The position numbers and the translations under genes are program-made. Under the pieces are notes generated by a model. It saw only the letters and a program-made list of their open reading frames with translations, was not told where the DNA came from and did not search any database. DNA of 64,000 nt from Saccharopolyspora sp. NFXS83 (GTDB taxonomy: Bacteria; Actinomycetota; Actinomycetes; Mycobacteriales; Pseudonocardiaceae), in assembly GCF_026241095.1 (NCBI RefSeq), contig NZ_JAPFGB010000025.1, positions 2,097 through 66,096 on the forward strand, written 5' to 3'. Below are positions 1-64,000 of this stretch, in pieces. Within the stretch, counting starts at the first letter, position 1. Every line of letters starts with the position of its first letter.

Positions 1-372
1 CATTGGTCAAACAGGCCGCTCACTCCGCACACGGCCGCCCCGACGCGGGCTCCGAGTCCGAGCGAACGGACCGTTCGACCAACCCCGTTGGTCAAACAGG
101 CCGCTCACCCCACACACCGCCCGCACCGACGCGCACTTCCAGTCCGCACGAACGGACCGTTCATCCAATCCCATTGGTCAAACAGGCCGCTCACTCCGCA
201 CACGGCCGCCCCGACGCGGGCTCCGAGTCCGAGCGAACGGACCGTTCGTCCAAACCCATTGGGCAAACGGTCCGCTCACCCCACCCACGACCCCCGACGC
301 GCACTTCCAGTCCGAGCGAACGGACCGTTCGTCCAACCCATTGGGCAAACGGTCCGCTCACTCCCCTCGGGT
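1..372. repeat. Tandem array of ~85-bp palindromic intergenic repeat
   Basis: Four complete hairpin units (about 60-108, 146-194, 231-279 and 314-362) follow a half unit cut by the window edge. Each has a left arm built on the self-palindromic core GAACGGACCGTTC, a CCAA...TTGG centre, and a right arm close to the reverse complement of the left; 35-40 bases of GC-rich spacer separate units. Unit spacing is 82-86 bases. The array sits directly 3' of the minus-strand hydrolase gene. Single relatives lie at 9329-9379, 11023-11073 and 11099-11145. Open frames crossing the array look accidental; no gene is visible before 386. Confidence 0.85.
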
Positions 373-385
373 GCGGGCGTTCGGG

Positions 386-1336
386 CTACTTCGTCTCGAC
401 TCGGCCGAGCGGGTTCGGGGCGGTGGCCAGTTCGGCGCACGCCTCCTGCCAGGAGGAGTCGCCGGGGTGCAGCGCCGAGCGGAGGTACGCCGTGGTGAGC
501 CGCCGCACCGCCTCCACCCGCTCGGGGTTCTCGTCGGTGGTCTCGGCGACGTCGTACCCGGAGACACCGCCGAGCCCGTGCCCGGCGCCGAACAGGGTGA
601 GCAGCGATTTCGGGCCTGGCGCGAGGAAGTACGGGTCGGCGTGCCACTCCGGGCCTCGAACGGTCAGGTGCTCGGAGGCGTCCGCGTCCCCGGCGACCAC
701 CAGCGCGGGCGTGGTCATCTCGGCGAAGTCGCTCCCCAGGAAGAACGAGTAGTGCTCGGCCACGAACTCGGTCACGGCCTGGCCGCCCCGACCGGGCGCG
801 GCGAGCAGCACGCCCGCCTTGATCCGCGAGTCCGCCAGGTCGATCACCGCGCCGTCGTCCGGGTCGGTCAGCCGCGAACCCAGCAGCATGCTCGCGGTGT
901 GCCCGCCCATCGAGTGCCCGGCCACGGTGACCTTGGTCCGGTCCAGCCGTCCGCTCAGCTGCGGGACGGCCGCTTCGATCTCGTCGAACCGGTCGAGGAC
1001 GGCCTTCACGTCCAGCACCCGCGACCTCCAGTGCAGCGGCGCGTCGGGGGCGTCGGAGTTCAACCGCAGCGTCGCCGAGCTCAGGTGGGTCGGCTGGATC
1101 ACGACGAAGCCGTGCGCGGCCCAGTGGTCGACGAGCGGCGCGTAGCCGTCGAGCGAGGAGAGGTGGTGGGAGTGGCCCTGCCCGTGCGACAGGAGGATCA
1201 CCGGCAGGCCGGTTCCGGTGACGGGCGCGGAGACCCGCACTTCCAGGTCCACTGCGCGGCCCGGTACGGGCAGCACCACCGGGCGGACCGAGAGGACGGG
1301 CGTGGCGGCGTCGGCCGCGTGGGTCGAGTCGTTCAT
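386..1336 (-). CDS. Alpha/beta hydrolase (chlorophyllase/PAF-acetylhydrolase-like)
   Basis: 316-residue predicted hydrolase of the alpha/beta fold. The oxyanion-loop motif HGQG is near residue 51, the nucleophile elbow GHSMGG puts the catalytic serine at residue 142, and a VAGD motif and a late GAGHG supply the likely acid and histidine. No signal peptide or membrane segment is seen, so a cytoplasmic enzyme is inferred. The sequence resembles the chlorophyllase/platelet-activating-factor acetylhydrolase-like group, but the natural substrate cannot be told. The gene stands alone, with its own promoter overlapped by a palindrome (1416-1458), and is followed by the palindromic repeat array. Confidence 0.85.
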   Translation of the reverse strand: MNDSTHAADAATPVLSVRPVVLPVPGRAVDLEVRVSAPVTGTGLPVILLSHGQGHSHHLSSLDGYAPLVDHWAAHGFVVIQPTHLSSATLRLNSDAPDAPLHWRSRVLDVKAVLDRFDEIEAAVPQLSGRLDRTKVTVAGHSMGGHTASMLLGSRLTDPDDGAVIDLADSRIKAGVLLAAPGRGGQAVTEFVAEHYSFFLGSDFAEMTTPALVVAGDADASEHLTVRGPEWHADPYFLAPGPKSLLTLFGAGHGLGGVSGYDVAETTDENPERVEAVRRLTTAYLRSALHPGDSSWQEACAELATAPNPLGRVETK

Positions 1337-1415
1337 GGTGCGCGTTGTCCCTTCGATGGCCGCCGCGCCCCGCTTCGCGGGTCGGCGCCGGCCGCTTCAG
1401 CACACCAAAGCGGAT

Positions 1416-1458
1416 CACTGTTCCGTTAAATATACGGAGCAGTGTTCCGCTTCGTCAA
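1416..1458 (-). promoter_or_regulatory. Promoter with overlapping palindromic operator
   Basis: On the minus strand TTGACG (1453-1458) and TATATT (1429-1434) are separated by 18 bases, a good sigma-70-type promoter for the 316-residue hydrolase. The 10-base arms CACTGTTCCG (1416-1425) and CGGAGCAGTG (1435-1444) form an inverted repeat with one mismatch that brackets the -10 box, which is typical placement for a TetR-family operator. No regulator gene lies beside it. Confidence 0.6.
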
Positions 1459-1485
1459 ACAGGCGCCGATCCGGGCAGGACGCGC

Positions 1486-1520
1486 AAAAAATCCGCCCGC
1501 CCGGCGCAACAGCGCACCGG
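1486..1520 (-). terminator. Possible terminator after the aceB operon
   Basis: Read on the minus strand, a short GC hairpin (1501-1520, loop TGTT) is followed after about ten bases by six T residues (1486-1491). The gap before the T run makes this a weak Rho-independent terminator; position just beyond the CitE-like gene supports it. Confidence 0.35.
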
Positions 1521-1577
1521 AACGAGCGGAGTCGGCCTCCGCCCCGGCGAACGATCCGCCCGCCAGGTCGCGTCAGG

Positions 1578-2828
1578 TCAGAGGCGGGCGAGAGCCCGGA
1601 GACCGGGTTCGTCGATCGTGGTCATCACCTGCGCCTCGGCGGCGTCGATGGCCCCGTTGTCCAGCGCGCGGACGAACGCCGACGCCATCGCGCGGGCAGT
1701 GGCGGGCTCGTCCAGGACCGCGCCGTTGCCGGAACCGACGTAGGCGGCGAGCCGCTCCGCCTGCGCGGGCGCGGTCTCGCGGAACGCGGCGAACACCGCC
1801 GCGTACCGGCTCACCAGCTGCGCCGGATGCAGGTCCCAGCCCTGGTAGAAGCCGTGCGCCAGCGAACGCCGCACGAGCTCGTAATGGTTGCGCCAGCCGT
1901 AGTCCCGCTGGTCGCCGACGGGCAGCACGTTCGTCGACCCGTCGGACAGGAAGATCCCGGTGCCCGCCGCCGCCACCTGCATGGCGTGCCGGGCGAAATC
2001 GCAGGCACCGTGCGCCAAGTGCTGGTGGGTCGCGGTGAGGCCGCAGCTCGCGGTGTAGTCGTAGGTGCCGAAGTGCAGGCCGCTGACCCGCCCGGAACCG
2101 GCCTCGATGAAGCGCGGCAACGCGAACCGGCCCCCACCGTCCACGATGGACTGAGTGGTCTCCACCTGGATCTCGAAGCGCAGCGATCCCGCCGCCAAGC
2201 CCAGCTGCTGCTCGAACAGCTCCAGCAGCTCGACGAACACCTCCACCTGCGCGACGTCGACGACCTTCGGGAAGGTCAGCACGAACCCGCTCGGCAGGCT
2301 CCCCCACCGCTGCAACAACGACGTCAGGAACACGTCCAGGGTGCGCACCGAACGCGCGCGCAACTGCGGGTCGTCGAAGGACTTCACGCGGAGCCCGAAG
2401 GCCGCGGGCTGCTGCCCGTCGCGCAACCAGCCCGCGACGACACCCGCCGTGCGCTCGGCGTCGGCGTCCTCCGCCTCGTCACCAGGTGCGCCGTAGCCGT
2501 CCTCGAAGTCGATCCGCAGGTCCTCCACGGCCGCCCCGGCCAGCTTCTGCCGCACCCGCGGATGCACCGCGTCGGCCACCGGACCGTCCAGCCCCAGCAG
2601 GAACGTCAGCGAGGCGGGCTCGGGCAGGTGCTCGTCGAACGTGCTCAGCGCCGCGTCCGCCCAGTGCCGCGAAGTGCCGGCGTCGACCGCACCCGCGGGC
2701 ACGTAGCAGGTGTGCACCGGTTGCCGCGCGGCACCGGCCCCCGGATACCGCCGCGCCATGTCCTCGTCCACAGCCGACAACCGGGCCAACCGCGCTCCGA
2801 CCTGCTCAGCGTCCAACGACGTCCGCAC
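1578..2828 (-). CDS. CitE-like HpcH/HpaI-type aldolase/lyase family protein
   Basis: 416 residues from a GTG start chosen for its GGAGG ribosome site five bases upstream; in-frame codons further upstream run into the malate synthase gene. The protein resembles the CitE/HpcH aldolase-citrate lyase superfamily (TIM barrel): RIDFEDGYG and FEIQVETTQS are conserved-looking stretches with acidic residues suited to metal binding. It lies 65 bases downstream of malate synthase on the same strand, an arrangement I recall from other actinobacteria (DUF6986-type proteins). By superfamily it should cleave or form a C-C bond of an acyl-CoA or 2-oxo acid. Its exact reaction is unknown; a role beside the glyoxylate bypass is inferred from context only. 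Confidence 0.75.
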   Translation of the reverse strand: MRTSLDAEQVGARLARLSAVDEDMARRYPGAGAARQPVHTCYVPAGAVDAGTSRHWADAALSTFDEHLPEPASLTFLLGLDGPVADAVHPRVRQKLAGAAVEDLRIDFEDGYGAPGDEAEDADAERTAGVVAGWLRDGQQPAAFGLRVKSFDDPQLRARSVRTLDVFLTSLLQRWGSLPSGFVLTFPKVVDVAQVEVFVELLELFEQQLGLAAGSLRFEIQVETTQSIVDGGGRFALPRFIEAGSGRVSGLHFGTYDYTASCGLTATHQHLAHGACDFARHAMQVAAAGTGIFLSDGSTNVLPVGDQRDYGWRNHYELVRRSLAHGFYQGWDLHPAQLVSRYAAVFAAFRETAPAQAERLAAYVGSGNGAVLDEPATARAMASAFVRALDNGAIDAAEAQVMTTIDEPGLRALARL

Positions 2829-2893
2829 ACGCACCTCCGGTGAGAAGGAAGAGGGGGCGGCACGACGCACCGCCCCCTCTGGGAAGAACTGGA

Positions 2894-4492
2894 TCAGATC
2901 CGCTCGTACGCGGGCAGCGTCAGGAAGTCCACGAACTCGTCCGCGACCGCGACCTGCTCGAACAGCTCGACGGCCGGGCCCAGGTTGTCCGTCGGGAAGC
3001 CGTTCTCGGCGCGCAGCGCCTTCTCCGTGTCGGCCAGCACCTGGCGCACCAGGTCGACCGTGACCTGCTCGCCACCGGCGAGGACCACGTCGTTGTGCAG
3101 CCACTGCCAGATCTGCGAACGCGAGATCTCGGCGGTCGCGGCGTCCTCCATCAGGTTGTGGATCGCCGCGGCACCGTTGCCGCCCAGCCAGGACACGATG
3201 TAGCGGACGCCGACGTCCACCGCCGCGCGCAGGCCCTGGATGGTCTTCTCACCCGGGGTCTGGTTCACGGCCAGCAGGTCGTCGGCGGTGACCGAGACGT
3301 CCTCGCGCTTGCGGTCGATCTGGTTCGGCTTGTCGCCGAGGACGCCGTCGAACTCCTCGAAGCAGATCTCCACCAGGCCGGGGTGCGCGACCCAGGAACC
3401 GTCGAAACCGTCGCCGGCCTCGCGGTTCTTGTCGTCGTGGACCTTGGCCATCGCCTTGTCGTTGGCCTCCGGGTCCTTCTTGTTCGGGATGAACGCGGCC
3501 ATGCCGCCGATCGCGAACGCGCCGCGCTTGTGGCAGGTGCGCACCAGCAGCTCGGTGTAGGCGCGCATGAACGGCGCCGTCATCCCGACCGTGTTGCGGT
3601 CCGGCAGGATGTACTTGTCGGAGTCGCGGAAGGTCTTGATGACGCTGAACAGGTAGTCCCAGCGACCCGCGTTGAGGCCAGCGGAGTGGTCGCGCAGCTC
3701 GTAGAGGATCTCCTCCATCTCGAACGCCGCCGGGAAGGTCTCGATCAGCACCGTGCCGCGGATCGTGCCGTGCGGGATGCCGAGCTCCTGCTGGGCGTGG
3801 GTGAACACGTCGTTCCACAACCGCGCCTCGAGGTGGCTCTCCATCTTCGGCAGGTAGAAGTACGGGCCGCTGCCCCGGTTCACCAGCTCCTGGGCGTTGT
3901 GGAAGAAGTACAGCCCGAAGTCCAGCAGCGCACCGACGATCGGCGTGCCGTCGACCAGCACGTGCTTGTCGTCGAAGTGCCAGCCGCGCGGGCGCACCAG
4001 CGGCACCGCGTGCTGCACGTCGTCGCGCAGCTTGTACTGCTTGCCCTCCGGGGTGGTGAGCTCGACCTGCTTGCGCACCACGTCGTAGAGGTTGACCTGG
4101 CCGCTGACCACGTTCTCCCAGTGCGGGGTGTTCGCGTCCTCCAGGTCGGCCAGCCAGATGCGGGCACCGGAGTTGAGCGCGTTCACCGACATCTTGCGGT
4201 CGGTCGGTCCGGTGATCTCCACGCGCCGGTCGGCGATGTCGGCCGGGGGCGTGGCGACCTGCCAGTCGGACTCGCGGATCTCCTCGGTCTCCGGCAGGAA
4301 GTCGAGGCGGCCGTTGCGGGTGGCCTCGTCCCGGCGCTGCACGCGGCGGGCCAGCAGCTCGTCCCGGCGAGCGCCAAACTTCCGCTGCAGACCGGCGACG
4401 AAGTCGAGAGCCTCCTTCGTGAGGATCTCGTCGCCCCGCTCCACGGAGCCGCCGAGCACCTGCACGCTCGTCGCTGGGGTCGTGTCGGACAT
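2894..4492 (-). CDS. aceB: Malate synthase A
   Basis: 532 residues, the usual length for malate synthase A, which condenses glyoxylate and acetyl-CoA to malate in the glyoxylate bypass. The sequence carries the family stretch LADLEDANTPHWEN near residue 115, KMESHLEARLW, and the signature region around GMTAPFMRAYTELL followed by HKRGAFAIGGMAAFIP. A purine-rich GAGAAGG precedes the ATG. The gene leads a probable two-gene operon with the CitE-like gene and is divergent from an IclR regulator, with a palindrome between them. Isocitrate lyase is not in this window. Confidence 0.96.
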   Translation of the reverse strand: MSDTTPATSVQVLGGSVERGDEILTKEALDFVAGLQRKFGARRDELLARRVQRRDEATRNGRLDFLPETEEIRESDWQVATPPADIADRRVEITGPTDRKMSVNALNSGARIWLADLEDANTPHWENVVSGQVNLYDVVRKQVELTTPEGKQYKLRDDVQHAVPLVRPRGWHFDDKHVLVDGTPIVGALLDFGLYFFHNAQELVNRGSGPYFYLPKMESHLEARLWNDVFTHAQQELGIPHGTIRGTVLIETFPAAFEMEEILYELRDHSAGLNAGRWDYLFSVIKTFRDSDKYILPDRNTVGMTAPFMRAYTELLVRTCHKRGAFAIGGMAAFIPNKKDPEANDKAMAKVHDDKNREAGDGFDGSWVAHPGLVEICFEEFDGVLGDKPNQIDRKREDVSVTADDLLAVNQTPGEKTIQGLRAAVDVGVRYIVSWLGGNGAAAIHNLMEDAATAEISRSQIWQWLHNDVVLAGGEQVTVDLVRQVLADTEKALRAENGFPTDNLGPAVELFEQVAVADEFVDFLTLPAYERI

Positions 4493-4580
4493 GGAAGCCC
4501 ACCTTCTCTCGGGTACCTGCGCTCGCCGCCGCGCCGGGTCACGCCCGGCAGCGCCACAACGCTTCAGTGCTTTTCTGCAT

Positions 4581-4615
4581 CGTGGATGTTAGTTTCCACG
4601 TATGGCCCGAGGCAA
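4581..4615 (-). promoter_or_regulatory. aceB promoter with IclR-type palindrome
   Basis: The sequence CGTGGATGTTAGTTTCCACG (4581-4600) has perfect 6-base arms and lies between aceB and the divergent IclR gene. On the minus strand TTGCCT (4610-4615) and TAACAT (4586-4591), 18 bases apart, give a plausible aceB promoter whose -10 box is inside the palindrome. Repression of aceB by the neighbouring IclR protein is inferred. Confidence 0.5.
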
Positions 4616-4687
4616 CATGAGCTCGGGCACCGCCGACTAGAATCGATCACCAGGCCGACCTCCGAGGCCGACGAAGGGACCGCAGCG

Positions 4688-5467
4688 ATGACCGGGCCAC
4701 GCCGTGCCAACCAAGGCGGAGGGGTGCAGTCCATCGAGCGCGCCTTCGACCTGCTGGAACTGATGGCGGACGCGGGTGGCGAAGTCGCGCTCTCCGAACT
4801 CGCCGAAGCCTCCGGGCTGCCGCTGCCGACCATCCACCGCATCATGCGAACCCTTGTGACCAGCGGATACGCCCGGCAGCAGCCATCGCGGCGGTACTCG
4901 CTCGGGCCGCGGCTCATCCGGCTCGGCGAGACCGCGAGTCGCTCCCTCGGCTCCTGGGCGCGGCCCTACCTGGCGGAACTCACCGAAGCCACCGGCGAGA
5001 CCTCGAACATGGCGGTGCTCGACGGCGACCAGATCGTCTACGTCGCGCAGGTCCCGTCGCAGCACTCGATGCGGATGTTCACCGAGGTCGGCCGCCGGGT
5101 CGACGTGCACGCCACCGCCGTCGGCAAGGCCGTGCTGGCCGACTTGGCCACCGACACCGTCGCGCAACTGCTCGGCCGGTCCGGGATGCGGGCGCAGACC
5201 GAACGCACCATCACCACCGTCAACGCCATGCAGGACGAGCTGGGGCGGGTGCGCGAACAGGGCTTCGCCATCGACGACGGCGAGCAGGAAGTGGGCGTGC
5301 GCTGCTACGCCGTGGCGGTGCCCGGCGCCCCCGCCGGAGCGGGCATCTCGATCAGCGGGCCCGAAGGGCGCATGACGCGGATCGCGACGGACACGATCAT
5401 CCCGCTGATGCGGCGGCTCGCCAAGGACCTCAGCGCCGAGCTGCGGACCACCTCACACAGCGCGTGA
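4688..5467 (+). CDS. IclR family transcriptional regulator
   Basis: 259 residues with the standard IclR layout: an N-terminal winged helix-turn-helix (about residues 10-70, with LSELAEASGLPLPTIHRIM) and a C-terminal effector-binding domain (about 80-255) that includes the conserved VGVRCYAVAV strand. An AGGGA ribosome site lies eight bases before the ATG. The gene diverges from aceB; family members control glyoxylate-bypass or allantoin genes and bind small acids such as glyoxylate, so control of aceB and the CitE-like gene is the likely job. Its 3' end overlaps the convergent DedA gene by 15 bases. Confidence 0.9.
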   Translation: MTGPRRANQGGGVQSIERAFDLLELMADAGGEVALSELAEASGLPLPTIHRIMRTLVTSGYARQQPSRRYSLGPRLIRLGETASRSLGSWARPYLAELTEATGETSNMAVLDGDQIVYVAQVPSQHSMRMFTEVGRRVDVHATAVGKAVLADLATDTVAQLLGRSGMRAQTERTITTVNAMQDELGRVREQGFAIDDGEQEVGVRCYAVAVPGAPAGAGISISGPEGRMTRIATDTIIPLMRRLAKDLSAELRTTSHSA

Positions 5468-6130
5468 GGTCTCCGCGCCGGGCCGCGCGTCCGCGCGGGA
5501 CCGGCGCCGCCGCACCACGAGCACGATCGACCCGACCACCGCGGCGACCAGCACCACCGGCAGCCCGGCCAACCCGACCGCGGACGAGACCTGGTCGAAC
5601 GCGGCGCCCGCGATCCGGCCGAGCGTGACCAGCAACGCGGCCCAGACGAACGCCGCCGGGACGTTCACGAAGCTGAACCTGCGGTGCGAGACGCCCGCCC
5701 GCCCGGCCAGGCGGGGCATCAGGGTGCGCACCACGCTGAAGAACTGGCCGGACACCACGGTCGCCGCCGCACGTCGATCCAGGAACGTCAGCAACCGGCG
5801 CACCCGTTCCGTCCCGATGCGCCGGATCAGCTTGCGCTCCAAGCGGTTCGGCGGGTCGAGCAGATCCGCCGAACCCGCCTCCCGGTCCAGCAACCGGAGC
5901 CGACGGGCTCGCAGGAAACCCCACTGGCAGCCCAGCGCCGAAGCCGCGCCCGCCACCAGCACCGCCGCCCACGGGTTCGTGACGCCCTGCCGCGACAGCA
6001 GCCCCAGCGCGAGCAGCGTCGGCGAACCGGGCAGGAACAGGCCGATCGGCGAACCGGACTCCATCGCCAGCACCACCACGGCCACCACGAACAGCCCGTG
6101 CACCGGCAACCCCGACAAGAACTCGATCAC
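5453..6130 (-). CDS. DedA family membrane protein
   Basis: 225 residues from a GTG at 6130, preferred because GGAAGG precedes it; an in-frame GTG at 6151 would add seven residues but has no ribosome site. Hydrophobic segments occur near residues 7-45, 53-75, 135-160, 170-190 and 195-215. The region ESGSPIGLFLPGSPTLLALG and the later SGQFFSVVRTLMPRLAG match the DedA (SNARE-associated/VTT) family, whose members act in membrane lipid scrambling and envelope homeostasis. The C-terminus is arginine-rich and cytoplasmic. It is convergent with, and overlaps, the IclR gene. TACGCT at 6169-6174 may be its -10 box. Confidence 0.85.
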   Translation of the reverse strand: MIEFLSGLPVHGLFVVAVVVLAMESGSPIGLFLPGSPTLLALGLLSRQGVTNPWAAVLVAGAASALGCQWGFLRARRLRLLDREAGSADLLDPPNRLERKLIRRIGTERVRRLLTFLDRRAAATVVSGQFFSVVRTLMPRLAGRAGVSHRRFSFVNVPAAFVWAALLVTLGRIAGAAFDQVSSAVGLAGLPVVLVAAVVGSIVLVVRRRRSRADARPGAETSRAV

Positions 6131-6463
6131 CGATGTGCCCTTCCGCGCCACGAGCGATGTGCGTGCTCAGCGTACGGCCGGATCATGACCCCAGGATTAC
6201 CGGCGGTCACCACACCCCGCCCACGAGGCCAGTCCGCCCCACCCCGAACGAGCGACCTCACCACCCACAGCCACCCCGGAATCGCGCGAGAAATCGAGCC
6301 CCCACAGCAACCCGGAACCCGGCAATGACCCCAGGTCAAGCCAAGTAGCTGGTGAAGCAGTCACTTCGAGGGCTCGCACTTCCCCGCGAGATCGCGCGAA
6401 TCGCCCGTAGGTGGGGAGTTCGTCCCCGGCTGCTCGGGGGTACCTCGGGAGGGTGAACGCGGC
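6131..6463. other. Intergenic gap between dedA-like gene and tsaE
   Basis: No convincing gene. It holds a possible -10 box for the DedA gene (TACGCT on the minus strand, 6169-6174) and two exact copies of ATGACCCCAGG (6185-6195 and 6325-6335). In Mycobacterium tuberculosis tsaE is followed by tsaB-rimI-tsaD; here those genes are missing, so synteny breaks in this gap. Confidence 0.5.
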
Positions 6464-6931
6464 TTAGGAGCGGGACCAGGCGTGCCAGCGCTCGCCGTGG
6501 GGCTCCAAGACGACCTCGCGCACGTCATCGGCCCGGCGGTGCAACCGGACCATCAGGTACTCGTCGGCCAACCGCGCCGCGACCTCGGCACCCCACTCCA
6601 CGACCACGACCGCGTCGGTGAGATCGGTGTCCAAGTCCAGGTCGTCGATGTCCTCCAGCCCGCCCAGCCGGTACGCGTCGACGTGCACCAGCGCCGGACC
6701 GTCCCCCGTCGGGCGGTGCACCCTGGCGATGACGAACGTCGGCGACGTGACCTGACCCGTCACGCCCATGCCCGCGGCGATCCCCTTCGCCAGCACCGTC
6801 TTGCCCGCCCCCAGCGGGCCGTCCAGCACGACCAGATCACCGGCTCGCAGCCCGGAGCCCAGGCGGCGGCCGAAGTCCAGCGCCTCCTCCGGAGTCGCCA
6901 ACTCGGCGGTGGACGCCACATCCGCGCTCAT
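6464..6931 (-). CDS. tsaE: tRNA threonylcarbamoyladenosine biosynthesis ATPase TsaE
   Basis: 155 residues, the normal size. Walker A motif GPLGAGKT is at residues 38-45, the family motif TSPTF near residue 63, and the EWG motif (VVVEWGAEVA) about residue 110. TsaE is the ATPase that works with TsaB and TsaD to make t6A37 in tRNAs reading ANN codons. It overlaps the upstream hydrolase gene by four bases (ATGA) and ends the alr-hydrolase-tsaE operon. Confidence 0.95.
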   Translation of the reverse strand: MSADVASTAELATPEEALDFGRRLGSGLRAGDLVVLDGPLGAGKTVLAKGIAAGMGVTGQVTSPTFVIARVHRPTGDGPALVHVDAYRLGGLEDIDDLDLDTDLTDAVVVVEWGAEVAARLADEYLMVRLHRRADDVREVVLEPHGERWHAWSRS

Positions 6932-8034
6932 GACCGGCCGCTCACTTTCTTCTCCCCGCCCGAAATCCGCTGCGCCGCGCGCTCCACCAGGCCCACCAGG
7001 TGCCCGGTGACCAGCTCGTGCTGCTCCAGCATCGCCATGTGCCCGGCGCCCTCGACCCGCACCAGCTCCGCCTCCGGCAACTCGCCGGCGATCACCTCGG
7101 AGTGCGAGAACGGCGTCATCCGGTCCAGATCACCGCTGAGCACCAGCACCTCGGTGTGGCGCAGCCCGGCGAGCGCGGCCTTGCGGTCGTGCGACCCGAG
7201 CGTCTCCAGGAAATCCGTGACGACCTCGACCGTCGTCGCGGAGATCATCTTGTTCATCAGGTCCACCAGCGACGGGCTGACCTCGCGATCACCGAACGAC
7301 AGCGCCCGCACGATGCTCCACGTCAGCTGCCCGCCGGTGCGGCGCACCCGCTCCACCAGCTCCGGCTGCAGGCCCGCCAGCACGCCCAGGCCGCGGGTGA
7401 GCGGGTTGTTGCGGGCCAGCCACGGCTTCGGCAGGCCGGACGCGCCGATCTCCCCCGCCGAGGTGCTCATGAACGCGACCGCGCACACCCGGTCGCGGAA
7501 CAACTTCGGCTGCTGCTCGGCCAGCGCCATGATCGCCATGCCGCCCATCGAATGCCCCACCAGCACCACCGGCCCGCGCCGCGCGGTCGCCCGCACCACC
7601 GCGTCCAAATCCTTGCCGAGCTGCTCGATCGTGCTGTTGCGCCGCGACGAATGCCCGGACCGGCCGTGGCTGCGCTGGTCGTACTGCACCACCCGCACCC
7701 GCGGATCCGTCATCGACGGCAGGTCGCGGCGCTGGAAGTGCCAACATCGCGAATCCAGCGCATAGCCGTGCACCAGCACCACCGTGAGATCGGCGTGACC
7801 GCCGTCGGCGGGCTTGATCTCCTGCACCGCCAGCGGCACGCCGTCGTCCGCGGCCACCGTGGACTGCCGATCAGGACGCAGCCGCCCCAGGCTCTCCTGC
7901 GCGTACAGGTCGTCCTCGTCGTGGCGCCGGGTGGCGATCCGAGAGCTGTGCGCGGCGACGCCGACGGCCGCACCCGTCACCGCCGCGCCCAGCACCCCGC
8001 TGGTCCAGGCGAGCGCCTGCCACACCGGTCTCAT
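6928..8034 (-). CDS. Membrane-anchored alpha/beta hydrolase
   Basis: 368 residues. The ATG at 8034 overlaps the alr stop codon as ATGA and has GGAGG seven bases upstream. A hydrophobic N-terminal segment (about residues 4-25) looks like a membrane anchor or uncleaved signal. The hydrolase domain follows: VLVHGYALDS near residue 87, GHSMGG with the nucleophile serine at 162, an SGDLDRM acid motif and GAGHMAM with the histidine. Substrate unknown. A hydrolase between alr and tsaE is, as I recall, a conserved actinobacterial arrangement, but the link with cell-wall or tRNA work is not explained. Confidence 0.88.
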   Translation of the reverse strand: MRPVWQALAWTSGVLGAAVTGAAVGVAAHSSRIATRRHDEDDLYAQESLGRLRPDRQSTVAADDGVPLAVQEIKPADGGHADLTVVLVHGYALDSRCWHFQRRDLPSMTDPRVRVVQYDQRSHGRSGHSSRRNSTIEQLGKDLDAVVRATARRGPVVLVGHSMGGMAIMALAEQQPKLFRDRVCAVAFMSTSAGEIGASGLPKPWLARNNPLTRGLGVLAGLQPELVERVRRTGGQLTWSIVRALSFGDREVSPSLVDLMNKMISATTVEVVTDFLETLGSHDRKAALAGLRHTEVLVLSGDLDRMTPFSHSEVIAGELPEAELVRVEGAGHMAMLEQHELVTGHLVGLVERAAQRISGGEKKVSGRS

Positions 8035-9173
8035 GTCGCCACCTCCGTAGGGGTGCGCGTCACCCGCGGCCGGAACATGCCGGTGACGATCTCGTAGTGG
8101 ATCGTGCCCAGCTTGTCCGCCCACTCCGCGGCGGTCGGCGCACCCTGCTCACCAGGGCCGAACAGGACGACCTCATCGCCCACCGCGACCGGATCGTCGT
8201 CGCAGCACACCACCAGCTGATCCATGCACACCCGGCCCACGACGGGCCTGCGGCGCCCGGCCAGCCACACGTCCATCCGGCCGGACAGGCTGCGCGGCAC
8301 GCCGTCGGCGTAGCCCACCGGCACCAGCGCCAACGTGCACTCGCGGTCGGCCGTCCACAGGTGGCCGTAGGACACGCTCTCGCCGGGGCCGACGCGCTTG
8401 GTCAGGACCACCTCGGAGCGGAACGTCATGGCCGGGATCAGCCCGTGGTCGCCCGCGTGCGGCACCGGGTCCAGCCCGTAGGCGGCGATCCCCGGGCGGA
8501 CCAGTTCGAAGTGCAGGTCGGGGCGGGTCAGCAGCGCCGCCGAATTCGCCAGGTGCCGGATCGGGGTGAGCCCGGCCGCGCGCGCCTGCTCGTAGGCGTC
8601 CTGGAAGCGGGCGGCCTGCGCGTCGATCGACGGGTGGCCCGGCTCGTCCGCGCACGCCAGGTGCGACCAGACCGCGACGACCTCCAGCACACCCGACGCC
8701 TGCGCCTTCGCCGCGCGCTCCACCAGCGCCGGCCACAGCTCCGGCGGGCAGCCGTTGCGGCTCAACCCGGTGTCGATCTTGAGGTGCACCTTGGCGACCT
8801 GGGACCGGGCGTGCGCGGCGGTCGCGATGGCGTCCAGCTCGGCGGCCGACGACGCGGCGAGCTCCACATCGGCCTCGACGGCCGCGGCGAAGTCGTCGCC
8901 CGGAACGTGCAGCCAGCACAGCAGCGGCGCCGCGATGCCCGCAGCCCGCAGCCGCAAGGCCTCACCGATGGCCGCCACGCCCAAGGCGGAGGCACCCGCG
9001 TCCAGCGCGGCGCGGGCCACCACCTCGGCACCGTGGCCATAACCGTCGGACTTCACCACCACCATCGTGCGGGCGCCCGAGCGCTGAGCCCGTTCAGCCA
9101 GCAAGGCGACGTTGTGGCGGAGCGCATCGACGTCAATGCGCAGGTCGGCGCGGTGCGCGGGCTGCTCAGTCAT
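8031..9173 (-). CDS. alr: Alanine racemase
   Basis: 380 residues from the ATG at 9173; an in-frame codon upstream would add an atypical tail. This PLP enzyme interconverts L- and D-alanine for peptidoglycan. The PLP lysine is Lys41 in VVVKSDGYGHG, and the second catalytic residue is the tyrosine in SVSYGHLW. HLKIDTGLSRNG and VRPGIAAYGLDP are typical family stretches, and the C-terminal beta-domain has GRVCMDQL. It begins a three-gene operon with overlapping ends. An extended -10 promoter lies about 75 bases upstream. Confidence 0.96.
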   Translation of the reverse strand: MTEQPAHRADLRIDVDALRHNVALLAERAQRSGARTMVVVKSDGYGHGAEVVARAALDAGASALGVAAIGEALRLRAAGIAAPLLCWLHVPGDDFAAAVEADVELAASSAAELDAIATAAHARSQVAKVHLKIDTGLSRNGCPPELWPALVERAAKAQASGVLEVVAVWSHLACADEPGHPSIDAQAARFQDAYEQARAAGLTPIRHLANSAALLTRPDLHFELVRPGIAAYGLDPVPHAGDHGLIPAMTFRSEVVLTKRVGPGESVSYGHLWTADRECTLALVPVGYADGVPRSLSGRMDVWLAGRRRPVVGRVCMDQLVVCCDDDPVAVGDEVVLFGPGEQGAPTAAEWADKLGTIHYEIVTGMFRPRVTRTPTEVAT

Positions 9174-9244
9174 GGCGCCGACATCGTCGCACACGCATTG
9201 CCGATCACCGCCTGGTTGTGAAGCAGACCCCTCATCACGTTCCT

Positions 9245-9253
9245 TGTATACCA
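9245..9253 (-). promoter_or_regulatory. Extended -10 promoter for alr
   Basis: The minus strand reads TGGTATACA, an extended -10 element (TGn plus TATACA at 9245-9250). No good -35 box is correctly spaced (TTGATC is only 11 bases away), as is common for extended -10 promoters. The predicted leader is about 65 bases. Confidence 0.45.
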
Positions 9254-9328
9254 CCCTTCGAGATCAACCGATCACGCTTCGTGTCCACGAGGCACCACAG
9301 CACCCCGGCTTGCGCCGGCTCAGGTTCC

Positions 9329-9379
9329 GAGTGAACGGACCGTTCGCCCAAACCCGTTGGACAAGCGGTCCGCTCACTC
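9329..9379. repeat. Double-palindromic intergenic repeat, single copy
   Basis: A 51-base element with two 23-base arms around a five-base loop (ACCCG). Only three positions of the arms fail to pair. Each arm holds its own smaller palindrome (GAACGGACCGTTC on the left). It lies beyond the nnrD stop and before the alr promoter, so it could end nnrD transcription. Confidence 0.8.
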
Positions 9380-9427
9380 CGTTCCAGCGGCGCCGTGGGG
9401 CGATGCCGCGAAGCGCGGGCGGTGCGA

Positions 9428-10930
9428 TCAGGTCGAGCGGAGGGTGCGGATCGCCGCCGGGAGCGCCGCGAGCAGCGCGGAAGCCCCGATCGGCGCACCG
9501 GCCTCGGTCTCCTCCCCTGCACCCCCGAGGGCGGCGAGCTCGGCGGCGAGGGAGTGCGCGTGCGCGGCGAAACCGCAGGCCAGCCACGGATCCATCCCCG
9601 TGGCCAACAGCGCCCCGATCAGCCCGGTGAGCACATCGCCCGACCCTGCTGTCGCAGGCCACGCGTGCGTCGACGGGTTGACCAGCACCCGGCCGTCCGG
9701 AGCGGCGATCACCGTGGTGTTGCCCTTCAGCAGCAGCACCGCGTCGTTCCGCCGCGCCACCTCGCGCGCCGCGGCGACCCGGTCCGGGCCGACCTCGCCC
9801 GCGAGCCGCTCGAACTCACCGGCGTGCGGCGTCAGCACCACCGCCGCGTCCGGATCCCGCGCGTCCCACAGCGTCGGATCCTGGGCGAACAACGTGATCG
9901 AGTCCGCGTCGGCGCACACCGGGCGCCCCGACTCCAGCACGTGCCGCAGCACCTCGCGCCCGCTCGCCCCGGTGCCGATGCCCGGCCCGACCGCCCAGGA
10001 CTGCACCCGTCCCGCATCGGCGACGGACCCGGTCGCCACCACCTCCGGCCATCGGGACCGCACCACGTCCGCGGCGGGCCCGGCGTAGCGGACCATGCCC
10101 GACGTCGCCTGCACAGCCGAGCCCGCGGCCAGCACCGCCGCGCCCGGATACGTCGCCGACCCCGCCGCGACGCCCGCGACGCCCTGCGAGTACTTGTCGT
10201 CCGACGCCCCCGGCACCGGCCACCCCGCACCGACGTCCGCCGGCTCCAGCACGAGCAGATCAGGCTCCGGAAGATCATCGCCCAGGCCGATGTCGGCCAC
10301 CACGACCGAACCCGACAGCACCGCGCCCGCCCCCAGCACGTGGCACGGTTTGCGCCCGCCGAAGGTGACCGTCAGATCCGCGTCGACCGCGGGCCCGTCC
10401 ACCGCACCCGTGATCGGGTCGACGCCGCTGGGCAGGTCGACCGCCACGATCGGCGCATCGACCCGAGCCACCAGCTCGGCAGCCACCGGACGCAGGCTCC
10501 CCCGCGCCGAGAGACCGATGATGCCGTCGATCACCAGGTCCGCGCGCTGCACCGCGTCCGTCGCCGCGGCCCCGATGCCGGCGGTGTCCGCACCCGGCCC
10601 CGATGCCTCCACGACCCGGCCGCCCGCGCGGCGCAACGCCGCCAGCCCGGCCGGATGCGCCTTGTCCGGAGCCAGCAGGATCGCGGTGACCCCGGCTCCT
10701 CGGCGGCGCAGCTCGGCACCGGCCCACAGCGCGTCCCCGCCGTTGTTGCCCGCGCCGACCAGCAACGTCACGTGCTGGCCCGCGGTCGCGCCCGTCGTCT
10801 CGGCCAGCAGCCGCGCGCCGTGCGCGGCGACGGCGAACGCTGCGCGGCGCATCACCACCGGCTCCGGGGTCCGGGCGAACACGCTGCGCTCGGCGGCCCG
10901 GATCTGATCCGGCGTCCACACTCCCTGCAC
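9428..10930 (-). CDS. nnrD: Bifunctional NAD(P)H-hydrate epimerase / ADP-dependent dehydratase
   Basis: 500 residues from a GTG start with GGGAGG five bases upstream. The N-terminal half (about 1-215) is the YjeF_N epimerase with VGAGNNGGDALWAG; the C-terminal half (about 225-495) is the ribokinase-like dehydratase with TPHAGEFERL, KGNTTVI and ATAGSGDVLTG, the last carrying the catalytic aspartate. Together they repair damaged hydrated NADH and NADPH. The gene lies between alr and glmS as in mycobacteria, although palindromic repeats separate it from both. An internal segment near KYSQGVAGVAAG is usual for the family. Confidence 0.95.
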   Translation of the reverse strand: MQGVWTPDQIRAAERSVFARTPEPVVMRRAAFAVAAHGARLLAETTGATAGQHVTLLVGAGNNGGDALWAGAELRRRGAGVTAILLAPDKAHPAGLAALRRAGGRVVEASGPGADTAGIGAAATDAVQRADLVIDGIIGLSARGSLRPVAAELVARVDAPIVAVDLPSGVDPITGAVDGPAVDADLTVTFGGRKPCHVLGAGAVLSGSVVVADIGLGDDLPEPDLLVLEPADVGAGWPVPGASDDKYSQGVAGVAAGSATYPGAAVLAAGSAVQATSGMVRYAGPAADVVRSRWPEVVATGSVADAGRVQSWAVGPGIGTGASGREVLRHVLESGRPVCADADSITLFAQDPTLWDARDPDAAVVLTPHAGEFERLAGEVGPDRVAAAREVARRNDAVLLLKGNTTVIAAPDGRVLVNPSTHAWPATAGSGDVLTGLIGALLATGMDPWLACGFAAHAHSLAAELAALGGAGEETEAGAPIGASALLAALPAAIRTLRST

Positions 10931-11022
10931 GGAGACCTCCCACTCGCGGTTGCTGCCGTCATACCCGATCACCGCGCCCCTGTCGCGCCACCCACCGCAC
11001 CGAACGGAGCGACACCGTTTCC

Positions 11023-11073
11023 GAGTGAACGGACCGTTCACCCAATCCCGTTGGACGAACAGGCCGCTCACTC
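11023..11073. repeat. Double-palindromic intergenic repeat
   Basis: The same 51-base design as at 9329-9379: GAACGGACCGTTC core in the left arm, loop TCCCG, right arm TTGGACGAACAGGCCGCTC. It lies between the nnrD start and the glmS end, next to two further hairpins. Confidence 0.8.
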
Positions 11074-11098
11074 CATCCGGAGAGCGCAGTGATTCCGC

Positions 11099-11145
11099 GT
11101 CAACGGACCGTTCGCCCAATCCCGTTGGACGAACGGGGCGTTCAC
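11099..11145. repeat. Double-palindromic intergenic repeat, diverged copy
   Basis: 21-base arms around the loop TCCCG. The left arm keeps the ACGGACCGTT core and CCAA end; the right arm reads TTGGACGAACGGGGCGTTC. It follows the copy at 11023-11073 after 25 bases. Confidence 0.7.
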
Positions 11146-11176
11146 CCGGGGCGGGTTCCCTCGGCTCCGCATGAGA

Positions 11177-11214
11177 GAACGGGCCGTTCGACGCGGTGGT
11201 CGAACGGCCCGTTC
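11177..11214 (-). terminator. glmS terminator hairpin
   Basis: A perfect 16-base stem (GAACGGGCCGTTCGAC and its complement) with a six-base loop lies 25 bases beyond the glmS stop. There is no T run. The stem contains the same GAACGGnCCGTTC core as the neighbouring repeats, so it may be a shortened member of that family working as a terminator. Confidence 0.6.
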
Positions 11215-11238
11215 AGAGGTGCGGTGCAGCGGCGGTGA

Positions 11239-13101
11239 TCACTCCACCGTGACGGATTTGGCCAGGTTGCGAGGCTTGTCCACGTCGTAGCCGCGGGCGC
11301 GGGCGATCTCCGCGGCGAGCACCTGCAGCGGCACCGTCGACACCAGCGGCTGCAACAGCGTGGCGACCGCCGGGATCTCGATCAGCTCGTCCGCGAACGG
11401 GCGCACCGCCTCGTCGCCCTCCTCCGCGATGACGACGGTGCGGGCACCGCGCGCCTGGATCTCGCGGATGTTGGACAGCATCTTCGAGTGCAGCAGCGCC
11501 CGGCCCTTCGCCGACGGCATCACCACGACGACCGGCAACCGGTCCTCGATCAGCGCGATCGGCCCGTGCTTGAGCTCGCCCGCGGCGAAGCCCTCCGCGT
11601 GCATGTAGGCGAGCTCCTTGAGCTTGAGCGCGCCCTCCAGCGCCACCGGGTAGCCCACGTGGCGCCCCAGGAACAGCACCGCCTTCGAATCGGCGAGCTC
11701 GCGCCCGAGCGTGCGCACCTGATCCACGGTGGACAGCGTTTGGCGCACCGCCTGCGGCATCGCGGCGAGCTCCTCGAACTCGCGCGCCACCTCGTCGGAG
11801 TACTTCGTGCCCCGCGCCTGCGCCAAGGCCAGTCCCACCAGGTAGTTCGCGGTGATCTGCGCCAGGAACGTCTTCGTCGCCGCCACCCCGATCTCGGGGC
11901 CCGCGTGCGTGTAGAGCACCGCGTCGGACTCGCGCGGGATCTGCGCGCCGTTGGTGTTGCAGATCGCCAGCACCCTGGCCCGCTGGGTGCGCGCGTGCCG
12001 CACCGCCTCCAGGGTGTCCGCGGTCTCCCCGGACTGCGAGATCGCCACGACCAGCGTGTCGCGGCCCAGCACCGGGTCGCGGTAGCGGAACTCGCTGGCC
12101 AGCTCGACCTCGACGGGGATGCGGCACCAGTGCTCGATGGCGTACTTCGCGAGCAGGCCCGAGTGGTAGGCGGTGCCGCAGGCGACCACGAAGACCTTGT
12201 CGATGTCGCGCAGGTCCTGCTCGGTCATCCGCTGCTCGTCGAGGACGATGCCGCCGTTGACGAAGTGCCCGCGCAGCGTGTTCTCCAGCGCCTCGGGCTG
12301 CTCTTCGATCTCCTTGAGCATGAAGTAGTCGTGGCCGCCCTTCTCGGCGGCCGAGAGGTCCCAGTCCACGGTGAACGGCTTCGCCTGCACCTCGGCGCCG
12401 TCGAAGTCGGTGACCCGGTAGCCGCCGCGGTCGATCGTGACGACCTGGTCCTGGCCGAGCTCCACTGCGTCGCGGGTGTGCTCGATGAACGCCGCGACGT
12501 CGGAGGCGAGGAAGTTCTCGCCGTCGCCGACGCCCACCACCAGCGGGGAGGACCGGCGCGCGGCGACGATCTTGTCGGGTTCGTCGGCGTGCGTGACCAG
12601 CAGCGTGAACGCGCCTTCCAGGCGACGCGCCACGGCGCACACGCTCGCGGTCAGCTCGCCCGCGGTCGGACCGGAGGCGTAGGCCGCGGCCACCAGGTGC
12701 GCCGCGGTCTCGGTGTCGGTCTCGCTGGCCATCTCGACACCGGAGGTCTCCAGCTCGGCGCGCAGCGCGGCGAAGTTCTCGATGATGCCGTTGTGCACGA
12801 CCGCGACCTTGCCCGCCGCGTCCCGGTGCGGGTGCGCGTTGCGGTCGGTCGGCGCGCCGTGCGTGGCCCACCTGGTGTGGCCCATGCCGCTGGTCGCCGT
12901 GAACCGGGAGCCGTCCTGCCCGGCGAGCTTGCCCTCCAGGTTCGACAGCGCGCCCGCGGCGCGTTCGACCGCGAGACCACCGGCGCCGTCGAGCATCGCG
13001 ACGCCCGCCGAGTCATATCCCCGGTACTCCAGCCGCCTGAGCCCGTCCAGCACCACGTCCAGCGCCTGACGATGTCCTACGTAACCCACGATGCCGCACA
13101 C
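11239..13101 (-). CDS. glmS: Glutamine-fructose-6-phosphate aminotransferase (isomerizing)
   Basis: 620 residues from a GTG whose second codon is the cysteine of CGIVGYVG, the N-terminal nucleophile exposed after removal of the first residue. The glutamine amidotransferase domain (about 1-240) has HTRWATHG; the two SIS sugar-isomerase domains follow (about 290-610), with SQSGETADTL and a C-terminal KSVTVE typical of the active site. It makes glucosamine-6-phosphate, the first committed step to UDP-GlcNAc; GlmM, encoded at 19284-20618, does the next step. Ribosome site is weak. Confidence 0.97.
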   Translation of the reverse strand: MCGIVGYVGHRQALDVVLDGLRRLEYRGYDSAGVAMLDGAGGLAVERAAGALSNLEGKLAGQDGSRFTATSGMGHTRWATHGAPTDRNAHPHRDAAGKVAVVHNGIIENFAALRAELETSGVEMASETDTETAAHLVAAAYASGPTAGELTASVCAVARRLEGAFTLLVTHADEPDKIVAARRSSPLVVGVGDGENFLASDVAAFIEHTRDAVELGQDQVVTIDRGGYRVTDFDGAEVQAKPFTVDWDLSAAEKGGHDYFMLKEIEEQPEALENTLRGHFVNGGIVLDEQRMTEQDLRDIDKVFVVACGTAYHSGLLAKYAIEHWCRIPVEVELASEFRYRDPVLGRDTLVVAISQSGETADTLEAVRHARTQRARVLAICNTNGAQIPRESDAVLYTHAGPEIGVAATKTFLAQITANYLVGLALAQARGTKYSDEVAREFEELAAMPQAVRQTLSTVDQVRTLGRELADSKAVLFLGRHVGYPVALEGALKLKELAYMHAEGFAAGELKHGPIALIEDRLPVVVVMPSAKGRALLHSKMLSNIREIQARGARTVVIAEEGDEAVRPFADELIEIPAVATLLQPLVSTVPLQVLAAEIARARGYDVDKPRNLAKSVTVE

Positions 13102-13390
13102 CCGAGTCAGCGTAGCCACCGCCGCCGAACCCCTCAGAACGGGCACGGCGCCCGCACCTGACGGTGCGACCCGGCGCCCCCGGTGCGCAGCGATCGTCCT
13201 CGCGCGATCATCGGCGCTGGTCAGCGGATCGAGGCGGGATTCGACGTGGTGAGCGCGGCGGATCGATCACCGCACCGGTACCCGAACGAGGACGGTCCGG
13301 CGGCCCGGAACCACCGGTGAATCTCACCCGAGGCGTCCGCCACGTCACGGGCGGTCCGCCTCGCGTGGGCGAGCCCACTGCCGCGTCGGC

Positions 13391-13396
13391 TACCGT
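13391..13396 (+). promoter_or_regulatory. -10 box of a likely leaderless gene
   Basis: TACCGT ends eight bases before the ATG at 13405, and no ribosome site precedes that ATG. Transcription would start at or next to the start codon. Confidence 0.4.
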
Positions 13397-13404
13397 GACC
13401 CACC

Positions 13405-14226
13405 ATGGCGCGGAATGCCAAGAAGGCGTTGGAAGAACTGTCCCACCGCGGACCGCACGAGGTGCTGCACGGCGACCTCGCGCTGGTCGGCCTGCCCGGC
13501 ATCGTGTGCACGCCGCGCAGCGGTCGCGGGCTGCCCGCCGTCGCGTTCGGCCACGGGTGGTTGCAATCGGCCCGCCGGTACACCGGGTTGCTGCGGCACC
13601 TCGCGTCCTGGGGCATCGTCGCCGCCGCTCCCGGCACCCAGCGCGGCCCGCTGGCCTCGCACCGGATGCTGGCCTCCGACCTGCGCACCGCCCTCGACAT
13701 CTGCACCGGCGTGCGCCTCGGGCAGGGCGACATCAGCGTGGACCAGGGCAAGCTGGGCGTCGCGGGGCACGCGCTGGGCGGCGGGAGCGCCGTGCTCGCC
13801 GCCGCCGACGACCCGCGGGTCCGCGCCGTGGCGACGTTCGCGGTGACCGAGACGATGCCGTCGGCGCTGGCCGCCGCGCACCGCGTCACGGCACCCGGAC
13901 TGCACCTCACCGGCGGGAAGGACCTGCTGGCCCCGTCCGTCGCGAACGCCGAACCGATCGCCGCGGCGTGGGGCGGACCGGTGCAGCTGCGCGACCTGCC
14001 CAAGGCCAGCCACCTCGGGATCACCGAAGGCAGGCACTGGACGGAACTGGTGCTGCACGGCAAGGCCGAGTACCGCACCCAGCGCACCACCCGCGCCTTG
14101 ATCACCGCGTTCCTGCTGCGCCACCTCAACGCCGACAAGCGGTGGGACGCGCTGCTCGACGGGGACGTCTCCGGCGCCGCCATCGACCAGGAGCACAGCC
14201 GAACGGCGAAGCAGCTCACGGCCTGA
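13405..14226 (+). CDS. Alpha/beta-hydrolase-fold protein lacking the nucleophile serine
   Basis: 273 residues resembling cutinase/dienelactone-hydrolase-like proteins. The fold landmarks are present: AFGHGWLQ near residue 47, an elbow at residues 121-127, GGKDLLAPS with the expected aspartate, and KASHLGI with the expected histidine. The elbow reads GHALGGG, so the nucleophile serine is alanine at residue 123. It may be catalytically dead or use another mechanism, perhaps acting as a binding protein. It diverges from glmS, in the region where mycobacteria also carry a conserved protein between glmS and glmM (from memory, Rv3438; not checked). Function unknown. Confidence 0.8.
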   Translation: MARNAKKALEELSHRGPHEVLHGDLALVGLPGIVCTPRSGRGLPAVAFGHGWLQSARRYTGLLRHLASWGIVAAAPGTQRGPLASHRMLASDLRTALDICTGVRLGQGDISVDQGKLGVAGHALGGGSAVLAAADDPRVRAVATFAVTETMPSALAAAHRVTAPGLHLTGGKDLLAPSVANAEPIAAAWGGPVQLRDLPKASHLGITEGRHWTELVLHGKAEYRTQRTTRALITAFLLRHLNADKRWDALLDGDVSGAAIDQEHSRTAKQLTA

Positions 14227-14308
14227 CCGGGCGGCGGCTCCGGTCGAATTTCGCACGGGCGCGGCAAAGCCGCCCTGCGCGGCGATCATGTCGGCCACAA
14301 TCACCGGC

Positions 14309-14989
14309 ATGAGCGCGCCGCAACCACCACCGCAGCCCGGACCCCACGGTTCCCCGCACGCCGCCCCGCCCCCGCAGGGCCACCCGCCGCACGGGTACCC
14401 GTCGCAGCCGGGATTTCCGCAGGCTCCGGGGCACCAGCAGTGGACCTCCCCGCAGCAGCCCGGGTTCCCGGCGCCGCAGCAGCTTGGCGGACCGGCGAAA
14501 CCCGCGTCGAACGGCCCGCGCATCACCTTCGCCGTCGTGCTCTGCGTGCTCGCGCTCTTCTTCGCCGAAGAGGGGATCGCGTCGATCCTGGGCAGCGCCG
14601 CCGCGTCGAGCATCGTCCTCGACGGGCAGACGCAGGTCGGTTTGAACATCGCGCTGTCGGTCCTGCGCGGCGCCGGGATCGTGCTCGCGGGTGCGTTCGC
14701 GCTCACGGCGGCGATCCTCTACTTCGCCCGGGCACGCGCCGCCCGGGTGTTCGCCGTGATCGCGGGCGGCGCGACGGTGCTCGGCTTCCTGCTCAACGCC
14801 TGCTACGAGCTGCACACCGTCGCGACGACGCACCTGCGGTTCAACTTCGACGACATCGTCGACACGCGATTCGTGATCGTCCTGGTGCTCGGCTCGATCA
14901 TCGCGGGCCTCTCGTTCGTCCCCGCGTTCAACGGCGGTCCCGCCGCGCGACCGCCGATGCCGCAGGGCTACCCGCCGCAGTACCGCTGA
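14309..14989 (+). CDS. Proline-rich four-helix membrane protein
   Basis: 226 residues if it starts at the ATG at 14309; an ATG 21 bases earlier (14288) is also in frame and neither has a ribosome site. A CACAAT sequence just before 14309 could be a -10 box for leaderless translation. About 65 residues rich in Pro, Gln and Gly (GYPSQPGFPQAPGHQQW) precede four hydrophobic segments (about 72-100, 115-145, 148-170 and 190-212), and a short PQGYPPQYR tail ends it. This tail-plus-membrane design is common in actinobacteria. I do not recognise a function. Confidence 0.7.
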   Translation: MSAPQPPPQPGPHGSPHAAPPPQGHPPHGYPSQPGFPQAPGHQQWTSPQQPGFPAPQQLGGPAKPASNGPRITFAVVLCVLALFFAEEGIASILGSAAASSIVLDGQTQVGLNIALSVLRGAGIVLAGAFALTAAILYFARARAARVFAVIAGGATVLGFLLNACYELHTVATTHLRFNFDDIVDTRFVIVLVLGSIIAGLSFVPAFNGGPAARPPMPQGYPPQYR

Positions 14990-15002
14990 CGCGGCGGGCG
15001 GC

Positions 15003-15470
15003 TCACCTCAGCCAGGTGCGGTTCGAGAAGTCGTCGTCATCGTCGTCGAGGACCGGCCGCCGCCGGGCCGCCGGGCGCGGAGCGGGACGCGGCGGCGGCT
15101 GCTGCCAGCCCTGCTGCGGCGGTTCCGGACGGCTCTGCTGCGGCGGTTCCGGCCTGGTCTCCGCGACCGGTTCCGGCCTGCCCGCAGGCACGGCTCGGGG
15201 TGGCGGGTCGGTGTACTCCTCCTCGTCGTCCTCGATGCCGACGTCGATCTCCGCGACCCGGTTGCGCTCGGCGTTCTCCTTCTCGGTCCGCTCCCGGATC
15301 CGCTCGGCCATCTTCTTCGCCGTGGCGACCGTGCTCTCGATGGAGGCCGTGGCCTTCTCCGCGCTCTCCCTGGAGCTCTTGGTGAGCTCGTGGCTGCGGT
15401 TCACGTCGTCGCTGACCAGCCGGTTCATCGACTCCCGGAACGCGCGTGCCTCCGGCGTCTCGGTGCTCAT
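15003..15470 (-). CDS. Hypothetical acidic, proline-rich protein of ESX module A
   Basis: 155 residues. The first 75 are hydrophilic and likely helical or coiled-coil (ESAEKATASIESTVATAKKM); an acidic run (DDEEEY), a proline-rich stretch with the repeat RPEPPQQ and an aspartate cluster before the end WLR follow. The gene starts 27 bases after the 895-residue WXG-type protein, so it is probably the third gene of that unit. No known domain was recognised. It could be a chaperone or a further secreted partner; this is only context. Confidence 0.7.
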   Translation of the reverse strand: MSTETPEARAFRESMNRLVSDDVNRSHELTKSSRESAEKATASIESTVATAKKMAERIRERTEKENAERNRVAEIDVGIEDDEEEYTDPPPRAVPAGRPEPVAETRPEPPQQSRPEPPQQGWQQPPPRPAPRPAARRRPVLDDDDDDFSNRTWLR

Positions 15471-15497
15471 CTCAGACGGTCCTTCCCCGCGTCACGC

Positions 15498-18185
15498 TCA
15501 TCCCTGCCGGTCCTCACCGAGCACCGCCCGATGCCGGGCGCCGGAGTCGTCCACCACGTCGTCGAACAGCTGGCCCTGGGTGCGCCACGGGCTGGAGTTC
15601 GTCCGCTCCTGCTCACCGCCACCGCCCTGCTGGCCGCCGCCCGTGGCTCCCATGCCACCCATCATGCCGCCGCCCATGGCGCCGCCACCGGACTGCTGCT
15701 GACCGCCCTGCGCTGCGGCCGGGTCGGACATCGTGCCCATCCCGGTCGCGCCCTGCGGGCTGCCCGAGGCCGCGTCGTCCGCGCTGGCCAGCCCCGTCGC
15801 GCCCGCCTGCGGCGGCGGGCCGCCGAACGGTGACGGGTGCTGCGCGGGAGGTTCGGCGCCGAGGTCACCGGCGAACAGCTGCCCGGACATGCTCGCGAAC
15901 GAGCCGGACACGCCCTCGCTGGTGAACGCGCTCGCCAAGCCCGCCGACTGCGAGCTCGTCGGTGCCGGGCCGTCGGGAACCTCGGCGACCTCCGGGGCGC
16001 TCATCGCCGACGCCGCCGGAAACACCGGCTCGGTGCCGCCCGACGCCGGGGCGTCGAACCCGCCGACCTGCGGCGGAGTTCCCACCGGCGCGGACGGATC
16101 GAAGATCGCGCCGGGGTCGCGTCCGACCGGAGCCCCCACGGCGTCCTGACCGATCGGCTCCGCGCCGGGCATCGCGTGCGGTGCGAGCGGAGCGCCCGGC
16201 ACGGCACCGGGAGCGGCGGGGCGGGCGTCGGCTCCGGGCCGGTCGTCCGAGCCGAACTCCACGGTCTCCTGGATCGGCGGCCGACCACCGCCGTTGTCCA
16301 CGTCGACCTTGATCGAACCGTCCGGAGCGCGCTCCAGGGTGATCGTGCGGTCGCCCTCGTGGATCACGGCCTTGCCGTCCTCGCCCGGCACCACCGGGAT
16401 GCCCGGCTGCGGGGGCTGACCTCCCGGGACCGCGGCGCCCGGACCGAGCGGGGCCCCCTCCTGACCGGGCATCGCACCCGGCGTCGGGTTCGCCCCGACA
16501 CCCGGCATTCCCGGCTGGCCCGGCACCGCACCCGGCGCCGGGTTCGTCCCGACACCCGGCATTCCCGGCTGGCCCGGCACCGCACCCGGCGTCGGGTTCG
16601 CCCCGACACCCGGCATTCCGCCTTCCGGACCGAACCGCACGTCGTAGGTCTTGGGCTTGCCGTCCTCGCCGATGACCGTGACCTGCGAGGTGCCCTGCTG
16701 GTCCGGCTCCTGGATCTGAACGGCGTCCTGGCCGTCGCCGATCGTCTCGATCTCCGGCGCGCCGGGACCGGCCATGCCGGGTTGCGGCATCCCCGGTACC
16801 TCGGGCATCTCGGGGGCTTCGGGCATCTTCGGCGCTTCCGGCATTGCCGGGGTTTCCGGCATCGCCGCCGCCCCACCCGGCGGCCCACCGGGAGAACCGC
16901 CAGGGGAGCCCCCCGGAGAACCACCGGGCGAGCCACCCGGAGAACCTCCCGGTGAGCCGCCGGACGGAGCGCCTCCAGGACCCTGCTGACCAGGACCTTG
17001 CTGGCCCGGCCCCTGCGGCCCGGCCCCGTCCTGCGCCGGTCCGGGGTTGCTGAACGGGTTCTCCTCGGCCTTGCCGAGTTCCTCGTTCAGCTTCTTCCAG
17101 GTCTCATCGACCGCGGTCTTGGTGTCGGTGCACTTCTTGTCGAAGTTCTCCCACTCCGCCTCCATCGCCTCGGCGAAGGAATCGGTCATCTCCTGCGCCT
17201 TGGCGATCGCTTCCTTCTTGGTGCGATCGTCGACGTCACCCCAGTTGCACTCGCCGATCTCGATTCCCCAGATGGCGGCGACCTTGCGCAGCACTTCGTC
17301 GTCCTGGTTGCCGTTGGCCAGGTCGATCGTGGTGTCCCAGTCCTTGGTGCTCTTGCCGCAGGTGACCTGCTCGCGCCGCTTCTCCAGCTCCAGCACGTAG
17401 CGGGACTTCTCCCGGCAGAGGTCGCCGAGGCCCTTCATCGCCGCGGTGGTGCTCTGCGCCGCCGTGCTCACCTTGTTGATCACGCGCTCGTTGACCGTGG
17501 GGGTGAACTTGCCCGCGAAGAACTGCTGTGAGCTGTCCGATGCCGCCCCGCTCCAGCCGCCCCACAGCTGACCGAGGCGCGTCGACATCTCCTCGTGCGC
17601 CTTGCGCATGCCCTGCTCGGCGGCGTTGAGGTCCTCGGTGCCCCGGGCGAACTTCGCGAACTGGATGCCGCGCTGCTCGTGGAAGCGATCTTCGGCTTGT
17701 TCGACCTGGCCGACCCCGGCTTTGTCGTTCTTGATCGCCCCGATCCGGTGGTACACCGGCAGCAGATCGCGGAAGAAGCGCAACCCGGCGTTGCCCGCGT
17801 CCAGCAGCTCATCCGAGGAGTCGGCGCCCGCGCCGCCCTTCTCGCCGTTGTCGGCTGCGCGCTGGGTGCCGTCGATCGTGGCCTGACCGCCCTTGATCGC
17901 CTCGTCGTGCTTGCGATCCTTCTCCCCAGCGGCGTCGGCCTGCTTCTTCGCTTCCTCGTAGGACTCGGTGAGGTGATCATCCATGTCCCACGCGGTGAAG
18001 CCTTCACCGGCGACGCGCCAGCCGCTGTCGTCGTACTTGTCCATGTACTGGTCAAGTTCGCCGTCCGGGTCGTGCCCGCGCTGGCGGTAGATCAACATCA
18101 GGTTGCGCTTCGCCTCGTCGGAGACGTCGCCGTTGGCCATGATGGCCTTGACCTCGTCGACCGACGGAACCTTCTCGTCCGCCAT
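15498..18185 (-). CDS. Large WXG-domain type VII secretion protein (module A)
   Basis: 895 residues. The first 390 are mostly helical, with WSG at residues 211-213 (LGQLWGGWSGAASD), suggesting a WXG100-like helical hairpin. The rest is low-complexity and probably disordered: GGSP repeats, MPEAP-type repeats, three 18-residue MPGVGANPTPGAVPGQPG units, and a Gly/Met/Gln-rich part (GGAMGGGMMGGMGATGGG) that leads to a charged tail with PWRTQGQLFDD. The start overlaps the stop of the 103-residue gene as TGATG, implying translational coupling. It is probably an ESX-4 substrate or surface protein; no enzymatic domain was seen. The C-terminal region resembles the product at 33877-35061. Confidence 0.75.
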   Translation of the reverse strand: MADEKVPSVDEVKAIMANGDVSDEAKRNLMLIYRQRGHDPDGELDQYMDKYDDSGWRVAGEGFTAWDMDDHLTESYEEAKKQADAAGEKDRKHDEAIKGGQATIDGTQRAADNGEKGGAGADSSDELLDAGNAGLRFFRDLLPVYHRIGAIKNDKAGVGQVEQAEDRFHEQRGIQFAKFARGTEDLNAAEQGMRKAHEEMSTRLGQLWGGWSGAASDSSQQFFAGKFTPTVNERVINKVSTAAQSTTAAMKGLGDLCREKSRYVLELEKRREQVTCGKSTKDWDTTIDLANGNQDDEVLRKVAAIWGIEIGECNWGDVDDRTKKEAIAKAQEMTDSFAEAMEAEWENFDKKCTDTKTAVDETWKKLNEELGKAEENPFSNPGPAQDGAGPQGPGQQGPGQQGPGGAPSGGSPGGSPGGSPGGSPGGSPGGSPGGPPGGAAAMPETPAMPEAPKMPEAPEMPEVPGMPQPGMAGPGAPEIETIGDGQDAVQIQEPDQQGTSQVTVIGEDGKPKTYDVRFGPEGGMPGVGANPTPGAVPGQPGMPGVGTNPAPGAVPGQPGMPGVGANPTPGAMPGQEGAPLGPGAAVPGGQPPQPGIPVVPGEDGKAVIHEGDRTITLERAPDGSIKVDVDNGGGRPPIQETVEFGSDDRPGADARPAAPGAVPGAPLAPHAMPGAEPIGQDAVGAPVGRDPGAIFDPSAPVGTPPQVGGFDAPASGGTEPVFPAASAMSAPEVAEVPDGPAPTSSQSAGLASAFTSEGVSGSFASMSGQLFAGDLGAEPPAQHPSPFGGPPPQAGATGLASADDAASGSPQGATGMGTMSDPAAAQGGQQQSGGGAMGGGMMGGMGATGGGQQGGGGEQERTNSSPWRTQGQLFDDVVDDSGARHRAVLGEDRQG
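16474..16620. repeat. 54-bp in-frame tandem repeat (three units)
   Basis: Units start at 16474, 16528 and 16582 and differ by only a few bases. They encode the 18-residue repeat of the 895-residue WXG-type protein. Confidence 0.85.
16876..16967. repeat. 12-bp in-frame repeats encoding GGSP
   Basis: About seven 12-base units encode consecutive GGSP/GGPP steps in the 895-residue protein. Their third codon positions vary, so the repeat is kept at the protein level more than at the DNA level. Confidence 0.8.
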
Positions 18186-18496
18186 CAGTTGCTCCCCGAC
18201 TTGCCGACGGTGTCGGCGGCGTCCGCGTCGGACCAGTCATAGCCCTGACCGGTCTGCTCCAGCTTCTGCGAGAAGTCGTCCATCGCGTCGGCCATCGACG
18301 TCACGCACTTCGCCAGCTTGGCCATCGCGTCCTGGTACCCGCCGAACGCCTGCTGGTGCACCCGGCCGAAGTCCCCGGCCCCCAAGCCCAGGTCGGCGAT
18401 CTTCTTGGCGTGCTCGTCGCGGACCGGATCCGCCGTACCCCTGATGCTGCTCGCGGCGGCGACCAACTCCCCCGAGTTCGTCCCGAAACCTGCCAT
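18185..18496 (-). CDS. Small ESX secretion protein, EspC/WXG100-like (module A)
   Basis: 103 residues; GAGGGG precedes the ATG at 18496. It is an all-helical protein of WXG100 size, but the turn has DFG (residues 42-44) followed nine residues later by Tyr54, in place of a WXG motif. The C-terminus has YDWSD, which fits the YxxxD/E export signal of type VII substrates. The product of 35061-35366 has the same DFG-x9-Y spacing. The gene is the first of module A and is preceded by a GGAAC-N17-CGTCG promoter. It probably forms a co-secreted pair with the coupled 895-residue protein. Confidence 0.8.
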   Translation of the reverse strand: MAGFGTNSGELVAAASSIRGTADPVRDEHAKKIADLGLGAGDFGRVHQQAFGGYQDAMAKLAKCVTSMADAMDDFSQKLEQTGQGYDWSDADAADTVGKSGSN

Positions 18497-18544
18497 CGTT
18501 GCCCCTCCTCGCGCACTACACGCCCCCACCGGATCGCAACGTTG

Positions 18545-18571
18545 CGACGTCAGGTGGCAACGCCAGGTTCC
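18545..18571 (-). promoter_or_regulatory. ECF (SigM-like) promoter of ESX module A
   Basis: On the minus strand GGAAC (18567-18571) and CGTCG (18545-18549) are 17 bases apart, a full match to GGAAC-N16-18-CGTCR, the form I recall for the mycobacterial sigma factor SigM. The -10 box is 48 bases before the ATG of the 103-residue gene. Confidence 0.65.
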
Positions 18572-18635
18572 TCACCCTGGCAGCTGAGCGCGGCGAACGG
18601 GCCGAATCCGATGATCTCCTTGCATACGCGAAGGT

Positions 18636-18844
18636 TCAGCGCGGCCGATACGGGCCCTGCGGCGGGTAGGGCTGCGGCATCTGCTGCTGCGGGAACGGCG
18701 GACCGCCCGGCCCCCGCGGATATCCGGGCGGCGGCCCGTACTGCGCGGCGGCTCCGCCGAGCTTGACCTTGACGACCAGCGCGGCGGTCACAGCGCCGGC
18801 ACCCCACCGACGAGCAGGCTCGCCAGCAACGTGAACACGTTCAT
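18636..18844 (-). CDS. Small membrane protein split by an apparent -1 frameshift
   Basis: An ATG frame (18844-18788) encodes 18 residues, MNVFTLLASLLVGGVPAL, and stops. A GTG frame (18791-18636) overlapping that stop as GTGA encodes 51 residues that begin VTAALVVKVKLGG and end in a Pro/Gln/Tyr-rich tail (QQQMPQPYPPQGPYRPR). Reading one base back at the join gives one continuous membrane helix of about 25 residues and a 69-residue protein. Either two coupled peptides, a programmed shift, a mutation or a sequence error would explain this. It lies in a run of small membrane genes after glmM. Function unknown. Confidence 0.45.
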
Positions 18845-18952
18845 GAGTCCCCGCCTTCGCCGCGCACAACGTATCGGAGGGCGCACACGGACCACCGGCG
18901 GCTCAACGCGAGCTCAGGACCCGCGGAATCGCCGGTGGCAGGAGGTTCCGGC

Positions 18953-19054
18953 TCAGATCGAGATGATCAGCATCGTGAGGATCACCGCCAGCGCCATCCC
19001 GGCCAGCGGCAGCAGCACGATGACGAACAGATCCGCGAACCGCTCCCCGCGCAT
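18953..19054 (-). CDS. 33-residue single-pass membrane peptide
   Basis: A short frame from ATG at 19054 encodes MRGERFADLF followed by a hydrophobic helix (VIVLLPLAGMALAVILTM) and a short end. It starts 13 bases after the 54-residue membrane gene, and GGAG lies immediately before the ATG, which is closer than ideal. The amphipathic positive-inside start and the context support it, but such short frames can arise by chance. Function unknown. Confidence 0.4.
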   Translation of the reverse strand: MRGERFADLFVIVLLPLAGMALAVILTMLIISI

Positions 19055-19067
19055 CTCCGGCCCCCGC

Positions 19068-19232
19068 TCAGCCGTGCCTGCGGGAACGGCGGTTGACCCA
19101 CCACTGGCCGCCGTCGTGCACGGCGTTGAGGGCCTTCGTCCCGGCTATGCCGAGAGCGGAGAGCACGAGGACGGCAGCGACCAGGCCGATGGCGACAAGC
19201 CCGACGAGAACGGCGACAACGATGGCACCCAT
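19068..19232 (-). CDS. 54-residue small membrane protein
   Basis: From ATG at 19232: a long hydrophobic segment (about residues 3-31, IVVAVLVGLVAIGLVAAVLV) and a basic tail with GGQWWVNRRSRRHG. It is a likely single-pass protein with a cytoplasmic C-terminus. The gene lies 51 bases downstream of glmM; the hairpin GTGAG...CTCAC (19233-19248) just before the start could end glmM transcripts or affect translation. Not recognised; plausible members of the same run lie at 18953-19054 and 18636-18844. Confidence 0.55.
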   Translation of the reverse strand: MGAIVVAVLVGLVAIGLVAAVLVLSALGIAGTKALNAVHDGGQWWVNRRSRRHG

Positions 19233-19283
19233 GTGAGCACCGTCTCACACTTTGGCCGATCAAGGGAGATTCAGATCACAAGA

Positions 19284-20618
19284 TCACCGGATGGCAGCAA
19301 CGACTTCGGCCAGACGCCGCGCCGTGGCGTCGGCGACCTCTTCGCTGGGCGCCTCCACCATCACCCGCACCAGCTGCTCGGTACCGGACGGGCGCAGCAG
19401 CACACGGCCCTGCTCACCCAGCTCGGCCTCGGCCGCGGCGACAGCCTCGGACACCTCCGGCGCCGCCACGGCCAGCGAGCGGTCCACGACCTTCACGTTC
19501 ACCAGCACCTGCGGCAGCCGGACCATCGTGGTGGCGAGCGCTGCGAGCGTCTCGCCCGTCGCGGCCATCCGCCCCATCAGGCGCAGCGCCGTGAGCACGC
19601 CGTCCCCGGTGGTGGCGTGGCCGGGCAGCACCACGTGACCGGACTGCTCGCCGCCCAGCGAGAACCCGCCGGCGCGCAGCTCCTCCAGCACGTAGCGGTC
19701 CCCGACCTTCGTGGTGCGCAGCTTCACGCCGTGGTCGCGCATCGCCAGGTGCAGGCCCAGGTTGCTCATCACCGTCGCGACCAAGGTCTCGTCGGCGAGC
19801 TCACCGGTCTCCTTCATCGCCACGGCCAGGATCGCCAGGATCTGGTCCCCGTCGACGACCTCGCCCGCCGCGTCCACCGCCAGGCAGCGGTCCGCGTCGC
19901 CGTCGTGCGCGATGCCCAGGTCGGCGCCGTGCTCCAGCACCGCCGCCCGCACCTTGTCGAGGTGGGTCGATCCCACGCCGTCGTTGATGTTGAGCCCGTC
20001 CGGGTCGGCGTGCAGCGCCACCACGTCGGCGCCCGCCCTGCGGTACGCCTCCGGACCGGCGCCGGAGGCCGCGCCGTTCGCGCAGTCCACCACGACCCGG
20101 ATGCCGTCCAGCCGCTGCGGCGTCGCCACCAGCAGGTGGTCCACGTAGCGCTGCACCGAATCCGGCACGTCCCGCACCCTGCCGACGTGCGACCCGGTGG
20201 GCCGCTGCACGTCCTCGTGGAGCCGCGCGGCGATCTCGTCCTCCACCGCGTCCGGCAGCTTGTGACCACCGGCGGCGAACAGCTTGATCCCGTTGTCGGG
20301 CATCGGGTTGTGCGAGGCGGAGATCATCACGCCGATGTCGGCACCCAGCTCGCCCACCAGGTAGGCCACCGCGGGCGTGGGCAGCACGCCGACCCGCAGC
20401 ACGTCCATGCCCGCCGAGGTCAGGCCCGCCGTGACCGCCGCCTCCAGCATCTCGCCGCTGGCCCGCGGGTCGCGGCCCACCAGCGCCACCCTGCGACGCG
20501 AGTCGTCCCGGTCGTAGAGGACGCGGGCCGCCGCAGCCGCCACGGACAACGCCAGTTCCGGCGTCAGGTCCGAGTTCGCGAGGCCACGCACTCCGTCGGT
20601 GCCGAACAGCCGGGACAT
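19284..20618 (-). CDS. glmM: Phosphoglucosamine mutase
   Basis: 444 residues from the ATG at 20618 ([12 protein letters not shown], the usual N-terminus). It converts glucosamine-6-phosphate to glucosamine-1-phosphate for UDP-GlcNAc synthesis, after GlmS. The phosphoserine loop is [15 protein letters not shown] near residue 102, the metal loop AHDGDADRC, the sugar loop GGEQSGH, and the phosphate-binding [12 protein letters not shown] is near the C-terminus. AGGAGG lies 11 bases upstream. It follows rplM-rpsI but a strong terminator intervenes, so it has its own promoter. Confidence 0.97.
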
Positions 20619-20675
20619 GTGCAGCGAATCCTCCTGGATCGACGGCAGAGCCATGCCAGGCCCGAACCCGGCATA

Positions 20676-20731
20676 CAAAAAGACCACGGGAGCAGCCCCG
20701 GCGTCGCGCGGACGCCACGGCTGCTCCCGTG
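20676..20731 (-). terminator. Rho-independent terminator of rplM-rpsI
   Basis: On the minus strand a 13-base perfect stem (CACGGGAGCAGCC and its complement, 20685-20697 and 20719-20731) is followed by GTCTTTTT. It lies 15 bases beyond the rpsI stop and is the clearest terminator in the window. Confidence 0.85.
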
Positions 20732-20745
20732 AATCGTACGAAAGG

Positions 20746-21329
<584 letters not shown>

Positions 21330-21333
<4 letters not shown>

Positions 21334-21779
21334 TTCTCGACCTTCGCGTTGATCTGGTACGGCTGCGGGTTCTGGGCCTCGTGCGGGTGCTCCGGGCCGG
21401 CGTAGACCTTGAGCTTCTTGCCCATGGCCCGGCCGAGCTTGGTCTTCGGCAGCATGCCCTTGATGGCCTTCTCCAGCACCCGCTCGGGGTGCTGGGAGTC
21501 CAGAACCTGCCCCAGGGACTGCTTGCGCAGACCGCCCGGGAAGCCGCTGTGCCGGTAGTGGAACGCCTGGTCGCGCTTCTTGCCGGTCAGCGCCACCTTC
21601 TCAGCGTTGACGATGACGACGAAGTCGCCGGTGTCGAGGTGCGGGGCGTAAGTCGGCTTGTGCTTGCCGCGCAGCAGCAGGGCGGCCTGGGTGGACAGCC
21701 GACCGAGCACCACGTCCTCGGCGTCGATGACATGCCAGGCGCGGGTCACCTCGCCGGCCTTAGGGCTGTACGTGCGCAC
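21330..21779 (-). CDS. rplM: Ribosomal protein L13 (uL13)
   Basis: 149 residues from a GTG start with GAGG seven bases upstream; the frame stays open for 72 further codons upstream, but those do not resemble L13. The core motifs [33 protein letters not shown] and the [11 protein letters not shown] signature are present. It is the first gene of the rplM-rpsI operon, the order found in nearly all bacteria, and is preceded by a long leader. Confidence 0.97.
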
Positions 21780-22197
21780 GGATCTACCTCGTCGTCGTTC
21801 GCGTCGGAATCTCGGTGCGGACCCCGTGTGTTCCTCTGGGGAGCCCATCGGAACCGTGCCGGGTCGGAAGCCCCGATCTGGCCGGGGAACCGGCACGTCC
21901 TGGGTGTCACCAGAGACCTGTGGCCCCGGTTCGGCCTCGGCTCTCGCCGGGCGTTCCGTTGGGCCGGTCACCGCTCCAACACCGCAGTCGCGCACCGCAC
22001 AACAAACAATCAGGGTACTCGCTGGCGAAAAGACCCACCGATACGGGGTCCCCCTCGCCGGGAAACGCCGTCGACGTGTCTAGTCGCCGAGTGGATGCTA
22101 CCGGGCGCCTCGGACGCGCCGGACACCCGCCCACCGGAACACCACCGACCCCGGGCCACGGAGGCGCACGGGGTCGGCGACGAGCACGGCGGGAAGA
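21780..22197 (-). other. Long leader region of rplM
   Basis: No gene is evident in this stretch. On the minus strand TACCCT (22012-22017) is a possible -10 box, which would give an mRNA leader of about 225 bases. Within it, GTGCCGG (21856-21862) pairs with CCGGCAC (21890-21896) around an inner CCCCG/CGGGG stem, a plausible structured element. Some bacteria regulate the L13-S9 operon through such leaders, but no match to a known leader family is claimed. Confidence 0.35.
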
Positions 22198-22485
22198 TCA
22201 GCCACCGAAGCGGCCGGCGTTCTTCGCCTCACCGGCCTGGTAGGACTCGTTCGCGGCGTTGACGGCCATGCCCATCTTCGCGGCGATCTCGATCATGTTC
22301 TGGGCGGCCTTGTCCCACTCTTCCTGCGCGGCGCGGTACGCCTCCTGCGCCTGGCCTTCCCAAGTGCTGACCAGCGGCTTGAGCATGTTCTCCAGCTCGT
22401 CCAGCTCGGCCTGGATCTTGGTGGCGGCGCCGCCCAGGTCGTCGGCGGCCTGGCTCAGCTGGCCGAAATCAACCCGAATTTCCAT
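22198..22485 (-). CDS. esxT: WXG100 protein, EsxT-like ESX-4 substrate
   Basis: 95 residues of the WXG100 family: two helices with the turn WEG at residues 42-44 (STWEGQAQEAY), and a C-terminal YxxxE (YQAGE), the type VII export signal. GAGGGG precedes the ATG. The gene lies between rplM and a second WXG100 gene, the same order as esxT in the mycobacterial ESX-4 locus, so the name rests on synteny. It is expected to form a heterodimer with the 103-residue partner encoded just upstream and to be exported by the EccBCDE-MycP machine. Confidence 0.9.
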   Translation of the reverse strand: MEIRVDFGQLSQAADDLGGAATKIQAELDELENMLKPLVSTWEGQAQEAYRAAQEEWDKAAQNMIEIAAKMGMAVNAANESYQAGEAKNAGRFGG

Positions 22486-22546
22486 GGTGAAGTCCCCTCA
22501 CGTGAAGTGGTCGGAAGAAGGTGGAGAAAGAACGTCGGAGGCGAGC

Positions 22547-22858
22547 TCAGCCGCCGAGCATGCCCTCGATCTTGGAGATCTCCTGAGCCTGCTCCTCTTC
22601 GTTCTGGGTGTACGCCTGACCCGAGGACTGGATGTTCTCGCTGATCTCGCCCAGCTTCTGGTTGATGGTCTTGGCGTTCTCGTTGAACGCGTCCATCAGG
22701 CGGCGGAAGACGTCGGACGCGCCGCCCTTCCAGGTCCCCAGGACCGGAGAGATCTGGCCCTCCAGCGTGCTCACCGCGGTCTCGACGTTGCCCCGAACCT
22801 CTTCGACCTGGCCTGCGGCCTTCGCCATCAGGTCCGCGTCGGTACCCATCCCGCTCAT
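22547..22858 (-). CDS. esxU: WXG100 protein, EsxU-like ESX-4 substrate
   Basis: 103 residues with WKG at 43-45 (GTWKGGASDVF) and a YxxxE near residues 82-86 (YTQNE). AAGGGGG lies before the ATG. It is the first gene of the two-gene WXG100 operon (61 bases before the esxT-like gene), next to the Hsp70-like type VII gene, as esxU is in mycobacteria. A full GGAAC-N18-CGTCG promoter lies 43 bases upstream. Partner and export role as for the downstream gene. Confidence 0.9.
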   Translation of the reverse strand: MSGMGTDADLMAKAAGQVEEVRGNVETAVSTLEGQISPVLGTWKGGASDVFRRLMDAFNENAKTINQKLGEISENIQSSGQAYTQNEEEQAQEISKIEGMLGG

Positions 22859-22900
22859 AGGTGGCCCCCTTCATTCGTTGCTCGAAGATCGATGAACCTA

Positions 22901-22928
22901 CGACGCAGACATTGCCACGTTCGGTTCC
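22901..22928 (-). promoter_or_regulatory. ECF (SigM-like) promoter of the WXG100 pair
   Basis: Minus-strand GGAAC (22924-22928) and CGTCG (22901-22905) with an 18-base spacer. It matches the recalled SigM consensus exactly, and esxT/esxU are reported SigM targets in Mycobacterium tuberculosis as far as I remember. The -10 box is 42 bases before the esxU-like ATG. Confidence 0.7.
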
Positions 22929-23146
22929 GCCCTGTCCCGGCTTTTCCGCAAACGGTTGCGCCTGTGAACGAAAATCGCGGAACTCGCTGGTCAAAAGCCA
23001 TTAGCGAATGCGAAACGAACGCGAACAACGCGCATGGGCGAGCTCGGCGAACTCGATTCGCAAAAGCGATTTGCACCCGCTATCGATTCTTCGTTTCCCG
23101 CCCGCGGGACTCCGCCGCGAAAAGGGCACGCACCGGCGCGCCGGGT

Positions 23147-24967
23147 TCAGCCTCCGACGGCGAGCGAAGAGATGACCTGCTCGCAGGCGGACTCGACCTG
23201 CTGCTTGCCCGCGCCGGTGTAGCGGCACCCGACGCTGACCTGGAAGTGCCCCCGGTGCAGCACGAACCACTCCACCGTCGCCCTCGGCAGCGCCTCCCGG
23301 TAGTACACGACGTCCTCGCCCGCGTACGGGAGCCGCTCGTCGAAGTCCGAGAACCGGCCGCCCTCCGCGTTCAACCGGTCGTACTGGGCGCGCAGATCGG
23401 CGACGGCGCGGGAGCGGCCGTCCTCCGTGTCGTAACCGAGATCGCCCTGCTGCACCAGGATCAGGTCGTCGCCCCCGGTCGGCGGCGCGATCACCGTCTG
23501 CCACAGCGCCGGATCGCCGCCGGTCTGCTGCCAGTCGCCGGGGTAGTCGAAGGCGTACTCGTACTGCGCGACGTGGCGGGTCGGCTGCTCGGCCTGCCCG
23601 CCGACGGCCTGGACGACCAGCAGCACCGCCACGATCACCACGGCGAGCGCGACCACCGCTCCACCGGCCAGCACCCACGGCCGCGCCGACCGCGGTGGCG
23701 GGGCGGGGGTGTGGAACACCGGGCGGGTCCGGTCGCTGCCGCCGATGACGACGGTCGAGGCCCGGCTCAGCGAGTCGTCCGCCGGGGCCGCCGCGGGTTG
23801 GCGGGCCCAGGTCTGCTGCGGCCCGCCCGCCACGGGGCGGCGCACGGTCGGCATGTTCGTGCCCCGGTGCCCGCCCGCGGGAGCGAGCCCGCCGGTGCGC
23901 TCCGGGTCGAGCCGCACCGCGCGCAACGCGCCCCGCGCCACCACCGTCTCCGGTTGGTCCAGGGTGGTCGGCAGGATGCCGGTGCGTTCGTGGATCAGCC
24001 TGGCCACCAGCGGGATCCGGCTGGAGCCGCCGACGAGGAACACGCCCGCGAGCCGCTCCCTCGGCACCTGCCCGTCGTGGAGCGTGGCCGTCACCAGGTC
24101 CGCGGCCTTCGCCAGCGGCGCGGCCACCAGCCGTTCCAGGTCGGCGCGGGTGACGTGCGCATCGGAGAACGGCGGCGGCATGGGCACGTCGGTGTAGGTG
24201 TGCCGGGACAGCGTCTCCTTCGCGCCGCGCACGTCCTGGCGCAGCACGCGACGCCGGCGCCGGTCGGCCATCTCCCTGCCGTCGACGAGCTTGTGCCACG
24301 CGGCCGGGTCCATTCCGGACACGACGGCTCCGATGTGCTCCAGCAACGCCTGATCGATGTCGGCGCCGCCGAAGTTCGGGTCGCCCTTGGTCGCCAGCAC
24401 CCGGAACGCCTGGCCCTGCTTGCACACGACGCTCGCGTCGACGGTGCCGCCGCCGAGGTCGAGCACGGCCAGCGCGCCCCCGTCGGGCAGGCCGTGCCCG
24501 GCGGAGTGGAACACCGCGGCGGCCACCGGTTCGGGGACCAGCACCAGTTCCTTCGCCAATCCGGCGGCGGCTTGGCGCAGCACGCCCGCGCGGACGGCAC
24601 CCCAGTCGGCGGGATGGGTGAGCACGAGCAGGTCGATGCCTGCGCCGCCCGCGAAGCGGCGGGCCTCGCCCACCGCGCGCCGCAGCACGGAGCGCACCAC
24701 GTCGCCGACGCGCAGCACGCTGCTGCCGAGCAGCAGCTCGCCTTCGTCGATGCGGCGCTTGGGGTGCGGTTCGAACCGGGACGGGTCGACGGCCGCCTGC
24801 CGCTCCGCCTCGTGGCCGACGAACAGGGTGCCGTCGGCCGCGGCGAACACCGCCGACGGCACCAGCGGCTGGCCGTCGACGACGACCACCTGCGGTTCAC
24901 CACCGCCGACGGAGACCACGGTGCACGTGCTTGAGGTGCCGAAGTCGACCGAGACGTGCAGGGACAC
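23147..24967 (-). CDS. Type VII secretion-associated Hsp70-like protein (Rv3446c family)
   Basis: 606 residues in three parts. Residues 1-370 form an Hsp70/actin-like ATPase with DFGTSSTC, the phosphate loop LDLGGGTVD and LVGGSSRIP; the peptide-binding domain of DnaK is absent. A linker leads to one membrane helix (about 425-450). The last 150 residues are an extracytoplasmic domain of the type VII-associated Rv3446c family. In mycobacterial ESX-4 the same gene lies between the esx pair and eccC. The likely role is an ATP-dependent accessory of secretion on the inner side with a sensor or scaffold outside; this is inferred. A degenerate SigM-like site lies 66 bases upstream. Confidence 0.88.
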   Translation of the reverse strand: MSLHVSVDFGTSSTCTVVSVGGGEPQVVVVDGQPLVPSAVFAAADGTLFVGHEAERQAAVDPSRFEPHPKRRIDEGELLLGSSVLRVGDVVRSVLRRAVGEARRFAGGAGIDLLVLTHPADWGAVRAGVLRQAAAGLAKELVLVPEPVAAAVFHSAGHGLPDGGALAVLDLGGGTVDASVVCKQGQAFRVLATKGDPNFGGADIDQALLEHIGAVVSGMDPAAWHKLVDGREMADRRRRRVLRQDVRGAKETLSRHTYTDVPMPPPFSDAHVTRADLERLVAAPLAKAADLVTATLHDGQVPRERLAGVFLVGGSSRIPLVARLIHERTGILPTTLDQPETVVARGALRAVRLDPERTGGLAPAGGHRGTNMPTVRRPVAGGPQQTWARQPAAAPADDSLSRASTVVIGGSDRTRPVFHTPAPPPRSARPWVLAGGAVVALAVVIVAVLLVVQAVGGQAEQPTRHVAQYEYAFDYPGDWQQTGGDPALWQTVIAPPTGGDDLILVQQGDLGYDTEDGRSRAVADLRAQYDRLNAEGGRFSDFDERLPYAGEDVVYYREALPRATVEWFVLHRGHFQVSVGCRYTGAGKQQVESACEQVISSLAVGG

Positions 24968-25032
24968 CCACTACTCCTTCGCGCACCGCCGCGTGGTCGT
25001 GGCGGTGTCTTCGCCGGGCCGCTCTCGCGGCG

Positions 25033-25060
25033 GGACGAACCGTGCGCGCACCCAGATTCC
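25033..25060 (-). promoter_or_regulatory. Degenerate SigM-like promoter for the Hsp70-like gene
   Basis: Minus-strand GGAAT (25056-25060) and CGTCC (25033-25037) with an 18-base spacer: two mismatches from GGAAC-N16-18-CGTCR. It is in the right place (66 bases before the ATG), but the match alone is not convincing. Confidence 0.25.
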
Positions 25061-25267
25061 CCCGAACGGTTCGCGCGAGTCGGGCTCCGATCCCGAATCC
25101 ACCGAGCACCCTAGAGGCCGAGGGTGCGCACGGTTCAACAGTCTGCCCTCGATCGGGTGGCTTTCGCGACCGGCTCTTGACGCGATGCCCCGATTTTCGC
25201 CGGAGCGGTGCGGCGCGGATTCGCCTGCCGTCGGGTTGGTTCGCAGGCTACCGGCCGCCGGAGGCGG

Positions 25268-25311
25268 CGATGCCGGTCGGAGCGGGAGACCAACCGCTGC
25301 GACCGGCATCG
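25268..25311 (-). terminator. Hairpin after the XRE-DUF397 pair
   Basis: CGATGCCGGTCG pairs with CGACCGGCATCG and, after one mismatch, AGCGG with CCGCT, around an eight-base loop. It is a 17-pair stem 73 bases beyond the DUF397 stop without a T run. A further perfect 18-base palindrome (25323-25340) lies closer to the gene. The rest of the 24968-25383 gap shows no gene. Confidence 0.45.
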
Positions 25312-25383
25312 ATGAGGCGGTTCGCGCGTCCGGACGCGCGCTGCGCGGTGAATTCCGGACGCGCTTCGTCCGCTACCGCGGAC

Positions 25384-25560
25384 TCAATCGGAATACTTGA
25401 GCTCAGCCAGGAAAGTGCGCCATTGCTCGCGTCGGAAGCACAACACCTCGGTCTGGTCCTTCGAATCCCGCACATCCACCCGCATCGCGAGGGACCCCAC
25501 CTCTACGCATGCCGATTGACTACCGCTGTAGCTCGATTTCCGCCAACGTCCCGTCCCCAT
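25384..25560 (-). CDS. DUF397 small regulatory protein
   Basis: 58 residues with the DUF397 hallmarks WRKSSYSGSQSACVEVG near the start and VDVRDSKD followed by a REQW motif before the end. Such proteins are numerous in actinobacteria and are encoded next to an XRE-type regulator, with which they act as a regulatory or toxin-antitoxin-like pair. The gene overlaps the 3' end of the XRE gene by 41 bases. It sits between eccC and the Hsp70-like gene, dividing the ESX-4 locus. Confidence 0.93.
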   Translation of the reverse strand: MGTGRWRKSSYSGSQSACVEVGSLAMRVDVRDSKDQTEVLCFRREQWRTFLAELKYSD

Positions 25561-26407
25561 GTGCAGCGCCCTCCCAGCACTCGTACCTGCGCGCATAAGC
25601 CGCGACGAGCTCTATTGAACAATTCGGGCTCAGCGCCGTCCGGCACAGCCTAGAACGAGCGTGCTGGAAGGGCGTTACGTCTTCCGGGTCATCCAGGAAA
25701 GCCCCGCAGCGGCGCTGTTCCAGATGTACGATCGGTCTGCTCCGGAGGAACTCCAGCAGCAGGAAAGGGCCGTCCATCCCGGTGTGCGCGCCCGCCGTGA
25801 ACGGCACCACCTGCACGGTGACGTTCGGTGCTTCGCAGGCGTGCAGCACGGCGCGCAGCTGGGCGCCCATCACCGCGGGCCCTCCTACCGCGCGGCACAG
25901 CGCGGCCTCGTCCAGCAGAACCAGGTAACGCACCGGATCCCCGCGGTTCAGTATTCGCTGGCGGGACAGGCGCACCGCGATGAGGCGGTCCAGCTGTTCG
26001 ACGGCGACATCGGTGGCGGCGAACAAGGCGCGAGCGTAATCGGGAATCTGCAGCAGGCCCGGAATGAGGACTTCGGAAACTTCGGTGATGCGCACCGCGC
26101 GCTTTTCCGCATCGATGAGTTCGGTGAGCTGCGTGGGCAGTCCGATACCGGATTCCCACCACACCGGCTCGTCGATGTCGTACGCGAGCCGCAGCAGTCG
26201 GTCCCGGTTCGCGCCGCGCACGTCGACCGCATCCAGGAATGCTCGCACGGAATTCGGCGCGAGGCGGCGGCGCGCCGTCTCCATCCGGCTGACCTTCGCC
26301 TCCGAACAACCGATCAGATCGCCGAGCTGGCGCAAGGTCAGACCGGATTGTTCGCGGGCGACGCGCAATTCCTTTCCTAGCGCTCGGGCTCGGGGGGTAT
26401 CCGGCAT
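25520..26407 (-). CDS. XRE-type regulator with DUF5753 domain
   Basis: 295 residues. An N-terminal helix-turn-helix (about residues 8-65, LTLRQLGDLIGCSEAKVSRM) is followed by the DUF5753 domain (about 95-280, beginning near LIPGLLQIPDYARALF). This is the standard partner of DUF397 proteins, some of which control sporulation or antibiotic production in Streptomyces. It seems leaderless: TAGGGT ends seven bases before the ATG. It is transcribed away from eccC's terminator and could control neighbouring ESX-4 genes, but nothing shows that directly. Confidence 0.9.
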   Translation of the reverse strand: MPDTPRARALGKELRVAREQSGLTLRQLGDLIGCSEAKVSRMETARRRLAPNSVRAFLDAVDVRGANRDRLLRLAYDIDEPVWWESGIGLPTQLTELIDAEKRAVRITEVSEVLIPGLLQIPDYARALFAATDVAVEQLDRLIAVRLSRQRILNRGDPVRYLVLLDEAALCRAVGGPAVMGAQLRAVLHACEAPNVTVQVVPFTAGAHTGMDGPFLLLEFLRSRPIVHLEQRRCGAFLDDPEDVTPFQHARSRLCRTALSPNCSIELVAAYARRYECWEGAAHGDGTLAEIELQR

Positions 26408-26414
26408 GGCCCAC

Positions 26415-26420
26415 ACCCTA
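26415..26420 (-). promoter_or_regulatory. -10 box of the leaderless XRE gene
   Basis: Minus-strand TAGGGT, seven bases before the ATG at 26407; no ribosome site is present. Confidence 0.45.
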
Positions 26421-26478
26421 GGCGCGACGACCGGCGAAGATCTTCGCTCGATCGTGTCATTCACCGAGAGCGACAAAG

Positions 26479-26509
26479 AACCTCCCCCACCGCGCGGATG
26501 GGGGAGGTT
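26479..26509 (-). terminator. eccC terminator
   Basis: A perfect 11-base stem (AACCTCCCCCA and complement) with a nine-base loop, 19 bases past the eccC stop, followed on the minus strand by CTTTGTC. Confidence 0.65.
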
Positions 26510-26528
26510 CCACGTGTTCACCCGCCGA

Positions 26529-29500
26529 TCACTCCGGCTGGATGTGCGCCGTCTGAATCAACTGCGGACCGCCGCGCAAGGTGCGGCTGACCATCATGCC
26601 GCGGCCCGTCGGCAGCTGCCGCGACTTGACGTTGCCGACGAGCTGGCCGTCGTCCTTGTTCGCGCTCATGGCGAGACCGGGCGCCGAGACCTCCCGCATC
26701 TTGCCGATGATCGGCTCGAACAGCGCACGGCTGGCGTTGCCCGAGTTGCGGGCGATCACCATGTGCAGACCCACGTCGGAGGCCTGCGCGACGTACTCCG
26801 CCAGCGGCGCCAGCGGGTTGTTGCCCTGGGGCGAGATGAGCTCGTAGTCGTCGACCACGATGAACAGGTCCGGCCCCTTCCACCAGGAGCGGTTGCGCAG
26901 CTGGTCCTGGGTGACGTCCGGGCCGGGCATCCGCTTCTTCAGCGCGGCGCCCACGTCGCGCACGTTGTTCTTGAGCTGGTCGACGCTGACCGCGTACTCC
27001 ATCAGGTGCGGGGTCTGCACGACGCCCAGCATCGTCCGCCGCACGTCGACCAGGAGGATCATCGCCTCCTGCGGCGTGTAGCGGGTCGTGATGCCTTGCA
27101 CGATGGTGCGCAGCAACGAGGTCTTGCCCGACTCGCGCTCGCCGAACGCGTAGAAGTGCGGCTCCGCCTTGAAGTCCAGGTAGACCGGGTTGAGCCCGTC
27201 CTCGTTGATGCCGATCGGCACCAGGTGCGGCCGGGGCTGCTGCTCCTTGGCGGGCAGCTGCTCGTAGGGCAGCAGTTCCGGCAGCAGCCGGACCTGCGGC
27301 GCGGGCCGCCCCTTCCAGGAGCTCTTGACCCTGTTGACCAGGTCGGCGACGCCGTCGGCGAGGTCCTCGTTGTAGAGCTCCCACGCGGGCCGCGGGGTCG
27401 GCGAGCCCTCAGCGGGGCGTCCTTCCTTGGCGGCGCGCTCGTGCTCCTCGACGCGCGCGGCCTCGGCCTTGACGCGCTCGCTGAGCTGCTCGCTGTCCAC
27501 TCGGGGCAGCGCGATGAGGAAGTGCAGCCCCGACGGGTGCAGGCCGCGGCCGGGACGGCCGACCGGCACGATCTTGGCGATCTTGCGGTCGAACTCGGAC
27601 TCGCCGGGGTCACCGAGCCGCAGCTCCATCCGGGTGCCCAGCGCGTCCTTGAGCTGGGGGCGGATGCCCGCCCACCGGTTCGCCGCGAGGAACACGTGGA
27701 CGCCGAACGCCAAGCCCTGCTGGACCAGGTTGTTGATCTCCGGCTCCAGCGATTCCAGTTCGGACTCGGCGCGGAACGCCTCCCAGCCGTCGATGATCAG
27801 GAAGACGTCGCCGTACGGGTCGTTGGTGATCTCGCCGCGGCGCTTGCGGTTGCGGAAGTCGGCCATCGAGTCGATGCCCGCCTCCTGGAACCGGCCTTCG
27901 CGCGCCGCCACCAGCGACTTGACCTCGGCGATGGTGCGACGCACCGTGTCCAGGTCACGACGGTTGCCGTAAGCACCGACGTGCGGCAGGTTCCGCAGCG
28001 CCGAGAGCGACCCGCCACCGAGGTCGATGCAGTAGAACTGCACCTCCTGCGGCGTGTGCGAGAGCGCCATCGAGGTGATCAGGGTCCGCAGCAGGTTCGA
28101 CTTGCCGGTCTGCGGCCCGCCGACGACGGCCCCGTTGCCCTCGGAACCGTTGGCGAACTTGAGGATCAGGTGGTCCTGGCGCTGGTTGTAGGGCACGTCG
28201 ACCAGGCCGATCGGCACCTCCAGCTTGCCGGCGCCCGCCGATCCGGCCGCGGTGTAACCGCGGTCGTCGGTGGCCTGCAGCGGCGGCAGCAGACCGTCCA
28301 GCGTGGGCGGCGCGTCCAGCGGCGGCAGCCACACCGAGTGCGCGGGCGGCCCCTGGCCCTCGACCTTCTTGATCACCAGCTGGAAGTCGGTGGGAGCGAG
28401 GTCGTCCTTCTTCTCCTTCGGCTCCTCCTCGACCACCGGCGTCTCGGGTTCCGGGGGCTTCTCGACGAAGTCCGGGATGAAGAAGCGCGGGCGCTTCTCC
28501 CCCGTCACCGGCGACGCGGCCTGCCCCATCGGGCGCCGACCGCTGGTCTGGTGCATGTGGCCGGACACGTAGGAGGCGCGGAAGCGCTCCATGCCCTCCG
28601 GGTGCTTGAGGTAGCCGTGCCCACCGGAGGCGGGCAGGTCCGCCGCGTCCGGGATGCCGATCGCGGCGCGGGATTCGGAGGCGTTGAACGTCTTCAGACC
28701 GATCCGGTAGGACAGGTGCGCGTCCAGGCCGCGCAGCTTGCCCTCCTCCAGCCGCTGGGAGGCCAGCAGCAGGTGGACCTGCAGCGAACGACCCACACGA
28801 CCGATCTTCGCGAACAGGTCCGCGAACTCCGGCTTCGCCTGCAGCAGCTCGCCGAACTCGTCGATGACCACGAACAGCGCGGGCAGCGGTTCCTGGGCGT
28901 TGGCGTCACCGGCCTCGTAGAGCTTCCGGTAGTCCCAGACGTTCTTGGCCTTCGCCTTGTCCAGCACTTCCTGCCTGCGGTTGGTCTCCCCCGCCAGCGC
29001 GTCCTGCATGCGGTCGACCAGCGTGGAGTCGTCACCGAGGTTCGAGATGCTCGCCGACACGTGCGGGGCGGTCTCGAAACCGTTGAACGTCGCACCGCCC
29101 TTGAAGTCGACGAGCACGAAGTTCAGCGACTCGGAGGAGTGCGTGGCCAGCAGGCCCAGCACGATGGTGCGCAGGAACTCGGACTTGCCGGAACCGGTCG
29201 CACCGATGCACAGGCCGTGCGGGCCCATGCCGTCGGAGGCCGTCTCCTTGATGTCCAGGTGCACGATCTCGCCCTGCTCGCCGGGGCCGATCGCGACCCG
29301 GTACAGGTCCTCCTTCGGCCGCGGGCGCCAGGCCTCGTTGAGGTCGAAGGTGACCGGGTCACCGGCGAGGCCGAGCTGCTCGATGTAGTTGAGCTGGGTG
29401 GTCAGCGGCTCGACGGCTCCGCTGTCCTCGACGGCCGAGGCACCGGCCGCGATGCGGTACGGCGACATCAGGCGGGCCACCGCGGTGGCCTCCTCCATGG

Positions 29501-30656
29501 TCAGCGAGTCCGGCTCGCCGAACCACTCCACGCTGCCCGGACCGCGGGCGCCGATGCGGTCGGCCTCCACCACGATGCGCATGCCGCGGCGCTGGGTGAT
29601 CTGACCGAGCACATCGGACAGGTCGATCATCGTGACGCCGGCGAGTCCACCTTCGACGATCAGCTGCTCCTCGCGGCTGATCTCGGCGTCGTCCAGCAGG
29701 ATCACGATGTGCGGCTGGCCCTCCGGCGGGGCCGCGTTGCGCTGGAACCGGGCGCGCTCGGCGAGCTGCTCGGCGAGCATCTCCTCGATGCCCCACAGCG
29801 AACCGGCCATCAGGCGCATCGGGCCGATGCCGTCGGTCTCGGTGGGGTGCTGGGCGTGCGGCAGCCACTTCACCCAGTCCCACTCGGTGCGGGACCGTCC
29901 GCTGGAGGCGATCGCGATGATCACGTCGTTCGGCGAGTGGAAGGTGGCCAGCTGGGTCAGCATCGCCCGCGCGAGCCCGCGGGTGAGCGCGCGCTCCCCC
30001 TGCAGGCCGACGGCGGCGAAACCGCGCAGCGAGGTGGCGATCGGCAGTTCCGACACCAGCGAGTGGGCGCGCACGAAGCGGCGCAGCGCCAGCGTGGTGA
30101 TCGGCTCCAGCTCGTCGACCGGGCCGGTCTGCGGCGGCACCAGGCGCGTCTCCAGCCGCTGCGAACCGCGGCCCACGCGGACCTGGCAGAAGTCGTTGTC
30201 GTTCGGACGCCGCTCCCACATCCGCCGCGTGCCGTTGGCGACGGACCACAGCGTCTGCGGGTCGGGGTGCACCCACTCGCGCGCGAGCCGCTGCTCGTCG
30301 GCCGCTTCGCGGGCGCGGTCGCGCATCTGACCGAGGTAGCGCAGGTAGTCCTTGCGGTCCTCGTTCATCTCGGCCTTCTTCTGGCCGCCGTCCTTGCCGC
30401 CGCCCGCGATCATCCCGAAGGTCGACACGAGCATCATCATCGGCATCATCATCATCATCGGGTTGTCCTTCGCCCGCTGAAGCATGAAGACCATCATCCC
30501 GAGGGATGCCACGATCATGACGCCCGGAAGCACCTTCTGGACGATGTTGCCCGGAATCACCCGGGGGATCTCGGGTGGCGGTTCGAGGTGCACCTCGCCG
30601 CCCGGAGGCCTCGGAGCGGCCATGCGTGGCGTTCGCTTGAACTGCAGCGTGCTCAC
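26529..30656 (-). CDS. eccC: Type VII secretion FtsK/SpoIIIE ATPase EccC
   Basis: 1375 residues from a GTG at 30656 (STLQFKRTPRM); EccCa and EccCb are fused in one chain. Two N-terminal membrane helices (about 35-60 and 65-90, with a run of methionines) precede a DUF domain and three ATPase domains. Their P-loops are GATGSGKS near residue 489, GGPQTGKS near 850 and GERESGKT near 1176. EccC is the motor that binds the export signal of Esx substrates, usually through the last ATPase domain. It is divergent from eccD, as in the ESX-4 locus of mycobacteria. Confidence 0.96.
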   Translation of the reverse strand: MSTLQFKRTPRMAAPRPPGGEVHLEPPPEIPRVIPGNIVQKVLPGVMIVASLGMMVFMLQRAKDNPMMMMMPMMMLVSTFGMIAGGGKDGGQKKAEMNEDRKDYLRYLGQMRDRAREAADEQRLAREWVHPDPQTLWSVANGTRRMWERRPNDNDFCQVRVGRGSQRLETRLVPPQTGPVDELEPITTLALRRFVRAHSLVSELPIATSLRGFAAVGLQGERALTRGLARAMLTQLATFHSPNDVIIAIASSGRSRTEWDWVKWLPHAQHPTETDGIGPMRLMAGSLWGIEEMLAEQLAERARFQRNAAPPEGQPHIVILLDDAEISREEQLIVEGGLAGVTMIDLSDVLGQITQRRGMRIVVEADRIGARGPGSVEWFGEPDSLTMEEATAVARLMSPYRIAAGASAVEDSGAVEPLTTQLNYIEQLGLAGDPVTFDLNEAWRPRPKEDLYRVAIGPGEQGEIVHLDIKETASDGMGPHGLCIGATGSGKSEFLRTIVLGLLATHSSESLNFVLVDFKGGATFNGFETAPHVSASISNLGDDSTLVDRMQDALAGETNRRQEVLDKAKAKNVWDYRKLYEAGDANAQEPLPALFVVIDEFGELLQAKPEFADLFAKIGRVGRSLQVHLLLASQRLEEGKLRGLDAHLSYRIGLKTFNASESRAAIGIPDAADLPASGGHGYLKHPEGMERFRASYVSGHMHQTSGRRPMGQAASPVTGEKRPRFFIPDFVEKPPEPETPVVEEEPKEKKDDLAPTDFQLVIKKVEGQGPPAHSVWLPPLDAPPTLDGLLPPLQATDDRGYTAAGSAGAGKLEVPIGLVDVPYNQRQDHLILKFANGSEGNGAVVGGPQTGKSNLLRTLITSMALSHTPQEVQFYCIDLGGGSLSALRNLPHVGAYGNRRDLDTVRRTIAEVKSLVAAREGRFQEAGIDSMADFRNRKRRGEITNDPYGDVFLIIDGWEAFRAESELESLEPEINNLVQQGLAFGVHVFLAANRWAGIRPQLKDALGTRMELRLGDPGESEFDRKIAKIVPVGRPGRGLHPSGLHFLIALPRVDSEQLSERVKAEAARVEEHERAAKEGRPAEGSPTPRPAWELYNEDLADGVADLVNRVKSSWKGRPAPQVRLLPELLPYEQLPAKEQQPRPHLVPIGINEDGLNPVYLDFKAEPHFYAFGERESGKTSLLRTIVQGITTRYTPQEAMILLVDVRRTMLGVVQTPHLMEYAVSVDQLKNNVRDVGAALKKRMPGPDVTQDQLRNRSWWKGPDLFIVVDDYELISPQGNNPLAPLAEYVAQASDVGLHMVIARNSGNASRALFEPIIGKMREVSAPGLAMSANKDDGQLVGNVKSRQLPTGRGMMVSRTLRGGPQLIQTAHIQPE

Positions 30657-30976
30657 CGGAGGCAGCAACCTTTCAAGTCGTAGCAATGTGGAGCGGCGGG
30701 CTCAGTAGCGACGCCCCTACTGCCGCAGGCGGCATTCTGTACCGTCCACGGCACTGACTTCAGCAGGACCCAGGGCGTTCCGGCTCGTCCGTGACCAACC
30801 GGATATGAACCCGATGGCACGAGTTCGACCAAACCCTTCACCCCTGCGTGGTCGGTGCGGCCATACTAGGGGCGCTCTTCGGCCGGGCGGGCCGCTTTCG
30901 GCGAGAAAAGCCGCACTTGGCCGGATCGAGGCGCAGAAGGACCCAAATGCAAGGACCTAGGAAGTAGGGGGCCTCA
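30657..30976. other. Divergent eccC/eccD promoter region
   Basis: No gene in these 320 bases. For eccC, minus-strand GGAAC (30777-30781) and AGTCA (30755-30759) are 17 bases apart, one mismatch from the SigM-like form found upstream of the substrate genes. For eccD, CATACT (30862-30867) is a possible -10 box with no good -35. The eccC leader would be about 95 bases. Confidence 0.4.
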
Positions 30977-32392
30977 GTGGCGACCGGGACCACGGTGTTC
31001 AGCCGCGTGACAGTGGTGGCGCCGAATACTCGCATCGACTTGGCGCTGCCCGCCGACGTCGCGGTGGCGGACTTGCTGCCGATGCTGCTGGACATGGCCC
31101 GCGAGGGCAGCGTCGACGGCGGTTCGCGACACGGCGGCTGGTGCCTGGCGAAGCTCGGCGACGAGCCGTTGGACAACAGCCAGACGCTGGCGTCGCTGGG
31201 CATCGTGGACGGTGATCTGCTCCAGCTGCGGCGTCGTTCGGACAATCCGCCCCCGCCGCTGTACGACGACGTCGTGGACGCGCTCGCGGAGGCCGAGCCG
31301 GGCAGCTACCGGCCTTGGACGAAGGAGACCGCGGCCAAGATCGGGCACACCGCGGGTGTGCTCGGGCTCGTCGCGGCGGCGGCTTCGTTAGGACTCGCCG
31401 GTCAGTTCGGCGGCATCCTGTTCCACATCGTCACCGCGATCGTGGCGGTCGTGGTGGCGGTGTTCGCCACCGGCATCGGCTCGGTCGTGACGCGCGCCTA
31501 CGGCGCCGCGACGACCGGCACCGTGATCGCCGGGGCGGGCGCGTTGCCGATGGCCTTCGTGGCCGGGCTCAACGCGGTCCCCGGCAACAACCTGCGCCCG
31601 GCGCTGCTGCTGGCCAGCGCGCTGGTCCTGATCTTCGCCGCGATCTCGCTGATGGTGATCGGCACCGGCATCGTGACGTTCATCGCCGCGGCCACCGTGT
31701 CGGCGTTCGCGGTGCTCGCGTTCATCGCCACCCTCCTGCTGCCCAGCGGTGCCAGCGCCGCCGGTGTCGCGGCGGGCGCGGGAGCCGTCGGGCTCGCCGG
31801 GATCTCGCTGCTGCCCAGGCTGACCATCCAGCTCGCGAAGCTGCCGCTGCCGCACGTGCCGGGCAACGCCGACGACCTCAAGGAGGACGAGGGCTTCCCG
31901 GACTACCGCATGATCGAGCGCCGCACCGGCCTCGCCCACCAGTACATGACCGGCCTGATCATCGGCTGCGGCCTCACCGCCGCGCTCGGCGCGATCCTCG
32001 CCGTGACCGTCCCCGGCGGCGGAGTCTGGGGCGCGCTGTACGCGATCGTCGTCGCCGCGGTGCTGCTGCTGCGCGGACGCAACTACGCCAACGGCAGCCA
32101 GGCCGTGGCACTGCTGCTCAACGGTCTGCTCGCCGCCGTCGGCGTCGCCGCCGGGCTGCTGGTGCAGACCGCGCTGGTGCCGGTCGCCGTGGCGTGGGTG
32201 TTCCCGCCGCTGGTGCTGCTCGGCGTGCTGGCGCTGGTGTTCGGCGTGGTGTTCCCGAACCGCCGGTTCTCCCCGGTGCAGCGCCGCATGGTGGACATCC
32301 TGGAGGCGGTGCTGATCGCATTGGTGCTGCCGCTCGCGCTCGGCGTCATGGATCTGTACATGACCATCCGCGACCTCAACATCTCTCTCTGA
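30977..32392 (+). CDS. eccD: Type VII secretion integral membrane protein EccD
   Basis: 471 residues from a GTG with AGGGGG upstream. A ubiquitin-like cytoplasmic domain (about 5-88, VFSRVTVVAPNTRIDLALP) is followed by eleven hydrophobic segments from residue 122 on, the standard EccD layout. EccD forms the channel-like barrel of the ESX inner-membrane complex with EccB, EccC and EccE. It heads a two-gene unit with mycP, 11 bases downstream, and diverges from eccC. Confidence 0.95.
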   Translation: MATGTTVFSRVTVVAPNTRIDLALPADVAVADLLPMLLDMAREGSVDGGSRHGGWCLAKLGDEPLDNSQTLASLGIVDGDLLQLRRRSDNPPPPLYDDVVDALAEAEPGSYRPWTKETAAKIGHTAGVLGLVAAAASLGLAGQFGGILFHIVTAIVAVVVAVFATGIGSVVTRAYGAATTGTVIAGAGALPMAFVAGLNAVPGNNLRPALLLASALVLIFAAISLMVIGTGIVTFIAAATVSAFAVLAFIATLLLPSGASAAGVAAGAGAVGLAGISLLPRLTIQLAKLPLPHVPGNADDLKEDEGFPDYRMIERRTGLAHQYMTGLIIGCGLTAALGAILAVTVPGGGVWGALYAIVVAAVLLLRGRNYANGSQAVALLLNGLLAAVGVAAGLLVQTALVPVAVAWVFPPLVLLGVLALVFGVVFPNRRFSPVQRRMVDILEAVLIALVLPLALGVMDLYMTIRDLNISL

Positions 32393-32403
32393 GGGCGAAT
32401 TCG

Positions 32404-33795
32404 ATGCGCTTCAACTCGCGTGGCGGGAAGCTGCGGTGCGGCCTGGCGTTGATCTCCGTGCTCGGCCTGACCGCGCTGGGCCCCGCCCAGCCGGCCCTGG
32501 CCGACGAAGTGGAGTTCCAGCCGCCGCCGCTGTCCCCGGCGACTCCGCCGTCCGGACCGCTGTCGGTGAGCGGCAACTTCGAGCCGACCCAGGGGTGCAT
32601 GCAGGCCAACACCAGCGGTGCCTCCGTCGAGGAGAAGCCGTGGAGCCAGCTCGTGCTCGGCTTCGAGCAGGCGCACGAGGAGGGGTTGACCGGCGCGGGC
32701 AAGACGGTCGGTGTGATCGACACCGGGGTGAACCCGCATCCTCGGCTCAACCTCAGCGGCGGAGGCGGCAGCGCCGTGCCGGACGGCGGGGCGAACTCGG
32801 ACTGCGACGGCCACGGCACCGTGGTGGCCGGGATCATCGCGGCCTCGGAGGATCCCAGCACCGGTTTCGTCGGGGTGGCCCCGCAGTCGGCGATCATGTC
32901 GCTGCGCCAGTCGTCGGCGCTGTTCCAGGACAAGGCGCAGAACAAGACGATCGGCGACACCCGGACGATGGCGCAGGCCATCCAGTACGCGGCTGATCAG
33001 AATGTCGACGTCATCAACATCTCGCAGTCGTCGTGCCAGTCGATGGCCGCGGCCATGGCCGACGGCGGTGGCTACAACAACCTGCTGTACAACGCCGTCA
33101 AGAACGCCTACGACAAGAACATCGTCATCGTCGCGGCGGCGGGCAACACGCAGGACAGCTGCCAGAAGAACCCCAGCGGCAACCCGACGACGGCCGTGCT
33201 GCCCGCGTGGTTCGACGAGTACGTGCTGACGGTCGGTTCGATCGGGCAGCAGGGGCAGCCGTCGGAGTTCACCGTTCCCGGCCCGTGGGTGGACGTCGCG
33301 GCACCGGGCGAGGACCTCGCCGCGCTCGACCCCGGCCGGGGCGGCAGCGGCGTGATCAACCAGCTCGCCACCGGCCCCCAGGGCGAGCCGGGGCCGATCC
33401 AGGGGACCAGCTTCGCCGCGCCCTACGTGTCCGGGCTGGCAGTGCTGATCAAGGAGAAGTTCCCCGAGCTGTCGGCCAAGGAGGTCATGGATCGGATCGA
33501 GAAGACCACGCTGAGCCCCGGCGGCCCGAACGGGCGCAACGACATCGTCGGGTACGGCATGATCGATCCGATGGCGGCGCTGAGCGACATCGTGCCCGCC
33601 GAGCACGGCAAGCAGCCCGCGCCGGCGAAACCGGCCCGGCTCGGCGCGGACGCCATCCCGCAGACCGACTGGGCCGCGATGACGATCGCGGTCGGCGGCT
33701 CGCTCGGCGGCATCGGCGCGGTCCTGTTCACCGCGTTCCTGCTCAACGCCGTCCGCACCGTCCGCGCTCGCCGCGCGGGTGACGACGAGGACTGA
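32404..33795 (+). CDS. mycP: Type VII secretion mycosin (subtilisin-like protease)
   Basis: 463 residues. A signal peptide (about 1-33, ending QPALA) precedes an S8 serine protease domain with the triad Asp106 (VGVIDTGVN), His137 (DCDGHGT) and Ser336 (GTSFAAPYVSG). A proline-rich linker and a C-terminal membrane helix (about 422-450) anchor it facing out. Mycosins stabilise the ESX complex and clip some substrates. It is 11 bases after eccD, with GAGGG upstream, and is followed by a strong terminator. Confidence 0.96.
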   Translation: MRFNSRGGKLRCGLALISVLGLTALGPAQPALADEVEFQPPPLSPATPPSGPLSVSGNFEPTQGCMQANTSGASVEEKPWSQLVLGFEQAHEEGLTGAGKTVGVIDTGVNPHPRLNLSGGGGSAVPDGGANSDCDGHGTVVAGIIAASEDPSTGFVGVAPQSAIMSLRQSSALFQDKAQNKTIGDTRTMAQAIQYAADQNVDVINISQSSCQSMAAAMADGGGYNNLLYNAVKNAYDKNIVIVAAAGNTQDSCQKNPSGNPTTAVLPAWFDEYVLTVGSIGQQGQPSEFTVPGPWVDVAAPGEDLAALDPGRGGSGVINQLATGPQGEPGPIQGTSFAAPYVSGLAVLIKEKFPELSAKEVMDRIEKTTLSPGGPNGRNDIVGYGMIDPMAALSDIVPAEHGKQPAPAKPARLGADAIPQTDWAAMTIAVGGSLGGIGAVLFTAFLLNAVRTVRARRAGDDED

Positions 33796-33809
33796 GGCCG
33801 CGAACGACG

Positions 33810-33849
33810 AAGGCCCGGTGGAGTCCCCTCGGACTCCCCCGGGCCTTTT
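33810..33849 (+). terminator. mycP terminator, probably bidirectional
   Basis: AAGGCCCGGTGGAGTCC pairs with GGACTCCCCCGGGCCTT (one or two mismatches) around CCTC, followed by TTTT on the plus strand. It lies between the convergent mycP and module B genes. Confidence 0.8.
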
Positions 33850-33876
33850 CGCGCGCTCAGGCGGAAACCCGAGCCG

Positions 33877-35061
33877 CTACTCCTGCTGCTTCTTCTTGGT
33901 GTCGCCGAGGACCGGTTCGACCGCGGGCGCCGGGGCGCCGAACAGTTCGGCCGGGTCCGCTTTGGCGCGGGGGCGTTTCGGGCGGCGCCGCCCGCCCGCT
34001 CCCGCTCCGGCCATGCCCGCCATCGGCATCATGCCGCCGACCATGCCGCCCCCGGCCATCGCGCCGCCGGTGGCCGCCGCCGTGGGACCGGCTGCGGGGA
34101 CCGCGTCGGCGCCGTTCGTGGCGTCCGGATCGTCGGCCTGCGCGGCGGTCGTGGCGGCGGGGCCGGGAGCCCCTTCAGCGTCCGGCACCGCTTCCACCGA
34201 CGGCCGGGATTCCGCGACGGCCGGGGCGGAGTGCGCCGGTGCGACCGGTTCCGAGGTCCCGGGGGATGACGACGCCCCGGCGAGATCCGTCCACAAAGGA
34301 CCACCTGTCACCGCGGCGAGGCCGGGCGCGGACGGCAGCGCCTCCTCCTGCTCGGCGCAGAACCTGCCGAAGGCGGCCATCGTCTCGTTGACGGACTCCG
34401 CCAGCCCGGCCGCGGGACGCCGGATCCGCATGAGCTGTTCGCGGGCCGCAGGCAGGTCGGAGTCCGGTTCGCGCAGCGCCACGTGCACCGGCCCGGCCAC
34501 CGAAGCGATGAGCTCCCGCATCTCCCGGCCCAGCACCCGCAACGACTCGGCCGTGGCGTCCAGCGCGTCGGCCAGCGCGGTCACGGCGTCCGCCAGCTCG
34601 CCGCCGCGCGCGCCGATCCGGCGCACCTGCGCGACGAACGCGTCGGAGTCCGCCCCGTCCCAGCAGCCGTCGATGCCGCTGACCTGATCGGACACCAGGG
34701 ACATGCTCGGGTGCAGGACGGACGCCGCCGCGCGCCAGGATTCGGCCGCGGGCCGCAGTTCCTCCCCCGAGCCGGTGGCGACGGCGAACTCGGGGCCGAA
34801 CGGATCGGGCACTTCGAGGATTCCGATGGCCTGGCGCAGGAATTCCAGCTGCACCACCACGTCCTGCCGGTCGATCTCGAACGCGGGCTCAGCGGGCGGC
34901 GTCGCGGTCTCGGCTTCAGCGCCCGGCGGCTCGGCCGGAACCGCCGACGCGGAGCCGCCTTCCGCGTTCTCCACCGCGGGCGTCTGTTCCACCGCCGCGC
35001 GAACCGTCCACAAGTCGTTCGACTGCAACATCCCGGAGTCCCCCGAATCCGCCGGCGCCAT
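33877..35061 (-). CDS. WXG-domain type VII secretion protein (module B)
   Basis: 394 residues from the ATG at 35061, which overlaps the preceding stop codon as TGATG; GAGGAGG lies seven bases upstream. An Ala/Pro/Glu-rich N-terminal 60 residues lead to a helical domain with WDG at 134-136 (GIDGCWDGADSDAF), then an Ala/Pro-rich linker, a Gly/Met-rich segment (GGAMAGGGMVGGMM) and a basic tail with RRRPKRPRAK and DPAELFG. The arrangement parallels the 895-residue protein of module A, including the Gly/Met-rich part and the charged tail with Leu-Phe. Probably an ESX-4 substrate; function unknown. Confidence 0.78.
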   Translation of the reverse strand: MAPADSGDSGMLQSNDLWTVRAAVEQTPAVENAEGGSASAVPAEPPGAEAETATPPAEPAFEIDRQDVVVQLEFLRQAIGILEVPDPFGPEFAVATGSGEELRPAAESWRAAASVLHPSMSLVSDQVSGIDGCWDGADSDAFVAQVRRIGARGGELADAVTALADALDATAESLRVLGREMRELIASVAGPVHVALREPDSDLPAAREQLMRIRRPAAGLAESVNETMAAFGRFCAEQEEALPSAPGLAAVTGGPLWTDLAGASSSPGTSEPVAPAHSAPAVAESRPSVEAVPDAEGAPGPAATTAAQADDPDATNGADAVPAAGPTAAATGGAMAGGGMVGGMMPMAGMAGAGAGGRRRPKRPRAKADPAELFGAPAPAVEPVLGDTKKKQQE

Positions 35062-35366
35062 CACGAGTCCTCCTCGCGGCCCAGTTCCGCGGCGTGGTCC
35101 TCGTCGTCGGCCGCGTGCCGCGCGAGCACCGCGGCGAGCTCGTCGCCCGCGTCCGCGACGGCGTGCCCGGTCCCGAAGATCCGCTGCCGCAGCGCCCCGA
35201 CCAACCGGTCGTAGGGTTCCGCGGCTTCCGCGCCCCAGGCACCGAAATCGGCACCGGTCGGCGCCGCGCCCCGTTCCCGTCCTGCTTCCCCGACCGCGGA
35301 TCCGGCCGCCCGCAACGCTTCCGCGTGCCGCGCCAGCTCCTCGGTCTCGATCCGGATCCCCGCCAT
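35061..35366 (-). CDS. Small ESX secretion protein, EspC/WXG100-like (module B)
   Basis: 101 residues; GGAGG lies six bases before the ATG. All-helical and alanine-rich, with DFG at 40-42 and Tyr52, the same DFG-x9-Y as the module A protein (18185-18496) and a similar N-terminus (MAGIRIETEEL against MAGFGTNSGEL). A C-terminal YxxxD/E signal is absent; the end is acidic (GREEDS). It is translationally coupled to the 394-residue WXG-type protein, with which it probably pairs. Confidence 0.78.
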   Translation of the reverse strand: MAGIRIETEELARHAEALRAAGSAVGEAGRERGAAPTGADFGAWGAEAAEPYDRLVGALRQRIFGTGHAVADAGDELAAVLARHAADDEDHAAELGREEDS

Positions 35367-35424
35367 CCGGCACCTCCCAGTCGTCCTCGGCCAAGTCGTC
35401 CCCGCCCCCGAGGGCCGGAAAGCG

Positions 35425-35461
35425 GTCCGCCCGCAGATCCGGAGTGGACCTGCGGGCGGAC
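35425..35461 (-). terminator. Hairpin between eccB and module B
   Basis: A perfect 12-base stem (GTCCGCCCGCAG and complement) with a 13-base loop and no T run. It may end eccB transcription. It also lies just downstream of the module B promoter, so module B mRNA would carry this stem at its 5' end. Confidence 0.5.
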
Positions 35462-35473
35462 GCACCATCCCTG

Positions 35474-35500
35474 GGACGGGAACCGAGGCGCAACGGTTCC
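35474..35500 (-). promoter_or_regulatory. ECF (SigM-like) promoter of ESX module B
   Basis: Minus-strand GGAAC (35496-35500) and CGTCC (35474-35478) with a 17-base spacer, one mismatch from GGAAC-N16-18-CGTCR. It starts ten bases after the eccB stop, which suggests module B is expressed separately from eccB. Confidence 0.6.
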
Positions 35501-35509
35501 CTCTACGAA

Positions 35510-37096
35510 TCAGCCACCGGTCGCGGAACTCCCGGACTGCTGCTGGGCCTGAGGATTCGGCGGCGGGCGGTTCACCCCGCCCGGCGGCACCGGGACGGAG
35601 TCGTAGACGTAGCTCGCCTGCGCCGGGTCGAGCAGGTCGCCCTTGGGCAACGTGCGCAGGATTCCCGACGGTCCCGCTTGGAGCCCCACCGGACTGTTGA
35701 TCACGCCGAGTCCCTGCGCGGTCGCGGCGTCCTTGATGCCGTAGATCACGCCCTGGTCGGAGACCAGGTACAGCGGGCCCGAGTCGGACCCGGACTCGTT
35801 GGACGCTCCCCGCACAACCGCGGCCTTGCCCGCGGGCATGTAGAAGTAGTCCACCTTCGGCCCGGTCCCGTCGTGCTGGGCCAGCTTCACCGGGGCGGTC
35901 TTCGCGGGCGACTTCTCGCCCGTGGTGACCGTGATGTGGTGCTGCCCGTTGATGTTGCGCCAGCTCACGCAGGACGTGGCCGCCTGCTGGAAGTTCAGCG
36001 GCTTCGGGACCACGGTCGGGAACGCGTCCATGTCGAGCTTCTGCGATTCCGCCGTCGGCGCCTGCGTGATGGTGCCCGTCGAGTTCGGGATCTCCTGGCT
36101 GCCGCGCTTGCTGGCGTGCAGCACCGCCGCCGCACCAGGGCTGATCTCCTGCTTGCCTTCGGGCAGCAGCGCGTAGAACTTCTCCGGCGCACCGGCCACG
36201 GTCTGCTTGACCACGTCGCCCGAGTCGTACGGGTTCTGCATGTAGTCCACCGAACCGCTCGGAGCGTCGGGGATCTGCAGCGCGGGCGCGTCCGGCACGG
36301 AGTTCAGCATGTTCGTGCTGATCGTGCGCGGGGTCTGCCCGTTGAGGCCGTAGATGTCCATCACGGCCTGCTCGGAGCGGTCCACCTGGGCCTTGACCGC
36401 CTTCGTGTGCGGACGGCCCGGCAGGTTCTCGACCCGGTAGATCAAGTACTCCTGCCCGGAACTGGCGTCCTGCACGAACAGCGACTCGTCCGGCGCCAGT
36501 TCGGTGCCGTGGTTGGCGTCGCCGCCGATGACCGTGGTCTCCACCTTGGTCGAGCGCTGCGTCTGCGCTTCGTCGAGGTTGTCCCGGACCTGGCCGACAT
36601 CGCAGATCGCCCACGCGGGCTCGGCGATGTTGCCGGGATCCGGCAGGTAGTTGGGGGCGTTGACCATGCCGGTGCGGGGACCGCGCGGGAAGTCGGCCAG
36701 CGCCGACTCCTTCACCGTGGTCGCCTGCACGGCCTGGCCGCCTTGGCCGCCGCCTTGCGCCATCACCAGGAGCTTCGCCGATGCCATGTTCAGCATCGGG
36801 ATCAGTCGCTTCTGCGCCGCGTCGTCGGCGGTGACGACGTACACGCTGCCGCTGTCCTTGCCGACGACGATCGACCCCGGTTCCGGAACCGAGCCCTTCC
36901 CGCCGAACAGGCCCCAGACCAGGAACCCGATCAGCCCGATACAGGCGAGGATGGCGCCGGCGACGGTCGCGCGCTTATGCGAGCCCATCGGATCGTGCAG
37001 CATCACCGCGTCTTTGCGCACCAGCGCCGATTCCATGCGGCGAAGGACGAACTGATACGCCTGAACCTGTGACTTCGTTGTGGGTGTTGATGCCAT
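35510..37096 (-). CDS. eccB: Type VII secretion protein EccB
   Basis: 528 residues from the ATG at 37096 (MASTPTTKSQVQAYQFVLRR, a typical EccB start). One membrane helix (about 43-66) follows a short cytoplasmic part; the rest is periplasmic with the repeat domain of the family and two conserved-looking cysteines (WAICDVG and TSCVSWRN). EccB stabilises the membrane complex with MycP. It diverges from eccE; TATCCT on the minus strand at 37137-37142 may be its -10 box. The proline/glutamine-rich C-terminus is probably disordered. Confidence 0.95.
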   Translation of the reverse strand: MASTPTTKSQVQAYQFVLRRMESALVRKDAVMLHDPMGSHKRATVAGAILACIGLIGFLVWGLFGGKGSVPEPGSIVVGKDSGSVYVVTADDAAQKRLIPMLNMASAKLLVMAQGGGQGGQAVQATTVKESALADFPRGPRTGMVNAPNYLPDPGNIAEPAWAICDVGQVRDNLDEAQTQRSTKVETTVIGGDANHGTELAPDESLFVQDASSGQEYLIYRVENLPGRPHTKAVKAQVDRSEQAVMDIYGLNGQTPRTISTNMLNSVPDAPALQIPDAPSGSVDYMQNPYDSGDVVKQTVAGAPEKFYALLPEGKQEISPGAAAVLHASKRGSQEIPNSTGTITQAPTAESQKLDMDAFPTVVPKPLNFQQAATSCVSWRNINGQHHITVTTGEKSPAKTAPVKLAQHDGTGPKVDYFYMPAGKAAVVRGASNESGSDSGPLYLVSDQGVIYGIKDAATAQGLGVINSPVGLQAGPSGILRTLPKGDLLDPAQASYVYDSVPVPPGGVNRPPPNPQAQQQSGSSATGG

Positions 37097-37270
37097 TCTT
37101 CGCCTACAGCTCTCCCGTCCGAGGTACGGTTCCGCAGGATAGCCGTAGAGAGGCGCCGCACGGGTCCGGTTCGATGGAACCCTTCCGCATTCTCTGAGAA
37201 CGGCTGCCGAATGACCTGGTTGGCGCACCTACCGCGTGCGCACTACCTGCGAGGGGAAGAGACCGAACGG

Positions 37271-38569
37271 ATGTCCGTCAGTACGCAACATCCGGCCCAG
37301 CCGAACGCCTCCGGTACCGGCGGTGCTCGCACGCGCATCCGAGCGCGTCGGCGCACCGTCGGGGCCAGCCTCGGGGCGATGCCGGTGGCCAACATCGTCG
37401 TCATCGAGGTCGGTCTGGCGCTCGGCCTGATCCTCGTGTTGCTCAACGAGATGCTGTGGCCGGTGTCCGTGGGCGTCGCCGCGCTCGCGCTGATCATCGC
37501 GCTGCTGCGCAGGCGCGGACGCTGGTTCACCCAGTGGTTCGGCCTCGTCATGGATTACCGCACCCGAACCCACACCCGCCGCTCCGTGCCGCCGTCGGAC
37601 GACGTCAGCGAGTTCGCCGAGGACAAGAACGGCGACGGCATCATCGGTCCCGATGAGAACCACCGGGTGGCGCTGCTGCGCATCCTCGTGGAGGACCTCG
37701 TCGTCGCCCGCGGCCAGGACCACGACCGCAATCCCGTCGGATTGTCCTGGCACAACGGCAAGTGGACCGCGGTGCTGATGGTCGACCCGACGCCGCCGCT
37801 GCTCAACCCCGCCAACTCCGCGCCGAACCTGCCGCTCGGAGTGCTCACTCCGTGCTTGGAGGACCGGGGCGTGGTGCTCGACGCCATCCAGGTGATCTGG
37901 CACTGCTACCCGGGCAGCACCGCCCTGATGCCCGACTCACCCGCGCTGAACTCCTACCTGGAGTTGATGGGCAATTCGTCCGCCGCCGCGCGACGCACCA
38001 CCTGGGTCGCCGTGCGGCTGGACCCGCAGACCTGCGCGAAGGCGATCGGGGAACGCGGCGGCGGCATCGTCGGCGCGCACCGGGCTCTGATCGGCGCGCT
38101 GTCCCGAGTGCGCAACGCGCTCGCGGGGCAGGGCATCGTGACCCGCCCGCTGGACCCGGACGAGCTGCTGCAGGCCGGAGTCGCCTCGGCCGAGCTGCAG
38201 GACGCGCTCGGCACCCAGCGCCCCATCGGCCTGAAGGAACGGTGGAGCGGCGTCACCGCGGACCGCTTCAGCCACTCCAGCTACGCGATCACCGGCTGGC
38301 CGAACCACATGAGCGACAGCATCAACGCGCTCACCGGCGTCCGGGGGCGGTCCACCAGCATCGCGCTGTCCATCGCACCGTCCGGTGAGGACGGCGAGGT
38401 CGGACTGCGCGGCTTGGTCCGCATCAGCGCGCGGAACCCGGAGGCGCTGAGCACCGCAGACCACCAGCTGCGCAACATCAGCAACAAGCTCAACCTCACG
38501 CTCACGCCGCTGCGCGGGATGCAGCTGGCCGGGCTGACCGGAACGCTTCCGCTGGGAGGTGCGGCATGA
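37271..38569 (+). CDS. eccE: Type VII secretion protein EccE
   Basis: 432 residues from the ATG at 37271; an ATG at 37211 would add 20 residues that look untypical. Two N-terminal membrane helices (about 38-85) are followed by a cytoplasmic domain that ends with LRGMQLAGLTGTLPLGG, the recognisable EccE end. EccE is the peripheral component of ESX membrane complexes. Mycobacterium tuberculosis ESX-4 lacks it, so this ESX-4-like locus is a more complete form. It overlaps the next gene by four bases. Confidence 0.88.
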   Translation: MSVSTQHPAQPNASGTGGARTRIRARRRTVGASLGAMPVANIVVIEVGLALGLILVLLNEMLWPVSVGVAALALIIALLRRRGRWFTQWFGLVMDYRTRTHTRRSVPPSDDVSEFAEDKNGDGIIGPDENHRVALLRILVEDLVVARGQDHDRNPVGLSWHNGKWTAVLMVDPTPPLLNPANSAPNLPLGVLTPCLEDRGVVLDAIQVIWHCYPGSTALMPDSPALNSYLELMGNSSAAARRTTWVAVRLDPQTCAKAIGERGGGIVGAHRALIGALSRVRNALAGQGIVTRPLDPDELLQAGVASAELQDALGTQRPIGLKERWSGVTADRFSHSSYAITGWPNHMSDSINALTGVRGRSTSIALSIAPSGEDGEVGLRGLVRISARNPEALSTADHQLRNISNKLNLTLTPLRGMQLAGLTGTLPLGGAA

Positions 38570-39312
38570 GCCGGACGCGCACGCTCGACACTCCGGGCAA
38601 CAGCACGGGTACCGCGCCGGAATTCCTGGTGCGGCCCGACATGCTCGACCTGGTCGCTCCGCCCGGGGACCGCGGCGGCATGATCATCGGTGCGGGCCCG
38701 AACCGCGAGCCGATGACGACTTCGATCCTGCGGCCCGAACCGACCCGCCTGGTCACCGTCGGCGGCCTGTACCTGGCCCGGCAGATCGCGCTGCGCGCGA
38801 TCGCCGCCGGCGCCTGGGTGCACGTGGCGACGGGGCGGCCCGCGGCGTGGCGGGCGGTGGAGCAGGCCGCCGGCCGCACCCCCGACGGCAAGCCCGCACC
38901 GGTGTTCAGCTTCCGCAGGCTCGCCCCCTACGACCTGCCGCGCGGCAGCGAGGACGCACCGCTGCTGGTCATCCACGACGGCGGCGCGGTGCCGCAGGAA
39001 ATGTTCGCACCGCGGACCGCGTGGCAGACCACGATGTACGTGCTGCCCTACCTGCACCCGCAAGCGGGCAGCGGCACCGCCGTGAACGCCGCCGACCTGA
39101 TCCTGCTGCAGCGGTTGCCGTTGCAGCAGGCGCAGCTGGCGGCCCGGTTCTGGTACTTCGACCCGCAGCGGCGGCAGGCGCAGATCCAGCAGCTCACCCA
39201 ACTGCCGGACGACGGCGTGATCGCTCTCGGCGACATGATGTGGCGACCGATCACCCTGGTCAGCGGCGCCAAGGAACGCGAGATCCTCGGCCCCATCCGC
39301 CGGGGCGACTGA
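38566..39312 (+). CDS. Conserved ESX-4-associated protein, unknown function
   Basis: 248 residues; starts as ATGA over the eccE stop with GGGAGG upstream, so it is certainly expressed with eccE. There is no signal peptide or membrane helix. It has alternating beta/alpha character (LVTVGGLYLARQIALRAIAAGAWVHVAT) without a P-loop, and a Gln-rich segment near residue 190. It could be a degenerate nucleotide-binding or cytosolic adaptor protein working with EccE. I do not recognise a named family. Confidence 0.75.
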   Translation: MSRTRTLDTPGNSTGTAPEFLVRPDMLDLVAPPGDRGGMIIGAGPNREPMTTSILRPEPTRLVTVGGLYLARQIALRAIAAGAWVHVATGRPAAWRAVEQAAGRTPDGKPAPVFSFRRLAPYDLPRGSEDAPLLVIHDGGAVPQEMFAPRTAWQTTMYVLPYLHPQAGSGTAVNAADLILLQRLPLQQAQLAARFWYFDPQRRQAQIQQLTQLPDDGVIALGDMMWRPITLVSGAKEREILGPIRRGD

Positions 39313-39325
39313 CTCCGCACCGCAC

Positions 39326-39364
39326 GAACGGCCCGCGCCTCCACCACGGAGGCGCGGGCCGTTC
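39326..39364. terminator. Terminator between the eccE operon and photolyase
   Basis: A perfect 17-base stem (GAACGGCCCGCGCCTCC and complement) with loop ACCAC, 13 bases past the plus-strand stop. The minus-strand photolyase gene ends at 39452, so the stem can serve both strands. Confidence 0.8.
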
Positions 39365-39451
39365 TCGTTGCGGGGAAACGGCTCGTGCTCCGCGCCCTGT
39401 CGGCGCGGTCCCGCTACCCGTCCCGCGGAGCAAGCCGTCCCGAGGGGCTCC

Positions 39452-40834
39452 TCACGAAGTCGGCGTCGAGTTCTTAATCTCGCCGTAGCGGGCGAGGGCT
39501 TCCTGTCGTTCGACGCCGTGCTCGACCATCGGCGGCGGGTATCCGTTCGGCGGGCCGTCCGGCAGGGTCCACGGCTGGTGGGCCTGCTTCGCGCCGAGAC
39601 CGCGCAGCTCCGGGACGTGCTCGCGGACGTAGCTGCCGTCCGGGTCGAACTTGGTTCCCTGCGTGATCGGGTTGAAGATCCGGAAGTACGGGGAGGCGTC
39701 GGTGCCCGAACCGGCCGACCACTGCCAGCCGTGCTGGTTCGACGCGAGGTCCCCGTCGACCAGGTGCCGCATGAAGTGCCGCGCACCCCACCACCACGGC
39801 AGGTGCAGGTCCTTGACCAGGAAGCTCGCCACCACCATCCGCACCCGGTTGTGCATCCAGCCCACCGCGAGCAGCTGCCGCATCCCCGCGTCGACGATCG
39901 GGAAACCGGTGCGGCCCGCGCACCAGTCCTCGAACCGCTCCCGGGCGTCCCCGCCGGTGTCCAGGCGGATCCGGTCGAACCGGGAGTCGAAGTTGTACCG
40001 GGCGCTGTCCGGCCAGTGCCACAGCACGTCGGCGTAGAACTCGCGGAACACCAGCTCGTTGCGATAACTGCGCGCGCCGTCGCCGGTGCCGCCGTCCAGG
40101 TCGGCGAGCAGGGTGCGCGGGTGCACGCAGCCCCACCTCAAGTACGGCGACATGCGGCTGGTGCCCGCGCGGTCCGGGCGGTCCCGGTCCCCGTCATAGC
40201 CGGTGAGCGAGAAGTCGCGGAAGTCGTCCCAACGCTCCAGCGCGGCCCGCTCCCCCGCCGGCGGCAGCACGGTCCCGTCCAGGTCCTCGTCCTCGGGTAT
40301 CCCGGCGGCGCGCACCTTCCGCGGCAGCCACCAGTCCGCCGTGGACTCGTCGGTCTCCGCGGGAGCGGGCCTGCCGTGCTCCTCCCAGGCGCGCCGGAAC
40401 GGGGTGAACACCTTGTAGGCGGTGCCGTCCCGCTTGGTGATCCGCCCCGGGGTGACCGCGTACGGCGATCCGGTCGCGACCCACTCGACCCGCTCCCCCA
40501 ACGCGGCCCGGACCCGCTCGTCGCGTTCCCTGCCGTAGGGCCCGGCGTCCGCCGAGACGTGCACGGAATCGGCGCCGACCTCCGCGACCAGCTCCGCCAG
40601 CGCCTCCGCCGGATCTCCGCGCAGCACCAGCAACCGGCCGCCGAGGCTCGCGTCGAGCTCCCGCAGGCAGCGGTACAGGAAGGTGCGCCGAACCGGACCG
40701 GCCGGCGCGAGCAGCGCCTCGTCGAGCACGAACACCCCGATCACCCGGCGACCGCCGTCCCCGGCCGCCGCCAACGCCGGATGGTCGCGGACGCGCAGGT
40801 CGCGCCGGAACCACAGGATCGCGGGTGCGCTCAT
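39452..40834 (-). CDS. phr: Deoxyribodipyrimidine photolyase
   Basis: 460 residues from the ATG at 40834 (MSAPAILWFRRDLRV). It repairs UV-made cyclobutane pyrimidine dimers with blue light. An N-terminal antenna-binding alpha/beta domain (about 1-130) is followed by the helical FAD domain: TSRMSPYLRWGCVHPRTL, the tryptophan-rich FYADVLWHWPDS, WMHNRVRMVVASFLVKDL and DGDLASNQHGWQWSAGSG. These are all class I CPD photolyase marks. Convergent with the ESX-4 genes and apparently monocistronic. Confidence 0.94.
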   Translation of the reverse strand: MSAPAILWFRRDLRVRDHPALAAAGDGGRRVIGVFVLDEALLAPAGPVRRTFLYRCLRELDASLGGRLLVLRGDPAEALAELVAEVGADSVHVSADAGPYGRERDERVRAALGERVEWVATGSPYAVTPGRITKRDGTAYKVFTPFRRAWEEHGRPAPAETDESTADWWLPRKVRAAGIPEDEDLDGTVLPPAGERAALERWDDFRDFSLTGYDGDRDRPDRAGTSRMSPYLRWGCVHPRTLLADLDGGTGDGARSYRNELVFREFYADVLWHWPDSARYNFDSRFDRIRLDTGGDARERFEDWCAGRTGFPIVDAGMRQLLAVGWMHNRVRMVVASFLVKDLHLPWWWGARHFMRHLVDGDLASNQHGWQWSAGSGTDASPYFRIFNPITQGTKFDPDGSYVREHVPELRGLGAKQAHQPWTLPDGPPNGYPPPMVEHGVERQEALARYGEIKNSTPTS

Positions 40835-41051
40835 GCCCTCCGACCCTACGCACCGCACCGGGACGTGGCCGGGCACGAGTCGGCCCCGGGACCGGCTGGG
40901 TAGCCGGGCACCGGGGCCTGGACGGGATGAGCGGGCCGATACCCGCCGCGGCCGGAGCCGCTAGGACGATTCAGCTTTCGATTCAGCTCCGCCGAAGACG
41001 AGTCCCGTCGAGCCCGCACAGCTCACCGGGCGCGCCTCCGGCGGCGCGGGC

Positions 41052-42356
<1,305 letters not shown>

Positions 42357-42910
42357 TCGGGAACCTCTCGCGCTCGTGATGGGGGCGGCGCTTCGCCGAC
42401 GACTGCGCACTTCCCGGCACCGCAGTGCTCGGGCAGCGTGGTCGGTCGCGCGCGTGCGCCGGTCGGGGTTTCCGGACCGCCGCAGCACCACCCCGTTGGG
42501 GTCCTGTCACGTGCCACGCTAGACCGCTCCAGGCCCCTCGCGCAGCAATCGTGTTAGCCCTTTTGGGCAGGTGGGACCACGATCACATCACCGATCAGCC
42601 CGGACGCCGGGCACCCGGCACCCGACTGCCGCAACCGGCCCTCCGGCACTGCTCCTCCGCCCGGTATGCCCGAACTGCGCGCCGCTCCCCGCACCTCGCG
42701 GGCGACGCCACTTCAGGCGGGCGACGTCGACATCCCGGAAATGAACTCCGCCCCAGCTCAGCACCGGCGCGCGAAGCGTCACCACTGCGACGCCGGGAGG
42801 AAGTGCGCGGGCCCCGGCGCCCCCGAGCACACGGCGAACCGCGTTGCGCTCGGAGAACGCCGGGGCGACCCGCGGGCGACCGCGAACGATTCGTCGCGGG
42901 ATCGCGAGCG
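42357..42910 (-). other. gltA upstream region
   Basis: These 554 bases hold no convincing gene. On the minus strand TAGCGT (42516-42521) is a possible -10 box for gltA, with TTGCTG further upstream at poor spacing. The mRNA leader would be about 150 bases. An inverted repeat near 42881-42900 just past the sugar kinase stop may be that gene's terminator. The remaining bases show nothing specific. Confidence 0.35.
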
Positions 42911-43843
42911 TCAGGCGAGTTCGGCGGAGGTGGGGGGTTCGGCTCCGGGGCGGGAGACGGTGATGGCCGCCGCGCGGGCGGCGAAGCCGAGCGCCTCGCG
43001 CCACTGGTCGTGGGTCAGGCCGCGCACCGCCTCCGGGGAGAGCGCGTCGGCGCGGTGCAGCCAGGCGAGCAGCGCCGCGTGCACCGTGTCGCCGGCGCCG
43101 ATGGTGTCGGCGACCTGCGCGCGCACGCCGGGCACCTCGACGAGCTCACCGTCCCCGACCAGCGCCGCGAGCCCGTCAGCACCCCGGGTGAGCACCAGGC
43201 CCGCCGGCCCGGCCTGCTGCCAGCGGCGCAGCGCCGACCGCAGGTCCGCGTCCCCCGCCAGCCACTCCGCGTCCTCCACGGACAGCTTCAGCAGGTGCAC
43301 CGACGGCAGCCAGCTCTCGAAGCGCTTGCGGTAGGCGGCCGGGTCGGCGATCAGGTCGGCGCGGATGTTCGGGTCCAGCGCCACAAACCGGCCGCGCTCG
43401 GCCTCCCGGAACAGCACCGCCTCGTAGGTCGTCGCGCCCGGTTCCAGCACCATGCCGAGCGTGCCGAACGAGACCGCGGTGACCTCGTCGGACAGCGGTC
43501 CGGGGTCGGCCACGAAGCGGGCGGCGGTCCCCTCGGTGTGGAAGCTGTAGCGCGCGGATCCGTCCTCGCTCAGGCCCACCACGGCCAGCGTCGTCGGCTC
43601 CGGTCCGCGCCGGACCAGGTCCGTGCTCACCCCGGAGTCGACCAGCCGCTCCAGGAGCTTGTCGCCGAACTGGTCGGTGGACAGGGTGGCGTGGAAACCG
43701 GCGGGCACGTCGAGCCTGCCCAGGGCGATCGCCACGTTGTACGGGCCGCCCCCGAGCCGGGGGTGCAACGGCCCTAGTTCGCCGCCTGCCGTGGCGGAGT
43801 CCGGGACGAGGTCGACGAGGGCCTCTCCACCGATGACGATCAC
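42911..43843 (-). CDS. PfkB family sugar kinase (fructokinase-like)
   Basis: 310 residues from a GTG with GGAGG four bases upstream. PfkB signatures: IVIGGEALVDL at the N-terminus, GGGPYNVAIALGRLD, and the C-terminal DTIGAGDTVHAALLAWL with the catalytic aspartate. The N-terminal GEALVD pattern is like fructokinases, so ATP-dependent phosphorylation of fructose or a related sugar is likely. It follows a TetR gene on the same strand after 92 bases; a functional link is unproven. Confidence 0.88.
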   Translation of the reverse strand: MIVIGGEALVDLVPDSATAGGELGPLHPRLGGGPYNVAIALGRLDVPAGFHATLSTDQFGDKLLERLVDSGVSTDLVRRGPEPTTLAVVGLSEDGSARYSFHTEGTAARFVADPGPLSDEVTAVSFGTLGMVLEPGATTYEAVLFREAERGRFVALDPNIRADLIADPAAYRKRFESWLPSVHLLKLSVEDAEWLAGDADLRSALRRWQQAGPAGLVLTRGADGLAALVGDGELVEVPGVRAQVADTIGAGDTVHAALLAWLHRADALSPEAVRGLTHDQWREALGFAARAAAITVSRPGAEPPTSAELA

Positions 43844-43935
43844 GATTCCTCCGTGCTGGATGCTGACGTGCTGAACTTCCGGTCCGGCCGGGGCCGGACA
43901 CCGCGCCCGCGGCATCACCGCCGGCCGGTCGGGTG

Positions 43936-44622
43936 TCACGGACCAGTGTGCTCCGCGACAAGTGGGGTGATCCGTGAATCGTCGGCCGCCGGTTCGAACA
44001 GGCCGCCCATCAGGAACTGGGACAGTTCGGCGAAGGCCTCCGCGTCGGTCAGGCCGGTGCGTTCGGCGATCTCGCCGCGCTGGATGGCGCCGATGGTGCC
44101 GCTGACCATCTCGGCGACGAACGCGGCGTGGACCTCGCGGAACACGCCTTCGCGGACGCCGTCGCGGATGTAGCGGCGCATGTTCTCGGCGGCGGCGCGG
44201 GCGTTGGCCTGGTAGGTCGCGCTGGTGGCCGCGTTGGCGGCCATGTCGGCGATGAACCGCCGCGACGCCGGGCGCAGCTGTTCGGCGGCGGCGTCGAGGT
44301 AGGCGCGCATCCGGGCGCGCACGTCGGTGACCTCGGCGACGGAGCGTTCGATCCCGGCGGTGGCGTTCTTGAAGAACTGCCCGACGACCCGCACCGCGAG
44401 CTGCTCCTTGCTGCCCGCGAGCGTGTAGAGCGTCGACTTCGAGCAGTGCAGGCGGGCGGCCAGGTCGTCGAGGGTGAAGCGGGCGAACCCCTCCTCCAGG
44501 AACAGCGCGCACAACCGGTCGAGCAGGTCGGCGCGGCGTTGCTCCTGGGTTCGCACGGTGCCGCGGCGGACCGCTCCGGCGGTCGCCTGGTCGGCGCGCA
44601 CGGCCGGGTCAGGGGCGTTCAT
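43936..44622 (-). CDS. TetR family transcriptional regulator
   Basis: 228 residues. The N-terminal helix-turn-helix (about residues 33-80) includes FTLDDLAARLHCSKSTLYTL; the C-terminal ligand and dimer domain is helical. The ATG at 44622 is preferred over upstream in-frame codons that run into the promoter. It diverges from an acyl-CoA dehydrogenase gene, and a perfect palindrome lies between them, so it probably represses that gene and itself in response to an acyl-CoA or related ligand. Confidence 0.9.
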   Translation of the reverse strand: MNAPDPAVRADQATAGAVRRGTVRTQEQRRADLLDRLCALFLEEGFARFTLDDLAARLHCSKSTLYTLAGSKEQLAVRVVGQFFKNATAGIERSVAEVTDVRARMRAYLDAAAEQLRPASRRFIADMAANAATSATYQANARAAAENMRRYIRDGVREGVFREVHAAFVAEMVSGTIGAIQRGEIAERTGLTDAEAFAELSQFLMGGLFEPAADDSRITPLVAEHTGP

Positions 44623-44710
44623 GCGCACGAGACTGCCACAGCGCGGGACCTCGGTGGTCCGCCGGGCCTGGCGCGAAACGGACACCGTCAGTACTCTGAC
44701 AAGTCCTGCA

Positions 44711-44726
44711 GTACTGATTTCAGTAC
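44711..44726. promoter_or_regulatory. Palindromic operator between TetR and acyl-CoA dehydrogenase
   Basis: GTACTGATTTCAGTAC is a perfect 7-2-7 inverted repeat. A related half (CAGTACTCTGAC) lies at 44689-44700. The position between divergent genes fits a TetR operator. Confidence 0.6.
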
Positions 44727-44834
44727 CGTCGATCTGTCCCGGCGTTCGCGAACTCGTGGACCCGTCCGCCGCGATCCACCACCCCGGCTCGCGAGCACCC
44801 GATCCCGCCCCGGTTCCGCCCAAGGAGCGCCACC

Positions 44835-45980
44835 ATGGCCGTCGACCGCCTCTTGCCCAGCCAGGAAGCCACCGACCTGCTCGAGCTGACCGCGGAGATC
44901 GCCCGCGACGAGCTCGCCCCCGCCGCCGCGAGCGCCGAGGAGCAGGCGCACTTCCCGCGCAAGGCGTTCCGGCTGCTCGGCGCGTCCGGCCTGCTCGGCC
45001 TGCCCTACGCGGAGGAGCACGGCGGCGGCGCCCAGCCCTACGAGGTCTACCTCCAGGTGCTCGAAGAGCTCAGCAGCGCCTGGATGACCGTCGGCGTCGG
45101 CCTGTCCGTGCACACCATGTCCTGCTACCCGCTCGCCCACCACGGCACCGCTGAGCAGCGGGAGCGGTGGCTGCCGGAGATGATCGGCGGCGAGCTGCTC
45201 GGCGGCTACGCGCTGTCCGAGGCGCACGCGGGTTCCGACGCCGCCGCGCTGAGCACCCGCGCCGAGCGCGACGCCGACGACTACGTCGTCACCGGCAGCA
45301 AGTCGTGGATCACGCACGGCGGTGTGGCGGACTTCTACGCGCTGATGGCGCGGACCTCCGACGACGGGCCGCGCGGCATCAGCTGCCTGCTTGTCGACGG
45401 CGGCACGCCGGGGCTGTCGGCGGCACCGCCGGAACGCAAGATGGGCCTCACCGGCTCCCCCACCACGGAGCTGCGGTTCGAGGGCGCCCGAGTACCGGCG
45501 GAACGGCTCATCGGCGAGCCTGGTCAGGGGCTGTCCATCGCGCTGGACGCGCTGAATTCCGGGCGGCTCGGCATCGCGGCCTGCGCCGTCGGGCTCGCCC
45601 AGGGCGCGCTGGACCTCGCCGTGGACTACGCGCGGCAGCGCAGGCAGTTCGGGAAGGCGATCATCGAGTTCCAGGGCGTCGAGTTCCTGCTCGCCGACAT
45701 GGCCGCCGCCGTGCAGACCGCCCGCGCCGCCTACTTGGACGGGGCGCGGCGGCGCGACGCGGGCAGGCCGTTCGCGATGCAGGCCTCGGTGGCGAAGCTG
45801 GTCGCCACCGACGCCGCGATGAAGGTGACCACCGACGCGGTGCAGGTCCTCGGCGGCGCGGGCTACACGCGCGACTTCCCCGCCGAGCGCTACATGCGCG
45901 AGGCCAAGGTCCTGCAGATCTTCGAAGGCACCAACCAGATCCAGCGCATGCTCATCGCCCGCACCCTCGACAAGAGCTGA
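44835..45980 (+). CDS. Acyl-CoA dehydrogenase
   Basis: 381 residues, with AAGGAG before the ATG. FAD-dependent acyl-CoA dehydrogenase: ALSEAHAGSDAAAL and SKSWITHGG (substrate and FAD region), YARQRRQFGKAIIEFQ (signature), and the catalytic glutamate in QIFEGTNQIQRM near residue 363. It introduces the first double bond in beta-oxidation of fatty or branched-chain acyl-CoAs; chain preference cannot be read from the sequence. The divergent TetR gene is the likely regulator. Confidence 0.94.
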   Translation: MAVDRLLPSQEATDLLELTAEIARDELAPAAASAEEQAHFPRKAFRLLGASGLLGLPYAEEHGGGAQPYEVYLQVLEELSSAWMTVGVGLSVHTMSCYPLAHHGTAEQRERWLPEMIGGELLGGYALSEAHAGSDAAALSTRAERDADDYVVTGSKSWITHGGVADFYALMARTSDDGPRGISCLLVDGGTPGLSAAPPERKMGLTGSPTTELRFEGARVPAERLIGEPGQGLSIALDALNSGRLGIAACAVGLAQGALDLAVDYARQRRQFGKAIIEFQGVEFLLADMAAAVQTARAAYLDGARRRDAGRPFAMQASVAKLVATDAAMKVTTDAVQVLGGAGYTRDFPAERYMREAKVLQIFEGTNQIQRMLIARTLDKS

Positions 45981-45991
45981 GCGACCGGCGA

Positions 45992-46195
45992 CTACGCGTC
46001 CGGGTCTTCGGCGATCAAGAAGGTGTCGCGGCTGAACACGGCCCCATCCTCTTTCGCCAGGTGCGCGATGTCGTGCAGCACCGCTTCCACTGCGACTTCG
46101 GCGACCAATGTCCAGTATTCGTCCCCGCCGGGGTCGAGTCCGGCACCGCGATCCCGCACGTCCCTGCGGCACTCATTCAGCTCAGCGGCCACCAC
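45992..46195 (-). CDS. Small hypothetical protein
   Basis: 67 residues from a GTG at 46195 with AAGG about seven bases upstream; the 21-base gap after the aldose epimerase gene suggests one transcript. The predicted protein is acidic and mainly helical (EYWTLVAEVAVEAVLHDIAHLA) and has no signal or membrane segment. No family was recognised. It is convergent with the acyl-CoA dehydrogenase gene, with 11 bases between stops. Confidence 0.5.
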   Translation of the reverse strand: MVAAELNECRRDVRDRGAGLDPGGDEYWTLVAEVAVEAVLHDIAHLAKEDGAVFSRDTFLIAEDPDA

Positions 46196-46216
46196 GTCGC
46201 CTTGCTGCGCTGCCGC

Positions 46217-47137
46217 TCAGAACGGGCGCAGGCCCCATTGGGCGATCCAGTCCTCGCCGGGGGCCAGGGTGATGAGGTCGGTGCCGGAGTTCAGGGCGTC
46301 CGGCGGGCAGGTCATGGGTTCGATGGCGACGGCTCGGCCGCGGCCGGGGAACTCGTCGTTCGTGTACACCTGCACCCACTTGAACACCGGGTCCGCCCAC
46401 AGCTCCACGCCGTGCCCCGCAGGGCCGGTCAGCGAGTGCCGGACCAGGGAATCGCCGGGATCGGGCGCGGCGCCGCCGAACGCGGTGTCCAGCAGCACGC
46501 CCGCCAACCGGCGACCGCGGCGGAAGTCCTGCTCGTCGCCTTCCAGGGCGCGCGGCGGGCGCACCGGCAGCAGCCGCTCCGGGTCCACCGGCAGCACCGT
46601 CGCCGCCGCCAGCCGCAGCGTGCACTCGTCGGTCTCGGCCAGCCCGGCGCGCGGGTACGGGTGCACGCCCACGCCGAACGGGACCGCGCGCTTGCCCAGG
46701 TTCTCCACGGTGTGCGTGACGGTCAGCCCGGAGTCGTCCAGGGCGTAGCCGATGGAGGTGAGCAGCGGCACCGGCCAGCCCGGCTGCACCGGGACCATCG
46801 CGTGCAGCACGATCGTCGACTCGGCGTGCTCCACCACCGTCCAAGCGGTGTGCCGGAGCAGGCCGTGGATGGCGTTGTGCCGCTCCGGTTCGGTGAGCGC
46901 CAGCTGCTGCGGCTCCCGCTCCAGGGTCCACGCGCCGTCGGCGACCCGGTTCGGCCACGGCACCAGCACCGCACCGGCGCCGCCCGGCGGGCGCTGGTCG
47001 GCGTCGTAGGTCTCGGAGTACGCCACCCCGTCCACTTCGAAGGAGCGCAGCGCGGCGCCGACCTCGGTGACCACGGCGCGCGCGGCGCCGTGCACGATCT
47101 CGAACTGCCTGCCGGTGGCCGCGACTGGATCATTCAC
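46217..47137 (-). CDS. Aldose 1-epimerase family protein
   Basis: 306 residues from a GTG at 47137. The galactose-mutarotase fold is indicated by PWPNRVADGAWTL near residue 65, the catalytic histidine region GVGVHPYPRAG and the catalytic glutamate region AIEPMTCPPDALN. Members interconvert alpha and beta anomers of hexoses or hexose-6-phosphates. TAGAGT seven bases before the start suggests leaderless expression. It shares a strand and terminator neighbourhood with the permease below but has its own promoter. Confidence 0.9.
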   Translation of the reverse strand: MNDPVAATGRQFEIVHGAARAVVTEVGAALRSFEVDGVAYSETYDADQRPPGGAGAVLVPWPNRVADGAWTLEREPQQLALTEPERHNAIHGLLRHTAWTVVEHAESTIVLHAMVPVQPGWPVPLLTSIGYALDDSGLTVTHTVENLGKRAVPFGVGVHPYPRAGLAETDECTLRLAAATVLPVDPERLLPVRPPRALEGDEQDFRRGRRLAGVLLDTAFGGAAPDPGDSLVRHSLTGPAGHGVELWADPVFKWVQVYTNDEFPGRGRAVAIEPMTCPPDALNSGTDLITLAPGEDWIAQWGLRPF

Positions 47138-47144
47138 ACCGACC

Positions 47145-47150
47145 ACTCTA
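47145..47150 (-). promoter_or_regulatory. -10 box of the leaderless aldose epimerase gene
   Basis: Minus-strand TAGAGT, seven bases from the GTG start; no ribosome site precedes it. Confidence 0.4.
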
Positions 47151-47181
47151 GAACGTGCGCGCCGCGACCGTCGGCGACGCG

Positions 47182-47224
47182 AAAAAGCCCCGCCCCGCGG
47201 ATGTTTCACCGCGGAACGGGGCTT
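47182..47224 (-). terminator. Terminator of the APC permease gene
   Basis: On the minus strand AAGCCCCG...CCGCGG pairs with CCGCGG...CGGGGCTT around an eight-base loop and is followed by TTTTT. It starts 13 bases after the permease stop. Confidence 0.8.
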
Positions 47225-47236
47225 CGGCGAGACCGG

Positions 47237-48631
47237 TTACTTGGCCAGCTTGTCCGCGTCGAAGTCGACGCGACCGGTGATCAGCCGGTTGACGCCCCAG
47301 AACACGACGCCGATGAGCAGCAGGCCCCCGGCGACCAGGTATTCGGCGACGGGACGGCCCGACAGCGGGCTCGCGAAGAACAGGCACAGCACGGCGCCCA
47401 GCACCGGAATCCAGGTCGGGGCCTTGAAGTGCTTGTGCTCCACGACGTCCTTGCGCAGCACCAGCACCGCGACGTTGACGATGGCGAACACGACCAGCAG
47501 CAGCAGCGAGGTGGTGCTGCCCAGGTCTTCGATCTCCAGCAGGCTCACCAGGACCACGGCCAGGATGCTGGTGAACAGGATCGCGACCCACGGCGTCTGC
47601 CGGGAGCGGTGCACGCGGCCGAACACCGACGGGATGATCCGCTCGTTCGACATGCCGTAGACGAGGCGGCTGGCCATCAGCATGTTGATCAGGGCGGTGT
47701 TGGTGACCGCGAACAGCGCGATGATGGAGAACAGGATCGGCGGGAACCACGGCGCGGCGGCCTTGACGACCAGCAGCAGCGGCGCGTCGGTCTCGGCCAG
47801 CTCGGCGGTGGGCACCAGCGTCGAGGTGATCACCGCGATGACCAGGTAGATGGCGGCGGTGATCGACAGTCCCAGCAGCAGCGCGCGCGGGAAGACCTTC
47901 GCCGGGTTGCGGGTCTCCTCGGCCATGTTCACCGAGTCCTCGAAGCCGACCATCGCGAAGAACGCCAGCGCGGTCGCCGAGGTGACGGCCAGCAGCGGGC
48001 TGGACTCGGGGTTGAACTCCAGCAGCCTGCCCGGATCCGGCGCGACCGTCGGGTCGCTGGAGCCGCTGATCAGCGCGTAGGCGCCGAAGAGGATGACCAG
48101 CAGCAGCCCGCCGAGCTCCACGCAGGTCAGCACCACGTTCATCTTCACCGACTCGCCCACGCCCCTGAAGTTGATCAGAGCCAGGACGACGAGGAAGGCC
48201 AGCGCGACGACGATCGCGGCCGGACCCACGCTGGGGAAGATCTCCTCCAGGTAGTTGCCGCTGAACGCCTGCGCCGCGGAGGCCGCGGAGGTGATGCCGG
48301 AGCACATCACGGCGAACGCGATGATGAAGGTGATGAAGTGGATGCCGAACGCGCGGTGCACGTACAGCGGCGCGCCACCGGCCTTCGGGTACTTGCCCAC
48401 CAGCTCCAGGTAGCTGCACGCGGTGAGGAACGCGACCACGAATGCGACCACGAACGGGATCCACAGCGCGCCGCCGACCTTGCCCGCGACCTTGCCGGTC
48501 AGGGAGTACACCGTGGTGCCGAGGATGTCTCCCACCACGAAGAACAGGAGCAGTTTCGGCCCCATGACCTTCTTCAGGCCGGGCTGCGCACCGTCGTGCG
48601 CCTCGTTGTCCATGGTCGTGTCGTTGGCCAT
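47237..48631 (-). CDS. APC family amino acid permease
   Basis: 464 residues, about twelve membrane segments. The start of helix 1 (FFVVGDILGTTVYSLTG) and FFAMVGFEDSVNMAEETRNP, followed by KVFPRALLLG, are typical of the amino acid-polyamine-organocation superfamily. Substrate not predictable. The ATG at 48631 has no ribosome site, so the true start may be the ATG 18 bases later. The gene lies 276 bases downstream of the MFS gene on the same strand and ends in a clear terminator. Confidence 0.88.
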   Translation of the reverse strand: MANDTTMDNEAHDGAQPGLKKVMGPKLLLFFVVGDILGTTVYSLTGKVAGKVGGALWIPFVVAFVVAFLTACSYLELVGKYPKAGGAPLYVHRAFGIHFITFIIAFAVMCSGITSAASAAQAFSGNYLEEIFPSVGPAAIVVALAFLVVLALINFRGVGESVKMNVVLTCVELGGLLLVILFGAYALISGSSDPTVAPDPGRLLEFNPESSPLLAVTSATALAFFAMVGFEDSVNMAEETRNPAKVFPRALLLGLSITAAIYLVIAVITSTLVPTAELAETDAPLLLVVKAAAPWFPPILFSIIALFAVTNTALINMLMASRLVYGMSNERIIPSVFGRVHRSRQTPWVAILFTSILAVVLVSLLEIEDLGSTTSLLLLVVFAIVNVAVLVLRKDVVEHKHFKAPTWIPVLGAVLCLFFASPLSGRPVAEYLVAGGLLLIGVVFWGVNRLITGRVDFDADKLAK

Positions 48632-48906
48632 GGCAGGAGAGTGTGCCGGTTCGCCTGGGACGATCTTGGGGCACCCCTGGTAGAACGCCTGCGCCACCAG
48701 GCTCAGCGGCTGCGGCCGAATGCCGCAACAGCACGTCGTGGCCTGCGCTTTTCCCGCCTCGCGGTGACCGGAGGGGGACCCGATCGGCCGAGTCCGCAAC
48801 CGGATCGAAACCGGACCGTCACCGCCTCCCGCTGCACCGCGCGTTCACTGCTCCGATCCGGTGAGATCGCGGACCGCTCCGCGACGGACACCGCACCGGG
48901 GGCGGA

Positions 48907-50196
48907 TCAGGCGGTCGGCGCCCGGTACCGCCAGAACGCGGGGGTCAGCAGCGCCGCGGCGAGCGCGCACACCACCACGAGCACGCCGCCCGCGGCGATG
49001 GTGGCCTGCGCGCCGATCGCGGCGCCGCCGCTGCCGTGCAGCACGTCCGCGAGCCGCGGGCCGCCCGCGACGACGACGGTGAAAACGCCTTGGATGCGAC
49101 CGCGCATCTCGTCGGTCGCCGCCGCCTGCAGCATCGAGCTCCGGTAGACCATGCTCACCAGGTCCGCTCCGCCGCCGATGGCGAGGAACAGCACGCCGAG
49201 CCACAGCGAGTCCGCCAGCCCGAAGCCGATGATCGCCACGCCCCACACGAGGACGCCGATGGTGACGCCGACGCCGTGGCGGAGGATGCGGTGCAGCCAG
49301 CCGGACAGCACCCCGAACACGAAGGCGCCCAGCGGGATCGCCGCGTACAGCCAGCCCAGCGCCGCGCCGCCGCCCGGCGGGTCGCCGTAGACGCGCTCGG
49401 CCAGTTCGGGGAACAGGGCGCGCGGCATCCCGAACACCATCGCGATGATGTCCATCAGGAACGACGTGAGCAGCACCGGATGCGTGGCGAGGTAGCGGAA
49501 GCCGTCGATGACGGAGCGCAGCCCGGCCGTCGTCGGCGCTCCCGCTAGCGGCGGCAGCGCGGGCAGCCGGAACACCGCCCACACCGCGACGGTGAGCGCG
49601 AGCGCGTCCACCAGGTACAGCACCGACAGCCCGAGCAGCGGCAGCAGCACGCCGGCCAGCAGCGGCCCGACGACGGAGCCGAGCTGGAACACGGTGGAGC
49701 CCAGCGCCTGCGCCGAGGGCAGCAGCGGGGCCGGGATGATCCGGGCGATGGCGGCGCTGCGCGTCGGCATGTTCACCGCGAAGCAGGTCTGCTGCAGCGC
49801 GAACAGCACCAGCACCAGCCACACCGACCCGACGCCGCCGGCGGCCACCAGCCACAGCAGGATCGCGGTCGCGGCGAGCCCGCTGTTGGTGACCAGCAGC
49901 AGCTTCCGGCGGTCCACGATGTCGGCGACGGCACCACCCCAGAGGCCGAACACCAGCAGCGGCATCAGGCCGAAGATCCCGGCGAGGCCCACGTAGGCGG
50001 AGTTGCCGGTGAGGTCGTAGAGCTGCTTGGGCACCGCGACGGCGCTGAACTGCGCCCCGACGGAGGTGACGATGCTGGAGGTCCACAGCCGCCGGTACGC
50101 CGGGTACTTCAGCGGCCGGGTGTCGAGGACGACCTTGCCGAGCAACGATCGCCAAGATCGCCGGGTTTCCGTAGCGCGCCCGCTGTCGTCGTCCAC
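48907..50196 (-). CDS. MFS exporter (EntS-like)
   Basis: 429 residues with about twelve membrane segments. The N-terminal AYRRLWTSSIVTSVGAQFSA and GGAVADIVDRRKLLL (the MFS loop 2-3 motif) match the MFS_3/enterobactin-exporter-like group. Members export siderophores or drugs; there are no siderophore genes nearby. A GTG start with TAGGGT eight bases upstream suggests leaderless expression. Confidence 0.88.
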   Translation of the reverse strand: MDDDSGRATETRRSWRSLLGKVVLDTRPLKYPAYRRLWTSSIVTSVGAQFSAVAVPKQLYDLTGNSAYVGLAGIFGLMPLLVFGLWGGAVADIVDRRKLLLVTNSGLAATAILLWLVAAGGVGSVWLVLVLFALQQTCFAVNMPTRSAAIARIIPAPLLPSAQALGSTVFQLGSVVGPLLAGVLLPLLGLSVLYLVDALALTVAVWAVFRLPALPPLAGAPTTAGLRSVIDGFRYLATHPVLLTSFLMDIIAMVFGMPRALFPELAERVYGDPPGGGAALGWLYAAIPLGAFVFGVLSGWLHRILRHGVGVTIGVLVWGVAIIGFGLADSLWLGVLFLAIGGGADLVSMVYRSSMLQAAATDEMRGRIQGVFTVVVAGGPRLADVLHGSGGAAIGAQATIAAGGVLVVVCALAAALLTPAFWRYRAPTA

Positions 50197-50204
50197 GAAG
50201 GGCC

Positions 50205-50210
50205 ACCCTA
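50205..50210 (-). promoter_or_regulatory. -10 box of the leaderless MFS gene
   Basis: Minus-strand TAGGGT, eight bases before the GTG at 50196. Confidence 0.4.
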
Positions 50211-50369
50211 GCCATGAGCCTCGCTAAAGAAACCATTCGTTGTGACCCACCCGACGCCCCCGCACCGCCGTCCAGGTGAACACCCCGACACCCACCTTCA
50301 CCCCGGCAGCGACACCGAACCCCACGACGAAGCCCTGCCTCCGGCGCCGAAACCAGCCTCCCTGACAGC

Positions 50370-50650
50370 CGAAGGCCCGTGCCGGGCGGCCAAAGGCCGC
50401 GCAGCAGGCGGCAAAGCCATGCCTGGCGACCGAAGGCCGCGCACTAGGCGGCAAAGCCCACCTGCCTCACGGCGAAGCCGTGCCTCACGGCGAAGCCGTG
50501 CCTCACGGCGAAGCCGTGCCTCGCGGCGAAGCCGTGCAGTAGGCGAGCGAAGCGATGCTTGCCTTGCGGCGTAGCCGTGCTTGGCGGCCGAAGCCGTGCA
50601 GTGGGCGGCGAAGCCCGCCTGCCTTGCGGCCGAAGGCCGTGCCTGGATGC
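50370..50650. repeat. Array of small GGC-GAA-GCC hairpins
   Basis: More than ten short stems with GAA or AAA loops follow one another, such as GGCCAAAGGCC and CACGGCGAAGCCGTG. The most regular part is an 18-base tandem repeat GCCTCACGGCGAAGCCGT, units starting at 50464, 50482, 50500 and 50518. It lies in the 774-base gap between pdxH and the MFS gene (50197-50970), which holds no convincing gene. The first 170 bases of the gap are ordinary. The last 150 are C/A-rich with a 17-base direct repeat (50906-50922 and 50938-50954). Confidence 0.8.
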
Positions 50651-50681
50651 GCGCCAGCGCATAACCCACGTCGAAAAGCCG

Positions 50682-50808
50682 CCCACCCGCGGGTTCTCAG
50701 CGGCTTCCTCGCGAGGACAGCTTTTTCCCTCGTGGCGGAGCCACTCGGGAAAAAGATCCCGCAGCGAGGAAGCCGCTGAGGTTCCGCTACCCGACCACCA
50801 AAGCAACA
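50682..50808. repeat. Structured hairpin repeat, copy 1
   Basis: AGCGGCTTCCTCGC (50699-50712) pairs perfectly with GCGAGGAAGCCGCT (50764-50777). Inside, CTTTTTCCC pairs with GGGAAAAAG and GTGGC with GCCAC around GGA. A second copy at 62345-62465 has the same design and matches over about 110 bases, with paired changes in the stem. Confidence 0.85.
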
Positions 50809-50970
50809 CGAGCCGTGGAAGCAATCAGTAAAGAAGACCTTCCACCGCACCACAGCAACCACACACCCAAACCGGGGAAGGCCCTAAAACCCGACCCCAC
50901 ACGCCAAGCCGAACCCGACTCCAAGCCCCGCAACCACAAGCCGAACCCGACTCCGAAGCCGGCGACAGCG

Positions 50971-51633
50971 TCAGGGAGCGAGCCGCTCCACGGTCCAGCG
51001 CTCGTCGTTGCGGCGGAAGCGGAGTCGGTCGTGCAACCGGTCGGGCCGTCCCTGCCAGAATTCCACGGCTTCGGGCCGGATCCGCCAGCCGCCCCAGTGC
51101 GGCGGCACCGGCACCTTCTCCGCGTCGGCGAAGCGGCGTTCGATGCCGTTGAGCGAGGACTGCAACGCCTCCCGCCCGGTCACCACGCGGGACTGCGGCG
51201 AGGCCCACGCGCCGAGCTGGGACCCTCGCGGGCGCACCGCCCAGTACTCCGCGGTCTCGTCGCTGCTGACCTTTTCCACGGTGCCGCGCACGTTGACCTG
51301 GCGTTGCAGCGAGAGCCAGGGGAAGGTCGCGGCGGCGACGCGGGTCGCGGTGAGGTCGTGGCTCTTCGACGAGGTGTAGTTGGTGAAGAAGACGATTCCG
51401 CGCTCGTCGAATCCCTTGCACAGCACGGTGCGCGAGGAGGGGAATCCGTCGGCGTCCGCCGTCGCCAGCACCATCGCGTTGGGCTCCGGCACCTCCGCCC
51501 GGACGGCCTCGTCGAACCAGATCCGCAGCTGCTCGTGCCAGGTGTCGGCGAGCAGGCCCTCCTGCAGGGAGCCCGCCTCGTAGGACACCCGCATGGACGA
51601 CAAAGTGCCGGTGCTCACGGTGCTTTCGGACAT
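50971..51633 (-). CDS. pdxH: Pyridoxamine 5'-phosphate oxidase
   Basis: 220 residues; GGGAGG lies ten bases before the ATG. This FMN enzyme makes pyridoxal 5'-phosphate in the salvage pathway. Features: [20 protein letters not shown] and SSKSHDL (FMN and substrate contacts), [18 protein letters not shown]-like [16 protein letters not shown], and the C-terminal [20 protein letters not shown] with the conserved RLAP end. PLP is the cofactor of Alr and SerC encoded in this window. The gene follows the urease operon on the same strand but is transcribed alone. Confidence 0.95.
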
Positions 51634-51843
51634 CCGTCATTTCCTCCCTGACCCGACTGGTGTGCCTGTTGATCGGCGGCGCCGGAGGATACGAGCCGAA
51701 CCGGTCGGCGCGGCAACCGCGGTGCGCCACGGGCACCGCTATGACGGTAAACGGCTTGGGAACGCACGCCGAACCGGCCGAAACGTCACGATCGATCCCG
51801 CAAACGATGCAGTGACGGCGAGCACACTCGAATGGCAGCAGGT

Positions 51844-52671
51844 TCAGGGCCGGTTCGTCCGGTTCCGTCCGGGTGCGCTGCCCGCGGTGTCGCCGTCCGG
51901 GTTGTCATCCGACGCTTCCGGGGGTTGCACTGCTGCTTCCGGGTGGTGTTGGAGCGCTCGGCTGAGTCTGCGCTGCGCGGTGACGACGTCGGCGGCGAGC
52001 GCGGTGGCGAGCGCTCCCCCTGCCGCCAGCGGCACCAGGGACCACCACGGGCCGCTGCTCGGGGCGGCCGGATCGGTGCCGCCGACCAGGGTTTCGGTGC
52101 CGAGCACGCGGGCGCCCGCGAGGTGGCTGGCGCCGGCCGCGAGCCGTCCCGGCCCGAGGTCGAGGTGCTGGCGCAGCAGCGGCACGCCGTCGCGCACCAG
52201 GTCGGTGGTGGTGCGCAGCGTTCCTGGCGGTTCGCCGTGCCTGCCGAGCACCAGCACTTCCCGGCAGCGCAGCCGGGCGTCGGCGGCGAGGTCGGCGTGG
52301 AATTCGGAGCGGTGCTCGGCGCGGGCCGTCACGACGGTCGCTTCGGGCCGGTAGTCCACGCTGCCTCCGGGGCCGATCTCCATCCGCACCGTGGTGCGGC
52401 CGGTCCCTCCGCGCTGCCCCGGCAGCGCGACGGTCGCGGCGGTGCCGCGCAGCAGCAGCCGCGCGCCGGGTCCGATGTGGACGCGCAGCCGCAGTTCGTC
52501 GCCGCCGAGCGGGGTGGCCGCCGAGCTCACCAGGTGCACGATCGCTCCGCCCGCGCCTGCGACCGCCGCGCGCCGGTGCACCAGCGTCAGCGGAGCCGCG
52601 CAGCGGAGTTCCCGCACGACGCTGCGGCCGTGCGCGTCGAGCTCCACTCGCAGCACCGCCGAGGCCTTCAT
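51844..52671 (-). CDS. ureD: Urease accessory protein UreD
   Basis: 275 residues. UreD (UreH) is the scaffold that binds apo-urease and, with UreF and UreG, delivers nickel. Family features are the beta-rich core with TPLGGDELRLRVHIGPGARLL near residue 53 and GPGGSVDYRPEATVVTARAEH. It is the last gene of the urease operon, 13 bases after ureG. The C-terminal 45 residues are Pro/Asp-rich and not part of the core. Confidence 0.9.
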   Translation of the reverse strand: MKASAVLRVELDAHGRSVVRELRCAAPLTLVHRRAAVAGAGGAIVHLVSSAATPLGGDELRLRVHIGPGARLLLRGTAATVALPGQRGGTGRTTVRMEIGPGGSVDYRPEATVVTARAEHRSEFHADLAADARLRCREVLVLGRHGEPPGTLRTTTDLVRDGVPLLRQHLDLGPGRLAAGASHLAGARVLGTETLVGGTDPAAPSSGPWWSLVPLAAGGALATALAADVVTAQRRLSRALQHHPEAAVQPPEASDDNPDGDTAGSAPGRNRTNRP

Positions 52672-52684
52672 CGCCGGGCCCGCA

Positions 52685-53410
52685 TCACCGGGAGCCCGGG
52701 TCCGGCGCCGCGGCCTCCGGGCTGCCGAGCCGCGCCCGCACCCAGGCGGAGACGTCCGGGGCGTTCGGGGTTTCGGTGAGCGATTGCGCGATCACCGGCA
52801 GCTCGCCGCGCATCCGGTGCGCGTCGGCGAGCATCACCGCCATGTCCGCGCCGACCCGCTCGGCCAGGTCCACCTTGTTGATCACGAGCAGGTCGGCGGT
52901 GGTGACGCCGGGTCCGCCCTTGCGCGGCACCTTGTCCCCGCCCGCGACGTCCACGACGAAGATCTGGTCGTCGGCGAGCCCCCTGCTGAACACGGCGGTG
53001 AGGTTGTCCCCGCCGCTTTCCACGATGACCAGTTCCAGCCCCGGATGCCGTTCTTCCAGGCGTTCCACCGCGTCCAGGTTCGCGGTGATGTCGTCGCGGA
53101 TCGCGGTGTGGGGGCACGCCCCGGTCTGCACGGCCTCGATGCGGTCCGGGTCGAGCACTCCGGCGGCGCGCAGGAAGTCGGCGTCCTCGGTGGTGTAGAT
53201 GTCGTTGGTGACCACCGCGAGCCGCACTTCGGCGCCGAGGGCCCGGCACAGCGCGGCGGTCAGCGCGGTCTTGCCGCTGCCGACGGGTCCGCCGATGCCG
53301 AGCCGGAACGGCCTGCCGAGGCGGCTCACCGCGGCGTGCGGGTCGGGTTCGGCGGCGGCCGGGTCGAAGTTGACCTCGTGGGTGTGCCCGTGGCCGTGGT
53401 CAGGTGGCAA
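52685..53410 (-). CDS. ureG: Urease accessory GTPase UreG
   Basis: 241 residues. SIMIBI-class GTPase that carries nickel for urease activation: P-loop GGPVGSGKT near residue 41, the metal-binding CPH motif in [13 protein letters not shown], and ESGGDNL and NKVDLA guanine-binding motifs. The N-terminus is His-rich (HGHGHTHE), which may store nickel in place of the missing UreE. It overlaps ureF by 11 bases. Confidence 0.96.
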
Positions 53411-54089
53411 AGAGACGCACCTCTTCCTGGTGGTGGCGGTCGTGCGATTCGGCGAGCAGGTCCAGCGCGGGCGCGCCCGGCGCGGGCAGGTCGGCCGGGT
53501 CTGCGCCGGCGGTCGACGCCGCGGTGTCGGCGATCTCGCCGAGATCGGCGGCGAAGTCGGCGACGACGGCGTTCACGGCCATCGGGTCCAGGCCCAGCAG
53601 CCGCACGGCCGCCGAGGACGGTCCGCTGATGGCGAGGTACCCGGCGGTCAGCGCCGCCTCGCGGGGCGCGGCTCCGGCGGTGGCCGCCAGCACGCCCAGC
53701 ACGATCGGGTGGTGCGGGCGCGGTGTCGTGGCGATCAGGTCGTCGAGGGCCGCTGACGGCCACGCCACCTTCCCGGACCGCACCGTGCCCCGCCCCTGCG
53801 CGCGGGAGGCCGCGCGCTGCGCGGGCGAGGGGGTGCGCGCGTCGAGCTCCGCGTCCAGCTCCGCCCAATGTCCACAACGGGCGGTCCGGCGCGCGGCGTG
53901 GGCCGCGGCCGCGGCGAACACCGCCTGCACCGCGCCCGCGCCGCGCAGCCTGCCGAACAGGAACTCGCGCAGGCTCGCCACATCGGTGAGCAGTCCGCGC
54001 GCGGCGGCCTCCTCCACGCCGCCGGAGTGCACGTGGCCGCCACCGGGGAACCGCGCGTCGGCGAGCGCCAGCACCGCGAGCCCCGTCAT
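53400..54089 (-). CDS. ureF: Urease accessory protein UreF
   Basis: 229 residues, all-helical, beginning [21 protein letters not shown], the recognisable UreF start. It works as a GTPase-activating checkpoint in the UreDFG complex. It starts 18 bases after the ureC stop and overlaps ureG at the end. Confidence 0.93.
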
Positions 54090-54107
54090 CCGCCGCCTCC
54101 GATCAGG

Positions 54108-55835
54108 TCAGAACAGGAAGTACCGCTGGGCCATGGGGAGTTCGCGCACCGGCTGCGGTTCCACGAGGTCACCGTCGATGCGCACCGCGAAGCTGTCCGG
54201 GTCCACCTCGATGTGCGGAGTGGCGTCGTTGAGCAGCATCGACGCCTTCGCCACCTGCCGCGTGCCGCGCACCGCGACGAGCTCCCGCTCCAGCCCGAGC
54301 CGGTCACCGAGCCCGGCGTCCACCGCCTCCGGCGCCACGAAGTGCACGCCACCGCGAGCCGCGGCCCGCCCCGCCGCTCCGAACATGGGCCGCCCGAGCA
54401 CGGGCTGCGGCGTGGGGATCGACGCGTTCGCGTCGCCCAGCTGCGCCCATGCGGGGAATCCGCCTTTGAACACCACGTCCGGCCGGACGCCGAAGAACTT
54501 CGGCTCCCACAGCACGAGGTCGGCGAGCTTGCCCACTTCCACCGAACCCACCAGGTGGTCGATGCCGTGCGCCCGCGCCGGGTTGATCGTGTACTTCGCG
54601 AGGTAGCGGCGGGCGCGCAGGTTGTCGGCCGCGCCGTCGCCGGGCAGCGCGCCGCGCCGGTCCTTCATCACGTGCGCCGTCTGCCAGGTCCGCGTGATCA
54701 CTTCGCCGACGCGGCCCATCGCCTGCGCGTCCGAACTGATCATGGAGATGGCGCCGAGGTCGTGCAGCACGTCCTCGGCGGCGATGGTGCTCGGCCGGAT
54801 CCGGCTCTCCGCGAACGCCAGGTCCTCGGGCACCGCCGGGTTCAGGTGGTGGCACACCATCAGCATGTCCAGGTGCTCGTCGATGGTGTTCACCGTGTGC
54901 GGCCGGGTCGGATTCGTCGAGGACGGCAGCACGTTCGCCGCGGCGGCGACCTCGATGATGTCCGGCGCGTGCCCGCCACCGGCGCCTTCGGCGTGGTAGG
55001 CGTTGATGGAGCGGCCGTTGATCGCGGCCAGCGTGGACTCCAGGAACCCGGTCTCGTTGAGCGTGTCGGTGTGGATCGCCACCTGCACCCCGGAGCGTTC
55101 GGCGCAGCGCAGCGCGGCATCGATCACCGCGGGCGTGCAGCCCCAGTCCTCGTGCAGCTTCAGCCCGCCCGCCCCGGCGCGCAGCTGCTCGTCGAGGGCT
55201 TCGCCGCGCACGGTGTTGCCCTTGCCGAGCAGCAGCAGGTTCACCGGCGCCTGCTCCAGCGCGGTGAGCATCCGGCCGAGGTTCCACGAGCCCGGCGTGA
55301 CCGTGGTGGCCTTGCTGCCCTCGACCGGCCCGGTGCCGCCGCCGATGAGCGTGGTCAGCCCGGAGGCGATGGCGGTGTCGATCTCCTGCGGGCAGATGAA
55401 GTGCACGTGGCAGTCCACCCCACCGGCGGTGAGGATCTTGCCGCCGCCGCCCACGATCTCCGTGGACGGTCCGATGACCAGCGCCGGATCCACCCCGTCG
55501 GTGACGTCCGGGTTGCCCGCTTTGCCGATGCCGACGATGCGCCCGTCGCGCACGCCCACGTCGGCCTTGACCACGCCCCAGTGGTCCAGCACCACGACTC
55601 CGGTGATCACCAGGTCCGGGGTGCCTTCGGCTCGGGTGGCCGCGGATTGGCCCATCGACTCGCGGATCACCTTGCCGCCGCCGAACACGGCTTCCTCGCC
55701 GGATCCGCCGGGACCCGTGCTGCGGTCTTCGGTGACCTCCACCAGCAGGTTCGTGTCGGCGAGCCGGATCCGGTCGCCGGTGGTGGGCCCGAACAGCTCC
55801 ACGTACCGGGCGCGATCCACGGACGGAGTGCTCAT
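54108..55835 (-). CDS. ureC: Urease subunit alpha
   Basis: 575 residues, catalytic subunit with the dinuclear nickel site that hydrolyses urea to ammonia and carbamate. [12 protein letters not shown] holds two nickel-binding histidines, [12 protein letters not shown] the carbamylated lysine, and [16 protein letters not shown] the flap cysteine and histidine. The ATG overlaps the ureB stop as ATGA. The sequence shows no loss of active-site residues. Confidence 0.98.
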
Positions 55836-56209
55836 GCGTTCCCCTCCCCGACGCCGCCGTAGCCGGGTGCACCGGGCGCGGCGTCCCGCGCGTCCAACTC
55901 CCCCGCGTACTCCTTGCGCAGCCCGCGCACGACCCGCGCGCCACCGATCGGCACCAGGTCGACCTCCCGGTCGACGCCGGGCTCGAACCGCACGGCGGTG
56001 CCCGCGGGCACGTCCAGCCGGTGCCCCCACGCGGCCTCCCGGTCGAACGCCAAAGCGGAGTTGACCGCGGCGAAGTGGTAGTGCGAGCCGACCTGCACGG
56101 CCCGGTCCGCGGTGTTCACCACGATCAGCCGCACGCGCGGACGGCCGGGATGCAGCGGCACCGGCTCGGCACCGGGGAGCACCTCGCCCGGAATCACGGG
56201 ATCCGACAT
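55832..56209 (-). CDS. ureB: Urease subunit beta
   Basis: 125 residues; [18 protein letters not shown] and [20 protein letters not shown] are the classical UreB stretches. It lies three bases after ureA and overlaps ureC by four. The C-terminal [13 protein letters not shown] is a short glycine-rich extension. Confidence 0.96.
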
Positions 56210-56212
56210 GGC

Positions 56213-56515
<303 letters not shown>

Positions 56516-56575
56516 GACATCTCTGTAGCACGGTGACCCGATCGCCGACGACCGACCGGCACCGGAATTGATCCT

Positions 56576-56606
56576 GGTTAACACCCTTTTCGCGGGATTG
56601 TCACAA
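56576..56606 (-). promoter_or_regulatory. Possible urease promoter/operator region
   Basis: Minus-strand TTGTGA (56601-56606) and TGTTAA are 17 bases apart, a weak promoter for ureA. TTGTCACAA (56598-56606) is a small palindrome. GTGAC and GTTAAC elements recall nitrogen regulator (GlnR) sites, but the spacing does not fit the usual box. The region lies between divergent ureA and the second citrate synthase. Confidence 0.25.
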
Positions 56607-56807
56607 CCGCCCCGCACCGGAGGCCGTGTGATCTTCGCCATCGGGACCGTCCGCACCGATTGCCTCCGCCCGCACGCCGGGTGCAGTGTTACCGGCACGG
56701 CACAGGCTGCGACCGATCGCATTCGTGCTCATGCACCCCGCCACGTCCCGCCGAGCGCTCCCGAGCGCCCGGCCACCTGAACGACTCAACGAGGAGACGA
56801 GGCAATC

Positions 56808-57941
56808 ATGGGCACCAGCACAGGCGGCTCCGACTTCCGCCCCGGCCTGGAAGGCGTCGTCGCGTTCCAGACCGAGATCGCCGAACCGGATCGGGACGGC
56901 GGCGCGCTGCGCTACCGCGGCGTCGACATCGAGGACCTGGCGGGCAAGGTCTCCTTCGGCGACGTGTGGCAGCTGCTGGTCGACGGCCGCTTCGGCCGGG
57001 GCCTGCCGGACGCCGGTACCGCCGAGCTGCCGGTGCGCACTGGCGACGTGCGCGCCGACGCGCAGGCCGCGATCGCGATGCTCGCGCCCGCGCACGGGTT
57101 CGAGCCGCTGCTGGACATCACCGAGGACACCGCCCGCGACCAGCTCGCGCTCACCACGACGCTCGGACTGTCCTACGTGGCCCAGTCCGCTCGTGGCACC
57201 GACCTGCCCGCCGTCCCGGCGGAACGCGTCGCCGAGGCCGCGACCCTCACCGAAGCGTTCCTCACCCGGTGGCGCGGCGAACCGGACCCGGCCCACGTGC
57301 AGGCGCTGGACGCCTACTGGGTGTCGGCGGCCGAGCACGGCCTCAACGCCTCCACCTTCACCGCCCGCGTCATCGCCTCCACCGGCGCCGACGTGGCGGC
57401 CAGCCTGTCCGGCGCGGTCGGCGCCATGTCCGGCCCGCTGCACGGCGGGGCGCCGGCGCGGGTGCTGCCGATGCTGGCCGAGGCCGAGCGCACCGGAGAC
57501 GCCCGCAAGGTCGTCGAGTCCATCTTGGACCGCGGCGAGCGGCTGATGGGCTTCGGCCACCGCGTGTACCGCGCGGAGGACCCGCGGGCGCGGGTGCTGC
57601 GCAACACCTGCGAGCAGCTCTCCGCCCCGCGCTACGAGGCCGCCGCCGAGCTGGAGCGCGCCGCGCTGTCGGTGCTGCGCGAGCGGCGCCCGGACCGGCC
57701 GATCGAGACGAACGTGGAGTTCTGGGCGGCGGTGATCCTGGACTTCGCCCAGGTGCCGACCGAGATGATGCCCGCGATGTTCACCTGCGCCCGCACCGCG
57801 GGCTGGTCCGCGCACGTGCTGGAGCAGCAGCGCACCGGCCGCCTGGTGCGCCCGTCCGCGCAGTACGTCGGCCCGGAACCGCGCTCGCCGCAGCAGGTCC
57901 AGGGCTGGAACTCGGTCAAGTCCCTGCCGGTGGCGGTCTGA
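56808..57941 (+). CDS. citA: Citrate synthase 2
   Basis: 377 residues with AGG five bases before the ATG. Shorter, Gram-positive type of citrate synthase, like mycobacterial CitA. LRYRGVDIEDLA, MSGPLHGGAPARVL, MGFGHRVYRAEDPRA and NVEFWAAVILDFAQVP carry the substrate and catalytic residues. It could be citrate or 2-methylcitrate synthase; no prp genes are nearby, so citrate synthase is preferred. Followed by a perfect hairpin terminator. Confidence 0.9.
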   Translation: MGTSTGGSDFRPGLEGVVAFQTEIAEPDRDGGALRYRGVDIEDLAGKVSFGDVWQLLVDGRFGRGLPDAGTAELPVRTGDVRADAQAAIAMLAPAHGFEPLLDITEDTARDQLALTTTLGLSYVAQSARGTDLPAVPAERVAEAATLTEAFLTRWRGEPDPAHVQALDAYWVSAAEHGLNASTFTARVIASTGADVAASLSGAVGAMSGPLHGGAPARVLPMLAEAERTGDARKVVESILDRGERLMGFGHRVYRAEDPRARVLRNTCEQLSAPRYEAAAELERAALSVLRERRPDRPIETNVEFWAAVILDFAQVPTEMMPAMFTCARTAGWSAHVLEQQRTGRLVRPSAQYVGPEPRSPQQVQGWNSVKSLPVAV

Positions 57942-57961
57942 CCTCGCCTTCCGCCGCGGGA

Positions 57962-57993
57962 GGCTCGTGCGGAGTTCGATCTCCGCACGAGCC
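57962..57993 (+). terminator. Terminator of citA
   Basis: GGCTCGTGCGGAG pairs perfectly with CTCCGCACGAGCC around TTCGAT, 20 bases past the stop and followed by TGTT. Confidence 0.75.
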
Positions 57994-58073
57994 TGTTCGC
58001 GCCCGAGCCGCGCCCGACGGGAACGAGTCGTGACGCAACGTCGACGCCTCGTCACCGCGGGTGTCGATCTCGG

Positions 58074-58079
58074 TACAGT
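58074..58079 (+). promoter_or_regulatory. -10 box of the leaderless SEC-C gene
   Basis: TACAGT ends six bases before the ATG at 58086; no ribosome site precedes it. Confidence 0.45.
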
Positions 58080-58085
58080 GGCGGC

Positions 58086-59030
58086 ATGAGCGGGGACAGC
58101 AGCCGCGAGGCCGCCATCGCGCGGGCCGAGGAACTCGAAGCGGACGCCGAGCACAGCGGTGAACGCACCGACGACCTGGTCGAAGCCGCGAGCTACTGGC
58201 GCAACGCGCACGAACCGGAACGGGAACGCGCCGCGCTGCTGGCCGCGATCGACGCCGACACCGGCGAGTCGCTGTTCGACCCGCGCGCCACCTACGCCGA
58301 GATGCTCATGCGGCGCGGGGAACGCACCGCGGCGGACGAGCTGCTCGACGAGCTCATGGGCGACCTCGACGCCCGCGAGCACACCTACATCGCCGCCTCC
58401 GCCGCCTACCAGCACGCCGGAAACACGGCGGCGGCGTTGCGCTGGCTCGACGTCGGCATCGGCCGCCTGATCCCGGACGCGGCCGATCCCGATTCCGAGT
58501 TCACCGTCGACGACAAGGGCGTGGAGCTGCTGCGTGTGCGGCGCGAGATCCGCACCGACCTCGGCGAGCAGCCGGACGACCTCGACCGCGCGCTGGACAT
58601 GATCTCCGACGCGGCTTTCGACCGGGGCCTCTCCGAGGCGTTCTCCGAGGAGGTGGCGAACCGGCACGACGTGGTCGTGCTGCACTGGCCGGCGGGCGAC
58701 CTCGCCGAACTCCGCCGCCGCGAACCGGAGCTGCCCCTCGACCGGGACCACGGCGCGCACCGGCTGGAGCTGCAGCGCGAGATGCTGCTCGCCGACCGCG
58801 ACGGCAAGCGCACGACCGTCGTGACGGGCTCCGCCGACGGCTACGCCGCGTTCTGCGCCGAGGTCGACCTGCCCAACGGCGACGCGGGCTCCCTGGAGCA
58901 GTACCGGACCGATCTGCTGCTGCGCGGCGAATGGCGCAGCTGGCCACCGGAGCGCAACGCGCCGTGCTGGTGCGGATCGGAGCGCAAGTACAAGAAGTGC
59001 TGCGGCGCACCCGGCCGTACCGATGCCTGA
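58086..59030 (+). CDS. SEC-C motif protein with TPR-like helices
   Basis: 314 residues. Helical, TPR-like N-terminal half (EAASYWRNAHEPERERAALL) and a C-terminal SEC-C zinc motif CWCGSERKYKKCCG (CxCx8CC) at about residues 296-309, the same metal knuckle found at the end of SecA. SEC-C proteins bind zinc and probably protein partners; this one has no ATPase. Its neighbours (citrate synthase, serC) do not suggest a role. Confidence 0.85.
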   Translation: MSGDSSREAAIARAEELEADAEHSGERTDDLVEAASYWRNAHEPERERAALLAAIDADTGESLFDPRATYAEMLMRRGERTAADELLDELMGDLDAREHTYIAASAAYQHAGNTAAALRWLDVGIGRLIPDAADPDSEFTVDDKGVELLRVRREIRTDLGEQPDDLDRALDMISDAAFDRGLSEAFSEEVANRHDVVVLHWPAGDLAELRRREPELPLDRDHGAHRLELQREMLLADRDGKRTTVVTGSADGYAAFCAEVDLPNGDAGSLEQYRTDLLLRGEWRSWPPERNAPCWCGSERKYKKCCGAPGRTDA

Positions 59031-59163
59031 AGTGCCTGGTCACACGGCCTAGGTTCGATCACCTGAAGGTCCGGTTGCTGGCCAAAGCGCCTCCCGCGCA
59101 GTAAGTTGCCAAGCGGCTCAGGCACCTGCGGCGCACCCGGAAATTCACCTTTCCGACCCGTAG

Positions 59164-60453
<1,290 letters not shown>

Positions 60454-60529
60454 GCGCGGCGCGCCTGTCTCACGAGGTCGCCCCCTCACCATGGCGACCG
60501 ACACATCCGTGTCACCCGAACTGGCTGTT

Positions 60530-60696
60530 GATCACTTGCTGTGATCGGAATAGTGGTCGGATTTCGCCAAGTGTTCGCATGTCGACCGCTATTCAGGCAA
60601 GATCGGGTAGGGAGAGGATGGTCACGAAGCGACACCGAACCCGGCGTGGCTCCTCCGTCAAGAGGGCACGCCGGGTTACGGTCACAGCTTGGTGAC
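60530..60696. promoter_or_regulatory. Two inverted repeats upstream of sepH
   Basis: GATCAC-TTGCT-GTGATC (60530-60546) and GTCAC-AGCTTG-GTGAC (60681-60696) lie in the 264-base serC-sepH gap. The second ends 21 bases before the sepH start and would overlap its promoter or leader. Either may bind a regulator; no promoter can be fixed with confidence. Confidence 0.35.
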
Positions 60697-60717
60697 AACG
60701 ACCGGGGAGGCTGGCGT

Positions 60718-61653
60718 ATGCGCGCGCTGCGGGTTGTCGGGCTTGATGAGGACGGTGAGACCGTCATCTGCGAGGACCCCGAGAACGGCGACCGTTTTTC
60801 GGTGCCCGCCGACGAACGGCTACGTGCCGCCGCGCGCGGTGACCTGACCCGTCTCGGCCAGGTGCAGATCGAGATGGAGGCGCAGATGCGCCCCCGCGAG
60901 ATCCAGGCCCGGGTGCGCGCGGGCGCCTCGGTCGAGGACGTCGCCACCGCCGCCGGAATCCCCGAGCAGCGGGTGGAGCGCTACGCCTACCCGGTGCTGC
61001 TCGAGCGCGCGCAGATCGCCGAGCGCTCGCAGCGCGCCCACCCCGTCCGCGAGGACGGTCCCGACGTGCAGACCCTCGGCGAGGTAGTCGCGCACACCTT
61101 CGGGATGCGCGGGCACGACTTCACCGACGCGAACTGGGACGCGTGGCGCGGCGAGGACGGCAAGTGGGTCGTCCGGCTGCACTGGCAGGCCGGTCGTTCC
61201 GAGAACCACGCGCACTGGGTGTTCCACCCGGGTGCGCACGGCGGCACCGTCGCTCCGCTCGACGACCACGCGGTGGACCTGCTGGACCCGTCGCCGAACC
61301 GCCCGCTGCGGACGGTCCGGCCGGTGACGGCGCTGGCCCGCGAGGCCCTGGAACTGGACGAGTCCGAGGAGGACGCGGTCGAGGACGAGGCCACCACCCC
61401 GCCTCCGCCCGCGCCGCCGAAGCAGGCGAGCCCGGTGATCCCGTCCTTGGACCTGGAACCGACCCCCGCCGCGCCCGAACCGGAGCCGGAGCAGTCGCAG
61501 TCGGCGCCGCTGGCCGAGCAGGCCGGTGAGGACGACCTGGAAGCGGTGGAGGACGAGGCCGCGCGCAAGACCGAACCGGCACGGCGGCGCAAGAACCACC
61601 CGATGGTCCCGTCCTGGGAGGACGTCCTGCTGGGAGTGCGCTCCCACCGCTGA
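60718..61653 (+). CDS. sepH: Cell division regulator SepH
   Basis: 311 residues; GGGGAGG seven bases before the ATG. The N-terminal DUF3071 domain (about 1-165) contains a helix-turn-helix-like segment (GASVEDVATAAGIPEQRVERYA); the rest is Glu/Pro-rich and disordered, ending in a basic KNHPMVPSWEDVLLGVRSH motif. SepH binds FtsZ and stimulates its assembly in actinobacteria such as Streptomyces. Name rests on domain layout and the position beside serC. Confidence 0.9.
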   Translation: MRALRVVGLDEDGETVICEDPENGDRFSVPADERLRAAARGDLTRLGQVQIEMEAQMRPREIQARVRAGASVEDVATAAGIPEQRVERYAYPVLLERAQIAERSQRAHPVREDGPDVQTLGEVVAHTFGMRGHDFTDANWDAWRGEDGKWVVRLHWQAGRSENHAHWVFHPGAHGGTVAPLDDHAVDLLDPSPNRPLRTVRPVTALAREALELDESEEDAVEDEATTPPPPAPPKQASPVIPSLDLEPTPAAPEPEPEQSQSAPLAEQAGEDDLEAVEDEAARKTEPARRRKNHPMVPSWEDVLLGVRSHR

Positions 61654-61668
61654 CCTCGACGCACGTGT

Positions 61669-61712
61669 GAAAGGCCCCTTCACCGGCGGCGTGCCGTCCG
61701 AAGGGGCCTTTC
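61669..61712. terminator. sepH terminator
   Basis: GAAAGGCCCCTTC pairs perfectly with GAAGGGGCCTTTC around an 18-base loop, 15 bases past the sepH stop. Confidence 0.8.
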
Positions 61713-61761
61713 GCGTGCGCCGCGAATGCTCGACCGGCGCGACGACCTGGAGGAGATCGCC

Positions 61762-62223
61762 TTGTCCGAACCTCGCCCGCCGTTCCCGCCCTTCGACGAG
61801 GAGGCGGCGCTGCGGAAGGTCCAGGCCGCGGAGGACGCCTGGAACACCCGCGATCCGCACCGGGTCAGCCTCGCGTACACGGCCGACTCCGCCTGGCGGA
61901 ACCGGGACACCTTCGTCACCGGCCGCGAGGAGATCGTCGCGTTCCTCACCGCCAAGTGGGAGCGCGAGCTGGACTACGCGCTGCGCAAGAGCCTGTGGAG
62001 CTTCCGCGGCGATCGCATCGCGGTCCGGTTCCAGTACGAGTGCCGCGATCACGACGGCCAGTGGTGGCGCAGCTACGGCAACGAGCTGTGGGAGTTCACC
62101 GACACGGGCCTGATGCACCGCCGCGAAGCCAGCATCAACGACGTCCGCATCAGCGCGGACGAACGCCGCTGGTTCGGCCCGCGCCCAGCCGATCAGCACG
62201 GCCGGGACATCCCGCTGCGGTGA
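61762..62223 (+). CDS. DUF1348 family (NTF2-like) protein
   Basis: 153 residues from a TTG start chosen for GGAGG eight bases upstream; an in-frame ATG at 61726 lacks a ribosome site and would add 12 unusual residues. The sequence [39 protein letters not shown] and SYGNELWEF are typical of DUF1348 proteins, small SnoaL/NTF2-like alpha+beta barrels. No function is assigned to the family with certainty. Monocistronic. Confidence 0.88.
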
Positions 62224-62344
62224 GCCGTCAGGGCCTCCCGGCCCGGGAGCCTGCCCTTGGTCTCGTCGTTCCAGCCGAGCAGCGTTCTTGATCCGTGTCC
62301 TGTCGGCGGCGAAGCCGCTGAGCATCGACCACCTGCGCAGGTCG

Positions 62345-62465
62345 ACCACCGGCGGGTTCGCAGCGGTTTCCTCGCGAGGACAGCTTTTTCCTTCGTGGCG
62401 GAGCCACCAGGGAAAAAGATCCCGCAGCGAGGAAACCGGTGAGGTTCCGCCACCCGACCCACCTA
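62345..62465. repeat. Structured hairpin repeat, copy 2
   Basis: AGCGGTTTCCTCGC (62362-62375) pairs with GCGAGGAAACCGGT (62427-62440); inner stems CTTTTTCC/GGGAAAAAG and GTGGC/GCCAC are kept. Compared with copy 1 (50682-50808), a C-to-T change in the left arm is matched by G-to-A in the right arm. A single GGCGGCGAAGCCGCT unit (62306-62320) precedes it, the same small hairpin that forms the array before copy 1. Confidence 0.85.
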
Positions 62466-62493
62466 GCAAGCCGAGTCGAAGATCCGATCTCGA

Positions 62494-63114
62494 TCAGCCG
62501 AGCAGCGAGAGCAACAACGCCAGCCAGGCGAGGGCGACTCCGCCTGCCACGCCGAACGCGACCCAGCGCCAGACGGGAACTCGCCTGCCCAGCCAGATCG
62601 ACGGGGCGAATCCGCCGACCACCACCGCGTTGACCAGCAACGCCAGCACCAGGCTCACCTCGGCCAGGCCGCGGCTCACCACCACCAGCGAAACCGTCAC
62701 GATCGCGGCGATCACCACGCTGATCGTGATCCCGGTGGCCCACGGCGCCGGTTCCGGAGGCCCGTCCGCGGGCGAGGCCCGGCGGACCCGGCTCATCCGG
62801 CCGCGGGAAGGGTCCCAGTAGCCGACCTCGCCGCCCGTCTCGGCGGCGAGCCGCGCCGCGAGCTGACGGCCGCGGCGCGACATCAGGACCGCGGAGGTCT
62901 CCCCGGAGATGTCCTGGTCCGGCGGCACCGTGTGCACCACGTGCGCCCACTCGTGCAGGTCCTCGACCAGCGTCGAGGGCAGCGCGAGCCGCGCCGGGTC
63001 GTACTCGTGGACGGCTCGCCGTTCCTGGTCGGCGGGGTCGGCGCGGTTGACGAGCACGGCGCGTCCTCGACGCACCCGCAGTTCCCACCGCGAGCGCTGC
63101 GCTGCTCGGGTCAT
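62494..63114 (-). CDS. Hypothetical three-helix membrane protein
   Basis: 206 residues; the ATG overlaps the stop of the methyltransferase gene as ATGA, so both are co-translated. A soluble N-terminal part of about 125 residues (VLVNRADPADQERRAVHEYD) is followed by three membrane helices (about 132-152, 155-177 and 183-204). The N-terminal domain includes HEWAHVVHTV and DISGETSAVLMSRRGRQLA. No family recognised. The role may be unrelated to the methyltransferase. Confidence 0.75.
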   Translation of the reverse strand: MTRAAQRSRWELRVRRGRAVLVNRADPADQERRAVHEYDPARLALPSTLVEDLHEWAHVVHTVPPDQDISGETSAVLMSRRGRQLAARLAAETGGEVGYWDPSRGRMSRVRRASPADGPPEPAPWATGITISVVIAAIVTVSLVVVSRGLAEVSLVLALLVNAVVVGGFAPSIWLGRRVPVWRWVAFGVAGGVALAWLALLLSLLG

Positions 63115-63917
63115 CGTGCTCCGCTCATCGCGTGGAACACGATCGCACCGGCGGTGGCGACGTTGAGCGAGTCCACTTCGGGGTTCATCGGGATGCGCAC
63201 CGGCAGGTCCGCGGCGGAGATGGTGTCCTCCGCCAGGCCGGGCCCTTCCGAGCCGAGCAGCACCGCGACGCGCCCTCGGTCGAGCCCGGCGTCCCGCAGC
63301 GAGGAGGCCGTGGCGCGCGGGGTCAGCGCGGCGATCCGGTAGCCGTGCGCGGTGAGCGTCCGCAGCCCGTCGGGCCAAGCGTCGAGGTGCGCGAACGGGA
63401 CGCGCAGCACGTGGCCCATGGACACCCGGATGCTGCGCCGGTACAGCGGGTCCGCGCAGCCCCCGCCGAGCAGGATCCCGTCGATGCCGAGCGCGGCGGC
63501 GTTGCGGAACAGCGCGCCCAGGTTCTCGTGGTCGCCGACCCCTTCCAGCACCGCGAGCCTGCGGGAGCCGCTGATCAGCTCGTCCGCGTCGACGGTGTGC
63601 GCGCGGTCGGCGACGGCGAGCACACCCCGGTTGAGGTGGAAGCCGACGATCTGGCTCATCACGTCCGCGGACACCTCGTACGCGGGCACGTCGACGCCGG
63701 CGAGCCGGTCGGCGAGCGCGTCGAGGCGCTTGCGGACGCCGAGCAGCGCGCGCACCGGGTACGGGGAGTCGAGCAGCCGTTCGACGACCACGGTGCCTTC
63801 GGCGATGACCAGGCCGCGACCGCCGGGGCGGTCCGGGCGGCGGTCGGCGGTGGCGAGATCCCGGAAGTCGTCGACCCTCGGGTCGCCGACGTCGGTCACC
63901 TCGTGCACGCGTGCCAC
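63111..63917 (-). CDS. TrmH/SpoU family RNA methyltransferase
   Basis: 268 residues. SPOUT-fold RNA 2'-O-methyltransferase: the three family motifs are NLGALFRNA, LLGSEGPGL and IPMNPEVDSLNVATAGAI, which form the S-adenosylmethionine-binding knot. An N-terminal substrate-binding domain (about 1-105) precedes it. It methylates a ribose in rRNA or tRNA; the target cannot be assigned. Some relatives give resistance to ribosome-targeting antibiotics, but nothing here points to that. Start taken at the GTG at 63917; a GTG three codons later is possible. Confidence 0.88.
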   Translation of the reverse strand: MARVHEVTDVGDPRVDDFRDLATADRRPDRPGGRGLVIAEGTVVVERLLDSPYPVRALLGVRKRLDALADRLAGVDVPAYEVSADVMSQIVGFHLNRGVLAVADRAHTVDADELISGSRRLAVLEGVGDHENLGALFRNAAALGIDGILLGGGCADPLYRRSIRVSMGHVLRVPFAHLDAWPDGLRTLTAHGYRIAALTPRATASSLRDAGLDRGRVAVLLGSEGPGLAEDTISAADLPVRIPMNPEVDSLNVATAGAIVFHAMSGAR

Positions 63918-64000
63918 GCGTGCATTTTCGCATTCCGCATCGCCCCGGCCGGAACGGTGTCGCGATCTTGCCGGGCCCGCGGCGCCCGTGATGATCGACC

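Follow-up and report, generated by a model that had tools for sequence, protein, structure and literature searches.

Predicted SigM-type promoters precede the substrate units of an ESX-4 locus in Saccharopolyspora

The three GGAAC-N17/18-CGTC sites found in the window (the whole 64-kb stretch of DNA analysed here) are very probably promoters of a single stress-type (ECF) sigma factor. The likeliest candidate is the SigM orthologue of this soil actinomycete, which would start esxU-esxT and two further units, modules A and B, together, leave the secretion machine to separate transcription and feed back through a putative anti-sigma gene. Observed directly were the conserved sites and, within ESX-4 loci, their confinement to substrate units, as well as a sigM gene and a feedback site. 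The initial annotation had placed the three matches upstream of substrate units, 42-108 bases before the first gene; all were found there, on the minus strand, intergenic and directly 5' of substrate-type genes. This original observation was confirmed, and the interpretation attached to it is largely supported. The base following CGTC is G at esxU and at module A, and C at module B.

22902..22928, minus strand: predicted SigM-type promoter of esxU-esxT (GGAACC, spacer 18, CGTC), last base 43 nt before the ATG at 22858
22909..22917, minus strand: TGGCAATGT within the esxU spacer, conserved form TGGCANNNT
22547..22858, minus strand: esxU, WXG100 protein of 103 aa (PF06013, 65.2 bits)
22198..22485, minus strand: esxT, WXG100 protein of 95 aa (PF06013, 71.2 bits)
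18546..18571, minus strand: predicted SigM-type promoter of module A (spacer 17), last base 49 nt before the ATG at 18496
18185..18496, minus strand: module A gene 1, EspC-family protein of 103 aa (PF10824, 24.6 bits, cut-off 23.5; WXG100, 24.3 bits, below the cut-off of 27.3)
15498..18185, minus strand: module A gene 2, 895 aa with a Pro/Gly-rich part, weak WXG100 match (PF06013, 16.6 bits, below cut-off)
15003..15470, minus strand: module A gene 3, 155 aa, no family match
35475..35500, minus strand: predicted SigM-type promoter of module B (spacer 17), last base 108 nt before the ATG at 35366, between the eccB stop and the hairpin
35425..35461, minus strand: hairpin with 12-bp arms, 13 nt 3' of the module B motif
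35061..35366, minus strand: module B gene 1 (101 aa, no match in Pfam), with a homologue in each of 14 Saccharopolyspora loci
33877..35064, minus strand: module B gene 2, 395 aa with a WXG100 domain (PF06013, 27.8 bits, cut-off 27.3)

Judged by their WXG100 and EspC domains, modules A and B are candidate ESX-4 substrates. Gene 1 of module A belongs to the EspC family by its PF10824 score, and gene 1 of module B matched neither EspC nor WXG100, nor any other Pfam family up to an E value of 0.1. A further motif match at 25747-25774 on the plus strand, within the span of the finding, is antisense inside an HTH gene.

Related ESX-4 loci were collected with the eccC of the window as query. The strict motif, 43 nt before esxU in the window, was found at 26 of 28 EsxU-like genes of related loci (search within 260 nt) and at every esxU gene of Pseudonocardiales, window included (26/26); esxU-esxT is the constant predicted target. 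It was absent at the EsxU-like genes of L043 and L047, both outside the 31-locus set described below, and present upstream of esxU in a Rhodococcus locus (L044). A second match in L044, 3' of eccB, falls within the oppositely oriented gene and is probably due to chance. Across species the -35 and -10 elements are retained, with spacers that vary at modules A and B. The proposal that both modules are new members of the regulon is supported for module B, a constant predicted target in Saccharopolyspora with the motif before gene 1 in 11 of 14 loci within 260 nt and in all 14 if the region is read from the eccB stop. For module A it is supported only in part: the motif precedes five of six orthologues of gene 1 (related loci, within 260 nt) and 8 of 19 A-like units, and is absent from the other 11, including all six Actinopolyspora, so that the predicted module A promoter is variable and not universal. 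One motif-lacking relative of module A (L032) has, 28 nt upstream, a match with a spacer of 19, outside the N16-18 rule. The hairpin downstream of the module B motif is probably the eccB terminator, lying inside the predicted SigM leader of module B, and such a strong hairpin after the promoter may halt the module B transcript.

The machine genes of the window, as well as an Hsp70-like gene, have no upstream motif.

26529..30593, minus strand: eccC, machine gene identified by reading and conserved position; the 300 nt upstream contain no motif
30977..32392, plus strand: eccD, machine gene (TIGR03920)
32404..33795, plus strand: mycP, subtilisin-like gene assigned by reading and conserved position
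35510..37036, minus strand: eccB, machine gene (TIGR03919, longer start at 37129 in that scan)
37379..38569, plus strand: eccE, machine gene (TIGR03923, longer start at 37211 in that scan)
23147..24967, minus strand: Hsp70-like protein with a TIGR03931 (T7SS_Rv3446c) C-terminus

The locus was recognised as ESX-4 by family scan for EccB, EccD, EsxU, EsxT and the Rv3446c type, and by reading and position for EccC and MycP. Restriction of the motif to substrates was assessed in 31 named Pseudonocardiales ESX-4 loci, which are the 38 collected loci without L043, L044, L047, L053, L055, L058 and L059, these seven coming from other lineages or paralogous systems or matching only in part. Here a strict GGAAC-N16-18-CGTC lies within 160 nt upstream of 48 of 527 called genes, 47 of which are, as assigned by reading, first genes of substrate units (four of them, in L037, L038, L045 and L051, from sequence and place); a fifth gene of uncertain type, in L050, was counted as the miss. 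None of the 154 EccB/C/D/E/MycP 5' ends in these loci has the motif upstream. The genome scan that had been suggested as a possible refutation was run in part and the claim withstood it, with the motif before 1 of 254 ordinary genes in a 380-kb genome sample and none of the machine ends, against all 26 Pseudonocardiales esxU genes. As to the suggestion that the substrates are switched on separately from an always-present machine, its first half agrees with these counts, while "always-present" is a reading of the missing motif. In the part of PMC10117145 available to us, deletion of sigM in M. tuberculosis lowered all esx-4 operon genes 2-4-fold.

A SigM orthologue, which the initial annotation had asked to be located, is present outside the window.

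Contig C2 of this genome (G000), 118258-118866, minus strand: sigM orthologue (NF007225 equivalog, 285.5 bits, cut-off 190)

Besides this match, the gene order (murJ, kinase-like, sigM, trxB, trxA) and the occurrence of an orthologue in 26 of 26 genomes searched support the identification. The protein is 60% identical to one of Mycobacterium sp. E1214, and its promoter-recognition segments are near-identical to those of the Mycobacterium protein. The SigM consensus in mycobacteria is GGAAC-N16-18-CGTCR, although our literature search found no statement of it; by this consensus, the genome has both a GGAAC-N16-18-CGTC promoter and a SigM orthologue, as a SigM regulon should. A GGAACC/CGTC element also precedes the putative anti-sigma gene, at the 3' end of sigM, in 24 of 24 Pseudonocardiales. 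Because this site lies mostly inside the sigM coding sequence in Pseudonocardiales, part of its conservation could serve the protein; the Rhodococcus site is intergenic, and none was found in the one Mycobacterium examined. We infer that SigM, once a signal triggers its release from the anti-sigma factor, would bind the three sites and that RNA polymerase would then jointly initiate all three units, esxU-esxT and modules A and B, with the products of both modules presumably being secreted by ESX-4. The membrane machine (eccB, C, D, E and mycP), having no such promoter, would be transcribed separately, and the promoter before the putative anti-sigma gene would let SigM shut itself off.

In Mycobacterium, the motif was found before 14 of 18 esxU-type, 0 of 8 esxB-type and 0 of 3 other genes (30 loci among the matches listed, L327 being set aside as unreadable, with types sorted by eye); four esxU-type genes lack the strict form. 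SigM control of the ESX-4 esx genes, which the initial annotation had stated, is on record: the accessible text of PMC8593097, citing Raman 2006, gives a 1800-fold increase of esxU and a 70-fold increase of esxT upon sigM overexpression in M. tuberculosis. According to the portions seen of PMC8593097, PMC8092274 and PMC10117145, mycobacterial SigM additionally drives esxE-esxF, located beside cpnT, and has an effect on other esx-4 genes. The proposed regulon resembles that of M. tuberculosis and M. smegmatis in its orthologous sigma factor, its esxU-esxT target and GGAACC-N17/18-CGTC before esxU-type genes, but differs in its added targets (modules A and B and some unlinked WXG/EspC units), in a machine without the element and in a putative anti-sigma gene with it. 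It extends a known mycobacterial regulon to non-mycobacteria and is not a new kind of system. The locus has the usual ESX-4 content, with esxU, esxT, an Rv3446c-type protein, eccB, eccC, eccD and mycP beside rplM-rpsI-glmM. To our knowledge ESX-4 of M. tuberculosis has no eccE, whereas here eccE is present together with two extra substrate-type modules that have the same promoter type. ESX-4 has already been reported in Pseudonocardiales by PMC4791881, which, in the part available, describes it as the ancestral type VII system, of undetermined function.

GGAAC-N16-18-CGTC could simply be frequent wherever DNA is GC-rich, with no meaning in the three sites. Raw numbers fit such a chance origin, as the window contains 6 matches with spacers of 16-19 against 5.5 expected from shuffles, which is no raw enrichment, and the genome contains 623 motif sites (278 for the reversed pattern). 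For GGAACC with spacers of 17-18 there are 111 sites genome-wide against 33 reversed; among the 99 classified by position, out of 100 listed (C56:136892 being the exception), 69 lie within called genes, and a gene start follows within 150 nt in the sense direction in 14 and in the antisense direction in 7, a modest bias, so that most of these genomic sites are probably not promoters. Chance is nevertheless an exceedingly improbable source of the three sites, since it is already contradicted by the contrast between substrate first genes, machine ends and background genes, and by the persistence of the sites at equivalent places in distant species despite altered spacers; the sites stand above chance by position and conservation, though not by count. 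GGAACC sites in this genome also precede non-secretion genes, for example at L104, L105, L132, L143 and L170.

The sites could also be genuine ECF promoters read by another ECF factor of the same specificity, alone or jointly with SigM, a reading we consider unlikely. The genome has 25 sigma-type matches (24 above the family cut-off, not all ECF), and a GGAAC -35 is not unique, as trxB beside sigM has GGAACA-N17/18-CGTT, which we take to be SigR/SigH-like, in 19 of 24 Pseudonocardiales loci. SigR/SigH-type promoters combine a GGAAC/T -35 with a GTT -10 and thus share the -35 pentamer, but their -10 is CGTT, as at trxB, and not CGTC as here. GGAACC with a CGTC -10 occurs at the sigM locus itself throughout the Pseudonocardiales examined, the mycobacterial esxU-type genes preceded by the element are published SigM targets, and among the 25 sigma-type loci only the sigM locus has a sense-strand GGAACC-N-CGTC just before a neighbouring gene. 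Elsewhere, a GGAACT site was seen at L082, 474 nt upstream of its sigma-type match, and the sites at L060, L070 and L076 are antisense. It is less likely still that esxU-esxT is transcribed mainly from an overlapping housekeeping promoter, with the SigM element additive and other main promoters for modules A and B. TGGCANNNT, with its three N variable, is found in 26 of 27 esxU spacers and is a possible overlapping extended -10 of housekeeping type; module A is often without the SigM element, and relatives of the unlinked unit L014 (see below) keep TGCTANNGT. However, all 26 begin the supposed -10 with C, a weak housekeeping form, and no conserved element of the TGGCANNNT form occurs in the module A and B spacers.

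Control by SigM, the reading we prefer, may have a wider meaning. The SigM promoter could be an ancient code of Mycobacteriales and Pseudonocardiales that marks ancestral ESX-4 cargo genome-wide, with control gained or lost together with the promoter, the same switch acting on the anti-sigma gene and the module B terminator serving as a second gate; we offer this tentatively and lean slightly against it. If it were true, ESX-4 substrates could become predictable from the motif, with no data beyond sequence. A promoter that sets cargo apart from machine, present in Saccharopolyspora and further Pseudonocardiales, in one Rhodococcus and at most of the Mycobacterium esxU-type genes examined, provides a testable cargo list and a named regulator. 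It suggests that SigM control of ESX-4 cargo predates the mycobacterial lineage, and pathogenesis is therefore unlikely to have been its first purpose.

Outside the window, four of 15 substrate-type units of the same genome have the motif (L003, L009, L014 and L020), two of which keep it in relatives. For L003 it was found in 7 of 11 relatives, plus L217 of S. rosea and the genome's own copy. For L020 it lies at 33-39 nt in three of four close orthologues (53-60% identical) and, across all 30 family loci examined, it occurs in 5; the remainder are distant paralogues of YbaB type. Unit L009 (C34) was rejected as a conserved member, its site being missing from the four closest relatives (74-77% identical) and present in 5 of 30 loci examined. 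Membership of unit L014 (C25) was weakened: among the matches listed (L283-L309), a strict site within 400 nt occurs in 5 of 27 family loci (L283, L288, L294, L295 and L302), and among the 12 closest relatives, all Saccharopolyspora, only L283 and L288 have one within 100 nt. The TGCTANNGT element retained by these relatives is housekeeping-like, and one of them, L284, has CGTG instead of CGTC. In S. rosea, the motif lies 32-87 nt before esxU-esxT, modules A and B and three unlinked units (L217, L223 and L240), which amounts to 6 of about 22 units by our own grouping of 30 listed of 32 WXG100 matches.

By its family matches (EccB, EccD, EccE, EsxU and EsxT, with an Rv3446c-type domain at the C-terminus of an Hsp70-like protein), the locus is ESX-4. 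It adjoins rplM, rpsI and glmM (names by reading), a neighbour order that is presumably the same in M. tuberculosis, and its EccC relatives share 72-85% identity in Saccharopolyspora and 73-75% in Actinopolyspora and Halosaccharopolyspora, which places the window in or near Saccharopolyspora. In loci L026, L028, L029, L030, L035, L039 and L050, eccC and the Hsp70-like gene are separated by about 2-7 kb more than elsewhere, and the L050 insert between these genes contains a small-protein, lipoprotein-like, WXG-type unit. The three promoter-like sites claimed by the initial annotation were present as stated:

22902-22928, minus strand: esxU-esxT site, spacer 18, 43 nt before the EsxU ATG
18546-18571, minus strand: module A site, spacer 17, 49 nt before the ATG of its first gene (A1)
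35475-35500, minus strand: module B site, spacer 17, 108 nt before the ATG of its first gene (B1)

Since the motif is common in this DNA of about 71% GC, the claim of shared control rests only on position and conservation. The raw count in the window was at chance level (6 found versus 5.5 expected). Ordinary genes seldom had the strict motif (GGAAC-N16-18-CGTC), which preceded 1 of 254 background genes (380 kb, two contigs of the same genome). The 6.9-Mb genome contained 623 matches compared to 278 for the reversed pattern. Among the 99 of 111 sites with C as sixth base (GGAACC) that were classified by position, 69 lay within called genes and 30 were intergenic; of the 99, 14 had a gene start within 150 nt in sense and 7 in antisense.

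Specificity was assessed in 31 loci (~0.70 Mb; 527 genes, predicted from codon scores after training on the window). The strict motif was found within 160 nt upstream of 48 genes, of which BLAST identified 43 as esxU (25), B1-like (12) or A1-like (6). Judged by sequence and place, four of the other five resemble genes that open an A- or B-type unit; the fifth closes the lipoprotein-WXG unit of L050 and was scored as a miss. In contrast, none of 154 machine 5' ends (EccB 29, EccC 32, EccD 32, MycP 32, EccE 29; window included) had the motif within 300 nt, in line with the earlier proposal that substrates are switched on separately from the machine. It was also absent within 300 nt of the Hsp70-like gene (0/28), the gene after eccE (0/29), glmM (0/23), rplM (0/25) and rpsI (0/15).

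Relatives of the first genes were located in 38 fetched loci and 260 nt upstream were searched with spacers of 16-19, which recovered the motif for EsxU in 26 of 28 cases, for A1 in 5 of 6 and for B1 in 11 of 14. Three module B sites were missed there because the B1 start is farther off; counted from the eccB stop, the motif was found 3' of eccB in all 14 loci with module B. GGAAC and CGTC, constant throughout, were preset by the search pattern, so that within hits only the sixth base of the -35 element (C in 45/45) and the spacers, variable for modules A and B, are informative. A fixed -35/-10 pair with changing A and B spacers is as expected of a promoter. The constant target is esxUT. Control of module A is variable: among relatives, the motif precedes 8 of 19 A-like units and, under the N16-18 rule, none of six in Actinopolyspora. 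A single SigM-type switch for the three units, as initially proposed, is well supported at the sequence level, except that the module A part extends to only these 8 of 19 relatives.

A SigM orthologue, whose existence had been assumed, was identified among 25 sigma-type matches in the genome, both by the NCBIfam SigM equivalog (95 bits above cut-off) and by gene order (murJ, kinase-like, sigma, putative anti-sigma, trxB, trxA); the putative anti-sigma gene owes its name to its position, as NCBIfam gave no match for it up to 1e-5. Orthologues of SigM were found in 26 of 26 genomes asked: 24 Pseudonocardiales (identity 71-91%), Mycobacterium sp. E1214 (60%) and a Rhodococcus (57%). In all 24 Pseudonocardiales (spacers changed in several Actinopolyspora) and in our genome, the strict motif falls in the last part of sigM, ahead of the putative anti-sigma gene. 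It lies between the two genes in the Rhodococcus; Mycobacterium sp. E1214 had no strict motif at this site. Such a SigM-type promoter probably forms a negative feedback loop. Upstream of the nearby trxB, GGAACA-N17/18-CGTT was found in 19 of 24 Pseudonocardiales and in our genome, with the same -35 as the SigM-type motif but a different -10.

In 26 Mycobacterium genomes (30 loci listed), GGAACC-N17/18-CGTC started at most 120 nt upstream of 14 of 18 esxU-type genes but of no esxB-type (0/8) or other (0/3) gene among the matches listed. The role of ESX-4 esx genes as SigM targets agrees with a published report, in which sigM overexpression in M. tuberculosis raised esxU 1800-fold, esxT 70-fold, esxF 60-fold and esxE 100-fold (PMC8593097). 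In M. tuberculosis, sigM deletion lowered every esx-4 operon gene 2-4-fold (PMC10117145), and in M. smegmatis esxUT was induced by mating, apparently via SigM (PMC10906988). Among the papers listed, no title or abstract opening described a SigM-ESX-4 substrate regulon in Pseudonocardiales. SigM control of the substrate units, well supported by these sequence patterns, would extend the SigM regulon beyond mycolic-acid bacteria and add members and a probable feedback loop.

Profile scans of the genome (21 WXG100 and 10 EspC matches) were grouped into 18 units. Of the 15 outside the window, 4 carried a strict motif no more than 90 nt ahead of their first gene (starts by reading):

L003, unlinked unit: motif 36 nt before the first gene
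L009, unlinked unit: motif 62 nt before the first gene
L014, unlinked unit: motif 41 nt before the first gene
L020, unlinked unit: motif 85 nt before the first gene

Compared to the 1/254 background, the motif is enriched before these WXG100- and EspC-type units (Fisher P 3e-5). The motif was kept in 7 of 11 relatives of the L003 type (3' of a gene read as purD) and in 3 of 4 close orthologues of the L020 type, and mostly not kept for L009 and L014. In S. rosea, the motif lies at 32-87 nt for all three ESX-4 units and for the unlinked units L217, L240 and L223, in the last case within the 3' end of the preceding gene; a strict match ~200 nt upstream in L238 was left out of the count. The motif was absent from the rest of the 30 loci listed of 32 S. 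rosea WXG100 matches, including two further clusters with EccB-like neighbours. Relatives of the L014 unit, likewise a lipoprotein-WXG unit, have a conserved TGCTANNGT upstream (L283-L294), likely a housekeeping promoter.

The module B promoter lies between eccB and a strong, conserved hairpin (35425-35461) with arms of 12 bp in the window and 13-16 bp in relatives. In the window and each of the 14 Saccharopolyspora loci, the hairpin begins 11-14 nt downstream of CGTC. It is inside the predicted module B leader (fold in the window -64.6 kcal/mol, z -3.9). As similar hairpins follow eccB in L046 and L048, where module B was not detected, its role is probably to terminate eccB transcription, and module B transcripts started by SigM would need to read through it. 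Within the esxU spacer, TGGCANNNT was found in 26 of 27 promoters (22909-22917 in the window; 25 related loci), its three N varying, and is perhaps an overlapping housekeeping -10. Elsewhere in the genome (C2:228-236 kb; L104, L105, L211), two genes amid GTPase-like genes, encoding an acidic protein of 238 aa and a protein of 113 aa, have GGAACC-N-CGTC sites 43 and 52 nt upstream, respectively, and are possible further regulon members.
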